NCBI GenBank assembly: GCA_014621425.1
Contig: JAANBB010000148.1
Location: forward strand, 19,249-83,248
DNA: 64,000 nt
Reading direction: 5' to 3'
Origin: Cylindrodendrum hubeiense
Taxonomy: Eukaryota; Ascomycota; Sordariomycetes; Hypocreales; Nectriaceae
The translations under genes were made by a program, and so were the position numbers. Below are positions 1 through 64,000 of the stretch, piece by piece (position 1 is the first letter of the stretch; every line of letters begins with the position of its first letter). Below the pieces are notes generated by a model. The model was given only the letters and a program-made list of their open reading frames with translations, was not told the origin of the DNA and searched no databases.

Positions 1-710
1 AGCAATACACCTAATATGACATTTCACCAGGAGAAGGCTATCGGACAATAGGGGAGCCAGCTCTTCCAAGAACCCGGATTGTCAGTGGCGCCAGCATTGT
101 CAATAAACATAGATCATATTGTATTGTCAACAGAACTTAGATCCTATGCCAATAGGGTCTAGATCCTGTGGCGGTCAGCCCTAGAATTAGACTTCAACCT
201 TTATCAACAACAATGACCCAGACCGTCAGCATCCGACGGCATCATTGATCTAGGGGCATCCGGAATAACCGAATCCCAGAGGGTAAATAGTTGGCCTTTC
301 TCCCTGTTAGATAGAAGGAAAGATAAGACATTCCATCATTATCAAGCTCTCATCCAGTCTGATAGAGTCCAGTAACTCTAATTATGAGTATTTTATCCTA
401 ATACTGCCTTTTATTTTGGTTATTTATTAGGCCTTGTCATAAAGGTTTGCATTTAGGTTAAGAGCATATGTGTATATGATCTAGCCGGGACTTAGGGACT
501 GAGCTTTGTATTTGTATGCAAATAGCAATACCCTCTTCCTACCGATTTTGTCCCGATTCTTTTCCAGATTCATCCTCACATCACACCTAACCCATCTCCA
601 ATCGTTTGCCCCGAGTTCCGAATTTGTCAGTTAATAATTAAATACCACCTGGCGTCCGTGATACGCGAGCTATCTATCTCGAGAACTACGACGCAAATTC
701 CAGTTCAATA
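1..710. other. Gene-free stretch, 3' flank of the aldehyde dehydrogenase
   Basis: AT-rich sequence downstream of the minus-strand aldehyde dehydrogenase. I see no coding frame, RNA gene or repeat that I can support here. Confidence 0.5.
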
Positions 711-2334
711 CTAACCGTACCTGACGTCTTTTGCATCCTCCCTAAACCAGTCGTCGTTGGCGATTGTCTCCTCATTGGAAGCGTAATTGATGATGGTACT
801 CTTCGTCATCGTGTAGGCATTATAGGCATCCAACCCATTCTCGCTGCCAACGCCGCTCGAGCCTGTAACGCCTCCCCATGGGCTGCTTGGGTCATTTCGA
901 TGGTGCGTGTTGACCCAAACAATTCCCGAGTTGATCTCCTCTGACACTCTAAATGCCTGGCTGAGATCTTTGGTCCATATCGCTGCTCCCAAGCCAAACT
1001 CGCTGTCGTTGGCAAGATGAATTGCCTGTTGCTCGGTGTCGAAACCGACTATGACGATTACTGGCCCAAAAGCTTCTTCAAGCCATATTCGAGTGTCCAA
1101 ATGGCTAACGCTAGAAGTAAACTCTAGGATAGTCGGGGGATAAAAGTAACCTTTCGAGAAGTCTGTGCCATCGAATAGTGACGTCCCAGTAAGACGATGA
1201 CCTCCCGTCACGACCTTGGCGTTACCGCTCGCCGTAGCTTCGTCCACGAGAACCTCAACGTTCGCCAATTGACGAGCAGATATTAGAGGGCCCATTGTTG
1301 CCTGTGGGTTTTTGGGCGAACCCATACGACTCTCGATAGATTGGGCCTTCGTGCGTAGTTTGGACAGAAGCTCCGGTAAGATGGTATTCTGAACAATGAT
1401 TCTTGTAGCAGCAACGCAGGTTTGACCGCTGGCAACAAAGGCTCCAAATGCGATCCCATTGATGGCGGCATCGATCTCCGCCTCCTTGAATACAACCAAC
1501 GGTGCTTTACCGCCGAGTTCAGCCGTGTATCTTGCAAGATTACCACCGACGATAGATCCAATCGCTCGACCTGAGACGGTTCCGCCGGTCAGATCGACTT
1601 TGCGAACAAGTGGATGGCTCACTAGCGCTTTTCCAGTTGAAACACCAAGACCAGGAAGGACATTGAACACTCCATCAGGAATCCCTGCATCTTTCAAGAT
1701 CGGGCCCAGCAAGATACTCGTCAGGGGCGTAAGTTCACTCGGCTTCAGCACGACAGAGTTTCCCGCCGCCAAAGCTGGCGCAAGCTTTTTGACTGCAATT
1801 AGCAAGGGGTGGTTGAAAGGTGTGATCTGAACCACCACGCCCAATGGCTTGCGGTCAATCCAATTGTGCAGCTTTCCAGACGTGGGCAGCACGGGTCTTT
1901 CTTCTGTGCGCAGAACGGAGGAGTAATATTTGAACCAGCGAACCAGAGACGGAACTTGAGCTTGAAGTTCTCGAACAGCTCGTCCTGTTTGCCTGACCTC
2001 CAGCGCAATCAGGTCAGGAAGGTTCTTCGTGAGCAGCTCGGCAGCTTTATCTAAGACGTCGGCTCGTTCATGTCGTGATTTCTTTGACCAGATACCGGAA
2101 CGAAACACATTTTCTGCAACTTTGATAGTGTCGGAAACATCCTTCTCAGAGGCAGTGTGGCACCTGGCCCAGTTAGGTCTCCCGAGTTGAACTCCATGCT
2201 CAATTTGACTTACTGAGAGAATATTTCTCCCGTCGCAGGGTCTTCGACTGAGAGGCTAGTATGCACGATTAGATCGGGCTAAAATGGGATGAGGTTATCG
2301 TCACTTATTCTCACATTTCTCCGTTACCAGCCAT
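711..2334 (-). CDS. Aldehyde dehydrogenase (NAD(P)-dependent), spliced
   Basis: Oxidises an aldehyde to its acid. Proposed exons are 2328-2334, 2214-2247 and 711-2163, giving about 497 residues, close to the family's usual 480-500. The second intron (GTAAGT donor, CTAAC branch, CCAG acceptor) joins FSQ to CHTASEKDVSD, which restores the expected N-terminal pattern DPATGE. Visible landmarks are the cofactor-binding stretch ITPFNHP, the general-base region ELGGKAP and the catalytic cysteine in ASGQTCVA; the late motif EEAFGPV is also present. The first 7-nt exon is an inference: it is the only phase-compatible ATG I found (MAVEDPATGE). A CGGACCG palindrome sits 233 bp upstream of that ATG and is shared with the carboxylase cluster further on, so the enzyme may make the acid used by the acyl-CoA ligase at 14.4-16.4 kb. 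There is no peroxisomal C-terminus (ends RYG). The precise substrate is not readable from sequence. Confidence 0.88.
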
Positions 2335-5300
2335 GAACTTTCCTGCAATCCAGAGCGAGTACGTCTCCATCCCGTCGGTTGCCATTGCTGCTGTGGTTTA
2401 GGACAGATGGGCGATGGCTCGTCAATAACTTAGGCTTGGAAGACCACCTCTTAAATTGAGTAAAAGCAATGGTGGCTCTTTTGGAGCTGGAAGCTTCATC
2501 AAGAGGGGTCGATAAGTGAGGGGTAAATAGATGTACAGTCTTGTCGAGAGATAAGAGATGCGGCGTCGGACCGACGGCCGGAACCGAGCGCTTTATCTCG
2601 CTGGACACATTATGCTGATTAATAAAACCCAAATCCGATGTACGTGAGACTTCTAACAAAATACTCTGGGCAACCGTGTGACAGACCTTCTTCTCAGCAG
2701 CCTCGACCGCAGTGAAGCTGAATGGCGATTTCTATTTTTAGCACGAGTGGTATGCTCTAGGGTAGCCAGCGTGAGCAACGATGGATCGGAGGGATCCAGT
2801 CTCCAATGCAAATGAATATCGTCCTAAAAAGATAAATAGTAATGTTTTAATACAGTAACAAGACCTTTATAACCCAACATGTCCGAGTCATTGGCTGAAG
2901 GTGGATCTCATTTGTGACAGATGGTTTGCCAAGTTGTTAGTCTGCCTGTGTCCCAACATCCACTGAGTCCGTTGAAGCTCCCTCGACGACTCATAAGCAG
3001 CTGGCACGGAATGAGAGCGACAAAAGTAAACAAGTACCAATATATCAAATTGGAAACGAACTGGAGAATAAAGCAAACAGATAGACAGCAGTGCTTGACG
3101 AGACACTAACCCGCAGTGAGAGTTCGTGCACTTGTTGAACTTCGCCCGACGCTAAATCCAGTGGCAGTCAAGCTGTGCGACAACCAAAAGTGAGCTGCAT
3201 CGGTAGACAACTGGCATAACAAACAAAGAATGAAGGAAATGACATTCAAGTGTCGGAATAGCTGTGATAAACGGGCCTCAGTCAGCCTGTTCCGTAGCCA
3301 GATCTTTTTCCTGTGCTTGCAGCGTTAAGCACTGTCAACAACTGTGACACTGTCCCACAGCTGGTTCCTCGCACACGACAGCTACCCTATAGGGCCGCAA
3401 GTGATGAATCGGACAACAGAATTAGTGGTGGCAGACAATGAAACACTTGACGCAAATAAACTCATCGCGTATATCAAATCACCGTGACATCTAGACCAAT
3501 GTTTATAGTGGTGGCTGCTAGCTAATACGTTCTGTTTGAAAAGGGAAAATGAACCAAGATACGCGAAACATGATCGTCATCACACTCATCAGTTGTCATC
3601 ATGACGCCCAAGTAACAACTCAGCATATGTGATTCTAGTGACCCTTGACAAATCCTGTCTTGTGGGTTCGGCCATGGCCGAGCAAGTCTTGTGCCTTGTG
3701 GTTCCCGGTTGAAAAGCTGGTAAAATTGGCTTGGTTCACCTGATTGCGGAAATGGGTCGAATCTACGGTTTGAGTGGTGGCGTGAAAAAGAAATAAACAA
3801 ACAAAAGAACCACCAAATTGGAAGACTTGCCAATACGGACTCCGTATAGAACTCGGGACCGCCTTCTAGAATGCATTTCTCCTTGTTTTAGGTTTGCTGC
3901 CTACTCCTCGCGGCCCACGTTGCCGCTCGTGCCCGTCGATCGGAACATGTTGCCGGGCTAGTCTGTTCTTCTGCGTCGCGGATAAAATGTCGCTTGCTTC
4001 TGCGCCACTTCGTATTAGCCGAAATACGGCCAACCAACTACTCGTGGTCCAGGATACTTGCGGCTAGATCAGGCCGTGTAACCCCGCAATCTCGAGAAGA
4101 TCATTTCGCTGGCGGATGTTCTAATAATGGAAAGGGTCCCGCAGCGGTGACAGGAGAAGGAGACGAGCAACGGTCAAAGAAGAAGGGGAAGAGAAGAGCA
4201 GAAGAAGGCCAACAGCCCCGTTCAACCAACAAAGAAAAATCCTTCGGAGTCAATCAATGGCTGCGGCCTCTTGATTAACCGGAACTTTTGGTGTGTTGTT
4301 GGCAGCACATCTCCGCACTCACATCCTTCCCTCCCACTTCGTAACAATCTTTGATGGTGGGTGCTGGACACTGCCGCCTTCCGCCTTTAGGCAGATCATC
4401 GACCGAATCCGCAGGCTTAAACCGATCCCTTGACATATGACGGCTGTTCGTGACCATGCAACAGCAACACACAGGCGCAGCGACCAAGATTTTGTATCCG
4501 GCTGCTTCCCGTCGTAGACAGACAGATGTAGGCGTCCCACAGAAGACTGCACAAGACTGCCTCAGTGGGCGGGTGGGCCGGCGTATTCCTCATTGGGTTT
4601 GTCCGCCGATGCACTCCTTGTCTACACCCTGTCTTGTGACAAGGATGTGTGCATTATTGTTGCCAATCCCGGCTTACCGAGGTAATCTTAGGCAGCCTTA
4701 CCAATCACACCCTGAAGGTGATTTGCTGAAGGAAAGCTGGGGGTAGGGGGCAGGTGAGACCGTGGTAACAATTAAGGATTGAGTGCTAATGAAGAGCGTC
4801 TTTGTCGTGTGGACGCAGTGCTAGGTATGCACCACGACCGGATGTTTGCGACGGGCACGGGCCCTAGTGCATTTCTCTTACGTAAATACAATGGGCTTAC
4901 GAGACTTGCTCCAAAGTGCTTCGTCCAGCAATGTCGATCCAATTAACGTGCTGCACCCTGCGACGAAAGTGCCAGTTCTGACAGCCACAGCGACTTGCTT
5001 TTGGGGAGAGGGACCCAGCCACGCGCTGAGAAGGGGGCAGATGGGCCGCCGCCCCTGTATACCTCAAACTGGCGTTGGGAGCTCCGCCTAGCAGCGGAGG
5101 GCTCAGGTCGAGTAATCACGGCGAAGGATGAGGATGGCTTTAGGTCGGCGACAGCCCCTGCTTCAGATTCGCTGGCCAGGTCTGGCTATGGCATAATGGC
5201 ATGGGCCGTTGCCACTTATACCAGCCATGGCAGGGCCCCTTCCGCCACGCCATACATGCGAAGTGTGCCGTCAGCCCTCCCCCGTGGACGCTAGAGCTCA

Positions 5301-6270
5301 AAACAATACCGCCGAACAGGTCGTGGGCGTCATCGACGCAGTGGATGTGCCTCGTCGGATAACCATCCGGTTCTGGGCGTTTGCTCGCAGGCATGCAGAC
5401 CCGAGATGCGCTGGGTTTTCGGATGCTGGGTGGGTCAGTCGATTCAGGGCGCATTCAGAGATGCCACATGGCCCGTCCGTCTGGTTGGCCCCGCAAGTCG
5501 GCTCAGGCCCGGCCGAGTGTCACAGCCATGATCCCGAAGGATGCTACACTTGAATGTACGGTGCAGCCAATTGCGTGGGCCGGGAGGCCTGCTCCGCCCC
5601 GGTCATTTCCATCTCGTTACGATCTAAGACAAGTACCAAAGTCCCACCAGTGCCCTAGCCGGGATTTGGGACGACAGCGGGACCCAGATCGGGCGTGGAA
5701 TGCCGGACCGAGTAGCATGTCGCGTGTTCACCTGCGAGGGCGAGCTGGTCCCCCTTTTCCGCGGCCGTCGAGCGCACCCGAGACCGCGGCTACCTCGCGG
5801 CCCAGAGCCCTGTGCGGTCTGTCCCCGTAGGATTGCAGTGGCTGGAAGAAGCGAGTCGCCGTCAGGGATGCGGGAGCGCGCTGAGCCCTTCAAGCTCGAC
5901 CTGCACAGCCAAGGCGTGCGGCACGGCGGCTCCATGCCGGGGCTGGACGCACTCTGCATCAGTTGGGCCAACTGATGACCACAGCCTAGTTCGGAAGACC
6001 CCGAATCCCCCATAGTTTCGCCAGGATCTAAACCTAAAGAGTCGATCATGGCGCAGCTACATAATACGAGACCCCTGAGCCCATCTCCACTATTGGACGG
6101 CTGCACTGGCGGTGTTACAGTAAGCGTTGCCTGATGGGTAGCGGAAGCACGCGATCACTACTTCTTCCGCTTCCACCAGCCTGTTTTCATCTGTCGTCTG
6201 TCGTCTGCATGGTTCTTCGGTTCTTCTCTCCTTGCCCTCTGTTTCTGCCCTTCATCCATCGACCTGTACA
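2335..6270. other. 3.9 kb intergenic region
   Basis: No convincing gene. The first 300 bp is the aldehyde dehydrogenase promoter. From about 4.8 to 6.1 kb the sequence is GC-rich and yields several overlapping open frames on both strands, none with recognisable motifs or intron signals. A CGGACCG site also occurs at 5704-5710 without an obvious target gene. Confidence 0.45.
2567..2573. promoter_or_regulatory. CGGACCG palindrome, candidate Zn2Cys6 site
   Basis: Inverted CGG/CCG half-sites separated by one base, 233 bp upstream of the proposed aldehyde dehydrogenase ATG. The same heptamer occurs upstream of the fusion, ligase/beta-subunit and alpha-subunit genes. CGG triplets are the usual half-sites of Zn2Cys6 regulators; the one-base spacing and the link to the regulator at 9.3-11.6 kb are inference. 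Confidence 0.5.
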
Positions 6271-9051
6271 ATGTATTCACCTCCGGTTTGCTTTCTTTTC
6301 TCGGCGTTTGTTGTGTCTGTGATTTCCTCTAAATTTTTCCACCTTTGCACCTTTGTCTCGACCATTCCGGCCTCCGCTTTCATACTCTACCTCCCGACCT
6401 TTTTCCTCGCCGACTTTCTCGCGATATGCATCGCCAGAGTCTTTCTGCGACCCGTCAAGGGCCTGGCCTCCTTGGTCGGGGCTTTGGTCGGGTCTTTCAT
6501 AACGTAGGTCGGCTTCTCGCCACCGCCCGTCAACGCTAACCCGGAACAATAGCGTCCTCACCGTTGTCGGCGCCTCGTCGCAATTGGGATTTTACCTCAA
6601 GACCGGAGGTGAGCTGGAATGGCACGAAGCAAGAGCATATGCCATGAGCACCGACGGGATCAAGGTGCTGCTCACTGGAGGCTGGGCTGTGTTGGGGTTA
6701 ATGATCATCATCCTGGGCCTGGCCTACTTCGTCCAGAACGCGCTCTTCAGGTGGGTAGGAGATTTCTTGATGGGGATATATCTTGGAATCATCTCCGGTA
6801 TGTTAAATCACGTGTTATGGGCGGTAGCATACCAGCTGACATAACTCTAGTCTTGCGCTTTATCGTCAAGCTCCGTCATGGCAGGCCCCAGAGAAAGGCA
6901 GATATCGAGCACGACACCGAGTCGATTACCGGCCTCTCGGTCGACACCGACCCTTCGAACGACGATTCCGAATCTCATAGACTCATGGGTGGTGGAGAGA
7001 AGCCTGCACCAAGAGAGTCGAAGTCTTCCCGATGGCTCGTGTCGATTCTGTCTTGGGTGCTCAAGGTGGCAGCACTGGCCTTCCTCACAACCACCATGAT
7101 CCTTCGCCCGCATAAGCCTTTCGACCACATGTCAATCACTCTCCCGATTTCCCTTTTCGACATCTTCAAACCCGAACCCGATCATTGCGTGGAACAGAGG
7201 CGCATCATGTCGAATATGTGGCCCCTTCCGAATCTTATTGACAGCGCAAACTGGAAGGATTCCCATGGTGACTTCAAAGGCTGGGCGCCGGGCCACCACA
7301 GTGAGCTGCGTAACCAGTACAGGCAAAGGACTCCTGAGTGGTTGCCTGAAAAGATACCGCGCGGATTTTCTCGATGGGATCCCAAGAGATTCGAGGCTCT
7401 CAACTCTGTTAAACAGTCCTGGAAGCAGCAATGTCCTACCCTTCGTGTGCAAGAGCCCTATTACAACCCCGTCAACGACCCATTGAAGATTACCAACCTT
7501 GACAGCGACGTTTTGGAACCCTTGAAAGAGGCACTCGACTCCGGTTCTATCAAGGTCAAAAATGTCGTCTTCATCCTGATGGAGAGTCTCCGAGAGGAAC
7601 TCTTCCCAATTCGTCAAGGATCCGATATTCACAAGACCATCATGCGATACAACGAAGAGGATGACAGGGAACTCGTCAACTCCCGACTGGCCCACTTAAC
7701 CCCCAATATAGAGAAGCTTGCCGGGCTTTCTGGAAACTTCAAGAATGCCGACGGCGTCAGCTACGACGCTCCAGAGCTGAACTGGAAAGATAAAACGCAG
7801 CCCGGATTTGGTGGTATCAATGTTCAAGGCGGATTTACGACCGCTAGCATGTCTACCAAGAGCTTTGCCGCCAACCACTGTGGTGCCTGGCCGATGCCCG
7901 TCGAGAAATTCGAAGAGGCCGAGACTGACAGTTATCAACCGTGTCTTCCTCAGATTCTTGGCCTCTTGAATGATGTCAAGGACAACGCGACCTCGAAATC
8001 AGATGACTTTAGAGAGTGGCCATGGTACCCGGCGCTCTTCGAGTCTGTTACGGAACAATACGATAGACAGGAAAGGTTCGATCAGAAGATCGGCTTCAAG
8101 CACATCATCGCTAGAGCCGAACTGAAGAAGGATCCACGATACAACGAGTCCGACCCCCTCTGGAAGCCCGTCAACTACTTCGGGTTTGCCGAGCCCGTCT
8201 TGAAGCCGCATATCAGGGACTACATAACCAACGCTACCGCCAACAACCAACGAATTTTCATGTCACATTTCACGAGCACCACTCATCATGCTTGGGATGT
8301 ACCCGACTCTTTCCCTAAAGTCGAATACCTGCCTACGAGGGGAACTGCGAACTGGCATAAAGATTTCAACAAGTATCTGAATACGATTCGGTTTCACGAT
8401 ACCTGGATGGGAGAACTGATGCAGTTATTCGATGATTTGGGTATTTCAGATGAAACCCTCGTCGTCTTTGCTGGCGATCACGGACAGACCTTCAAAGAGG
8501 ATTACCATAAAACAGGCACCTACGAAGTCGAACATATCAGCGATTTCCGGGTACCGATTACCTTCCGACACCCCAAACTTCCCTCAATCCAATACGCGGC
8601 AAATGCGACGACCGTCTCCGTCCTGCCGACAATCCTCGATCTTCTTATCAACAGCAAATCGCTCAACGATAAAGACACAAATATTGCTTCCGACCTGCTT
8701 AATGATTATGAAGGTCAATCTCTCATTCGACCATATAAGACGTCAGATAAAGGCCGGCGTGCCTGGAATTTTGCTGTTATCAACTCTGGCGCGGGGTTGC
8801 TTGCTGTTACCTCTGCGGATGCCCCTTGGAGGCTGGTTATGCCCATGGGCAAGGTGTTTGAGTATACATTTACAGACCCACGGAACGATCCATTGGAACT
8901 GAGTCCTATCTCTGCTTGGTCCATCGACATCTTGGTCGAAATGGTTCGTGTTGCGTATGGAGAAGAGGCTGCCAAATGGGTCACCGAGGCTCCGGCAGTA
9001 GCTCATTGGTGGAGTTTAGAACGCCAGCGGTTATGGAAATATCATTTGTAG
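6271..9051 (+). CDS. Polytopic membrane protein with sulfatase/alkaline-phosphatase-fold domain
   Basis: Exons 6271-6503, 6553-6797 and 6851-9051 give 892 residues. The first about 200 residues form several hydrophobic segments (for example FVVSVISSKFF, ILYLPTFFLADFLAICIA, VLGLMIIILGLAYFV), followed by an acidic linker and one more membrane segment (AALAFLTTTMIL). The large C-terminal part is a sulfatase-fold domain: NVVFILMESLRE is the metal-site strand and LVVFAGDHGQ is the characteristic Asp-His-Gly metal ligand motif, with HFTSTTHHAWD between. The architecture resembles membrane-anchored phosphoethanolamine or phosphoglycerol transferases and uncharacterised fungal sulfatase-domain proteins. 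Substrate unknown. It shows no functional tie to the neighbouring carboxylase genes and may be a conserved resident that interrupts the cluster. Confidence 0.82.
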
Positions 9052-9250
9052 AATGGGTTGATGCATTATAATATCAACCAAGAATTTAATTAAGATTTCT
9101 TAAAGAGACAATACGGCGGGTTACAGTGATCGCTATTGAGCAGTCTACACCCATCTTGCTACAATAAGCCCCATTTGCAACTTTTGAAACTCTTGATCTC
9201 CCGGGGTTCCTTTGCTAGAACATGTGTATAATTTCTGTCCAGTCTTTTAC

Positions 9251-11601
9251 TTAATCGATAAGAGTAGCCCATGTACAAGGTGAAGGTAGACTAGATAAGA
9301 ATGATACAGGACCAGGTTGAGTCTTCGGTACTTCTTGCGATAAGCCTGCATAGTCAACCAACGACCAAAGAAAGTCCTCTGACAACATTTCTAAGACATC
9401 GCTCGACCCTGGACTGTCCTGAAGATAAGCATACGCATTTAACTGTGCGTTTAATTCATAAAGCTTGTTTAACTGTAAACGAGGTACTATTAGGTATGCG
9501 TTGTCAAAGAACATTGAACCGAGAATAGACTGACCATGATTTTTGCGATCGGCCAGAGCCTTGCAAGCCTTTCCAATACCTCCATACTCTGGTCAAAATA
9601 TAATTGCGCGTCATACTGGTCGACACTGTCGAGTTGCTGTTGGGAGCCTAACGCTAAGCAATGAATTCCTGCAGCGATTGCAGCACAATACGGATAGAAA
9701 GACGAGTCAAGTGAGACCCCGCTCCCGGAAGTGGCTGCGAGTAAACTCGTAAGCTGTCTTGCGTTTTCTTGTGCCAAGTGAGAAACGCGTAAGGCGAAAC
9801 TTTTCGGTGCCCTTCCGGCGATGGGCTTTAGTCGAAGTCGTATTAGGAAAGGGTGGTTCAGCAGGCAGTGACAGAGGTGGAAAAGGACATGCGCAAAGAA
9901 GAGGTGGCCAATCTGGTGCTCATCAATGGCATCGTCTCCTTGAGGCCCACTACAAACAAGATCGAGAATGGACTCTTTTCTGCCCTTCAGATATGACTCG
10001 AGCAGTAATAATGATGCATTTGGCGCTGTAAAGTCTGATTGGGGATGCCAGGGTGGTAGATTTTCGGCTCCAGTTCGGCCATGAGCGGTTCTTGTGCAAC
10101 GAGCGAGGATTGACGAAGTCACGATAGTCAGACTGAACAAGCTGGGGGAATCAGCCAGAGCAACATCCCAGCTCAGCATTCCCTGCAGTGTTGGTGTCTG
10201 TTTCCACTCTTCGGTATGGAAGGTTTCCTCGTCGCAAGGGAGCTGCAGGGTGCAGTCGTGATCAAAGATGGTTGCCGGCCGCGACCGAGCGCATGACATC
10301 AGTTTGTCCACGAGATATATAGACCAAAAAGACCTTCGTCGCTCCTCGCGTTCCGTGGCTGGAAGAAATGAGGACGGCTCGGACATGAGATCGGCATCTT
10401 GAGAAAGCCGAATGGCAAGACCCAGGCGCAACCAACCGGAGCTGGTCCTTCCCGCTGTCGATGCACCAGTTGAAGTCAGTACTATTCGATTGAGAAGCAA
10501 TTGAATGTCTATTACGGCAGGATAGTGGATGATGGAGTGGAAGAGATTGCGTGTGGATTATCTTACCCGTGTAGTCAACAATAGCGAGTAAGGTGACGGT
10601 CTGTATTACCGACAAGTCGAGATTGTCGTCTACACTTAAGTGATCCTTAATAACACATAGCCATGATTGGCGAGAGTATTCACTTGAGGCTTCATGGATC
10701 CTCCCAGCGAAGTACGGGGCATCTGAGAAGCGGACGGCCAAAGCCAGCATGGCAAAGATCAGGCACTTGGGTACTGTCGCATTATCCAGTCGATGTTCGA
10801 AAGAGCCTCGGTGGAAGAATGAGTATGGCCGGTTGTGGACGCGTGCAAAGTATGTATCGACGAGGCATCGTAGAACGTCGGAAGGGGGCATGCGGTGGAA
10901 TCGGCTGCTCGAGGATTTCATTGTCAGCGCTGATGGCATTCTGGTGGTGAATGGAAAAATTGTAGGCTAGGTACTCTTCCAGTATTTTTTCTTCTGTTAG
11001 TGAGATGATGGCATCTTCGCAAGCCTGGAACCCTGAATCTACTTCAAGTAGGTCATTGGGTGACGGCATTTCCAGGTGGGTTTCCGCGATTATTGAAGAG
11101 GACGGTGGCCCACTGTAGTTTTTGGATGATATTAGGCAAATTTCTGGCAATACAAAGTATTGTAGCTTACGTTTGAAGCTTGGAGTTGTCTTGGCTTAGT
11201 CTGCACAAAGCCATCTCAATTGTAGAAATTCGTTCCAGGAGGTCGGCCTGGGCAAGTTAGCCAACATGGAACGTCGATGAATGTGTCGGAAAATATTCAC
11301 ATCTTGTGTAACAGGAGGCGGCAAAGCAGCACCCCCGCTGAAATTGATAGCCGTACTTGGGTATGGCTCGTAGATGCAACCGCGTCTGTTCTGGCGACAG
11401 TGGGTGCAAATGGGTCGTTGTCCAGAACACTTGATCTTTCGTCGTCTGTTGCCAGACGAGACGTCATACACTTAGCTTTGCTCCACTCCCGCCAGCAAGC
11501 GGGCTCGGTATTCTCAGGTCATTGTTTACATACCTGCAATTGGCGCATGCCTGGCGGATGCGCTTAATGACACCCGTGGGCGATGTTCCGTGAGTCTGCA
11601 T
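9251..11601 (-). CDS. Zn2Cys6 transcription factor with fungal-specific regulatory domain
   Basis: Candidate pathway regulator of the surrounding cluster. Seven exons can be joined with consistent phase: 11534-11601, 11301-11445, 11171-11247, 10975-11112, 10567-10904, 9535-10454 and 9251-9472, giving 635 residues. The binuclear zinc cluster is split by intron 1: CANC is on exon 1 and RRKIKC...CTHC on exon 2, keeping the C-x2-C-x6-C spacing. A short coiled-coil-like linker (LLERISTIEMALCRL) follows. The middle-homology domain begins near DVLRCLVDTYFARVH and includes RRRSFWSIYLVDKL. The C-terminus FLWSLVDYAGL is typical of the family's last helix. The join between exons 4 and 5 is the least certain: a GTACCT donor paired with a CAG acceptor restores the frame. 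No CGGWCCG site was seen in its own promoter. Confidence 0.85.
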
Positions 11602-11972
11602 TGGGGATTGGTAGATATCGGTAAATTATTATAGCATCTACAAACCAGCAATGTGATTTTGGTGACTTTGAGAAGAGCAAGGTCCATCGATGGCTGGGGA
11701 AATCTGGGGTATGGTGGGGACGGAGATGCGCGGGTGCTTTAGCCGTGGCATCGAGTCTCCTTCGGGCTACTTACTACCGCGGTAGCATTTCGACAGCGGT
11801 TCTTAGTGCCCGTCCCCGCAGTAATTTAACCCTTCGGTTCCTTAGAAGCTATGTAGGGTCATGCCAGTTTACGAGACTCTTGATACCCATCAGACCGTGA
11901 ACCTAATCCCATGCCCAAGATTCAAACTTCGCCGTGGTGATGCGCTGCGTGTTCCATCATTCACTACTCTAC
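11602..11972. other. Intergenic: regulator promoter and fusion-gene 3' end
   Basis: About 370 bp between the start of the minus-strand regulator and the stop codon of the minus-strand lyase-hydratase fusion. No additional coding frame or shared CGGWCCG element was seen. Confidence 0.5.
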
Positions 11973-13839
11973 TTAAAGCTTGCTGCGTGATTTGTTCTTG
12001 TGGTATTCGTCCCAGTCAACCTTTCGACCGGCTTGGAATTCCTTAACCCCGTAATCACCTGGCGCACCGGGCTTCATCATGTCCTGGAATAGCTGCTTGA
12101 TCACAACCGCCTGTTCTTGCTGCCCACCGTGGGCCCAGCCAGCTCGAACCAGATCTTTACACATTCTTGTCGCATCCGAAGAGGTTACTCGCAGTTGTAG
12201 CAGGAGAGTGGTCAGGAGTTTGTCCAACGATGCTGCGTCATCAGCGACATCAAAGATGACTCCTTTTGCTTTCAGCTCTGTTGGCGATACAGGCCGGCTT
12301 GAGAGCATTGCTTCCCGAGAGAATGGAATCCCCCACTCTCGGATGACGTATTTCGAGATTGTTGCAGGGCACAGTCCCAGTTTTGCTTCGCTCAAAGTAA
12401 CGGTCGCGCTTTGGATGCACAGTCGAATATCGCAGGTGAAGGCCAGACCGACTCCTCCTCCAAATGCCGGCCCGTTGAGACAAGATATAGTTACCTTGGG
12501 GCATGTATCAATAGTTTCAAACAATTGATACAGCCTCTCAAATTGTGCATCAGCAGCCGAAACGTCCGCTCCGACAGGCGTGCTGTTTTTTCCGAGATCC
12601 ATTCCGGTGCAAAAGAACTTGCCAGTTCCTGTAATAACAATGCGGCTGAGAGTTGGGTCCTTTCCTGCCTCTTTAAACGTCGAGATCAGATCATTGATCA
12701 TCGTAACGGTCAGCGCGTTGCCGTTTTTGGGTCTATTCATTGTGATTTTGAGATTTGCCCCCGCCCTGTGCACAAGTAAACCATCGGTCTTGTTGACGCA
12801 GGTCCATGACAGGCTTGCTTTGGCGGATAGCGCTCCAGTCTCAATATTCTTGGAATTTTCGGGTTTGCTCTTGCTTGCCAAAGCGGCTCCAGCACGGCTT
12901 CCCGTTTGCATCGACAGCTTCTGAGATATCCATGTTCCCGTCGTCACCAGCTTGCTTAAGTCGACACCAGTTTCGATGCCTGCTTTGTCGAACATGTATA
13001 CCAAATCTTCAGTAGCAACGTTGCCTTTGGCTCCCGGTGCAAACGGACATCCGCCCAGGCCAGCTACGCTGCTATCGAATACTCGGATTCCACAGTTGTA
13101 TGCCTCCCAAACGTTGGCGACCGCTTGGCCGTATGTGTCATGGAAATGCCCGGCCAGTCGATTGAGGGGCACTCCATTATTATCAAGGAACTTGATCAGC
13201 TTGCGCGTGTTGGACGGTGAACCGACACCAAGTGTGTCGCCAAGACTGATCTCATAGCAACCCATCCCGATGAGAGCATTGACAGCCTTCAAAACGGCAG
13301 TGGGAGAAGTTGGCCCATCAAATGGATCAGTGAATATGCACGAGACGTATCTTGGTTCCATGTTAGCTCATCTGAGACTCTGAAGCCGCCAATGTCATAA
13401 GGAGTGCTCACCCTCGAACTGCTAGACCTCGGCGTTGTGCTTCTTGAGCAACGGAACGTGCTCTCGCAATGCCTTCATCCACGGTGCAATTGATGTTGGC
13501 CTTGCTAAAACCTTCCGTGGCGCTGATGAATACCGCAACTTCTGAAATTCCATACTGAGATCCGATTTCAATCCCCTTTATATTTGGAATCAAGACAGGA
13601 AGGCGAAGCGACTTATTCTGCAGGAGCTCTTGGATGAGCGAACTCTTCAAAACGTCCCGACAATCACTAAGCTGAGGAACTGCTTTGGGAGAGACAACTG
13701 ACGTTATTTCGATGGCGCGCAGCCCTGTGTCGTAGAGCTTGCATATGAGGTCGATTTTGATGTTTGTCGGGACCTTTTGAGAGATGTTCTGCAACCCGTC
13801 GCGAGGTCCTACTTCGACGATTCTGACGTTCGGGTTCAT
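11973..13839 (-). CDS. Bifunctional HMG-CoA lyase / enoyl-CoA (3-methylglutaconyl-CoA-type) hydratase with PTS1
   Basis: Two consecutive enzymes in one polypeptide. Exons 13412-13839 and 11973-13350 (GTGAGC donor, AAG acceptor, phase restored as VRG-YVSC) give 601 residues. Residues about 1-300 are an HMG-CoA lyase TIM barrel: VEVGPRDGLQN near the start, metal ligands in GHFHDTYGQA (His near 211 and 213) and the catalytic-cysteine loop GGCPFAPGAKGN (Cys near 244). After a roughly 30-residue linker, residues about 333-590 are a crotonase-fold hydratase with the oxyanion-hole stretches TGKFFCTGMDL and GPAFGGGVGLA. The C-terminus is SKL, a canonical peroxisomal PTS1. In leucine catabolism hydration of 3-methylglutaconyl-CoA immediately precedes HMG-CoA cleavage, so fusing the two is logical. 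The start is the first ATG (MNPNVRIVEVG). Whether the physiological substrate is C5-derived or a longer prenyl-CoA is open. Confidence 0.92.
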
Positions 13840-14407
13840 CTGGGAGATTGATTGAGACACAGTCCCCTCAAGTGATGTGAAATGCCTGGAACAGACCTAT
13901 TCTGAGATCAAAATACTTAAACGGACACCGAAAGAGGCCAACATGTGTTCAAATGAATCATTTGCTCTTCGGTGGCTCGGTGTTTGCCCAAAATGGGAGC
14001 GGACCGGCCAGAAACCTTTTGGCCCGAACGGACCGACCTAGGGGCAACTCGGTCCGAATCCGCACCACCTGGCCATCTTTCCGGCGGAATCTTTGCAAAT
14101 GTCTGGGATATGACAATTGCCGATTGACTGGGGCTCTCCGGTCATATGGGTCCTCCTGCACATAATAATTGGCTCGTGTTACAGTGAGTCAGCGCTCAAT
14201 TGAGCAATCTGGTTCTAGAGACGTGAAGTGGAACTCGGATTTAATGCGATGGTTTATGACCACGGCATGCTTGAATCTCCACCTGGACAGAAATGACGAG
14301 CCTGTTAGATGCAGATACCTAGGTGTTCCGACGACGTCATATTATGACTGAATTACTCGCTTTAAGGAACCTGTGATTATTTGCTCTAGCGAGGTAAAGA
14401 CGTTTAG
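13840..14407. other. Promoter region of the lyase-hydratase fusion
   Basis: 568 bp between the fusion start and the 3' end of the acyl-CoA ligase. It holds three CGGWCCG palindromes within 57 bp. No coding frame with recognisable content. Confidence 0.6.
14000..14056. promoter_or_regulatory. Cluster of three CGGWCCG palindromes
   Basis: CGGACCG at 14000-14006 and 14029-14035, and CGGTCCG at 14050-14056, lying 161-217 bp upstream of the fusion ATG. Three copies of a seven-base palindrome within 57 bp is the densest occurrence in the window. It is read as an operator for a Zn2Cys6 protein by analogy with CGG-type half-sites. Confidence 0.6.
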
Positions 14408-16373
14408 CTACAACTTGGGCTGGATCATGCTCTGCTTGACAAGCCGGTTCCCAATGTCCCGAAGCAGGTGCTTTTGGTATTTTCCACTCCCGGTCTTGGG
14501 AAAATCGGCAACGGATTCCTGCGCACCCACCCAAAAAATGTGCTGAGGGACCTTGTGTCGACCCAGTTTCTCTACCGTCCAAGCACGAATCTCTTCGTCT
14601 TGAGGCAGGCCTTTTACAGCCGGCGCCAACCTCAGGAATGCGCCGACTACTTCGCCATATTTTTTCGTCGTGTATTCCCACAACGCTTGCCTCTGCGATG
14701 GAAGAATGTTCAAGAAGCCGCTCCTCAATTTCTCGGGGGAAAATGTTCTCGCCGCCTTGGTCAAGGAGCGTCAGCATGGCAAACGGTGATGAGGCCAAGT
14801 GAGAGGAATGGAAAACTTACCTCGTATGATGATGTCTTTGATTCGACCAGTGATGTAGGCGTAGCCGTCATCATCAATGTACACCTCATCACCAGTGTGC
14901 ATCCACAGAACTCCATCTTCGTCCCTTCTCATAACCTCGTCTGTTTTCGCTTGGTTTCGCCAGTACCCTTTCTGCAAGCCAAAGCCGCTGGTGCATAGCT
15001 CTCCCCGCTGACCTCTTGGCAAGATATTTCCTTTGCTGTCAATGACTTTACCCATCGTATGTGGTATAATTCGGCCAATACTGCTCAGTCGTCTTTCAAG
15101 CGAATCCTCCACATCCGTGAAGAATGTTACAGGGCTGGTTTCTGTCATACCATAAGCGATGAGAATTTTATCTAATCCCATCGTCATGCTCAGCTTCTTA
15201 GCCAATGCCGCTGGCATCGCTGACCCTGCGCTTAGTCCCAAACGGAGAGTGTTCGGGGTCCAGCCGATCTTGTCCGCCACTTCCATTTCCGCAACAAACA
15301 TGGTTGGCACTCCATAGAGTACCGTAGCCCGTTCGTCTATGATAGATTGTATCACTTGGCCTGCATCAAAGCTATCCGACGGTAAGATAAGTGAGCTCCC
15401 GTGGGTGAAGCAAGCGAGAAACCCCATCACGAGACCAAAACAGTGAAACAGAGGCGGCGGACAACACACAATGTCATGTTCGGTCAGATGCAAGGCATTC
15501 CCGACAAATCTTCCATTGTTGACAATGTTGCTATGTTACTGAGTCAGCACGATACTTGATGAAAGAGTTAATCAGGCCTTACAAACTTGACAGCATCGCG
15601 GCTTTGGGGTCACCAGTTGTTCCTGCCAACCAGAGTTAGTATTGCAATTTTATCTCTGTTCTACGAGAAAAATGCCCACCTGACGTAAATTGAAGATTGA
15701 TTATGTCCTCGGGTGTGACCGACTGTGCAATCCGCTTCAACTCTGCATTGCTCGCCCCGCCAACGGATGAGGTTGAAATAAACGAGGAATACAGTTGAAT
15801 CTTGATATCTTCTTTAATCTCAAGTAATTCGTCGAACGAAATCACTTGCAATAAATCGGGAAGCGGTGACTCGGGCGTATTGTACTGGTTAAGCTGCTCA
15901 ATGTGACGGTGTAATTGTCTGGCCCCAATACGAGGTGCTATAAAGAGCACTTTGCAATCTTTGCTAGCTCGTTAGTTTGATTCCTGGCGAATATTATACG
16001 GAAGCAACTTGCTGCTCTTTTGCAATGCATTTTGAAGTTCGGAGGGGGTGTATGTGGTGTTCAGAACCACAACTGGGCATCCGATTCTGGACGCTCCAAG
16101 CAGGGCCTCCAGGTATTCGAAACGGTTACCTGCCATGACACCAACGCAGTCGCCATGTCGTAGACCGAGTTTGAACAAACCCTCGGCTACTTTCCAACTT
16201 CGAGCTGCCAACTGGCGGAACGAAAGGCGGGCCGACTGCCATGGTACAATGACCGCGGGTCGGTCTCCGTACTGGACTGCTTGCTCATCTACAAGAGAGC
16301 CGAGAGTTACATGCCAGAGAGGCGGCTCTGTTGCCCCTTTGAGGAAGCTCGGCTTTGATTGGGATGATTCCAT
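14408..16373 (-). CDS. Acyl-CoA ligase (AMP-binding), interrupted by a one-base frameshift
   Basis: Activates a carboxylic acid to its CoA thioester through an acyl-adenylate. Exons 16009-16373, 15683-ish ending at 15680 to 15963, 15583-15622, 14821-15530 and 14408-14755 join with consistent phases. Landmarks: phosphate-binding loop FTSGTTGDPKA across an intron, YGMTETSP (adenine motif), DEVYIDDDGYAYITGRIKD with the hinge Asp, and the A10 lysine region PKTGSGKYQK. In the last exon the frame changes within a run of six A (plus-strand T run 14660-14665): GIHDE is in one frame and KYGEVVGAF in the next, so one extra base separates two well-conserved halves. Corrected length would be about 581 residues. 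The C-terminus PKL resembles a weak PTS1. It diverges from the carboxyltransferase gene across a 405-bp shared promoter. The lesion may be real or a homopolymer sequencing error. Confidence 0.87.
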
Positions 16374-16778
16374 GTTGTTTCAGCGATTCGGGAGGTATTC
16401 AAGGGAGAGTTGGATGGGTGGTAGTAGCTGAGATGTTCAAGAAAACGCAGAAGAATTTGACACAATCTTGTTTGAAGGTGCCACAGAGGATCTTGCTTTG
16501 ATTCCGTGTTCATCTATACCTTGCTTGATTAGGGTACCGGGGTATCGTGGACTTCGGTGGCTTATCCGGGGTGTGCCGTCCGGCTCCACACCTATCCGAC
16601 TCTCGGTCCGTCAGCCGATAGCGCGTCTCCCCGGAAAGGCAATACCCCAGGATCGATTACATGAGCAGCGCAATTGACCGAATTCTCCTTCACAACTGAC
16701 TGCGTCGAAAGAGAAGAAGAAAAAAGACAGTCCTTGGCTCCTCTCCTACCAGTGCTAAAGTCATTCGCCGTTTGCAAA
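16374..16778. promoter_or_regulatory. Bidirectional promoter between ligase and carboxyltransferase
   Basis: A 405-bp divergent intergenic region. It contains CGGTCCG at 16604-16610 (231 bp from the ligase ATG and 169 bp from the beta-subunit ATG) and further CGG/CCG pairs: CGG-N8-CCG at 16555-16568, CGG-N6-CCG at 16567-16578 and CCG-N5-CGG at 16596-16606. Such density of half-sites is what a Zn2Cys6-controlled divergent promoter would show; binding itself is inferred. Confidence 0.55.
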
Positions 16779-18785
16779 ATGTCGACCACATACTCTTACC
16801 CTGTCATACCGTCAAAGCTCAACATCCACGATCAAGATCTCAAGAATAATCGAGAAAAATGGGCACCAGTTCTGGATAGGTTCGAGACTGCCCTGCAGGA
16901 TGTCTCCAATGAGGGCACCGCCGCCTCGCTTGCACGTCATCAAAGCCGCGGCCAATTACTACGTATGTGAACCCGACTATACACTTCGTGTCTACAGCTG
17001 GCAGGGCTGACAACATTGATCCAGCACGAGATCGTATCGCACTATTTCTTGACCAAGACTCTCCATTTATCGAACTGTGTCCCTTCGCGGGATTCGGAAA
17101 TCCCGATTCCACCCCATGCGCAAATTTGATCGCCGGCATCGGGACAGTAAGGTAGCTGAACGATTGAACCCGCACGCTGTACAAGGCTGACGCAACCAGC
17201 GGGAAAATATGTTTGATCATGTCCCATATACCAACTCAGAGTGGTGGTGCTTGGAATGAGATGACAGGTTAAACAGCCTTATCGAAGCTGAGACACTCTG
17301 CTAATGTCAATTACAGTGCTCAAGGTCAACCGAATGCTTGAGATAGCATTCGAAAATGATTTGCCCTTGATATCTCTTGTCCAATCGGTAAGACCACTCT
17401 CTGTATTGCTCCCATTTACAGCAGCTGAACATACTCTACTTTAGGCCGGTGTCTTTCTTCCACAACAGTTCCGCGTTTTCCACAAGGGTGGCCAGCTATT
17501 CCGCGACCTCGCCGTCCGAAGTCTTCATGGCATGCCATCGTGCGCTGTCGTCTTTGGATCTTCCACCGCCGGAGGAGCTTATCATCCCGCCTTGTCAGAT
17601 TATACCATCTTTGTTGCCAAGCAGGCTCAGACTTTCCTCGCAGGACCGCCCCTGGTCAAAATGGCCACCGGTGAGGTGATTGGCGCCGAGGAGCTAGGAG
17701 GTGCCGAGATTCATGCTACTCGGACTGGCCTCGCGGACCAGATTGCCTCAGACGAGTAAGCAACACTTAATTGACTACATGGGCAGCTCTAAACGAAATT
17801 GGCAGGTTTGATGCAATCCACAAGGCACGAGACTGGGTCGCCACACTGAAACCTAGATCAAGGCTTTCCCTTCCAGAGTCCACGTTGCCTGCACCTCCAA
17901 GATATCCCATCGAAGACTTACTGTCGCTCGTTAATCCAGATATTCGTAAGGCTTTTGACATGGAGGAGGTGGTCTTACGCCTCGTCGACGATTCGAGGCT
18001 TTCCATTTTTAAGCCCAAGTATGGACCAAACATGCTCACTGCCTGGGCTCACATCATGGGTGAGTACCAAACCAACTACACTTGGTAATGTTAATTTCAC
18101 TCTGACAATCTTACAGGATTCCCGGTTGGAATTGTGGCGAACCAGATATCGGTCATCAACCCCAATGAGGCAGCCAAGGCAGCTCAATTTATTCGGCTTT
18201 GCAATCAAGAGTGAGTTACCATGTTTCATTCGGTGCCCAGATAATAAACTAATGTACTACTGGTGAAGGGGCACTCCAATTATATTTCTCCACAACGTGA
18301 CTGGCTTCATGGTTGGTGCAAAAGCTGAGCATGCGGGTATCATCAAAGTCGGAGCGCAACTCGTCTCGGCTGTATCCTCCTCTCAAGTTCCCCACATTTC
18401 GATTATTCTAGGTGCGTCGTATGGAGCTGGTAACTATGCTATGTGTGGTAGAGCATACAAGCCTCGGTTTCTATTCACCTGGCCTACGGGAAAATGCAGC
18501 GTTATGGGGCCAGACCAACTTGCTGGCGTTATGGAGCATATCCAATCCGCAAAGGCTCGCCCAAAGGGGGAAGAAGTGTCCGCAGAAACGATCCGAGTGC
18601 AAACCGAAAAGTTTAAGAAACAGGTGCAGACGGATGCAGAAAGCTATTCTACCAGTGGTATGCTGATAGATGATGGCATTATTGACCCAAGAGATACACG
18701 CGACGTATTGGGAATGTGTCTTGAGGTTGTTGGAGGGGCAAGGTCTTCAGACATACAGAGTAGTAGATTTTTGGCGCGTATTTGA
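16779..18785 (+). CDS. Acyl-CoA carboxylase carboxyltransferase (beta) subunit, methylcrotonyl-CoA carboxylase-like
   Basis: Transfers CO2 from carboxybiotin to an acyl-CoA. Eight exons join cleanly: 16779-16962, 17025-17151, 17200-17267, 17317-17387, 17445-17755, 17806-18059, 18117-18210 and 18269-18785, giving 541 residues, the normal size. Intron 1 joins RGQLL to PRDRIALFLDQDSPF, matching the family pattern. Both oxyanion/acyl-pocket glycine motifs are present: GSSTAGGAYHPALSDY in the N domain and GASYGAGNYAMCGRAY in the C domain, along with FLAGPPLVKMATGE and NVTGFMVG. The sequence between SLVQS and the first glycine motif (AGVFLPQQFRVFHKGG...) is noticeably unlike the usual HFGRIFFNQ type of methylcrotonyl-CoA carboxylase, so acyl specificity may differ. 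No mitochondrial presequence is evident (starts MSTTYSYPVIPSK). The C-terminus is ARI, at best a weak PTS1-like end. Its partner is the alpha subunit at 24958-27404. Confidence 0.9.
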
Positions 18786-19013
18786 GAAAGATCTAGATAA
18801 TTTTTGCCTATCAAACTTACCATTAGAAGTCCCATTATTTTATTCGACTATATGATGGTGTATTCTGGACCACTCCACACTTATCAGTATACATCATCAT
18901 TTAGAACTCAAACTTGAATCACGCATATAAATTGTGTCTCAAATGGTGTTAGAGAAGTGTATACATGTCTTCAAATTATGGCATGCCTAAGATATATGTA
19001 TATGCAACTCAAG

Positions 19014-20471
19014 CTATTTCTTTAGCGCCACCTCGATGATGCTCTGGAAGGCACCAGGAATAGAAAGGACCGAGCGGATCTCCAGACTTTCATCTGCCTC
19101 CTTGAGCAAAGCTTTCCATTCGTCCAAAGTGCGCTCCATGCTGTTAAAAGCCGTGAGCATTTGTAAGTCGGCAGCAGAGAACATGCGTTGAACCATCGCT
19201 GGCAGCACGCGATTACCATCCCCATCGAATGCTGGCGGAATCACATTCTCAAACAGTAAGATGCGAGCACCCGACTTGAGACTCGGCACCAAATTTCGTA
19301 GAATCGAACTGGCATCCTTGTTTGGCCAATCGTGCAGAATCATCTTGAGAAAGTACACATCGGCTGCCACAGGCTGAGGGCTGAAAAAGTCGTGGACTTG
19401 GTAGGAGATGCGCGACGCTAGTTCAGGCTGCAAATTCGATTGGAATTTGGCCTCGTTTTGCTGTAGATCCTGGACGACAAGCTTGAGTGCAGGGAAACTC
19501 TTGGCGAGGGTTATGGCATCATGTCCTGCTGAACCTCCGACCTGGTGGGTTTGGTTAGCCATGCTTTCGACCTGAATTCATCCGAGGTAATGAACCCGAT
19601 CAAGTTCAACTCACATCAACTACAGTAGCTTCGCCGTAGCTTTTCCAATCAAAAGCAGTTAAAAGATCGCTTGACTTGATAGCCTCAGTCGACGAGGCTA
19701 TCTGCATTGCCTCAGCGAACCTATTGGCGCGGTAGCCTTCTGGCTTCCCCTCGGGTGTCCTGTCAAGATACTCCCAGCACGATGTCGGGTAACCAAGGCG
19801 GTCAACGTCAGCGAGTGAAACACCGGATTCCAGAACCTCCTCGCTCGGCTTTTCCTTCCCTGCGCTGAACTTTCTGAGAGACTCGGGGACGTGCAAGGTC
19901 CCAGGGCGCAGATCCTCCAAATTGTGACCCAAAAAGCTACGCCAGGTTGGGTATTTAGCTACATAGGCGGTGGTTGATGTGTGGGTCAAATTGCCCGAGC
20001 CAGGTGGCTTTTCCTCAAAGAGCCTCATAGTCATGGCATGCCTGAGGACTCGTCGCACAGTGGACTCTGGAAGGTTAGTCTTGACAGCAATCTCACTGTA
20101 ACTTGCAGATCCGCCAAGCGGAACGGCGGAGAAAAAGTCGAACTGATTCAAGACATCGAGAATCATCGTATCGTGGTTCCACTTCGCTCCCTGTTAGTAA
20201 GGCCCTGGTTGGCGTGGAGGCTACTCACCAAAATGGGCTGCATGAATACCATCATTTCCGGCCCAAGAGCCAAGTGGTATAGATCAGAAGTAGCTTCGAT
20301 CAGCTGAAATTGGAGTCCCAATAATTGGGGGTCTTTGGGGTAGCGTTCCAGGCCCGATTCCTGGAATGATGGTGCGGGGTGGCCATTATCTTCCAAGTAT
20401 TTTGTGATACCCTTGGCAGCATCCGAGATGGATGCTGCGAGGCTGGTGAGTGTCGGTTCTGGTAAACTCAT
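19014..20471 (-). CDS. O-methyltransferase, family 2 (COMT-like), SAM-dependent
   Basis: Methylates a hydroxyl or carboxyl of a small molecule. Exons 20229-20471, 19615-20190 and 19014-19541 give 448 residues with phase-0 introns. The N-terminal part is the dimerisation/winged-helix region (ILDVLNQFDFFSAVP, ETVRRVLRHAMTM-like helix). The SAM-binding glycine motif is assembled across intron 2 as VVDVGGSAGHDA. The catalytic histidine lies in MILHDWPNKDA, and the late RMFSAADLQMLTAFNSMERTL segment matches the fungal secondary-metabolite members of this family (the sterigmatocystin/aflatoxin O-methyltransferase type). It ends 228 bp from the stop of the convergent carboxyltransferase gene. No exact CGGWCCG element was found upstream. 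Its presence suggests the surrounding genes make or tailor a product rather than purely degrade one. Confidence 0.9.
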
Positions 20472-22465
20472 TTCGGTATTGATTTACTTAATGTGGATTC
20501 AACCGGAGCAATTGAAGTAAACTAGGTGGAGAATCGGTACGAAGATATCGTGAACACAAGGGTCGTGGGGATTCTCTCGACCCTTGGCTTCTATTTGTAC
20601 ACTACTTTAATTATGCATCCATCTGTGCATCCATCTGCGTTGTTTATATTTCGAACCGAAGTCCCATGTCAGTATCGTGCAATGCTGACATAGCCATCAA
20701 ATATTAACCTTTTCGGACTCTCGGATCCAGCTTGACAGACGAGGAGAGATAAGATCGGCAAAGGTTCTTCCATTTATTGCAGGAACAAGGATATCACTGG
20801 GCACGAGACGCCAAAAGAGTCAGCACTAGGACGCAATAATGAAGTGTGTGGCTCCGCGGTCAGCCTTGCCAAGGAATGGGGACGAAATCTCACCAAAAAC
20901 TCAAATACTTCCGAAAAAATTGGAGACCAGGCATAAAACTGGCTGCATCGAACGCGTCACGACTCATAGCAAGGGCAATATAGATAAGGTGAGAGTATGT
21001 TGCGCTGAAGGGTAATGCAGACAAGAGATGAGCGTGTTGCGTTGATAGAGAGCATGGTGACTAGACCTTTGGGCATACATGTTTGATAAGATAAAAAATA
21101 TGATAGATTCGTCGCCGTCACATTCGATCCAGAGATTAGGGGTTGATTGAGTGTGGACCCATAATTTGATGATTGCATTGATCTGGGATGCCTCCAGCCC
21201 CTCTTTCTTGGAGCGGGGTTTCGGGCCAATCTCACCCCCTCTGATTCAGGTCAGAATACCGGCTGACTCGGAGACGAAATTCAAGCCCACCAAAATCCGT
21301 TTCCGCTTCTAGAGCTGAGCTCCTTCCGCTTCAAGCTGAGTCGGTGCTGAGATCGGGCTGAGGAATCCAGAGTCCACGCTAACGCGGACTGAGCTTGCCC
21401 ACTTTTGCGATCGTATCACCTGGCCCCCTGCGAGGGCCAGATCTGGGACCACATCCTTGTTTTGGGCACCAGTCAGACCTCCCTACCTCGAAAACCCGAC
21501 CTCAGTGATCATATCCGGATAGACCTCTACATTCAACGCCATCATTGCTTAGATTATGTGCCTCTATTTCCCCTACTAGGCCTTAAGTGGCTGCCATCTC
21601 CTTGTCAAGGATTTGGGGACAGTGATGATAATGTAGAGTCAATCACGCTTCAATGAGGAATTCACAATATTATTTATATGGTTTAAAACGGGTGAGATGG
21701 GCCGAAATACGCACTGGAACAAAATAACCACACCCACCAACGCAAAGCAGCATTAGGTTAGTGGTCGGCATCTGGGTATCGAGAACACAGCCACACAACA
21801 TCCAAGAGAGCGATTGGCACTCTGAATGTCAGTAGTATGTGGTCATATCCCAAGTGGTCGTAATCATCTAAGAATGGGGCAAAAAATAAACAAGTATTAA
21901 GGCTGTACTGGCAGCCGGGCGGGAGTCCCTGAAAGTAATGAAGGAAAACCCTGAGTCTGTTAATAAAAATCCGATAAATCAGGATGTAGCATACGCTAAA
22001 GATCATGCATGAGTATTGTTTGATAGATGGTGTGGTAACTTCGGCAGACGGATCGTTTGGCGGATGGACCGCTTAGCGGATACCACAGCACATCACTCCC
22101 TTGTCCACCGTCCCCTTCCCTAAAAATGAATAGTTCCTTGCACACCGCTGAATTCGACAGTGCCTGTACGAAAACTTTGAACAAGCTGGAAGCCACGTTG
22201 CACTTGCTGACCTAGGCGGTATCAGGTAGACGTACTAGCACTACTCATAAACTTGGTGGCCTGACTGGCCTGACTAGTAGTTACAGAGCATAGAAAATCG
22301 CAATCCAATACGTAGACAAAGTCCGGCAGAAGTTGCCACATAATTTTGCTTCCTACGTTCGTGCTTCGGTTCAATACCACGCTAATCGGTAACCCGGGTA
22401 CTGTCAAATATTACTTTCCAGACGATACGCTGGACCCAAACTAGAGGCACCAGGGCCTTTCTCAT
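20472..22465. other. 2 kb intergenic region
   Basis: Separates two minus-strand methyltransferase genes. Only short open frames without recognisable motifs are present. A small direct duplication (CATCCATCTG repeated) occurs near 20620-20640. I see no RNA gene or transposon end I can support. Confidence 0.45.
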
Positions 22466-23953
22466 CTATTCAGGCTTACGCCCGTAGACAACTCGCACAG
22501 TGAAATAGCTATGGATCTCACGGTTACGAAGCGCCTTACGGATATCCATGAGAAAGATCTGGTATTCATCCTTGGGCCACCCAAGAACATGGTTCCACAG
22601 TGCGAGAGTGTAGCCTTGAGTGATGCGTGAGAATGCGGCGTTAGTCAACCAGAGACTGGGTTGCTTACCTTCAATGTCATTCTCTAATGTCAGCCTAACA
22701 AACCGGCCAACCTCAGCGAGGTTGGGATCCTTTGCCCAACCTCCAATAGGAACCTAATCCACACGAGTCAGCACATGCGTAATTCTGTCACTAATCCAGG
22801 AATGCTCACCTTGTAGTCCATCGTCTTTATGTCAGTGAAGCCAGCCTCCTTGAATCCCTTAGGTTGTAAATGATCCATGAAAAATGGTCGACCTATGGCT
22901 TGGCCACCTTCGTCATACAGCCTTGTGCACAGGTCCAACACAGGTGCCAGATCCGCGGTTCCATCATCGCTGCGAAACTGGATATTGGCCTCGGCAGACT
23001 CCACCCAGCCCCCGGGAGCACAGCAGCGGAAGGCCTCTTTGTACAGGGCGGTCCAGTCTTTAATGGCGCCAAAAAGGTATCGGAGATGAATGAAGTCAAA
23101 TTTGCCGTCATCCCAGGTCCAGCTTTCAGTAACGTCATCAATTTCGAAGCGCACATTGGGAGGAACCCATTTGGGCTGACAGGGGGAAAGGTCGGTGCCA
23201 ATCACTTCAGCACCCGGGTATTGGTCAGCGAAGTCACTAAGGTTGTTAGGCCAAGAGTCATGTCAGAATGATTAGGTCCTCATACATTGCCCAGATCCCT
23301 TGCGAGATGGTCAGTAAAGATCTAATAATGGGAGATGTGGAACCCTACCGCTTCCTGTGCCAGCATCGAGGACTTGCTATATGGTAAGTTGCAGACATCA
23401 GTAAGGAGCCTTGTGGCAGCTTGAACCGGTCGTAATCATACACACCTGGACATCATCGGCAATAGGGGCAAGGAATAGGCGGTTGCCAAAGAGGAGCGTG
23501 AGGTAGTGGTGACTGGTTGAAATGTGAGCATGGTATAATTGGGCTACATGATCTGAAGTCGCACGTTATATCAACAGACTCTAGCTGCTTTTGATCGTTG
23601 GGAAAAGCATAATCTACCGTAAACCTGTCACTGTGGAATGTGCGCCCCTGGATCTGGCGGTATTCAAGGATGCTAGCTGACATTGAGGCGGTAGAACTTT
23701 CTCTGATATCACGTTAGAACAAAAGAGTTTGTTACGAAATGAAGTTTACTTACGCATCGGTACCCAAGGATGAGTCGCCATCGTCTCGGACATCTTCCTG
23801 AAGGATTTTTAGCTCCGTCTACGTAGAAAATCGATCATCGAAGCCTGTGCTCACGTTTTCCCCGGGGATAAGGTCGTTTGGGGGTGATCCCGCCCCACCA
23901 TCAGGGGACGTTGCCTGAGCTGGCGATTTCGACCCGACACGCTGATCTGTCAT
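22466..23953 (-). CDS. LaeA-like class I SAM-dependent methyltransferase
   Basis: A methyltransferase of the large fungal LaeA/UMTA-type group. The gene is broken by many short introns, all with usable signals. Assembled order: MTDQRVGSKSPAQ start at 23953, EDVRDDGDSSLGTDA, SSTASMSASILEYRQIQGRTFH, FPNDQKQLESVDIT, HHYLTLLFGNRLFLAPI, then the SAM motif VLDAGTGSGIWAIDFAD, VIGTDLSPCQPKWVPPN and FEIDDVTESWTW, then the family C-terminus VPIGGWAKDPNLAEVG and LALWNHVLGWPKDEYQ, ending GRKPE. The motif order and the SSxxAS/SSILxYRxxxGRxxH block are characteristic. Members act either as regulators or as tailoring enzymes in secondary metabolism; sequence does not decide which. In exon 1 an in-frame stop is removed by a GTGAGC...TTCAG intron of about 57 nt. 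Confidence 0.86.
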
Positions 23954-24957
23954 AGTGATCTTAGAGCACAACCGGAGCGACACAATGGTGCTTTTAGCAA
24001 GAAAACAAGAGCAGAGCGGGTATTTGGTTTTAGAGTGGTGATATAAATGAGGGGAATACCCCCTGTGCTCGTGCCACACTGATTGCCTGATTGTGGGCCC
24101 AGTCCGTCCGAGTTGAAAGTTACCCAATGAAAGTGTCCAAACTGCTCTTTGTTGCGGGGGGGCCAAGCAGGACTCAGTCGCTGAGCCGGGGACTGAGGAG
24201 GGCCATGAGAGCGGCCACCTAAGATGACCAAGACCTCACTTGAGTTTCGTCTCAGGATACCGGTATATCAAAGGAAGTTGTGAATTCGGCCTCGATCCAA
24301 CAAACAATTTGACTAGTCTCTGATGGGAGAATTCAATTCAGCACATACATCTACAAAATCATAAATGTGAATACACTGTTGAGTGAAATTGCGCTATCGA
24401 GATAAAGTGTATCGCTACGCGGGTATTTCCTGATGAAGACCATAACCCGGGAATATATAGACAAGCATGACAGAAACACCATTACATTGCGCAAGACGGG
24501 ACAGAAATATACAGCATCGTCATTATGGGCTTCGTAGGGGAGTATAAAAATCTGCGGCAGCTACTATCGTAAATGATCTGATGCATTGCTTCGCATGGTC
24601 AGCGTCGAACAGTATTAGGCTTAGCGGATGGACCCCAAAGAGGAATGCGGGTGGGGACCTGAGATGGCCGTGTTCCGAGGCACATGCCTGTCCGGTTTAG
24701 CCCCGCACGGAGATACGCGGGCAAATACCCGTCCGGTCGGTCCGCCTTTGAATTGATGGACTCGGAGACGGGAAGACGGACCGGGGATGCGTTTTTCGGA
24801 AGCTTGGCCATATGTACGTGTTAGAGCTTCGCTTCAATTTAGTTTATAGAGTCAGCCATTCAGTACATTTGTACGGGTATTCGAATGCCCGTGTCTTTGA
24901 TAAGCCAGCCAGAGTCTTCATTCGATTCCATCAACCTCGTGTACAGCAGAAGGCGAG
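23954..24957. other. Divergent intergenic region, methyltransferase / carboxylase alpha subunit
   Basis: About 1 kb between divergent starts. The half near the alpha subunit is GC-rich in CGG/CCG triplets and holds two CGGWCCG palindromes; the half near the methyltransferase has none. No coding frame was recognised. Confidence 0.5.
24738..24783. promoter_or_regulatory. Two CGGWCCG palindromes upstream of carboxylase alpha subunit
   Basis: CGGTCCG at 24738-24744 and CGGACCG at 24777-24783, 175-220 bp upstream of the alpha-subunit ATG. Position and sequence match the sites upstream of the aldehyde dehydrogenase, fusion and ligase/beta-subunit genes. Confidence 0.55.
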
Positions 24958-27404
24958 ATGGAGACATTCCCACAGCGCGAGCCTCTTTTTCTGGCGCCTC
25001 AGCCAATAGACCCCGAAACAGGCCGACTGGTTATCCAAAAGGTACTCATCGCGAACCGAGGCGAAATTGCATGCCGCGTTATTGCGACTTGTCGGAAGCT
25101 GCAAATTCTCACTGTAATTATATACGTGCAGGAGTAAGTATCCCAATTTGAGCGTCTAGATCTAGATCAATTGGCTTATCAGTAATCAGAGATGTGGATC
25201 TACGACATGTTATCGAGGCCGACGAAGCAATCAATGTGGGAAGCATCTCGAGCCATTCGGTCAATCCATTTCTAAACATTGATCTCCTCGTCAAAACGGC
25301 TCTTGATACCAAATCAAGTGCCGTGCATCCTGGATATGGGTACCTGAGCGAAAATGCCGATTTTGCGATTCGTGTAGCAGAGGCTGGCCTGATCTTTCTC
25401 GGCCCCAGCCCTTCCGCCATGTCGACCTTGGGCGATAAGAGAAGGTCAAAGAAATATCTCCAAGATAACGCACCAGATGTCCCTTTGATTCCAGGCTTCT
25501 CCGGATCCAGTCAACAGGTGGAAGACCTCGAACAAGCTGCAACAGAAATCGGGTTCCCGGTCATGCTCAAGGCATCTGCGGGTGGAGGCGGAAAGGGCAT
25601 GCGCATTGTCTGGGAGTCGGCACAGCTGCGTGACGAATTGGAGAGAGCCCAATCCGAGGCTTCAAGATCTTTTGGGTCTAGTGATTGCATCCTGGAGAAG
25701 TACGTCGAAAGCAGCAAGCACGTGGAAATTCAGATTATTGGCGACAAGTACGGAAACGTGGCGAGCTTTTTTGAGCGAGAATGCTCAGTTCAACGCCGAC
25801 ACCAAAAGGTCATCGAGGAGACACCATGCATATTCCTCTCAGACGAAGTCCGACGCGAAATGGGAGAAACTGCTGTCCGCATCGCCAAACTCATTGGATA
25901 TGAGAACGCCGGGACTGTCGAATTCGTTGTGGACGTCAAGACATCTCAGTTTTTCTTCCTCGAAGTGAACGCGCGACTACAGGTCGAGCATCCCATCACC
26001 GAGGAAATCACCGGGACGGACCTCGTGGCTTTGCAGTTATTTGTTGCTGCAGGAGGCAACTTGACATCGCTGCCGCAGATGGAGTCTCTCAAGCAGACGG
26101 GACATGCGATTGAGTGTCGACTGTGCGCTGAGGACCCTTCTCGGGATTTCTTCCCAGAACACGGCACCGTCCAACTTTGGCGCCCGGCGGATGGCCTTCT
26201 TGGACCAGGCAGGAATATCCGCTATGAGACGGCCATACAAACAGGCTCTTCGGTTTCAATCCACTTCGACTCCATGATTGCGAAGATTGTAGTATGGGCC
26301 CCAACGAGAAATTTGGCTATAGAGAAGATGGCAAATGTGCTGGCACACACAGCCTGCGTTGGCGTCAAGACCAACCAGTTATTCCTACAGCGATGCCTCC
26401 TTGACCCGATGTTTCAAAATCCACGGTACAACACATCCTTCATAAGTCAAAACCTTGATCGACTTCTCCGGCGTCTTGATTGGGGAGAAAGGGAGTCTTC
26501 AAGACAGCTTATAACCGCCATTCCGAGTCTGTTTATCCGCAAGCTACCCCAATACTTGCCCAGAGGCTCATGTAGCAGGCGCCCTTTTCGGAATGTCCGA
26601 AAGCAATTCCGGAACCAGCGCTACGATCAAGTCAGCGTGCATTGCGACGTTATCACGGGCGATTGGCCAGGCGAGACCAACGCACCTGGCGAACACGAAC
26701 AGCCGACACTTTGCTTATGGATGCCTGCACCTCCACAGGCGAATTCACAATGTGAGCAGGTGAAATTAATACCATTGGGTAGGGAACAAATATCCGAAAA
26801 TGAGAAAAACCAGAAAGAAAATGCCAAGCTCCTCAACAAAGCGGCGATGGCAATTTCCAGCCAGTACAACTATATCAGTAATAAACTTCGACATATGGCG
26901 GATGATTCGACGGCCCCTGTTGATGCCAAGGTCATCCGATGGGTTCCCATCTTGGAGACCACGCCTCAAGGCTCGAGTACTTCCTTCTCAGCAACCCTCG
27001 AGGTCTCAATTAACGGCTCAAAAGTCCTGGCACATTGCGTTACGCCTTGTAGCGAGTCAGGTCTTCTGAATCACTCGCAAGTTGTGTTTTGCCACATCCC
27101 ACAACTTGGAACCTACATTCAATTCCACAGACACAGCCTGCTGTCATATACCGAGGGCCTCAGGTCTACTGTCAAATCGCAAACAGACGAAGTGCAGAAT
27201 GACACCCTGGCACCAATGCCGTGTAAGGTTCTTTCCCTGCAGAAGGGCATTGGAGAGGAGGTGAAAGTAGGAGAGTCCGTTATGGTTATAGAAAGTATGA
27301 AGATGGAAGTCAGCATTAAGGCAAGTAAGGAGGGGCGGTTTGAAACATCATGGAAGGCCGGCGATGCGGTAGAAGAGGGTAAAATCCTTTGCCGGATTGC
27401 GTAG
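24958..27404 (+). CDS. Biotin-dependent acyl-CoA carboxylase alpha subunit (biotin carboxylase + BCCP), MCC-like
   Basis: Carboxylates biotin with ATP and bicarbonate and carries it to the beta subunit. Exons 24958-25133 and 25190-27404 (56-nt intron, GTAAGT/TCAG) give 796 residues. Biotin carboxylase starts at KVLIANRGEIACRVI; HPGYGYLSENADFA, the glycine-rich ATP loop KASAGGGGKGMRI, CSVQRRHQKVIEE and the Glu/Asn/Arg site EVNARLQVEHPITE follow. A connecting BT-type region precedes the C-terminal biotinyl domain, whose acceptor lysine (about residue 763) is in ESMKME rather than the more common AMKM. The N-terminus METFPQREPLFLAPQPIDPETGRLV shows no arginine-rich amphipathic mitochondrial presequence, unlike ordinary fungal methylcrotonyl-CoA carboxylase alpha. 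The C-terminus CRIA is not a PTS1; import could depend on the beta subunit. It probably pairs with the beta subunit at 16.8-18.8 kb. Confidence 0.92.
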
Positions 27405-28268
27405 TTTTAAGCCCCGGGAATAGAGTTGGGTCTTGATTGATGAGACGGATGTGAAGTTGGTGATAAATACAATCGCATAACCGAACCTACTGAACAATTA
27501 TGCGTAAGTGAAATAGAGGTAAAACAAGAAGTAGAGAAGCAGATGAAAGGCAATTGACAAAGATTTTTGAATCTTCCCAAGACTCTTTCAACAAGGCGTC
27601 TCCATAAATGCCTCAGATCCTTGGTACGTGGCGAGCCAAGGTAGCTACGGGCTGCTGTTGCGGGCCACAAGGTCACGTGGGGGACCCACGAAGCATCAAG
27701 CCCGATGCCGGACTATCAGATGGGGCCGGTTAGGGCTGATGGGAATGCCACCACTGTATTTAGCTGTGCGGATACTGCTAGCAGCTTGAATTGACCACCG
27801 ATGCATCTCTCTGAGTCCAGACCTATTGTGACGACCCCCGTAACAGCTGCGTTAACCTACCCTAGAGCCCGTGGAGATCCTAAAATTGTAGTGCGCTCAA
27901 TCATCATCTTGGTTGGCAGGATTTAATATTGAGTGGCCTGACCCAACTCCCATTGCAGTGCTAAAATTGCAGTGAAGCCAACGACAATGAGAGAACACTA
28001 AGCGCCAGCAGCTTGCTGACTGGCTGGCGTCGCGGGGGCATCCCAACTCCCCTCGTTGCACTAAAATTACAGTGAGTGAGATTTCAAACACGACCGCTCC
28101 GTTTCGTTGTCTTTATCTTGCTGAGTCATCTTCGTTTTGCTTGATGGCCTGACCCCTCTTCATAATCTAGGCTACTCCGTAAAATACACTCAAAAGGTCC
28201 TGTAGAGAGCTTCAACTTAAGTTAAGCAGACGGACTGTGCTTTAGAATCGCCATCAACCAACATAAGA
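27405..28268. other. Intergenic region with short direct repeats
   Basis: 860 bp between the alpha subunit and the HET-domain gene. The notable content is the triplicated CTAAAATTRYAGTG element listed separately. No gene was recognised. Confidence 0.5.
27880..28074. repeat. Three spaced copies of CTAAAATT(G/A)(T/C)AGTG
   Basis: Copies at 27880-27893, 27961-27974 and 28061-28074. Copies 2 and 3 are exactly 100 bp apart and share upstream context (CCCAACTCCC then TTGCA), so this is a roughly 100-bp imperfect tandem unit. Copy 3 with flank, CACTAAAATTACAGTG, has inverted CACT/AGTG ends. Could be a MITE remnant or a promoter repeat for the HET gene 200 bp downstream. Confidence 0.6.
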
Positions 28269-30552
28269 ATGGCAGACAGGCAATCCCCGCCAGCTGTTGA
28301 AGAAAACTCAGTCAACACCTTGTGGCTAGGCCAAGGGTTTGGTTCTCCCTACCAGTTTGACAAAGGCCTCGCTGCTGGGACCTCTCGCCATGGAAGCGAT
28401 TCAGCCTGTGCGAGATGGCCAGTCGTTCTATCCACCAAAGGACACCGTCTACACGATATAAAAGCGCTCTGTGATGCCTGCGACAGAATAGACATCGCAT
28501 TGTTGAAGGAAGGCGGACCACCAATTACCTTGCGAGATAGTTTTTTTGGCATCTCTAGCGCGGCAAAGGGATGTAGATTTTGCTCGCTTCTCGCACAATA
28601 TAAGAGGGGAGTTGCAGGTGGTCAGTACGATCATGATTTTCGCTACTCAATGGGTCGTGAGGACGCAGTGGATGACGGTCCGGTAGTCATGACATTGCGT
28701 GATGGGAAGTTACATGTCCAGGTACCATATCCAGATGACTGGAAGGAGTATCAATATACAGGGAGCGGCTGGGATCTAGGAAATTTTGGCCTGCTGGTCG
28801 GGAAAGGTATTTGAATATGCCCAACATGGCTTTGAAGGTCACCCATGGAGTGGAGCCAAGACACGTCTAAACATTGAGCAGTTCACTGCTAACATGATTG
28901 CCTTTCTAGAAATGCGACTCGCAGATGAGCTGGGAGATGTCACAGATTCGAATGAAAGATGCAAACCTGACATCTTTCTATCCACCAAAAAACTCCTGAA
29001 CCGCTTGGTTGGAGAACTTGGACGGATATTCAGCGCGTCGGCTTGCAGAATATGCATCTCCCCGGATATCGCTTCGAGTTCTGCGACTAGTCGATGGTTT
29101 CATAGGGACGAGGCGCCAGTCCTTCCAGACCGAGTCATTGAAATTTTGATTGCACCGAGTTCCAGCACCATTATGCTTCGTCTTAAGCCAACACATGGCA
29201 AACAATTCGAGTGTTACGTTGCTTTAAGTCATCGCTGGGGCGGTGAATTCACCTTAAAGACCACTATAAATACTCTTGCCGATCGTTTACAAGGCTTTTG
29301 TCTAGAAGACTTGCCACGGACGTTTCAAGATGCTGTCCTTGTGGCAAAAGCTCTGAGCATACAATACATTTGGATTGATTCACTCTGCATCGTCCAGGAT
29401 GATCGACAGGAATGGCTAGAACAATCTGTGAAAATGGGTTCCATTTATTTGAACTCTACTGTCACCGTTGCCGCTCACTCGGCAGAGCAGTGCAACGAAG
29501 GATTTCTTTGGAGAAGCCAAGTTCCTCCAACCCTTCGCATTGCACCTCAACGTGGTGGTCCCGAGTTTCTCATTTCATTACCAGAAATTGACCCTAGACA
29601 GCTCCGAACACAGTTCCTTCGGAGCGAGATAAGTCGCCGGGCATGGATCCTTCAGGAACTCACATTGTCCCGCAGGATACTGCACTTTGTAGAGAATCAA
29701 CTCTTTTGGGAGTGCGAGCACGAATCCCCGCTCCTGCTTGACCAGAGACAAGAGACCACATCGATGATTTTCCGGAATATTCACGATTTGCCGGACATGC
29801 TCACGATGTGGTTAGAACTCGTTTCACGATACACAGAGTACCAGATGACCAACAGTGGTGACAAGCTCGTTGCCCTTGCAGGCATTCTTGAGGTGTCGTT
29901 GAAGAGAATGAAAGAGTCTGAGAAGATATACTACCACTGTGGGGTATTCCAGCAGGATCTGGAAAGGTCCTTACTGTGGTATAAAGCTGGCGAGGTTGAG
30001 AGACACCCGGAGAGAGCTCCATCTTGGTCTTGGGCTAGCGCTGATGGTACACTCCATTTCATCCATTTTGAGCTTAGAGAGGTACCAAGGACGCTTATGA
30101 ATGTGCAAAGTCTACAACATCAAGACTACCTAGACGGGGCAATTAAGCAACCTAGCTGCCACCTCGTGATCGAAGCACCGATTATACGGATAACTGCCTC
30201 TCTACTGATAGAAAAAAGCAAGTACCTTCGCACTAGCCCAGCCGACTCACCAAGATACATAGTTGCTATCATTAAGAACTGGCAGGAGCGAAGTACCTTT
30301 GGTTGGTGTGTCCCAGACGACGCTCAGTCGTTAAGTGCAGGTGCATTTATACCTGCTGACCCTATTTTACTTACCTTTCTTGCTGTCTCTGGTTGTGAAT
30401 CTCACGGTCGAGTGGTGGGAGCATGGGGCTTGGTGATAACCCCCGAGGAAGGAGTCAGCGGTACATATAGGAGGGTTGGACTGGGGTATATAAAGGATAT
30501 CGAGGCTCTTACACCAGCTTTACAGGCATTGGAAAGAGTCACTCTAGCTTAG
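28269..30552 (+). CDS. HET-domain protein (heterokaryon incompatibility type)
   Basis: Exons 28269-28806 and 28910-30552 give 726 residues; the 103-nt intron has GTATTT donor, TGCTAAC branch and TTTCTAG acceptor, and phase is preserved, so no frameshift need be assumed. The HET domain begins near YVALSHRWGG and continues through LPRTFQDAVLVAKAL, YIWIDSLCIVQDD, EWLEQSVKMGSIYLNSTVTVAAHSA and SRRAWILQELTLSRR, all standard HET landmarks. The C-terminal half is a variable region including APSWSWASADG. HET-domain proteins trigger programmed cell death on non-self recognition or are accessory genes of unknown role; no partner gene (NLR or SesB-type) is seen nearby. Base composition is lower in GC than the carboxylase genes. 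It may mark the right edge of region 1. Confidence 0.9.
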
Positions 30553-32787
30553 TAGTAGGCGAAACGTTCGGTGTACTAAACCGAGGATCTGAATCCTGGA
30601 CCAGTTAAGAAAACCTTGTCTTCGGGTCTTCTGGTTGCTTCATACTCCGCACCATCAATCTCAGATTCGGTATGTTCTCCACTCAACAAGATTGCCCCGT
30701 ACATGAGGACTTCATTCCGCACGTGAGCCCAAACTTGTTCTTCTCAGTTGTCACACCTGGTGATGGAGATTTAAGATTAAAGCTCCTGGCTTATCCATCT
30801 AAAGATGGTCTCAAAATCGGGGTTTGTACTGAAAGTCATCGGGGCTTCGGGGGCTCCGAGGGTGCCGAGGCGGCGGTCAAAGATGTTTGGGGCTGCCCCG
30901 GTCTGCCCAGACGAGCCGGATAGGGTTAGGGTTGTTTGGGAGTCCGGAGATGAATCCAGACAGGGCTACGATGATGATTATGTTTATGATCATAGGGTAC
31001 TCAGTATGATTTGTGGCATTACCACCGATGCACATGTTCAGAAATATTCAACAACGCCAATTTAGGTAACGGAAAAATGGTTGGAATAGCTAGTCTTGTT
31101 TCCAGTCTCGCCCAGTAAGCTCAAAGTGACTCCCAAGGGCCAGCAGCCAGGATTTCGGTTGAAAGGGGGACGAGTTGACCCCAGAGGCAAGAGCGAGCTT
31201 CTTACGGACCGACCAGAAGAAGGCTGCCGTATTCGGCCTCTGTTTTTTCCGTACGCGCTACCTGCTTCCAGGGCTAACTCGCTTCCCCCTCTGACATACC
31301 GGTGAAATTACGGGTCAAGTATTGCTGCAGAGCGATCCTGAAATTAAGGTTTCCTACTTCATTGGGACCTGTTGCCTGGAAGGAAGAGCATACCAAAGCT
31401 TTATCACTCGATGTTTGGACTCAGCCTTCATCTTGGACCGTCAAAATCCTTACAGGCGCAGGGCTGCTATCGACCCATAAGCGAAAAGGCCAGTAAGAGA
31501 GGGAATTCAAAATATGTAGCCCGCTTTAGATCCTCTTGTCCCTGTACGGCCCATTGGTATTGTATTTCGACTGTGGCTAAAGTGGCGTCTTTGGCATCCT
31601 TCAACATCCTTCATCCTCTTGTACTCCCTCCTTCCGCATCTGTCTTATTCTGCTCCCTGCATCTCCAGTTTGTTCCCCTCTTCCTTCGAGTTATTTACAT
31701 TGCTGGATGGTAGTAAATTAGTCCGACATAGATCGTTTCTCTAGTTATAATGACAGCGAATCAATCGAGCCCCTTGAATGAAATGAGCCTGTGCAGCTTT
31801 GACGTGCAAGGTAATACGTCGCTTGCTGCTCGTTGTCAGTGTCAGCCCACCCAAAAAGCTTATCTTATGTGGTCCACTTTAGTGTGGTTTCAACACGAGG
31901 GGTCTCGGCTGGTCAGATCCTTAATTGCGCAAAGGATGCGATCGGGCCATCTCTCCAGGTGCATCAGATCCTTCGAAGCGATACGGTTGGGGCAAAGCTA
32001 GGCACCAAGTAAAGCGCAAATTTCGAGGGCGGAAGAACTGAAGAAGGATTCTTGTACTTTCTGCCTGTACAGAGTAGGCGAACCCGACTTTTATCATGCT
32101 TGGGCCCTTTTGTTCCTCTATCTTCACATGTTAGCAGACGAGCACATTTATATTTCAGCAACGAATCAGGTGCACTTTTATTCTCGTCCAGTATTCCGAG
32201 TTAACTCGCTCAACCTTTGGCAATGGCAGTTTGACACGCGACCATATCTACAAGCCGCCATATTAAGTCCCCACTCTTGTCGCATCCTTTTGAATAGCCC
32301 CGGTATGCCACCGTTGGCTAGATCGTAGCGGTTGATCCTTCGGTCCTCATGGAATCCTTCTAATTACTACCCCGCAAGTAACTGCACTAATGTGGAAGGT
32401 CGTCGTGCCTCCCTCGTCATTTCACCGCCACTCAGCTGTCTAGTTTGTAACATCACAGGATCTGAGCCCTGTGCCGTCGAGATCCTGAGGCCTTCTTAGT
32501 GGTCTAGCCTGGGTGTGCACAGGTTCGGTAGCTTCCAGGTATTTTCTAAGTATAGTTTCAACAACATCAAAGACCAGCATCTTATCACCCAATACTTCAA
32601 AATAACCTTAACCCTTATCTACACGCTGAGGATTTTAAGATATGCTTGAGAATAGAGTTAGTATTTAAAGCAGGTTGATTCTGCCTTGTTGTCGAAATGA
32701 AATCATCAATCAACTCAGCACTCCAGAGCCCTCTACTCCATCACACAACAGCCAAGCCTGTTGATTCTCACATCACTCTATTACACC
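30553..32787. other. 2.2 kb gene-poor region
   Basis: Only short open frames without motifs. It contains one CGGACCG (31205-31211) with no adjacent target gene and a two-unit telomere-like TTAGGG stretch near 30921-30934 that is too short to mean much. Pyrimidine-rich tracts near 31.6 kb look promoter-like but no coding frame follows. Confidence 0.45.
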
Positions 32788-33795
32788 ATGCATTCTAACT
32801 TGGTTCCTGTACTTGCATTCCTGTCTCTGGCAGGCGCAATGCCCGCAAAGCGACAGTCCATTGATGAGCGAGGTCTCAACAGCCTCATCGACGATCTGGA
32901 TGCTCGTGGAGAAAATCTCGACTCCCTCATCAAGCGTATCGACGCCAAGATCTACAGAGACCAAGTTCCCGATTGTTCTACAGAAGACCCGAGCTTCATG
33001 ATCCCGAAGCAGACAGGTTACTCGGTTGACCAAGGTGTCAAGCTTCCTAGGACGGGCGGTAATGATGCTTGTACTACTGGCCACAATAGTGATCACTGCT
33101 GGACTGAGTACTGGTTTGTTGAGTCTGCAGTTGAGTACACAAGCTGGCAGAACTCTGGTGCCGCTATTGACTGCGCATCGACATCATCCTGCAATTCGAA
33201 CATCGCTCAGCTAAAGCAAAGCTGTACCTCATACACTCACTCAACAAGCGATGGCGTCGATTATAAGATTCTAGACGCTTCGTTTGACTTAGCCATCCCC
33301 AACACTGAGGCTAAGGTCACTTTGGGCAGTAGCATCAACTACCAGCATACCGCTGTCAATGCCGACACAACCATGATATGCACAACTGATTCCTCGACCA
33401 AGTATGATTAGTCTTTAGTCGCAATATATGATCCTGCGCTAACAGTTAGCCTCTAGCACATGCAACTGGGAGGACCAAGCCTGCCACCAAGTCTGGTTTG
33501 CTGACCGTACGAAGCGTATCTGGGGACATATGGACCGAGTCTGTGTTGGCAAGACTGATGCTGGTAAGTACTCTAGATCCTCAAATCCAGTCCCGCCCTG
33601 ACCAAATTCTGTACAGCGGTTCAGCAGCAAACTGAGAACGCGAATGGCCGCTGGGTCCGTGGCCAGGCAGAATTCAGCATTGCGATTCCTATCAACCACA
33701 TTGTTGGCTGCAATGCCCTCTGCGCCGATCAAACCTACAGCTCACCTATTCCTACTGATGGAACCGTCCGCGTGCCATTTGATCTCGTTTTCTAG
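32788..33795 (+). CDS. Secreted protein of unknown function with propeptide-like N-terminus
   Basis: Exons 32788-33401, 33457-33563 and 33617-33795 give 299 residues. The N-terminus MHSNLVPVLAFLSLAGAMP is a clear signal peptide, followed at once by AKRQ, a Kex2-type Lys-Arg site, and a charged segment (SIDERGLNSLIDDLDARGENLDSLIKRID, given here only as an amphipathic helix with a second Lys-Arg) that looks like a pro-region. The mature part has about ten cysteines, suggesting disulfides, and alternating polar/hydrophobic runs suggesting beta structure. I do not recognise the family. Effector, lectin-like and antimicrobial roles are all possible; none is supported by a motif. No neighbour is co-oriented and close. 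Confidence 0.75.
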
Positions 33796-34344
33796 ATCTA
33801 TTTACAGCATGATTGGAAGTTGAATCGTTTAGAATAGATCTCGCTTTGCTACGGTGGTTTAGCGGCAGAAGCCGAGAGCCTGAGTGTATACTTTCTGTGT
33901 CAACCATTTTTTGAAATCAATACATTGTTATTTTCCGCGACATTTCCAGTAAAACTGTGCATGAATAGGGTCGAGATTTGTTGAAAATCACCAAGAAAAT
34001 TCCCTTCATCTCACGCATTACGAAGAGCTACTATATCTAGCCTAGTCCCTGCCGAGGATATGAATTGGTTCAATACCCCGCACCTCCGTGTTATCAGTCT
34101 GGAAACAAAACCCTTAAGTTACAGACTACAGTAGCTCGCTATCTAATCCGCTAATGAATCCCTGCCGCTATTGGTTCAGCGTGAACTGTACCATTCGCGG
34201 CCGTAAGTCACCTGATTCTTCATCAGCCCGTGACTCCCCCAATCTCAATCGCCCCTCGCCGCGCCATCATTTCGCGGCAGACCCACGCTCGCTCACTGAC
34301 AGCAGACTCATTCTCCGCCCTCCCCATAATTTCTCTGCCTGGCA
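33796..34344. other. Intergenic, promoter of the second Zn2Cys6 gene
   Basis: About 550 bp without a recognisable coding frame between the secreted-protein gene and the downstream regulator. Nothing distinctive seen. Confidence 0.45.
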
Positions 34345-36741
34345 ATGAATTCACAGTCTACAGCTGCAGGCAAGCGGAGACAACGGTCGTCCGTAGCCTG
34401 CAATACATGTCGGGCGAAACGAATTCGCGTCAGTCTCCCCCCTTACGTGGAATCCGCACCTTCTAACATGGATATCCAATCAGTGTGATGGCAACCATCC
34501 AACGTGCGCTACGTGCGCAGCTTCGCAACAGAAATGCGAGTACACGAGTAAAGAAAATAACCGGAAGTAAGCTCCCTGTGTGCCTCAGTCATCGTCGGAG
34601 TCGCCGAGTTTGCTAATAGAAGTGGACTCTAGGCCACCGAGCAAGAGATATGTCACGGCACTTTTAGAACGAATCAAAGTTCTCGAGAGTCAATTGGGTC
34701 ATGCACACCATCAACCACCGACAGCCGATGACGACACCTACCAGGAGCCGTTTGAGGGGGAAGCGGGCGACTCAGGCAGCGACTCGTCGTCAGAAGAGTT
34801 GACTGACGGAGACAGAGAACCAGTTCGGGAACTGACCGATAGACTCGGCCGTCTGAGCGTGGGACAAGATGGAGAAGTACAGTATTTCGGCTCTCGAAGC
34901 AACTTTTCCTTGTTGCGAGGAACATTTGAAGGCAATATCCCTATCCCGACAGCCACTCTTCAGTCTCGTGCCATGTCCGTGGTCGACCAGTTGAATCTCC
35001 GTATCACACTCTCAGACGAACTCCAAACTCATTTGCTGGACCTTTATTGGCGATGGCAGAATCCATGGCAGTATTTGGTTGTCAAGGATGCTTTCCTCCG
35101 CGATTTAAATGTCGACCATGCAGGGCGTTTCAGCTCACCCCTCTTACTATCGGCCATTCTTGCGCTGGCCGCGAGATATTCGGATCGTCTGGAACTCAGA
35201 ACCGACCCCATGGATGCAAATACGGCAGGTGATGCATTGGCAGAGCAAGCTAAGCTGCTACTGCTTTACGAGAGCGAGTCTCCCAGAATCACGACCGTCC
35301 AAGCGGCTGCAATATTGGCTTTAAGAGAGACTGCTACTGATAAAGAAGCACTCGGATGGACTTATTGTGGTTAGTTCAGCACAGTTCTCCTTTTATTACC
35401 TAGACAAACATGCTAAACGGAACTAGGTATGGCTACTAGGATGGCATTCAACCTCGGCCTGCACCTAGACAGTTCGCGATGGGTCAAGGCGGGCCATCTG
35501 ACACAAGAACTTGCCGAAGTTAGGAACGTCGTCTGGTGGGGATGCTATATCATTGACAAGTGAGCAACCCCGGCCTTGCCATATCCTGGCACTCACACTA
35601 ACTTCGTGCAGGTTATTTAACATTGGCCTCGGCCGACCTTCGCCCATTCAAGAGCATGAAACCACAGCGCTTATGCCATCTCTCGTGCATAATGTCGAGT
35701 ACGAGCCTTGGTCGCCGATTCCAGTCGATCAGCCGGCTTCTGAGCCACTACATGCCCGCCTTGTGACCAACTGCCAGGCGACCTGTCAGCTATTCCAAAT
35801 CACCGCAGAAGGATTGGACCAAATGTAAGCATCGATTCCGTTCTCAAGCTTAACATACTATTACGAGCCTAATATCACACAGCTACCGACCTCGTTTGCG
35901 TCGCAGCAAGACGTATTTAGTCGACTTGGTAGCTAAGATACATGTGGATTTGCTGAAGTTTTATACCAACCTGCCCAGCTGCCTTCGTCTTCCAACTATA
36001 GCTTCCCAAACCGTACCTCCGCATATCTACCAACTTCAGTAAACGGATCCCAGAACAGACTGGTAGTGCGCATATGCTAACATTGTCACAGCTTGCAATA
36101 TAATGTAGCAATGATCCTCTTACATCGACCGTTCATCATGCTCAAAACTGAGAAAGAAAAGAAAACGACCCGGCTTGGGGCGGTCAGCCATCATATGAAA
36201 GAATGCAGGACCTCCGCTGAAGCGATAACGAATATTTTTAAATCGTATCGCACTCACTACAGCCTTGTAAGCCCAGACAAATGACATCGGCTACTTTGGC
36301 AGACAACTGACTGTACCCCAGCGTTACATCCCAATCTCCGCAGTCCACTGCGCGTTCACAGCCTCCATAATATTACTGGTTGAGGCAACATCAGAGCAAG
36401 GCGATACCCGCCGGCGCACCACACGAATGCTTAAGCTTCTGGTAACAGCCTTGAACGAAATGAGTACGGCTTGGAAATGGAGCCGTCGCGCAATCAGAGC
36501 ATTATCGCAGCTGGCCAAAGAATGGTCAGTCGGAGAAGAGATTTCTCTTGCTATTGCCTCCAGCAGTGATCCAGAGCAGTCACTAGATCTCAATCATCCT
36601 TCAATAATCAACCTAGGTATGCCTTCTGACTCTGGAGTTTCGGATTGGATCTTTGAAGATGTCGATGGCCTGGATGCAGGGCATCTCGCAGCTATTTGGC
36701 AAGATACATGTGACTGGACTGGAGAGTTATCCTACGCTTGA
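34345..36741 (+). CDS. Zn2Cys6 transcription factor with fungal-specific regulatory domain (NirA/XlnR-like layout)
   Basis: Transcription regulator. The first exons 34345-34428, 34484-34566 and 34633-35369 can be fixed. The zinc cluster is split by an intron: ACNTCRAKRIR on exon 1 and CDGNHPTCATCAASQQKC on exon 2. A 66-nt intron then joins SKENNRK to PPSKRYVTALLERIKVLESQL, the usual linker and coiled coil. The regulatory domain includes MAFNLGLHLDSSRW, VVWWGCYIIDKLFNIGLGRPS and NVAMILLHRPFIML, with several more short introns before the stop at 36741. It is convergent with the transporter gene (218 bp between stops) and close to a nitrilase, so a role in nitrile or nitrogen use is a reasonable guess. 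It has an acidic C-terminal tail (IFEDVDGLDAG) that could activate transcription. Confidence 0.85.
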
Positions 36742-36958
36742 ATGTTTTTATCACAGTTTATTTCATGCATTCGAGAATCAGACTTATTAGTCTTGTTCAT
36801 ATTTAGTTGAGTAATGTGCAGGTAATGTAGGTCTGGGAGCAAATCAAGCTCTGCGGAAATGATATGAAGAGCTGATGGTTTCATAATTATTGGTGCACAC
36901 AGAGAAACAGTGAAATTGCTCAGTTACAAGCCCCAGCAATTCATGTCGTGTGAGGAAA

Positions 36959-38866
36959 TCAGGCCTTTTCCTTTGACTGCGCATCTCCATCAATGACATC
37001 CTTGTCTCCAATAACGGCACGGCCCTCAATCAGGTGGATCTCAACGTGATCACCAAACTTCTGGGCAATCTCCTCTAGCGGCAACCCCTTCGTCTAAGAT
37101 AGCAATGTTAGGACACGAAATTGCAGTTTCGGGAAGTGAAATTACCTCAGGGAAGAAAACCCCAAATATGAAGATCGATACAAAGGTGACGGAGAAGAAG
37201 ACCAGGTAGTAACGCCAAGAGATGGCAGCGAAGGCGGTTGGAGCTGCCATTAGGAGCACCAGCGATGCCACAAAGAGACCGCTGGTTGAAAGTGCGCACC
37301 CTTTGGCTCGTAGTTGAGTAGGCCAGATCTCTGATGCGTAGACGTAGGTAGAAGCATCGAGGCAGGAACCATAGCTACAATGAGGTTAGCAAGACATAGA
37401 GACATTCCTAATCATAACTCACAAGCCAATATGCAAGAAGAGGAAGAAGACTGCAGCACTTGTTGCTGCTCGGTTGTCCGAATCACCAAAGACGGCGAGC
37501 ATGATGATTTCTCCGAGGAGAGCCACGGCTGTTCCAGCTAGACCAAATACTAAAAGGTGTGAGCAGTGCAGACGCAATCAATAATTCAAGCATGCTTACC
37601 CATGATGGTCTTGCGGCCTAGCTTATCAAGGAGAAGTGCATTGATCAAATTGCCGATGGGTCCCCAGGAAATCCAGCCAGCTTGCAAAAGTAGCTGATCT
37701 TTAGGGCCATAGCCCAGCTTCGAGTATAAAAAAGGGCCATAATCTAAAACACCATCAGCATAAATTACAGATAACAGGAATAGTTTGACTGACTGTTGAT
37801 GACTTGCGTGCCGGAGCATTGCGCGCAAAACATGGTGAGAAACCCAACGATGGCTCGCTTGCGATATGAGGGGACTGTAAAGAGAGACGACCATGATGAG
37901 GGAAGAGAATGCTCATATTCCAGTTGCCTCTCAATCTGAGCGAACTCATTGTTTGCGAATGAATCATCACCATCCGCGGAGTGATGGAGCTTCTTGATGA
38001 TATCCAAAGCCTCGTCTCGGTGGCCTCTTTCCACGACTAAAGAGGGAGTCTTCGTCAGAAATAGGGTTCAAGACATGATTTCAACGCAAGGGTACTCACG
38101 CCATCTAGGAGACTCTGGCAAGCGCAGAATACCACAGCAGAGCAGCAGAGGAGGCAGAACCTGGAAGGCCAACGGCGGCCGCCATTGAGCGCCACTAGCA
38201 TTAACAAAGTAGAAGCCAACGCCGACCCAGCTAGCGGTAGCATATCCCAACAGGATGAAAACACCTATATCAGGGGATTAGGATTTACATAGGACAATTC
38301 AAGAGTATGTACGTACCGTGAAGTCCGACCAAGAGACCACGAGACTGTGGCGGCGATAACTCGCTTTGGAACAACGGAACTAGAGTTACAAGCGATCCTA
38401 TCAAAAGTTATTATCTTGCGTATCTAGAAGGATTGAGGAAACTCGACTTACCGATTCCGAGGCCGGTGATGAATCTCGCGACAATGAACATGGCGATATG
38501 TGCAGATCCCGCCTGCAACGCTCCGCCTACAACGCAGAAACAGGATGCAATGAAGATGGCTTGCTTTCGGCCAAATCGGTCTCCGGTCCAGCTTGAGCTG
38601 AGCGTACCAATAAATCCTCCAGCTTGGAATAGACCATTGATGGCTCCCTCAATTTGGGTTACATTGGAAGCTGTGTCCAGTTTCATGTAAGTACGGAAGG
38701 TGGGTTGCCCCAGGGTGGTGGCAATGATACATGCACAGTAGCCATATGTGATACTGCCCAAAGTGGCAAATAGAATCACCTATTGCACCTATTAGCATCA
38801 CTTGACAAATGAACACTACAAATTGTATCTTACAAGTGTGTTGAAGTTGGTGCTTGGTTGGCCCAT
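36959..38866 (-). CDS. MFS transporter, sugar-porter family
   Basis: Proton-coupled uptake of a sugar or related small polar molecule at the plasma membrane. The first exon (38834-38866, MGQPSTNFNTL) joins to VILFATLGSITYGY by a GTAAGA...AATAG intron; several further introns follow. Family signatures: GDRFGRKQAIF between helices 2 and 3, PESPRW after helix 6, LDKLGRKTIMG in the second half, and the C-terminal FFPE-TKGLPLEEIAQKFGD. About 12 hydrophobic segments are visible across the exons. Expected length is about 530 residues, normal for the family. It diverges from the nitrilase gene across 544 bp and converges with the Zn2Cys6 gene; the three probably form one functional unit. The substrate cannot be read from the sequence. 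Confidence 0.87.
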
Positions 38867-39410
38867 CTTGCGTTTGTTATTCGTGATTGCTGGATTAGAT
38901 TCGCTGATGGAGTGTTTCAAGACCGATGGGCATGAGAGACGGCATGGAGCTCATAAATGGAAAACTGATCATGATCAAAGTTCTCAGAAAGATCAGCCTG
39001 AAGAATGGTCATTTGAGCTGTTCTCGACGCTGATAAGAGTTCAAGCTAACATCAGACGGGCTGGCAGTTTCCACCCTATCAGAGTGAAGCTTCTAATCCA
39101 CCGTATCCGGGAAATGCCTACCCTTTTACCCCGCAAAATGAGGTCAAGCCACCAAGCTCCACCTAGACCCATCCAGAACCAGGGGACGGGCACGCGGAGA
39201 TATGATAGTGAGCGACACATGCGTGGAAAATGCCTACCCGGGCTGATAGGGCGATAACAAGCCTGGCTCGTAGAGATATCGTTCGAGATTGAAGTCGTTG
39301 GGACCAGTCGCGGTATATAAGTCACGCGGGTTGTGCGATAGAGCCCCCAACTGCACATTTCAGTATTACTTTCACCAACCCTCTCAAAACAACTCCAGTC
39401 TCAGTCCATC
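38867..39410. promoter_or_regulatory. Divergent promoter between MFS transporter and nitrilase
   Basis: A 544-bp shared upstream region. A TATAAGTCACGCGG stretch near 39316 lies about 95 bp before the nitrilase ATG and may be its TATA element. No palindromic zinc-cluster site stands out. Confidence 0.4.
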
Positions 39411-40565
39411 ATGTCTATCCGTCAGTGGAAAGCAGCAGTGTGCCAATCGGAGCCGTGCTGGTTTAATAAGGCCGCCGGCATTGACAAGTCCATTGGTCTG
39501 ATTCAAGAAGCTCGTCAGAATGGCGCCTCGTTGATCGCCTTCTCGGAGGTGTGGATTCCGGGCTACCCAAATTTCCTTTGGTCAGGAACTTTCAAGGAGA
39601 ATATCCCGTTGGTGCAAAAGTACATGCAAAACAGCATGACGGCTTATGGCGAGGAGATGTTGCAGATTCGGAAGGCCGCAGCTGATAATAAGATGTACGT
39701 CGGCTTCGGTTTCAGTGAGCGCGTCGGAAGCAGCCTGTATCTCGCCCAGGTCCTTATTGGGGCAGACGGCAATATCTTGCTTCACAGGCGCAAGACGAAG
39801 CCGACACATGTCGAGCGTACACTATTCGGCGACGCGACTGGAGATTCTCTGACTACCGTGGTGCAGACGCCACTGGGAAAAATCGGGATGCTGAATTGTT
39901 GGGGTGAGTATCTGAGATCTTCATAGAACCTTTTCGGGGTTGCTAACTCAGTGACAGAGCATTTCCAGCCGCTTCTCAAGTATCACACATACGCTCAGGG
40001 TGAGGAGGTCCATATTGCCGCCTGGCCATTTAACGGAGAATACCAGGGAGGCGTTGAACCGTGGTCGGTGTTTTCTGAAGCCAACGAGGTCACGGCCAGT
40101 CGAATGTATGCGCTGGAAGGATGTTCCTATGTCCTCTGCACCAACCAGCCGCTTTCTGCCGAAGGCGCTCGACTGAATAGCGAGGGTCAAGGCAGCGCCG
40201 ACAAGGGCAGCTTCATGCTCAGCGGAGGCGGAGGGCGTGCTGCTGTCTTTGCGCCCGATGGCCGTCAGCTTACCGAGCCAACCGACCCCAACTATGACGG
40301 ACTCATCTACAGCGACATTGACCTGGACGCCATTGATAATGCAAAGATTATGACTGATTGTGTTGGACACTATTCACGACCTGATCTCTTGCGATTGGTT
40401 GTTGATGATCAACCGAAAAACTACGTCACAAGGGCTACACCGGGTACCACGACTAACTCGGTGTATCATACACCAACTGGAGATGGAACTCTGCTCTCAA
40501 CTCATAAGAAATTGGATGAATTGCTTTCGGTTGGAGCTAGTGTTGAAGTAAGTGACGGAAACTGA
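39411..40565 (+). CDS. Nitrilase (aliphatic nitrilase / cyanide hydratase branch)
   Basis: Hydrolyses a nitrile to an acid and ammonia, or hydrates cyanide or a nitrile to an amide. Exons 39411-39903 and 39958-40565 give 366 residues, typical of fungal nitrilases. The catalytic triad is complete: Glu46 in FSEVWIPGYP, Lys128 in HRRKTKPTHVER, and Cys163 in GMLNCWEHFQP, the last assembled across the intron. The C-terminal block GHYSRPDLLRLVVDD is also characteristic. The sequence around the first motif (PGYPNFLW) fits aliphatic nitrilases somewhat better than the cyanide hydratases I know, but I would not exclude the latter. No signal peptide, so it should be cytosolic. The neighbouring transporter and regulator suggest inducible use of an imported nitrile or glycoside. 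Confidence 0.92.
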
Positions 40566-40678
40566 CGGGATTTCCGCTGAGAATCCCTTGAGCATGAAAG
40601 TACCTATATATTTTACGATAGTGAAATTTTTATTTCGTATTAATTTGCTATTGCTTCAAGTGAAACTTTGAGAGGAAG

Positions 40679-42150
40679 CTACGTTGATCGTGCCGCGGAA
40701 AGTCGGCCACATTCCAAATCCCCCCCTTTTTCAGACGTAAGCTGCTCTATTTGAGGCTCTCCCCGATGTTCTAGGCTATGAACCTCGGGTTTATCCCGTG
40801 AGCCCACCTTGTAGCTAGAGCGTGTGCGCAATCTAGAAGACAGTCTTCCAAGCAAGGGTCGCAGTGCTGGTAGCGCGACAACAATAATCTGGGTGGCGAT
40901 TTCTGTCGATCCAACAAGATCTGGGACCTATTAGCACAGCTTAAAAATACGAGAGGGGATATCATTTCGGGAGAGTACTCACAGGTCGAATAGGAGAAGA
41001 TGGATTGAACGGTAAGAGCAAATCGAACTATGCTCACAACGACTGTCACCGTGCCGAGCATAAAGATGCATATTAAGCCGGTCTTCTCGGCCGATGGCAA
41101 GGCTTTTAGTTTTGGGATAATTCCAAACGGCAGGGCGAAGACTAATGAAGAATTTAAATCAGCATGGCACAACCATTATTCGACAAGATGAACATACCGA
41201 GTAACTCTGAAAACATCCCGAGGGGCCAGCCAATGTGCACTGGCTCTGAACTTTTTGATAGTGAGCACGATGACTCAACAGGTGACCTTCAAAGCGAATA
41301 GAAGTGATTATTAGCTTGGTCAACTGATAAAGAGGGACTACCGGTAAAACTCACCAGTTCTGTGACATGGGAAGGCCACACCAAAACGCATCAACGAATG
41401 TGACAGTTAAGAAGGCACAAACAGTGTACACTACCACAATATATAAACATATCCGCAACCTTTGTTCGGATACAGGGAATAGTTCGTTGTAGAATGCAAG
41501 GAGGCTGAACCTCGGAAGGAAAAAGCCCATATCGTAGATGAGTGAAGAAGTATACTTCCACTGCTCATTTCGTCAGTATGTGTCCAACTCTCATAAGAGG
41601 ACAGGGACGGACTTACTATTGCAAAGGATTCGTCAAAATATTCGTCCCAATCCTCTCGACCCCACGCAAATGTAATTGTGTCTCCAATCACGAGGCATAG
41701 AAAGAATAATAGAGACAATACGAGAAAAACCTCGGATAACCAAAAGGACCATACACTCTGCCATGTACGAACAGCGAGTCGAGAAATGACAACAATGAAG
41801 CATAGTGCAATTAAAACCCACTCTCCAGCCTGGTTGTTATGTTAGGATGCCGTGATATCACAGAGACAAGCTGATTCTTACAAGGAATTGTTGAGCACTC
41901 AACCCCATATTGGCCCAACCGCTGAAGATCCGATCTCCGGGGTAAATTCAACTTCGTTCTGGCCAATCGACCGGAAGGGGGCCAGATTAAAGTGAATAAA
42001 TATGATGCTTGTAAATCGGGATAGTCGTTGGTTACAGCCGGTGCGGTATTGGTGGGGTAACGCTTGTCGGTGTGGAGGAGAACATCGTATTTCGTCTCCA
42101 AGGCATGAGGTTGGATCAACTTTAGAAGATTAATATCCACTTGAGACGAG
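40679..42150 (-). CDS. Rhodopsin-domain integral membrane protein (PTH11/GPCR-like fungal family)
   Basis: A seven-helix membrane protein of the fungal rhodopsin-domain family. Conserved pieces in order on the minus strand: DRIFSGWANMGLSAQQFL, LIALCFIVVISRLAVRTWQ, VLSLLFFLCLVIGDTITFAWG, KWKYTSSLIYDMGFFLP, LAFYNELFPVSEQRLRICLYIVVVYTVCAFL, DAFWCGLPMSQNW, FALPFGIIPKLKALPSAEKTGLICIFMLGTVTVVVSIVRF and LVGSTEIATQIIVVALPALRPLLGRLSSRL, with a basic tail ending near 40679. Aromatic and helix-end motifs match the family. The 5' end is not resolved: frames change between 41880 and 42140 and I could not fix the first exon, so the upper coordinate is approximate. Function unknown; members are often called sensors of surface or extracellular signals. 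Confidence 0.7.
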
Positions 42151-44114
42151 GGTGGGGGAGCTGCTTATGTACCTCTAATCTTATCCTCGGTCAGCGCGAT
42201 AAAGTGGCGTGATGAGAGTTCAATGGCAAATAGGGTTGCTGGATAACGCCAAATTATGTGCCCAGATTCCGCAGAGGGTTTGGCGGCAAAGTTTAATGTC
42301 TGATTCCACAGGCCTGGATTTGCTGATTACTATACCTGTTGATAACCGTTCCCTGTTTTGTCCAGTTTCATATCGTATGGACTAGTTGACTTTGTGTATT
42401 ACTTGTATTCTTCACGGGTTATTTGAATGGCGGAAACTGATGCCAAATGTCTAGTCTGATAATAAAACGAACGAGAACCCCGGCCATGAGAACACTTATT
42501 CATTCTACAAAAACAGCTCACACTCACAGCCCCCAATTGAGTTGGGAATGGGTCTAGGTTGGTCTGGAATTTCTATCTAAATTCCGGGGAAGCTCCGTGA
42601 GACATTATTCCTGCTTGGTTGGGGGTAGCGTGAGCCATGAGAATGCTTGGCGTTGCGAGGCGAGCAGCAAGCTTTCCACCAGACCAAAGCCAGCCCTAAA
42701 TGGGGAATTCCAGACCTGGCTGCACCCGTCTATTTTGGTGACGGCTTGACGTTATCAGCTACTCGGTAATTCCCACACCCGGGAAATGACCATCTGGACC
42801 TCGAAATTCCTTTTACTTCTCTCATAAAGGGGTGACAGATACGCGATAAGGATAGATCCATTAGAAATGTCCCAACTCATGGCTCAGTGGCTAATCTAGA
42901 CGGTCTCGGCCCATCACTTAGGCCGTTCCCGCGGCCGCATGGAATATTCTTTCTGAGCGCCACCATCATGAAACTTCATCCCCGCTTACGTCTATTCCCG
43001 AGCGCCTGGAAATGGAAACGGCATGATGGCTGCACGCGTTGCGACTAGTCAGAGATCACTCCATTACCATTTATCGTCAACCATCCATGAATTCAAACCA
43101 CATTTTGAGGGTTGGGAATGAATGCCTATGATATGCTGAACTGGTGTGGTTCACGTTCAATCTCACATTGGCGACCGATTGTTCCATCCCAAGACAGACT
43201 GACAAAAACCAGATACTAAGGCATTCTCTTCCAATAGAACTCGACAAATGCTGCTAAGGCTATTTCCGCCAACTGTACCCCGCAACCAAAACGTCTCGTT
43301 TAGCTCAATGGCTCCCCGTCGGTAGGGCCGGCACACTGACTGAGTGGATCCGGATTTGGTACTCGATCATCTTGGCATAATCTCACGCGAGCTTCGCGAC
43401 TTGGCAGGACGGCGAGCATTCCTCAATCGCAAGATAAGTTTCAACGTCCTGGTCCAGCTGGGAAACTCGTTGCGCGTCCTCAAAGCCACGTCTAGTCGGC
43501 AGGTTTCATCTACAGTAACAAAGGAGGAGGTTAGAAATGCTGCGTACCCAGGGGGGGTGGTGCATTGGTAAATACAGTCACTCAAACAAGCTTGACCACT
43601 GCAACGGCGACCCCGACCTCCATCACCGGCAATGACACCGATGATGGGTTTACCGACGGGGAGGACGATAGTCACAGTCGCCTTAGCAACGCCAGCATCA
43701 CCACGTCTGCTACATCTGGTATAGAAACTCGTGTAAATCCTTAGTATTGTTTTATATTTGCCGGAATTTTGATACAGTGTCAACCACCAGTAGAGGAGCG
43801 CGCATGGCCGGCGTGAGCTGGATCCGAACGAGATCGATATTCACTTATTCTACATATATAGATACGAACAGAACGATGAACCGATTTCCAGGATGCGCAA
43901 TGTGGCAAAAGAGGGCAGTCCGTAGCCCTCCTGAATAATCCAACTGGAAGCACGATGAGTAAGTAGGCAAGGCTTTGTGGGCTAGTACAAGGAGAAATGT
44001 AAATAATCGTCATACCTATTGGTAGGTAAACTGGTATGCTAACAATCATCTTGATCATTGGAATTTTTGAGCGCCAACCCGCATGAAAAATCACAAGTCA
44101 TCTGTAGGTTATCT
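42151..44114. other. 2 kb intergenic region
   Basis: Between the rhodopsin-domain gene and the terpene synthase 3' end. One plus-strand frame at 43344-43571 has protein-like composition (helical, charged) but no motif, start context or splice partners, so I do not call it. Otherwise nothing seen. Confidence 0.45.
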
Positions 44115-46467
44115 TTAAACCCTAAGTTTCTCCACCAGCAGTCTCAAAACATAATTCTTTGATCCCATCAGCCCCTCGATTTTCTCAATCTCGGCCTCAA
44201 CGGCATGTTCCAGGTTCTCCAATACGTCCCTAGTGTATTCCAAGCTTCCACATTCTTCCATCATCTCCAAAACCAATTGCTTTGCTTCATGGGTCATTGA
44301 CCCTCTGCACCGCCTCTCTTGCAGGATGGACAATGCTTGCTCTCTATTCTTGCTATGGCCCAGCATATGAATAAGAGGAAGCGAAAATTTCCCTTCATCT
44401 AGATCTTCACAGAACCCTTTTTGATTGGTATACTCTTGTGAGCAAAGATTCTGGTAGTCATCGCGGATCTGGAAGTACCGTCCTACAAGTGTCATAAAGT
44501 ACTTAACATCCAGCTCAATCGCAACTGAGCTCTCAGCTTGAATTAGACGGCCGAGAAGCCGAAACATCCCACCAGTCTTATTATCTACCATGGTAAGATA
44601 ATCAGATTCTGAAGGACATTAGACTCGGGAAGTCCAGTTCAAGTCCATACTCTGGCCGAGGTAGAGATTGTTGAGTTCATCTGTGAAAATCTCATGAACT
44701 TTGCTATTGGATAGCTTTTGAAGTTCCATAAGTGAGAGTACGGAGAGATAGTTGGCCGAGTTTATGGTTTGAGGCACTCCAAAGATAATATGTGTTGCTG
44801 GTTTACCCCGGCGGAGAACAGAGCCATCCTCAATATCATCAAGCCTAGTATGATAAGTACTATAAATTTGAGAGTAATATGTTAAGCCAAGTCACCTACA
44901 TTAGGGAACCAACGTGAAGTAGCTTGACAAGCGTCTCAATTGCCGTTAACAAGCGATTTGGCACCTGAAACCAAACATTTAGGGCATCAATTGCAACCGA
45001 TCGCACACCTTTGGAAGGCAAGCTGTTGATGTATTCAAATGGCATAAGCACAATCTATAATATTTGTCAGCCTTGAGTTGAGATGTTAACAAGCAGCGTA
45101 CCTTGTCTGACGGCTTGTCATAGTTTATCCGGGCGAATGGATTTGAACTTGGGGCTTGCAACCCATTGCATCTTTTCAACTGCTGCTCAGATGAAGTAGC
45201 GCTGTCCCATATGAGCTTGGACGAAATTGAATCTGTTTCCTTGATATCAAGAGCGTGGTTGCTGTCTCGAAAAGGCAGCAAGTCCTGTTCAACTCGGGGT
45301 TCTCCGATGGGCGCGAATTTGTTCGGTTTTCGGTGGTATCGAGATGCAAAACTGCTCCAATAAAATGTTCCCGCACTGAAAAGTTCAACAGTATCTAAAT
45401 ACTTTTTCAGCTCCATAGGCATAGAACCATGGAGTGTCTCGTATTCTTTTCTCTTGTTTTGATATTCTTGCTCGAACTCAGTGATTTTCTGTGCAAGCAT
45501 AGATTTCGCTTCTTGGACTCCTATTTTGTGCTCATTGATCAAAACAATGACAGAGTTTTGAGGCGCCATGGACCCTGCTTGGGATGCATACGCATCGTAT
45601 TCTTTGTCAAACGAGTAGTAGTCGTTCAGCGGACCCCATGAGTATAGCAGTGGTCTCAAAATGTGATCAGCGGCTTCCCTCATTTCTTTTGAGGGATTTA
45701 TGCCTGCTCCAAAAAGACCGAGTTCGAGGCTAAACCTATGATATAATCAGGTATAATAACATCAAATAGGGGTTATTTACTTACAGTACACCAACTTGCT
45801 CGAAACGGAATAGAAGCCACTCGTCGAATGTTTTGAACTCTAATACCGTTCGGCTCTCAAAATGTCGCATTGCCCTCCACAAAAGGTCTAGGAGGAGCAT
45901 TGCATGTTGTCGGTCAATTGCGATCAAATCTAATAGCAATTCCGATTCTGCTTGCGTCAGATGGTGTTTTCGGTCCACTGCGAGATTCGTGTTCTCTTGG
46001 GCGTTAAAGCCATCAGCCCAGCCGTGATTCAAATCTTTAGCCTACTTTTAATTAGCATCTTAACAGTGCTCTCGATACCATATCTAAGTCGCATACCTCG
46101 GCGGGCTTGGAATTATCTATAACATCTGGTTATAGAATTGTGTCAGAGTTGTAAAGGAGCAGATTGAGAACATATTAGTATTACCATCATGATACATGGC
46201 TAAATCACTACACTTCGTGACTGTCGCGATCCTCTCTGGTAAACATTCGGGAACAGTGAAGGCGATAGCATGTCCCCGAGCATCGAGGCAGAAATCATTG
46301 GAGTCGACATCCGGATTGTATCGGCGTATAACCTCTAGAGCTTGTCGAGTCGACCTAGCTGCTATGTCCTCATGTGTCTTTGTGCACCTGCGGACTCTGA
46401 GCGATGTGAAACAGCCGGTTTCCCTCACTGTGGTTTGATCGACGGGAGTAGAGTATTTGAAATACAT
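44115..46467 (-). pseudogene. Chimeric terpene synthase (class I cyclase + prenyltransferase) with in-frame stop
   Basis: Bifunctional enzyme type that makes a C20/C25 prenyl diphosphate and cyclises it. Exons 46185-46467, 46097-46125, 45785-46041, 45102-45735, 44900-45054 and 44115-44844 join with consistent phase to 696 codons. Cyclase domain: starts MYFKYSTPVDQ; the aspartate-rich motif DDVIDN is assembled across intron 1; the NSE motif is NDYYSFDKE; SRYHR follows. Prenyltransferase domain: EYINSLPSKGVR, first Asp-rich motif DDIEDGS with [27 protein letters not shown] and second Asp motif RDDYQN. However, codon 528 is TAA (44619-44621), lying between WTSRV and CPSESDY, so translation would end inside the prenyltransferase domain before its second Asp-rich motif. 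No intron I can draw removes it. It may be a true nonsense mutation (CAA to TAA would fit a CpA transition) or a base error. Confidence 0.85.
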
Positions 46468-47363
46468 GTTGAGTTGGGCAACCTTACGAGGGCTTGGATA
46501 AAGCGGTGAAGAGGTGGTTGTTCAATTGATGGGTCTGAGGAATCTGAAATGTGCTGACTGGGAAGCGTGTGGCTCTTCTCCAAAACTGGGAATATTCGTC
46601 CCCTTTTTATCTTCTCAAACTGTCCAAACCCCACGTCCTTGGCCTTTTTATTCCATATATCATCCATGGCGCCGAAGTCATCTAATGTTAGCATACTGCG
46701 CATGTATGGACCAGCTCGCGTAACAAATAATAAGCGATAATACCCCCAATGGATTACGGGTGAAGACAGGCCTCCTGAATGAATTGCGGCTTGCTGGGGT
46801 GAGACATCTTGGCGCCAAAGAGGTCGATAAGTCGGGGTTACTTACTTGCTGATACCGGAGGATGAGACAGTATCTTACGAAAAATAAAGCACCAAATGAA
46901 CCTCAAATACATAATCCTAGCTCATTCTTTATGAAATATGAGAGCTTGGGGCTGTGTAGATATGAATGCATAATCTAGTAATACCATGGATACCGACCCA
47001 ACGGCATGGCTAAGACTTGTGGGAAGCGGAATTCTGGCGGCCAGGTATTCGGGTTTCTCCACTTTGTATGAATAAGCCGTCACTTTATCCGGGTTTCAAG
47101 CCGAAATTGTCGTACTGTTGCTCCGTTAGGCTTGGGCTTGGTGATACACTGATGCGATATGTCGGATAGGCCAAGTGAAAGACTTTTGCGCCGAGCTTGG
47201 TCTGCTTAATGTAGACAAGAATCAGTGAATCACAAGGCCAAATAGATGTAATAATCACAAGGGCATCAGCTGAAGGTGAAAATAACCAGCGTAAGGTAAA
47301 GAAAACAATACAACCCGCTGTCCCATCTCTCATGCTATGTATTGATATGCAGAGCATTTAGGT

Positions 47364-47440
47364 GGAACACGGCACATGTGAAACACGGCACAGGTAGAAC
47401 ACGGTAGAGCTATGTTATTACGGAGGCGAAACACGGCAGA
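47364..47440. repeat. Short tandem AACACGG(C/T)A units
   Basis: RRAACACGGYA occurs at about 47364, 47380 and 47396 with a 16-bp period, and again near 47428. A similar unit (AAAACACGGCAAAGG) recurs at about 54837, supporting a relationship between the two repeat tracts. Confidence 0.65.
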
Positions 47441-47819
47441 GGAGGTAGAAACCAGTCGGGTGTGATTCGGCGGAGAATGAATCATGCAAAAGCAAACCAT
47501 CGTATAGGTAAAGATAGGAGGAGGAGGGATACAGTCGAGGTTTGATACAATGGAAGTAGAATACAGTCAGGATACCTACTTATAGGGCATATGTATTTAC
47601 CGCTTACTCTATTTTAACCCGAGATTGGTCTACGAATTAACTTCACGGTCAATCTTTACAGTCAATGAGGGTAATCTCCAAGGCATAAACGGATAAGAAA
47701 ACACACGCCGATTGGAAATTCAAGTGGCAAGTTGAAACAAAACGACAACGGCCTTCTTAACAACGGCCTTCTTAATCCCGGTATATTGTAGTTTGTAGTT
47801 TGAATCCATTCAGACAGTA

Positions 47820-48295
47820 CAACGCGTGAAAGGCGCTGGGAAGTCAAATATCATGGAACAGACCGTATCGACAACAGCTCGATTGGCAAGACAGTATCAG
47901 TTGATTTATGTAATATGAGCCGAAAGTAACAAATGCACTTTATCATTTGGTCCAAATGAGATCAAATTCCCAAAGGTTTTGGCACCAAAGGATCCTCATA
48001 CTATTTACACTGGGGTGCAGGGGTTAAATGACACAAAGTTTAACCTTGAGAATAGATTCAAGGCGTGAAGAGAAGTGACATAACTTACCCCTACACTCAG
48101 GGCTCATCCAGCCCTCCCACACATAACAGTTTAGGCCAGGACGTATAACCACATTTCCTTGCCCTTAGTTTTCTTTCCTTTGACCCAGTATTTCACCTAA
48201 ATGGGTGAGACATTGATCTGCCAGCAACAAGTGGCCTGATACGGTTCCTGGTCCAGGTAGTAGTATGAGAACTCTGAGAGTACCCGTTATTGATG
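47820..48295. repeat. Diverged dispersed repeat, copy 1
   Basis: The block containing GACGTATAACCACAT, CATTTGGTCCAAATGAGAT and TTGACCCAGTATTTCACC is recognisably similar, in the same order and orientation, to 57420-57805 (GACGTATAACCACAT, CTTGGTCCAGATGAGAT, TTGACCCAACATTTTACC). The 5' part (GAACAGACCGTATCGACAACAGCTC...CAGTATCAG) matches 55040-55105. Similarity looks moderate with many transitions, as expected for an old or RIP-affected element. No encoded protein is visible. Confidence 0.7.
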
Positions 48296-49231
48296 TGGCA
48301 GAAGAGTCCCATATAGATGCTGATTCATTGCTTCTCTGTATCTCAACCCGATTACAGCAGATTTCCATTAACGCTTACTTGCTTTATCTCATAATGGAGG
48401 TAACGCGAGATATTAGCAAACAACTATGCCAGCCCCCCTTTGTTTGGGTAAGACAATCCATTCTCAGCTCAACAGCATACGCGAAAATAATCAGGTTTTA
48501 GAACTGTCTCACTAACTCGCCTTGTTTCTACCAGCTTTACAACTGGCCCAGAAGGTTGCACAGTAATTTAGCACACATCTTAGACATAAACAATATTTGA
48601 GAAAAAGGTTCGAGTAACATTACCGATGATGTGAAGCAAAGCAAATGGAGCCGAGTCGGCCTCATGAAACTCATATTTATCACATATTAATACTTGTCAT
48701 GATCAAAACAAGACTCGTTCAATCGTTTCAGGGCGGCGGATCACAATACTTATGGGTCTTACTGTATCACCCCAATGTGTTAGATACCTAAGTAACTGCG
48801 TTCTACTCCATGCCATGTCTCGCTAAAGCACATTGGGTCGGTTTTAGGTGATTGAACGCCATCAAGAATTAACTCGTTCATTTACCGACACTTGTATTGC
48901 GGTGAATTAGTGAATAAGCTTGCGCGATGCCTTTGATATCTCTCAATCTAAAGGCTATTTCTTTAATAAGAGGCCACGCTCTCACGGCGACTTATGACCT
49001 TTTGTTCACTTACATTTCTTGCTTTATGGTCTCGACTCGTCAGTTCCTCATCTATCCAGTATCCCCGTTGGATGAGTGCTTTGAGCCAAGAGGACACGCA
49101 CCTTCCAACAACAGTTGACCCACGCACTGAGAAAAACAGCTTTCTCGGCCTATTCGCTCCGGTTGATACAGGCTTAGACGCCGAGTCTTGCCCAATCGCC
49201 CAACTAGGGCAAGACATATTGGATTGTCACT

Positions 49232-52200
49232 ATGAATACATCTGTTGATCAATGCACCATCGCCGAAGAGCTAGATGACAGGCGACACCCTCTTCCTCAT
49301 ACCAGAAATTTCTCACTTGGTAATGTCGAACCAGTCGAGATAAATATCCGGGACCTCTCGGTCTCTGTCAACACGGCTCCGTCGTGGCTTAAGCCCGGAA
49401 CGTATCAGGAGCTTCTAGCAGCCAAGTTCAAAACGACGCCATGCACCAAACAGCTCCTGCGCTCAATTACGACAGACCTCCAGCCCGGAAAGCTCACGGC
49501 GATTATGGGAGGAAGTAACTCCGGAAAGACTACACTACTAGATACTATGGCAGAAAGAGTGAGCAGCTCAAAGTTAAACCAAGAGGGACGGATCATGTTC
49601 AACGGAGAGGAGGGAGTTTGCAATATAAAACATGCCTACGTCATGCAGCAAGATATTCTGTTACCAACGCTCACAGTTCGAGAAACCCTTCAATACGCTG
49701 CCGACTTGCGACTTCCATCATCGACATCATCTCACGACCGGCATAAGATGGTGGAAGAAATCATTTGCGAACTTGGTTTAATAGAGTGTTCCGATACCCG
49801 GATTGGAAATAGTCATTACGGCGGATGCTCTGGAGGCGAGAAGAGACGCGTCAGTCTCGGAATTCAGTTGTTGGCTAATCCCTCAGTCTTGTTCCTCGAC
49901 GAGCCTACAACAGGTCTGGACGCTACAAGTGCCTTCCAACTGGTGCGTACAGTTAAAGCCTTGGCTCGAAAGGGGCGCACTATTATCATGACCATACATC
50001 AACCTCGATCAGAGATATGGGACCTACTCGACGAGCTCATAATCCTCTCTAGGGGTAGCTTGGTTTACTCTGGTTCCACTACGAACTGCCTTTCCTGGTT
50101 CAAAGATCAAGGATTTGATCTGCCCCCTTTCGTCAACCCAGCGGCACACCTCATCGGGGTCACTATCGTGGACAATCGCACGCCTACGGCCGAGAGGGAA
50201 AGCAGTGCTCGTGTAGAAGCATTAAAGGTTGCATGGCAAAAGGAAAGCGAAATTCGGTTCCTACCACTATCGTATCCTCCTAATCCAAAGCAACGAAAGC
50301 GAGGGTCCAATGTGAAGATGCATGCGAGCTTCTTCCGTCAAATCCGTATATTAACCAGCCGAACGCTGAAGGTTACCTACCGTGATCCAATGGGCATGGC
50401 CGCATTGATTACGGAAGCAATTGCAATGGGTACTATCAATGGCTACCTCTTTTTTGACCTCGGCCACGATCTAGCTGGGATTTTGTCCCGAGAAGGTTGC
50501 CTATATATGGCAACTGCCTTGCAAGGATACCTAATCCTCATTTCTGAAGTCTACCGTATGACTATCGACATTTCTACCTTTGATCGCGAGTTTGCAGAAA
50601 ACTGCGTCAGCCCTCTCCCGTTTATCGTTTCTCGTCGACTCGCACGAATGCCCACTGAGGACATTCCTGTCCCCTTCATCTTCTCAACTTTGGTCTATTT
50701 CATGGCTGGGTTTGACCGTGAGGTTAACAAGTTCTTGATTTTCTTTGCAATTACTCTGGTTAACCACTATGTCACCATAATGTGTGCCATGACATGTGTC
50801 GTCGCGATGCGACATTGCAACTGCCAGTCTATTAGCAAACGTGGTGTTTACCTTGCAGACTCTTGCTTGTGGCATGTTCATCCAATCCAATACGATACCA
50901 GTATACGTGCGGTGGTTAAAATGGATTACCTACACTGTGAGTTCTCAGGGTGGGAACTCTTGCTCTGTCTTATTAGACTCCTGACATTTGAACAGTTTTA
51001 CTCTTTTGGGGCATACGTTGGAAATGAATTTCAGTCAAATTTCTACGACTGCCCGGCTCCTGGTGGCTTGTCCAACCCGGCCTGTATGCAATACGATGGG
51101 GGCTTCGTTATCGAATCCCTCGGTCTACCGACGAACTGGGTCGCTCGCCCTATCATGATCCTCGGATGCTTTGTGGTCTTCTTCTTCACATTATCTGCCG
51201 TCGGCCTACACTTCGTCAAAGCCGAGATAACAATTTCTCGCTCCAGGAAACCTGATAGCAGTTTCTTTGTGGAGAATCATGGCATTGCAGTGCAATCCAT
51301 CGCTCAAGCACATACAATTGATCTCCGACTTGACAAGTTCGCACTGTGCTTAGAGAAGCGCACGATCTCTTGGAAGAGGTTTTCACGGACAAATATCTTG
51401 CAGCCGATCGATATGAAATTTGAAGCTGGAGTATTGAATATTGTCATAGGGCCTTCGGGGAGCGGAAAGACATCGCTTCTCAATACGATGGCGCTGCGTC
51501 TGCACAATTCTATTGGCAATAAGTATCATCCTTCCGGAAAGCTTACCCTTAATGGCGCTATTCCATCGAAGTCGGTCATCCGATCAGTTTGCTCTTATGT
51601 TTGCCAAGAGGATACTCTTCTACCTTTCCTTACTGTCCGAGAGACACTTCGATTTGCAGCAGGCCTACGACTACCATATTTTATGAGCAAAGAAGAAAAG
51701 TACCGCCGCTCTGAGGAAATTCTCATCAAAATGGGCTTAAAAGATTGCGCTAATATTCTGGTCGGCAATGATATGATCAAAGGAATCTCAGGCGGAGAGA
51801 AGCGCCGAGTTTCTATTGCCATTCAAATCCTTACAGACCCTCAAATCTTACTACTTGATGAGCCAACATCTGGACTTGATGTCTTTACGGCCAGTTCTAT
51901 TATCGAAGTACTTCAAGGATTGGCAAATGAGGGTCGAACGATTATTTTGACAATCCATCAAGCACATTCAGATTTATTTGATCGCTTCGGCAATGTTCTT
52001 CTGCTTGCAAACAAGGGATCGCCGGTGTACGCTGGTCCGACAAAGCATATGCCAAGGCACTTTAGCAAACAAGGTCATCATTGCCCACAACATACAAATC
52101 CTGCAGACTTTGCACTGGATATAGTTACGGTTGACTCGCAGCAGGTGGATGGAGGAGTTGCAAGTCGTCGACAAGTACAGAGGCTGATCGAAATCTGGAG

Positions 52201-53290
52201 TGGCCGTAAAGAGGGGCCATCAGAGACGACTTGCAGGTACTTCCCAGAAAACCAGAGCGAAAAGGATTCAGAAGGAAGCTTTCCAGACACAGAACCGATT
52301 TCAAGGGCTGAAGGCATCACCGCACATTTGAGTCAGCCAAATGCTGAAAGCATAAGGAACCGAACATTGTCATCGCAAAATTCATTCAGCAAGGCAAATA
52401 TCTCTTCCCCGGCTGAACTGGGTGCCCTTGTCCGCAGCCAAACACCTCTATACACATCATTCCCACTACTGCTTCACCGAGCTATTATAAACACCCGTCG
52501 ACAGCCCCAATTGGTCCTGGCGCGAACAATGCAGGTCGTTGGTGTGGCTATTATCTTTTCATTATTTTTCAGACTACATCACGACTACTTTTCTGTCCAA
52601 TCCCGTATGGGCTTTTTGCAAGAAATTGGAGCCTTCTACTTTGTTGGTATGCTGCAAAATGTGGCAGTATATCCAAACGAACGCGATGTGTTCTACAGAG
52701 ATGAAGATGATGGAATATACGGCGTAGATGCATTTCTTGCCGCATACACGATTCTTGAGCTCCCCTTCGAGATTTTCAGCTCCCTAATATTCGGCATGTT
52801 GTCAGTAACAGCAATTGGCCTACCGCAGACAGCCTCCATGTTCTTTGTCGCTGTTTTTGCTTGCTTTGGGCTTGTGTCTTGTGGCGAGAGTCTGGGAATT
52901 GTGTTCAACACTCTTTTCAACCACACTGGCTTCGCAGTCAGTATTCTGGGCATATTTTTAGCCATCGCAAATGGAATGGCTGGCATTTTATCAATTGATA
53001 TGCCTGTTGTTTTCAACGCCCTGAACTACCTCTCACCTCTTCGATATGCCACTCGCGCCATCGGCCTATTTTCACTACGCGGAATCAAATTTACCTGCAC
53101 GGATGATCAAAGGCTTTCAGGAGGGGCCTGTCCAATCGAGACAGGCGAACAAGTGTTGAAGCTATACAAGTTGGATGAAAATTCGACGTTGAATCTAGTG
53201 GCTCTGGCAGTGTGTGTTGTGGTATATCGGATCCTAGCCTGGATATCCCTGAAGATCATGAGGACCAGATGGAAGGACAAAATGGCTTAA
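49232..53290 (+). CDS. Full-size tandem ABCG transporter (Yol075c-like), with a two-base lesion masked by an intron
   Basis: Export pump with forward (NBD-TMD)2 order, unlike the reverse-order PDR type in name only. NBD1: Walker A GGSNSGKTT, signature CSGGEKRR, Walker B VLFLDEPTTGLD. NBD2: Walker A GPSGSGKTS, signature ISGGEKRR, Walker B ILLLDEPTSGLD. Each is followed by a membrane domain. The plus-strand frame is open for 1352 codons, but in TMD1 (50807-50936) the conserved sequence is in a different frame: DIATASLLANVVFTLQTLACG and FIQSNTIPVYVRWLKWI. Just after it lies a good 59-nt intron, 50937-50995 (GTGAGT...ACAG), joining WITYT to FYSFGAYVGNEF. Conserved frames need two extra bases near 50807-50813 (ATGCGAC, probably from a CGCG run). 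The unspliced frame is thus open but scrambles a membrane helix; the spliced mRNA would be frameshifted. The gene diverges from the terpene synthase and may export its product. Confidence 0.85.
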   Translation: MNTSVDQCTIAEELDDRRHPLPHTRNFSLGNVEPVEINIRDLSVSVNTAPSWLKPGTYQELLAAKFKTTPCTKQLLRSITTDLQPGKLTAIMGGSNSGKTTLLDTMAERVSSSKLNQEGRIMFNGEEGVCNIKHAYVMQQDILLPTLTVRETLQYAADLRLPSSTSSHDRHKMVEEIICELGLIECSDTRIGNSHYGGCSGGEKRRVSLGIQLLANPSVLFLDEPTTGLDATSAFQLVRTVKALARKGRTIIMTIHQPRSEIWDLLDELIILSRGSLVYSGSTTNCLSWFKDQGFDLPPFVNPAAHLIGVTIVDNRTPTAERESSARVEALKVAWQKESEIRFLPLSYPPNPKQRKRGSNVKMHASFFRQIRILTSRTLKVTYRDPMGMAALITEAIAMGTINGYLFFDLGHDLAGILSREGCLYMATALQGYLILISEVYRMTIDISTFDREFAENCVSPLPFIVSRRLARMPTEDIPVPFIFSTLVYFMAGFDREVNKFLIFFAITLVNHYVTIMCAMTCVVAMRHCNCQSISKRGVYLADSCLWHVHPIQYDTSIRAVVKMDYLHCEFSGWELLLCLIRLLTFEQFYSFGAYVGNEFQSNFYDCPAPGGLSNPACMQYDGGFVIESLGLPTNWVARPIMILGCFVVFFFTLSAVGLHFVKAEITISRSRKPDSSFFVENHGIAVQSIAQAHTIDLRLDKFALCLEKRTISWKRFSRTNILQPIDMKFEAGVLNIVIGPSGSGKTSLLNTMALRLHNSIGNKYHPSGKLTLNGAIPSKSVIRSVCSYVCQEDTLLPFLTVRETLRFAAGLRLPYFMSKEEKYRRSEEILIKMGLKDCANILVGNDMIKGISGGEKRRVSIAIQILTDPQILLLDEPTSGLDVFTASSIIEVLQGLANEGRTIILTIHQAHSDLFDRFGNVLLLANKGSPVYAGPTKHMPRHFSKQGHHCPQHTNPADFALDIVTVDSQQVDGGVASRRQVQRLIEIWSGRKEGPSETTCRYFPENQSEKDSEGSFPDTEPISRAEGITAHLSQPNAESIRNRTLSSQNSFSKANISSPAELGALVRSQTPLYTSFPLLLHRAIINTRRQPQLVLARTMQVVGVAIIFSLFFRLHHDYFSVQSRMGFLQEIGAFYFVGMLQNVAVYPNERDVFYRDEDDGIYGVDAFLAAYTILELPFEIFSSLIFGMLSVTAIGLPQTASMFFVAVFACFGLVSCGESLGIVFNTLFNHTGFAVSILGIFLAIANGMAGILSIDMPVVFNALNYLSPLRYATRAIGLFSLRGIKFTCTDDQRLSGGACPIETGEQVLKLYKLDENSTLNLVALAVCVVVYRILAWISLKIMRTRWKDKMA

Positions 53291-53538
53291 AGGAACTCGC
53301 TGTATTCTATTAAAGTAGTAAGCAGTTAAGCTAGGGTACAATTATATAGTTGAGGACAATATTTCTGGTGGTTCCAATAGTCAGTAGTTAATGAAGCAGC
53401 CCATGCGAATACCCACACCTAATATAGAGGAAGGCTACCTAGATAGGACAAGGCATAAAAAGCGATTTGATGGTTCCACGAGAATGTACTCTCGTACTGC
53501 CTCAACAAACTCAGTGCGAATGACGCCACCTGAGATTT

Positions 53539-53584
53539 TCAGATCAAATCAGTGTCAGTAAATTAATTTACTAATTTGATCTGA
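53539..53584. repeat. Nested palindrome (possible hairpin)
   Basis: Outer arms TCAGATCAAAT (53539-53549) and ATTTGATCTGA (53574-53584) are exact inverted repeats, enclosing the perfect 16-bp palindrome AGTAAATTAATTTACT. It lies 250 bp after the ABC transporter stop. Could be a 3'-end structure or a small inverted-repeat element. Confidence 0.7.
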
Positions 53585-54229
53585 CAATCGCCTCCTTTTG
53601 CCTCCCGCTTACTGCTTCTGCTCCTCATCGTAAGTATGCTGTCTTCACCTGGAATCAGCAGCACTACCTAACACAAAATTACACGCTTTTTACCCTCAAT
53701 TTCCCTGTCGCAGGATGGCTATCAATCTCTCACATACTGCCACTCATAGCTGTACTGGCTTCCTTTTCCCTAGTATACTAACCTCGAAGGTAAAAAGAGA
53801 ATGGCAATTAAGCCATCTAAAAACGTCTTCCTTTTTTTTCCAAGACTGGAATCCCTCACCGTTGCACAGTAATGTCAACTTTTGACCCAAGGTGTCATAT
53901 ACCGGCCGTTTCTTTTTATCGCCGACACTAATATTTCTCCAGACTGAGATCACACTTAACTTAGGCCTTGATATCAGCTGTGATTTCCTGAGGGACGGAG
54001 TCTATTTGATGTGAAACTGACTTTCAACTTATCCTATAGCTTGTTGCACCACACAAGGTCCCCAATGTCGCCAAGTATGGCTCCTGGAAGCGTAGCTACC
54101 GTCCCAGTTTCTCCGTGATCCTGTATTTTAAACATGAAATTAACCCATATTATTAGGGGCCCGGTATTTGCAGGGCGAAACTCCAACTTACTAAAATGCC
54201 GAAGGAACCTCCTAATGTTTCGGAATGCA

Positions 54230-54810
54230 AGGCATTTTCAGGATCGTCAGAGGGTGCACGTTGTCAAATTGTCACAAAATGAGTCATCTCAAGACTGACC
54301 GAGACCATCATTAGATAAAAAGATCAAGAACATGTATGCCCATTTATCCGGTATTTAGTATGACAAAGTGGAAGATGATCCTTTAAAAGTTACCCTACCC
54401 TAAAGAAGGCATTGAGGAAGTGATGATGTGTGCATAATTGATGAGTTACAGCGATATTTGGCTTGTCAGTCTGGGAGAGTATACTCTCCCCATCAACCTC
54501 TTTCTAAGCCCGCATCAACGTTCTGCTATAACCCGACCTCGCCCTGACTGTCAACTCAACCGTTTAAGCTAGAGGCTCCTTCTCAATTGGATATGGTCCC
54601 CAAGAGACAAATGTCAATTTGATACCAGCGAAATTGGTCTACAAGTCTTAACAATCATAATTACTTGGACAGGTTGATCGAGGAAATGCGGAAAATAGAC
54701 CAGGGATTGATTTTGCGGTATTGTTATTAAAAGCTAACGCAACCACAATGACTCGATCAGACTTTGTTTCGAGATATGTATCAGTCGGTTTAGGTAATCG
54801 GGACCGCAGT
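54230..54810. repeat. Diverged dispersed repeat, copy D1
   Basis: Shares an ordered series of near-identical words with 58760-59870: TTGTCACAAAAT, TGATGAGTTACAGCGA, TACTCTCTCCCCATCAA-type text, AGCCCGCATCAA, ACCCGACCTCGCC, and the almost exact block TCGATCAGACTTTGTTTCGAGATATGTAT followed by AGTCGGTTTAGG. The two copies are in the same orientation. Confidence 0.75.
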
Positions 54811-55112
54811 TAAACAAACATGTCTCGTTGACGTGAAAACACGGCAAAGGTAAAACCCGACGGAGCCAAGACAGTACATAGGTGGCGCGCAATAAGTACA
54901 CCATTTGAAACATAGACAAATCAGGAAGCATACGCGAATTGGGAAGCCAAGTGGTGAGGAGACTCATACAGCTCTTCTAAAGTCAGTGACATTGTATCTT
55001 GTATCTCGGTAGAAGGGACAATCAGTCAAAGGCACGGAGAAGTCGAATGTTTCAGGACAGACTTTATCAACAATAATAGCTCAATTGATAAGATAGTATC
55101 AGCTACATTATG

Positions 55113-56178
55113 GTGCAAGCATTCATGAGTCCTGCCCTCCATGCCGTGTTCGTATGTGCCTATCCAGACTTGCCTTTCGGGCTGTGCCATCCTTTGCCAG
55201 CTTGTAGGTACAGCCTGGGTACTCACAATACCACCGTCCAGGGCCGTGTATCTCGTTGCTATGGCGGGTAAGGTCTTTCCGTAAAGTAAAACTCGCGTTA
55301 CAGTCCGCCGCATTGCACTTAAATGGGCGAGTGTGTTTCTTGACATGTCGACTGTTGGGCTGTGTTAGCGCAACTCACAATCAAACTCGATATTAACACA
55401 TACCCCAGGATTCGTTTCGTCGGAAATGTGGCAAGGCAGTGTGTGCAACGGAAGGCATTTGGAGCACCTGGTCTATGTTGGCCGTTATTGTTGACCTGTG
55501 GTTGCTGGTTCGCAGGTGTGGTCGCTGGCCGTGATTCCTCCTCAACTTGTGCGTCCTGTCCAGCAGGCTCTGCAGTGCTTGAATTCTCCCAATTATACTC
55601 TGGAAGAGGACCCTCATTCCCGGATTGGATCCAGTCAGGGTTGATGAACTCGAACGCTCGGTTTTCGTTTGTGTGTTTATGAAGAAGTCGATCATCGAGT
55701 CCAGGTGGCCCTGATGAGTCTTGACTAGAAATAAAAAGTCCCTATAGAAGTAAAGAGGGACTTTGGGAAGCCCACTGGCTAAAGGTGGACGAAAGAAAAG
55801 AGAGAATGTGACGGTCGCGATGAGAGTGAAGGAGTGAAACGAGTTGGTTGGGATACAATGAATGGACGCGGAAGTACCACCAGGGCCAACCGTGAGAGGA
55901 AAGGAAGAGAAAGGAAAATTGACTGAGGAGGGAAGTGATCGAGTCTTATACGAGAAACAGGCTCGATATTGACGCGTGGATGAGAACAGTGTCACATCGT
56001 CTACCTGTAAATGATTGGTTGCCCACGAGGTTGGGTAGGCCTCAAAATCGATGTCATCGCATGTAATCTCCTCCAGCCAATCACGAACACCGTCGTTCCT
56101 TAAGTAAGAGAAAGGGCGACAACCATGTGAAGATGATCTGGAGAGCATAAATAAGACCGAACTTTGCTTTGGGGACAT
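55113..56178 (-). CDS. C2H2 zinc-finger protein (three fingers), 5' part tentative
   Basis: Probable DNA-binding regulator. The 3' exons are firm: a GTATGT...CAACAG intron joins RCTHCLATFPTKRILG to RHVKKH, completing finger 1. Finger 2 is FKCNAADCNASFTLRKDLTRHSNEIH written here only by its C-x4-C-x12-H-x4-H pattern, and finger 3 is YCEYPGC...LDRHIRTRH. The protein ends GGQDS at 55113. Upstream, the frame runs through SSQDSSGPPGLDDRLLHKH and EYNWENSST, then a TTTCTAG acceptor. A coding-looking first exon from 56178 (MSPKQSSVLF...RNDGVRDWLEEITCDDIDF) is likely but its splice partner is not fixed. Finger spacing and the acidic spacer resemble fungal C2H2 proteins found beside repeats and HET genes. 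It sits between two halves of the diverged repeats. Confidence 0.7.
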
Positions 56179-56297
56179 TTCATATTTCTGTCCTGCTTTC
56201 TCACATCCACTCTACTCCAAGATCCCAGGTTGCCCTAGCACCACCTCATTTATATACAACTAAACCGATTATCTTTTACGCTCACCCATCACTCAAC

Positions 56298-56805
56298 ATG
56301 TCTTCTCTCTTCTGTTGCGCAGACATCAGGCCCTACCGCCCTCAGTATCTCTCGCATCAAAACATGTTCACCGTCTTCATGGCGTAGGCTTCCTTCCCAA
56401 GAGAGGCCTCTCCAGGAAGCGGTGAAGGTTCCAAGGTCAATCTCATTGACCATACGCCACCCTTCGCCGTCCAGCTTGTCCGACAAGCGAACTATGGTCC
56501 CCTCGAGTCTAAGAGGTATTTCATTCCGGTCCAGGGCAAGGAGAGCGAGTTCGTCGAGGTGGTCGAGGACGACTTGGTCCAGGCCAACTTCCAGAAGCTG
56601 AACTCGTAAGTGTATTCTTGTTACTTGTCTCTGTACTTGCGCCAAGTCCGCCACCCAGGCTGCTGAAACTGCACATAGGTACAAGAACTACAAGTGCGGG
56701 GTTCATACCAAGTTCTTCGAGGTCAATCTCTACCAGAAGGATCCAGTGAACAAGCACCACTGGCGAGCCGACCTTGCGCGTCCGGCAAGCTCGATTGACC
56801 TATAA
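56298..56805 (+). CDS. Small protein of unknown function, 125 residues
   Basis: Exons 56298-56344, 56402-56605 and 56679-56805 join in phase. The first intron (GTATCT, pyrimidine tract, CCCAAG) removes an in-frame TAG; the second (GTAAGT...CATAG) is clear. The protein starts MSSLFCCADIRPYRPQ, with a vicinal cysteine pair near the N-terminus that could be lipidated, then a GS-rich linker and a compact charged/aromatic domain (VQLVRQANYGPLESKRYF, FVEVVEDDLVQANF, YKCGVHTKFFEVNLYQKDP). Codons are strongly C/G-ending (CTC, AAG, GTC, TAC), as in well-expressed conserved genes, unlike the AT-rich repeats around it. I do not recognise the family. No signal peptide or membrane segment. Confidence 0.65.
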
Positions 56806-57419
56806 ATGGCAAACTAGACAGACCAAGTGGCAGACTGAGGAAGTCCATGGTGCTGTCGCATCTAGCAGGCTCCTGCTATCTATTTCAGTCCCCGCAAGAA
56901 AACGGATGTATCGCCGCTAGCAGACGGAGGTATCGCGGTTGGAGGACGGAGGTGTCGTCATGATGTGATATATATTACTTTTCCTAGATCAGCAATTCCG
57001 GCTATGAAGCCATTTACGTCACTACAATCTTTGGGAAGATTTCGATACCTTAAATCCAAGGCTTCAGATATCCCCAGCTTCTTCTATAACTGCGGTCCTA
57101 ATGGCCTTCAGTTGGATAAAATTAAATGCATCTTCATGATTATTCGCACCCCATCTATCATATGGGGCAGAAGCAAATGAGAGGAAACGTGGCGTGCTTC
57201 AATTTAGGTTCGAGAGCGAAGCCTTGGAATGGCAATTAATATGTTCCTATGCCATCTTAATATGCAATACAGATACCTTTTTTCCCATTCATCTACCTTT
57301 CATCTGCCTTTCGTCTACCTGGCTGAGTTCCTATATCCATATTCCGTCTCGTATTTTGAGTGAAATGAGAGAGGCCCGTAGCTCATTATTTCTATATGAC
57401 CCCTTATTATAATACGCAT

Positions 57420-57805
57420 CAAAAGTCAAATGCACTTTTTGCCTTGGTCCAGATGAGATTGAAATGCCCACATCCTGTGGTACCAAGTTTTCCTCAGGCT
57501 CAATGTACTATTTACACTTTGGTACCGGGGCTAGATTGCAAAATGTCAACACAAACATTAGAAAAGCATCCAGGGTGTGAAGAGAAGCGGCATGACTTAT
57601 CTTTGCATTCAGGGTTCGTTCAATCCTCTCAAGTATGACATTTATTCGCTGGGACGTATAACCACATATCTTTATATTTAATTTTCCTCCATTTGACCCA
57701 ACATTTTACCCCAACTGTATGAGAGACTGGTGTGCCGGGAACAATTGTCCCGATTCGGTTCTCAGTCCGGGCATCAATGTCGCAGCCCTAAGAGTACCTG
57801 TTGTC
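57420..57805. repeat. Diverged dispersed repeat, copy 2
   Basis: Second copy of the 47930-48295 block in the same orientation, sharing GACGTATAACCACAT, AGGGTGTGAAGAGAAG-type text, TTGACCCA and CTAAGAGTACC(T/C)GTT at the 3' edge. Many transitions separate the copies. Confidence 0.7.
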
Positions 57806-58759
57806 GGTTAAATATTTAGCATCGCCTTCGTGAAGCTCCGCGGTGATCGGAAGAATCAGAGATCAAGAACAGCTGCCAGGTTGGGAGAGTGGTGTCCGAT
57901 TGAGTGTGTGAAAGAACTGTTAAGGCGGAAGAAGCTCATCTGCAAAACCCAGCCCCTCTTGAATCACTCAGCTCATGACACTAACACGTTGCAAACTGGC
58001 AAGTTCCTTCCTCGTAGGATCAAATGCTTGTCCCATACAGATTACCACACGTGGACAAATTGCCAGGGGGCCTGAACAAACATCAGGCCAAATGAGGAAA
58101 CCCTTTTGTGAGTTGACAATTACATGAGTTTGGAGCTTTGAAACTAGTTGGATAGGGCAAAAATTGGTGTTTTAAGTCTTCAACTGTACACGGATTACTG
58201 ACAACATTGTCTCAATCTATGCAGTCTGACCAGCGAGCCTTGCTGCCTTATCCGTCCCTCATCAGGCCCCTCGTCAAAATCCCACCAGACAGCAGTCCAA
58301 CATTTCCACTAGCTCCAGGCAGGACTATAAAATGTTATTATCATGTGGGTTCAACAGGCAAGTTTCAGAGATTGACGATAACTCGGCTCTGGGTCGAGAT
58401 TAAATCGCTTTCTCGCCTGCATGTAGAGAGGTTAAAAATGCTTAGAGTTAGTATTGCGGACAGAAATACTAGATTCTATTATTCGAATTGAGACATCTCA
58501 TCTCAATGTCTTCGGTCTAGGACATTCAATATAATGGTGTATTGAAACTTTGATACCGATGCCTGATTCCACGGACTTGCTACCTACCCTATAACCCACC
58601 CAACAACCTCAATCACAACGGCGCCAAGCATGGCACACGGAAATGTGGCCAACGCCTAAGTTTCTGCCTCTTCTTGAATTATATAAATGAGATAAGCCCA
58701 TGGTATGCATTGGGGTGAATTTCCAGTTTGCCAAATATGCCGAGGTGATTTACTACGCC

Positions 58760-59870
58760 TTCAAAATCCAACGCATTTTTCCATATGTAGATGGATTCAT
58801 GTCAGCCAAGTTGTCACAAAATCAGGTTACGTCAAGACTGCTAGGGGCGTTCTTTTGAGACCGGATTCAATTCTTCCCATCTTACAGCTACAGGCAGCGA
58901 TCTAGGTCTCTCCATCTCGATCCTTCGGATCCGGAAGTTTGGAGGCAGCTCTCATCACCGTATATGAGACTACCCCCTAAACCATCCTCATATGGAGAAA
59001 TCAAGAGCTTCTATTCTCATTTATCCGTCATTTGGTGAGACGCAAGATATTTAACACGATTGAAAGATAATTCTTAGAAAGTTCCTTTCTCCCAAATACA
59101 CCACTAAGGAAATGGCGATGATGTCTGCATATTATTGATGAGTTACAGCGAGATCCGGCCTGCTAGTCTGAAGGAGGATACTCTCTCCCCATCAATGTCT
59201 TCAGAAGCCCGCATCAAAGTTCTGCCATTACCCGACCTCGCCTTGACTACCAGCTACGCGTATAGGCCAGAAGCTACTTGTCAAATGAACACCTCCTCAG
59301 GAACAACGTCAATACAATACCAGCGAACATTGATCTACATGTCTTCACAGTACTAATTACTGGGAAGACAATTAACTGTACTCATACTTGACCAATGCGC
59401 TCTATTCCTTCATGGCAACGTCAGGTAGCTTCTTCAAGCTGCGTTCGAAATCATGATAATCGCAGGGAGGAAAGACGTGACATCTGATGTTATCACTTAA
59501 AATCTTGTCTTGAGCGTATGCGAAACCATGGCCTGATAACTTTGGACACGCTGCTTTGGTGGTGGCATACATGAGATTCACATTGCGGACCCTCCATAAC
59601 AGGGGAAGACAATATCTACAGACAATCACCCCGACGTCTTCTCTGGATAGCATCTCAACAGATAGTATAGGCACAAGTTGTCTGGACCTTGCCAATCTAA
59701 GGCAGCGTCTCGGACGGACAAGGATATGTTCAAACAAGTGTATGCGGAGGCAATGACAAGGAATTTAGACCAGCGATTAATTTTGAGATATTGTTATTAA
59801 GAGCTAATACAACCACAATGGCTCGATCAGACTTTGTTTCGAGATATGTATTAGTCGGTTTAGGATAATA
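58760..59870. repeat. Diverged dispersed repeat, copy D2
   Basis: Second copy of the 54230-54810 block. It is longer because about 380 bp (near 59380-59760) lie between two parts that are closer together in copy D1; that insert contains a short minus-strand frame of unknown origin. The last 50 bp before 59870 are almost identical to 54740-54795. Confidence 0.72.
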
Positions 59871-60015
59871 AGGGGAATAGCGGGGAAGATAGTGATCTTA
59901 TTATCCTTCGACATCTTCACCCAGAAACTAGAAAAGAAAATTTACTACAGCCTTTAATGCCTAATAGTAAAGAAATAGTATTGTCGGGTATCTCTCCCAA
60001 AGTCGACTTTGCCAT

Positions 60016-61929
60016 TTAAAAGACCATACCCTTGGTCTGCTGGAGCTTGTGAAGGTTGATGTTGCGGAGCAAGAAGACCCAAATGATGGACAGAGACATG
60101 ACTCCGACACCGGCAGCAAGCATCCTCGTCTGCGCATAGCGGTAGGACTCCTGGATGGCGATTCTCGTGGGGGTTCCCCACTCGTAGCTCAGCTGGATAT
60201 CGAGATCGACGGCAATATCAGCGAGAGCCTCCAGGGCATCCGCGGGCAGGTTTCGCGCGAGGGCCTGGGGGAAGGTGTTGGTCCAGATGGCGCCAGACAC
60301 GGTGCTACCGATAGCACCACCAGTGGTACCGACGACGAACAGAAGAGCAAGGGCGGCGGCAACGTGCTGATGGTCGACGGCGGCCAAGATGGCGACCTGC
60401 TGGCAGATGATGAAGATGCTACCACCGACAGAGATGAAGACCTGGCACATGACAAGGTAACCGACGTTCTTGGTGGTCATGCGGAAATAGATCATGAGGC
60501 CCTGGGCGAAGATGTACAGGGGAACAGCACCGTAGAGGAGCCACCTGAAGCGACCGGTCTTGCGGATTCCAAATCCGACAACGAACAGGAGCATGCCGGA
60601 AACCACGTTGAAGGTGTTGTTGATGTAACCAGCCTGGGCGATAGTCACACCGTTGACAACCTGCAGGAAAGAGGTGAAGTAGTTGGCCCAGCAGTAGTAG
60701 GAGATCTGGTAGGTGGCGTCTAGGAGACACGCGCCAATAACAGTGCGATCCATGAGGAAGTCGTGCTTGAGGAAGGGTTTGGGGGCCAGGTAAACCTCGT
60801 TAAGGGCGAAGGCGCCGAGCAGGAATAATCCGAGGACGATCATGGCAATGATGTAGCCAGTGGCCCATTGTTTCGGAGCCATATCGGCGAGGGTGAAGGG
60901 GAGCAGGAAGATGGTGAGACCGGCGGCGAAGAGGAAGCAACCCAGGGCTGTTGAAGTCAGTACGTGGGAATTCGACGAGAGCAGTGACACTTACCGTCAA
61001 ACTCAATAAGGTAGAACCAGATGCTCGCCACGACAGAGCGGCCGCTCTTCTCGCGGATAACAATGCCCGAAGACTCGGCCTTCTTAAGGTTGTACTTCAA
61101 GAGGAAGAACAGGGGTAGAGCGACAAAGGGCAGGATGATGGCGAAGCAGCCGAAGCCCCATCGCCAGTTGACCTTGACGTAGAAGTCCTCGGCAGCCTTG
61201 GCACCGGCAAAGGCGGTGATCATGTAGGGCGACGAGGTGAAGGCGTAGGCCAAGCCTCGGTTCTTGAGCTTGGACACATCGGCAGTGATGACATCGATAC
61301 AGTAGGTCATGCCGCCGAATCCGACCGAGTAGAAGACCTGGGCGGCGCAGAAGTTGGCGAGGCCGGTGGAGGTGGCCATGAGGATGAGACCCAGGGTGGC
61401 GAAGCAGGTCATGATCAGGAAGCCCTCGGCACGGCCCCACAGATCGAGAATCTTGGCGACGGGGATGTAGAGCGCAGCGGTCATGGAGTTGGACACGATG
61501 GTGATGACGTTGAGCAGCGAGTGCGCCTCGAACTTGCTGGTGACGAAGGGGGTCAAGCTGCTGAGGACGGTGGACTGGAAGGCGTTGACGAAGTAGAGCA
61601 TGAACATGCTGTTGAGGGCATCGTCACGTTAGCTGGCTGGAATCGAAACACACAATTGCCAATGGGGGAATAACGTACAGGAAGAAGACGGCAATCAGCG
61701 AGTTCCTGGACCAGGTCAAGGTGACGGCCTCGACCTTCTGGACACCACGCTGCGCATCCTCCTGGATCTTGTCTCGGAGGGCCTCGTCACCGCTGTCGCT
61801 CACGCGGGCGCCGTCGAGGACGGTAGCTTGCTTGTCATCGTCGATGGGCATGTTGGCGGAGACGTCAGCAGCGGCGGTGGTGGCAATGTCGGTCGCCTCC
61901 TGGCCGCGGCGGAACTTGAAGAAGCCCAT
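60016..61929 (-). CDS. Siderophore-iron transporter, MFS (MirB/Sit1 family)
   Basis: Imports ferric siderophores. Exons 61679-61929, 60995-61608 and 60016-60947 give 598 residues, normal for the family. The N-terminus is a long charged cytosolic segment (MGFFKFRRGQEATD...), followed by about 14 hydrophobic helices. Family landmarks: LYFVNAFQSTVLSSLTPFVTSKF, AKILDLWGRAEGFLIM, VFYSVGFGGMTYCIDVITAD, TSSPYMITAFAG, NWRWGFGCFAIILP, CWANYFTSFLQVVNGV, AGYINNTFNVVSG and CQQVAILAAVDHQHVAAALALLFVVG. Codon use is strongly C-ending and the gene is much GC-richer than the flanking repeats. Expression is expected to be iron-repressed by the GATA factor SreA in this group; I did not identify a definite HGATAR cluster. 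No siderophore synthetase gene is in the window. Confidence 0.94.
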
Positions 61930-62479
61930 TGTAGCTGTTGATCAACCGAGGGGGCTCAGAGGGAAAGGTTGAAGAGAGGGATGGCGTGCAAGAGAAGATC
62001 GAAAACAGACGGGGAGCGGCAGCCCTTGTAAATAAAAAAGCACCCCTGGCGCAGCGCGGTGCTAGCGTCTGCATGTCCGCGCAGCGACCGCATCGACGGG
62101 CGTGAAAAACGCGCATCTGATTAGATTAGATCACGCGATGGACCAATACAGGACGTGGCCCGACATCGGCAGGCTTGTGACAGTGGAGGCGTTACGAATG
62201 CTTTGGGGAGCGGACGGATGTATTCGAGCTGCGACGACAGGGCTAACCGCGTAGAGCCGTGATATTGCCCGAAGCGGATAGCCCCTTTCAGACAGACGCT
62301 CGACGCAGAGGCCCCCACGGTTAAATCCAAGCTTAGAGCCAACAGAGGTGCCGGGGGGTGTGTTGCACGGTGGGGAGGGTTCGGAGCAGAGGAGAGGGCA
62401 GGGAAATGGGGTGTCGAGGGCGGCGAGGGCGTCGCGAGATGCCAAGGGCTCCGGGCTTCAGACGCCAAGAGACGCAGCG

Positions 62480-62800
62480 TCCAGACCCGAGAGAATGGGA
62501 TGTCCAGGCCCAGCTGAGGGCTGCTGCCAAGCGCCAAGGCGCGAAACGTCTGGCCAAGAGAACGGGTGTGCAGGGCCAAGAGGATGGGCGTCCAGGACCT
62601 GTTAGCGGATGGACGTCCAGGGCGACGTCTTAGCGGGTGGACGTCCAGGGCCTGCTTCGTCGCGGATGGGCGTCTAGCGACAGCACAGCAGGCCTGGGAG
62701 GATGGGTGTCGGGTCCGAATCGACGGCCATCGCCAGCCCAATGGGCGTCGGGGCAAATCATCGACTGTCCGCTGTGCGAGTGGACGTCCAGGTGCCAGGC
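62480..62800. repeat. Degenerate repeat around GGATGGRCGTCCAGG
   Basis: Variants of GGATGGGCGTCCAGG recur irregularly: near 62495, 62565, 62583, 62610, 62635, 62665, 62700 and 62780. The core GACGTCC is itself palindromic. It may be a decayed minisatellite. Confidence 0.6.
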
Positions 62801-63215
62801 CAACAGGGCTCGACGGCGTCCAAGTGCCATGATCCCAGCCCGAGGCGTCACATTGCCGTAATTCGCAGTGCTAGACCCAACACGATGGGGGCCGCTGGTC
62901 ACTAATCTGTTCATAATACACTGCCAACTATGCACCACGCACTAAAGGGACTGCAGAGTGGACTGCGCGGTGGGCCGTGGACCGTGGGCTGCCGTCAGTT
63001 GGTCGGGTCGATAGTGTCACATCAGCCGAGAACCAGCGCCTTGGCGGCGCCGCGCAGTTTCATTAGTCGAACGGGCCGGCGAATGACGCAGCGGCGCGTT
63101 GATCTAATCTGATGGATTAGATGGGGCAATGGCCACATTTACGTACCCGCGGTCGGCGAGATGAAGAGTTTTCACGCCGGGCGGCGTCGACGGCGATGGT
63201 TTAAAACTGGATCTG

Positions 63216-63254
63216 AGTTGGGTTGGCTGGGTTGGCTGGGCTGGCTGGGTGGGC
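63216..63254. repeat. TTGGCTGGG microsatellite-like tract
   Basis: Tandem units GGTTGGCTGG, GTTGGCTGGG, CTGGCTGGGT spanning about 38 bp. Followed at about 63350 by a short tandem of GACAAGCCT. Confidence 0.75.
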
Positions 63255-64000
63255 AGCCAAACGACTGGGCACCATCTATAACAAGATGCATGCATTCAAC
63301 CGTAACGGGAACCTTACCCTCACCTCACGTCGCCCCAAAGCCAGGGCCCTGACAAGCCTGACAAGCCTGACCCGCTCGGTCGTTTTGTCGATTTCGATTG
63401 TCGATCCCTGTCGCTAGGGCGCACCGCCATGCCGTTGCGGGTGGCAATTTGGGACGACACGGCCGGCGCGGTGGAGTCACCGTCATGCCACTCCCACCAC
63501 CAGGCGTCACGATGCTCATGCAGAGTCTTTCGAGGGCTGCGTCGGTCCCGATCTAAACAGCTCCCAGCAGAGCTGCCAAGCAAAACCTTAAAATCACTCA
63601 CGCTACGAGCGACTGGGAGGCTGCTGGGGAGTCACCGCGTGCGTCTTGGCAGGTAGACGGCGCAAGTAGACGGCCCTCTCGAGGCTGACGCCCGCGATGC
63701 ACGCAGGCTCTGACCGTCAGGCGCGCCGCATACGGGCAAGGCTGACCCGGCCGGCCCCGAGCTATCCAAGCTATTCGGAGCTGGGTGGACCTCACGACGC
63801 AAATCGGCTACGGCGGTTGCGCTCCCACGCTACGCAGGCCACGCTGGACCCTTGGCACGCTGCCACCACACCGACGAGCCGGTCGAGTGCCGCGGGAATC
63901 CCTCCAGATGCCAAATGCCATGGCCCAACTCGCCGCCAGCTTCACGCGTGCATCGTCGCCAAGCCGCGCCTCTCCACACTGCGTCAGCTCGCCTACGTCG

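Follow-up and report, generated by a model that had tools for sequence, protein, structure and literature searches.

Beta-methyl branches block beta-oxidation, and bacteria are known to have a carboxylation route around this block. A locus on an 83,248-base contig (C55) of Cylindrodendrum hubeiense (Nectriaceae) raises the question of whether filamentous ascomycetes have a comparable route and which acids it would serve. The original prediction for the window, a 64,000-nucleotide stretch of this contig, described a carboxylating gene set like the bacterial Liu and Atu systems and distinct from housekeeping leucine degradation.

Gene content of the locus

All of the genes named in that prediction are present, as follows (exons from spliced models):

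711–2385, minus strand: aldehyde dehydrogenase, 521 residues, three exons, PF00171 (5.3e-136)
9254–11471 (approximate extent), minus strand: Zn2Cys6/Fungal_trans transcription factor adjoining the lyase–hydratase gene; Pfam domains PF00172 at 11199–11471 and PF04082 at 10265–10966 and 9493–10557
11973–13839, minus strand: HMG-CoA lyase–enoyl-CoA hydratase fusion, 601 residues, PF00682 and PF00378; two exons, 13412–13839 and 11973–13350
14411–16373, minus strand: AMP-forming acyl-CoA ligase, frame-broken in the assembly; exons 16000–16373, 15680–15963, 15583–15622, 14821–15530, then from 14755
16779–18785, plus strand: carboxyltransferase (beta subunit), 541 residues, PF01039 (8e-119); eight exons, 16779–16962, 17025–17151, 17200–17267, 17317–17387, 17445–17755, 17806–18059, 18117–18210 and 18269–18785
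19017–20483, minus strand: O-methyltransferase, PF00891 on 19017–19577
22469–23262, minus strand: last exons of a class I SAM methyltransferase, PF13489 on 22771–23262
24958–27404, plus strand: biotin carboxylase with BCCP (alpha subunit), 796 residues, biotin motif ESMKMEV; two exons, 24958–25133 and 25190–27404

The hydratase and lyase, predicted as two proteins, are a single fusion, and the proposed unbroken chain was overstated: the aldehyde dehydrogenase lies ~9.6 kb from the lyase–hydratase gene, with an unrelated sulfatase-family gene in between, and its membership in the pathway is doubtful. The regulator is a candidate member by its position. Within the range covered, the predicted lack of an acyl-CoA dehydrogenase is borne out: the best PF00441 candidates of the genome, 18 in the list, all lie on other contigs.

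Over 268 residues, the ligase shares 67% identity with the ligase portion of A. terreus P0136. It has one frame break, near residue 501, in a run of A that lies between 14653 and 14672, and its last block, in the other frame, ends in PKL. Because the ligase is frame-broken and the beta and alpha genes, 6 kb apart, may have been split by inserted genes, the locus could be a decaying copy that no longer works as a unit in this strain. We consider this very unlikely. The break falls in a homopolymer, where an assembly error may account for it; the reading frames of beta, alpha and fusion are uninterrupted from end to end and keep their conserved motifs; the fusion is 83% identical to an Ilyonectria relative; and other ligases could activate the acid.

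Placement of the carboxylase

The window beta subunit is closer to the beta subunits of methylcrotonyl-CoA carboxylase (MCC) and geranyl-CoA carboxylase (GCC) than to that of propionyl-CoA carboxylase (PCC). Nine solved chains match it at E values of 1.6e-129 to 4.1e-99, and the next, a PCC, at 2.8e-65; six of the nine are named MCC or GCC, two are propionyl- or acetyl-/propionyl-CoA carboxylases (9tps, 4q0g) and one has no such name. The solved GCC (5ikl) ranks sixth, after MCC-type chains, for the whole subunit, the pocket piece and the family profile alike. In the beta tree, the fungal proteins form a clade with support of 100/100. AU tests, on groups named after a first tree, rejected its placement inside the MCC clade (p 0.008), with the housekeeping beta subunit alone (p 2e-7) and inside the Pseudomonas GCC clade (p 0.001), the last of which removes true GCC orthology as a candidate. 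Thus, of the expected phylogeny, the position outside MCC and apart from the housekeeping enzyme stood, whereas the subunit belongs with Pseudomonas GCC no more than with MCC. From its sequence, the window beta subunit is a member of a separate fungal lineage. The alpha family, with an MKM motif in all 120 homologs listed, is also apart from MCC (AU p 0.04), and joining it with GCC gave p 0.06, no firm rejection.

The genome does not lack other MCC genes. A separate set comprises an MCC-beta gene beside a gene like that of isovaleryl-CoA dehydrogenase (IVD), an MCC-alpha gene and an HMG-CoA lyase gene (C573, C67 and C262), and because the genome keeps this set, we ruled out that the window encodes the housekeeping leucine pathway. 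The mitochondrial MCC and the window carboxylase share their domain architecture and ~40% identity. The housekeeping enzyme has the Phe and insertion described below, presequence-like starts and a divergent IVD-like neighbor; the window set lacks the Phe, the insertion and such a neighbor, and its starts show no evident presequence by inspection. Nor do the window proteins fit the normal leucine-catabolic clade with a mitochondrial location: the beta subunit falls outside the MCC clade, and the fusion carries a PTS1 with no evident presequence. These results support the predicted distinction from leucine degradation.

According to PMC4673880, MCC is marked by Phe191 preceded by a three-residue insertion and GCC by Gly162 without the insertion; in the Pseudomonas enzymes this site decides between geranyl- and methylcrotonyl-CoA. 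In all 11 AtuC-like proteins examined, the Gly that aligns here carries the number 162, in agreement with that numbering. The window beta subunit has Gly165 at this site and no insertion, whereas the housekeeping subunit of the same genome has PDE followed by F. Among 120 beta homologs, the site is G in 105, A in nine, T in four and a gap in two; F occurs in none, and the insertion in none. At site 122, close to the pocket, 118 of the 120 carry Trp (the other two have gaps), in contrast to the Ile of Pseudomonas-type GCC. Because the no-insertion, Gly state occurs across several bacterial groups, and because L036, a member of the Bacteroidota group drawn nearest in the tree, has a beta-keto acid cleavage enzyme as its neighbor and not terpene genes, this state may reflect ancestry rather than mark a substrate.

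These features bear on whether the substrate has only five carbons, in which case prenol, prenal or senecioate would yield 3-methylcrotonyl-CoA for a second, peroxisomal MCC-type pathway ending in acetoacetate and acetyl-CoA. The enzymes do make a complete C5 chain, and by overall sequence MCC-type chains rank above GCC. We nevertheless regard a C5-only pathway as unlikely, given the absence of both MCC marks from all 120 homologs, the position of the beta subunit outside the MCC clade and the effect of F191G, which left Pseudomonas MCC essentially inactive on 3-methylcrotonyl-CoA (PMC4673880).

The lyase–hydratase fusion and its conserved partners

The fusion is identical to a public protein, P0121 (100% over 601 residues). 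It starts with MNPNVRIVEVG, with no evident presequence by inspection, and ends in KNKSRSKL, that is, with the PTS1 SKL. PTS1-like tripeptides end 112 of 120 fusion homologs, compared with 0.7% expected by composition, which suggests that the lyase–hydratase is probably peroxisomal. A paralog in the same genome (L028, on C445) has the same architecture and 48% identity to the window protein but differs in a presequence-like start, an end (LKQ) without PTS1 and a location near a class III CoA-transferase and an acyl-CoA dehydrogenase rather than a carboxylase. The beta subunit ends in LARI and has no presequence-like stretch by inspection. We dropped this tail as a strong PTS1 because the AR[IML] ends resemble the VARF and VFRM ends of bacterial carboxylases (bacterial GCC ends in VARF), and counted only the fusion tail as strong. 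The alpha subunit has no evident presequence by inspection and no PTS1.

Against the NCBIfam HMG-CoA lyase subfamily model NF004283, the lyase part scores 363.5 bits, above the cut-off of 246, as a C5 route would also have it. The hydratase part scores 98.4 bits against the gamma-carboxygeranoyl-CoA hydratase model NF004227, below its cut-off of 426, and reaches the cut-off of no NCBIfam hydratase model among the 25 matches listed. Its single-Glu pattern is that of AtuE- and LiuC-like proteins and suits both substrate classes.

The set is not confined to this genome. Judged from shared contigs and locus tags, homologs of alpha, beta and fusion share contigs, often as neighbors, in many filamentous ascomycetes: beta and fusion on 26 contigs, alpha and fusion on 34, alpha and beta on 19 and all three on six. 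By consecutive locus tags, at least six other fungi have adjacent alpha and beta genes, and in Sporothrix eucalyptigena the fusion gene stands in the same row. Aspergillus nidulans has an alpha homolog, ANIA_10656. Thirteen of 120 alpha homologs are annotated as single beta–alpha proteins; the 11 junctions compared have differing linkers and lack the usual LAR[IML] end of beta, so these look like merged models of neighboring genes, and we dropped true beta–alpha fusions, although this is not proved. Database names for the proteins of the set are methylcrotonoyl-CoA carboxylase, propionyl-CoA carboxylase, carboxyl transferase or hypothetical.

Both methyltransferase genes lie between beta and alpha in C. 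hubeiense, and a terpene synthase and a PDR-type ABC transporter are 17–26 kb away. Together with the name 'putative secondary metabolism biosynthetic enzyme' on some homologs, this arrangement would suit a biosynthetic module in which a secondary metabolite is built from carboxylated or HMG-type CoA esters, the methyltransferases decorate it and the Zn2Cys6 protein controls expression. This reading is improbable: no PKS or NRPS domain was found in the selection of window ORFs scanned with Pfam, a ligase with a lyase makes a degradative set, and the conserved adjacency described above concerns the carboxylase and fusion. Species with consecutive locus tags have no methyltransferase between alpha and beta, and we therefore rejected the two methyltransferases as pathway members; they are probably outside the conserved set.

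A proposed peroxisomal route and its bacterial relatives

We favor, with modest confidence, a reading in which the four core genes specify a pathway, outside the mitochondria and probably in peroxisomes, for isoprenoid-type acids that are 3-methyl-branched and alpha,beta-unsaturated. The ligase would form the CoA ester, and the alpha and beta subunits would carboxylate its gamma (beta-methyl) carbon. The hydratase domain would then add water to give an HMG-type 3-hydroxyacyl-CoA, for cleavage by the lyase domain fused to it. Because this cleavage would remove the beta-methyl block, peroxisomal beta-oxidation could continue. The alpha subunit may be imported piggy-back on beta. We infer these reactions and a geranyl-like or longer isoprenoid substrate.

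This pathway is best read as Liu/Atu-like in logic and a member of neither system. The Pseudomonas systems (AtuC/AtuF, AtuE, LiuE) have the same order of ligase, gamma-carboxylase, hydratase and lyase, and Atu shares the Gly pocket without the MCC insertion and the single-Glu hydratase pattern. Unlike both, the fungal set has its own beta clade, a fused hydratase–lyase and a probable peroxisomal location; unlike the Atu cluster, its contig has no match to AtuA (PF07287) or AtuD (citronellyl-CoA dehydrogenase, of the acyl-CoA dehydrogenase family PF00441) among the best candidates scored.

A 2011 survey gives GCC as observed in bacteria only (PMC3199775). The literature searched yielded no description of this fungal pathway, the titles and abstract openings on peroxisomal geranyl-CoA nothing relevant, and searches for MCC in Grosmannia and for AN10656 no reports. 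A branch of a published tree may be this very carboxylase family; the passages concerned give it no function, location, cluster or fusion.

More tentatively, filamentous ascomycetes at large may possess, in their peroxisomes, an equivalent of the acyclic-terpene pathway of bacteria, with a separate, so far uncharacterized gamma-carboxylase lineage and a bifunctional hydratase–lyase providing a beta-methyl bypass for mono- or sesquiterpenoid or longer acids. A conserved route of this kind would offer these fungi a definite means of consuming plant terpenoid acids, correct the database names and open a separate carboxylase lineage to enzymology. Among bacteria with a no-insertion carboxylase, a Frankiales operon groups ligase, aldehyde dehydrogenase, beta, alpha, hydratase and AtuA together.

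Gene set and its separation from leucine degradation

The cluster is conserved across fungi and probably peroxisomal, and its carboxylase forms a separate lineage; in these points the picture goes beyond the original prediction. The gene set that had been predicted is confirmed, with aldehyde dehydrogenase (ALDH), ligase, carboxylase beta and alpha, hydratase and lyase functions all assigned by spliced models and Pfam.

Features of the cluster region (window positions)
711-2385, minus: ALDH; spliced model and Pfam
6613-9048: sulfatase-family gene, between ALDH and the remaining cluster genes; Pfam scan
about 9254-11471, minus: Zn2Cys6/Fungal_trans regulator; Pfam
11973-13839, minus: HMGL-ECH fusion (HMG-CoA lyase plus enoyl-CoA hydratase); spliced model and Pfam
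14411-16373, minus: acyl-CoA ligase; spliced model and Pfam
16779-18785, plus: carboxylase beta; spliced model and Pfam
between beta and alpha, minus: O-methyltransferase and a second methyltransferase
24958-27404, plus: carboxylase alpha; spliced model and Pfam
28.2-30.5 kb, downstream of alpha: HET-domain gene

The fusion protein (601 aa) is 100% identical to G7Z17_g7055 (P0121) of Cylindrodendrum hubeiense (Nectriaceae, Hypocreales). The reading frame of the ligase is broken once, in a stretch of A residues at 14653-14672, and its final block, read in a different frame, ends in PKL; the break may be an assembly error or real decay.

Searching the C. hubeiense genome (47.5 Mb, 798 contigs), we found PF01039 carboxyltransferase matches at three sites: the window, an ACC-like 2,200-aa frame on contig C788, and contig C573. 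The last encodes a 569-aa 3-methylcrotonyl-CoA carboxylase (MCC) beta subunit with an N-terminal extension and the Phe and insertion of its class, divergently oriented to an isovaleryl-CoA-dehydrogenase-like gene (named by inspection; PF00441 match). On contig C67 there is an MCC-alpha whose start resembles a presequence, and C262 encodes an HMG-CoA lyase that begins MSLLRSGICRACRRSQLRWQRGFAT. Because the genome holds these further genes, the window set is distinct from the housekeeping leucine pathway; identities between the two are 39.6% for beta, 40% for alpha (biotin-carboxylase part) and 39.7% for the lyase part. The predicted lack of an acyl-CoA dehydrogenase also held, none of the 18 PF00441 matches listed genome-wide (best candidates scored) lying on the window's contig. 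The description as a Liu/Atu-like system is partly supported: it stands in its separation from the housekeeping pathway and is weakened elsewhere: membership of ALDH and the methyltransferases is doubtful, and the ligase is frame-broken in this assembly. No description of the cluster was found in a literature search judged by titles and abstract openings, with most subscription journals outside its coverage. Lombard & Moreira 2011 (PMC3199775) describe GCC (geranyl-CoA carboxylase) as seen in bacteria alone up to that date. Separately, C334:422200-425900 carries a pyruvate-carboxylase-like gene (named by inspection) in several pieces, which may reflect introns or decay.

Substrate pocket and ancestry of the carboxylase

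According to passages of Jurado et al. 2015 (PMC4673880), a three-residue insertion comes just before Phe191 in MCC-beta, geranyl-CoA carboxylase (GCC) beta has Gly162 without insertion, and swapping the residue alters substrate preference. Counted in our alignment, residue 191 of the mitochondrial MCC beta chain 8j4z_J is the F of DHFGR, opposite HKGGQ and a three-residue gap in the window protein. The site is correctly located, since all 11 AtuC-like proteins examined have their residue 162, a Gly, in this column. Among the best 120 of 7,999 scored beta homologs, the insertion is absent from all 120, and the Phe191-equivalent is G in 105, A in 9, T in 4 and a gap in 2. Eighty bacterial relatives comprise insertion plus F (37), no insertion plus G (37), Y (4), A (1, the Frankiales locus L061) and a two-residue insertion plus G (1). 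The open state is therefore widespread and may be ancestral; it is better evidence against an MCC type than for the use of geranyl-CoA. Two observations count against a close tie to GCC. The solved GCC ranked sixth, after MCC-type chains, in each of three structure-chain comparisons (whole protein, pocket piece and family profile). Site 122 carries Trp in 118 of the best 120 of 7,999 homologs (2 gaps), whereas four Pseudomonas-type GCC rows that were examined have Ile.

A quick beta tree of 102 rows, comprising the window and housekeeping proteins, 22 fungal homologs out of the 120 and all but two short sequences of the 80 bacterial relatives (78 rows), placed all 36 rows with F and insertion, including housekeeping beta, on one side of a branch with support 100, and the fungal family in its own group. 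A careful tree of 43 of these rows recovered the fungal family (100/100), MCC (100/99) and Pseudomonas-type GCC (100/100). AU tests rejected grouping the fungal family with MCC (p 0.008), GCC (p 0.001) or housekeeping beta (p 2e-7), a result weakened by the fact that the groups had been chosen with the first tree already in view. Bacteroidota no-insertion enzymes are drawn nearest, but the long fungal stem (~1.2) makes the exact neighbour unsure. The alpha tree (37 rows, locus L087 left out) likewise has a distinct fungal family (100/100), with housekeeping alpha inside MCC; its AU tests were weaker than those for beta (p 0.04 for MCC, 0.06 for GCC), it contains several long branches, and neither Myxococcota nor Actino/Acidobacteria come out as a single clade. 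Pseudomonas, Marinobacter and Alcanivorax loci were called atuCDEF-like by gene order, beta being followed by an acyl-CoA dehydrogenase, a hydratase and alpha; the gene names agree with passages of PMC4097962.

The lyase-hydratase fusion and its probable compartment

All of the best 120 fusion homologs have both PF00682 and PF00378 in precomputed annotation, and exact motif counts among them are RDGLQN 118, HFHDTYGQ 104, GLGGCP 120, PGA.GNV 85 and LSE[AVT]K 86. The GG-x-G and single-Glu pattern of the hydratase part, common to AtuE-like and LiuC-like neighbours, is not specific, because other aligned hydratases share it. Pseudomonas LiuE is listed, in a passage of PMC4097962, as lyase for an isohexenyl compound, so an HMGL-type domain can accept a larger substrate.

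The window fusion ends SKL, and the C-terminus matches [SACP][KRHQ][LMI] in 112 of these 120 homologs, against 0.7% expected from composition, although their relatedness means that they are not 120 independent cases. The endings are AKL (50), SKL (35), PKL (12), ARL (6), AKI (5), PRL (3) and SKI (1); the eight non-matching ones are VKL (3), TKL, IKL, HKL, GAD and VAA. This PTS1 is the strong datum for the probable peroxisomal location. The string VEVGPRDGLQN, exact in 113 of the 120, begins within 13 residues of the protein start in 86. It follows 15-22 residues in 14 proteins and at least 26 in the other 13, and these 13 may have extensions or faulty starts. Beta ends AR[IML] in 114 of its best 120 homologs, compatible with PTS1 but weak alone, because bacterial carboxylases end VARF (GCC) or VFRM (MCC). 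Inspected C-termini of window alpha (RIA) and ALDH (RYG) lack PTS1; alpha would be imported jointly with beta.

Unlike the window fusion, a 48% identical paralog on contig C445 has its own presequence-like start and no PTS1. The genes near this mitochondrial-looking fusion (C445:433310-440087) include a class III CoA-transferase, an acyl-CoA dehydrogenase and one that is alcohol-dehydrogenase-like, and the genome profile search gave no PF01039 match on C445; the locus is a candidate pathway for acids of the 3-methylglutarate or 3-hydroxy-3-methylglutarate type.

Co-location in fungi and related loci

Matching contigs by identical size across samples of 120, 120 and 112 rows (best 120 per search), we found beta with fusion homologs on at least 26 contigs (9 under 500 kb), alpha with fusion on at least 34 (19 under 500 kb), alpha with beta on at least 19 and all three on at least 6. 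By arithmetic, at least 67 contigs, the window's own included, carry two or more; given such sampling, absence carries no weight. Locus tags are frequently consecutive or one apart:

SEUCBS139899_002911/2912/2913: alpha, beta, fusion
N7486_000708/709/711: tags consecutive or one apart
QQX98_003185/3186; ACHAPT_008467/8468: beta, fusion
FE257_007121/7120; VTN77DRAFT_4970/4971; N7469_004897/4898; A1O3_10200/10201: alpha, beta

The core probably includes the ligase as well, because one A. terreus gene model (P0136) joins a partial ligase, 67% identical to the window ligase over 268 residues, to a lyase-hydratase. In thirteen of the best 120 alpha homologs (for example P0271, P0280, P0285) the annotation gives beta and alpha as one protein; they resemble merged neighbouring gene models, and some may be real fusions. 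The alpha homologs examined, among them P0285, P0286, P0289 and P0326, have a similar peptide, R-x-x-L-[FY]-[VL]-A, N-terminal to the biotin carboxylase domain; in window alpha this type lies within residues 1-20.

Among bacterial no-insertion carboxylases, the Frankiales operon (L061; 4273-14996) resembles the window, with ligase, ALDH, beta, alpha, hydratase and an AtuA protein in a row. In the Bacteroidota locus (L036; 7971-14579) the carboxylase is accompanied by an acyl-CoA dehydrogenase and a beta-keto acid cleavage enzyme, neighbours that point elsewhere. The AtuA family (PF07287) is expanded in C. hubeiense, with 27 exon-wise matches on 10 contigs. C247:18001-47735 holds three AtuA-family genes, two acyl-CoA ligases (ending SKL, QKL), two enoyl-CoA hydratases (SRL, SHI) and an SDR, and forms a second, peroxisomal-looking cluster without a PF01039 match. 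At C744:1409-7330 an AtuA-family gene adjoins a class III CoA-transferase and an apparent short-chain dehydrogenase.

Elsewhere in the window, the terpene synthase gene at 44118-46841 (minus), with a polyprenyl synthase 3' part (PF00348) and a weak, sub-threshold terpene-synthase match in its 5' part, probably encodes a bifunctional di-/sesterterpene synthase. Near it, at 49208-53287 (plus), a single 1,360-codon open frame encodes a PDR-like ABC transporter with two ABC_tran and two ABC2_membrane stretches.
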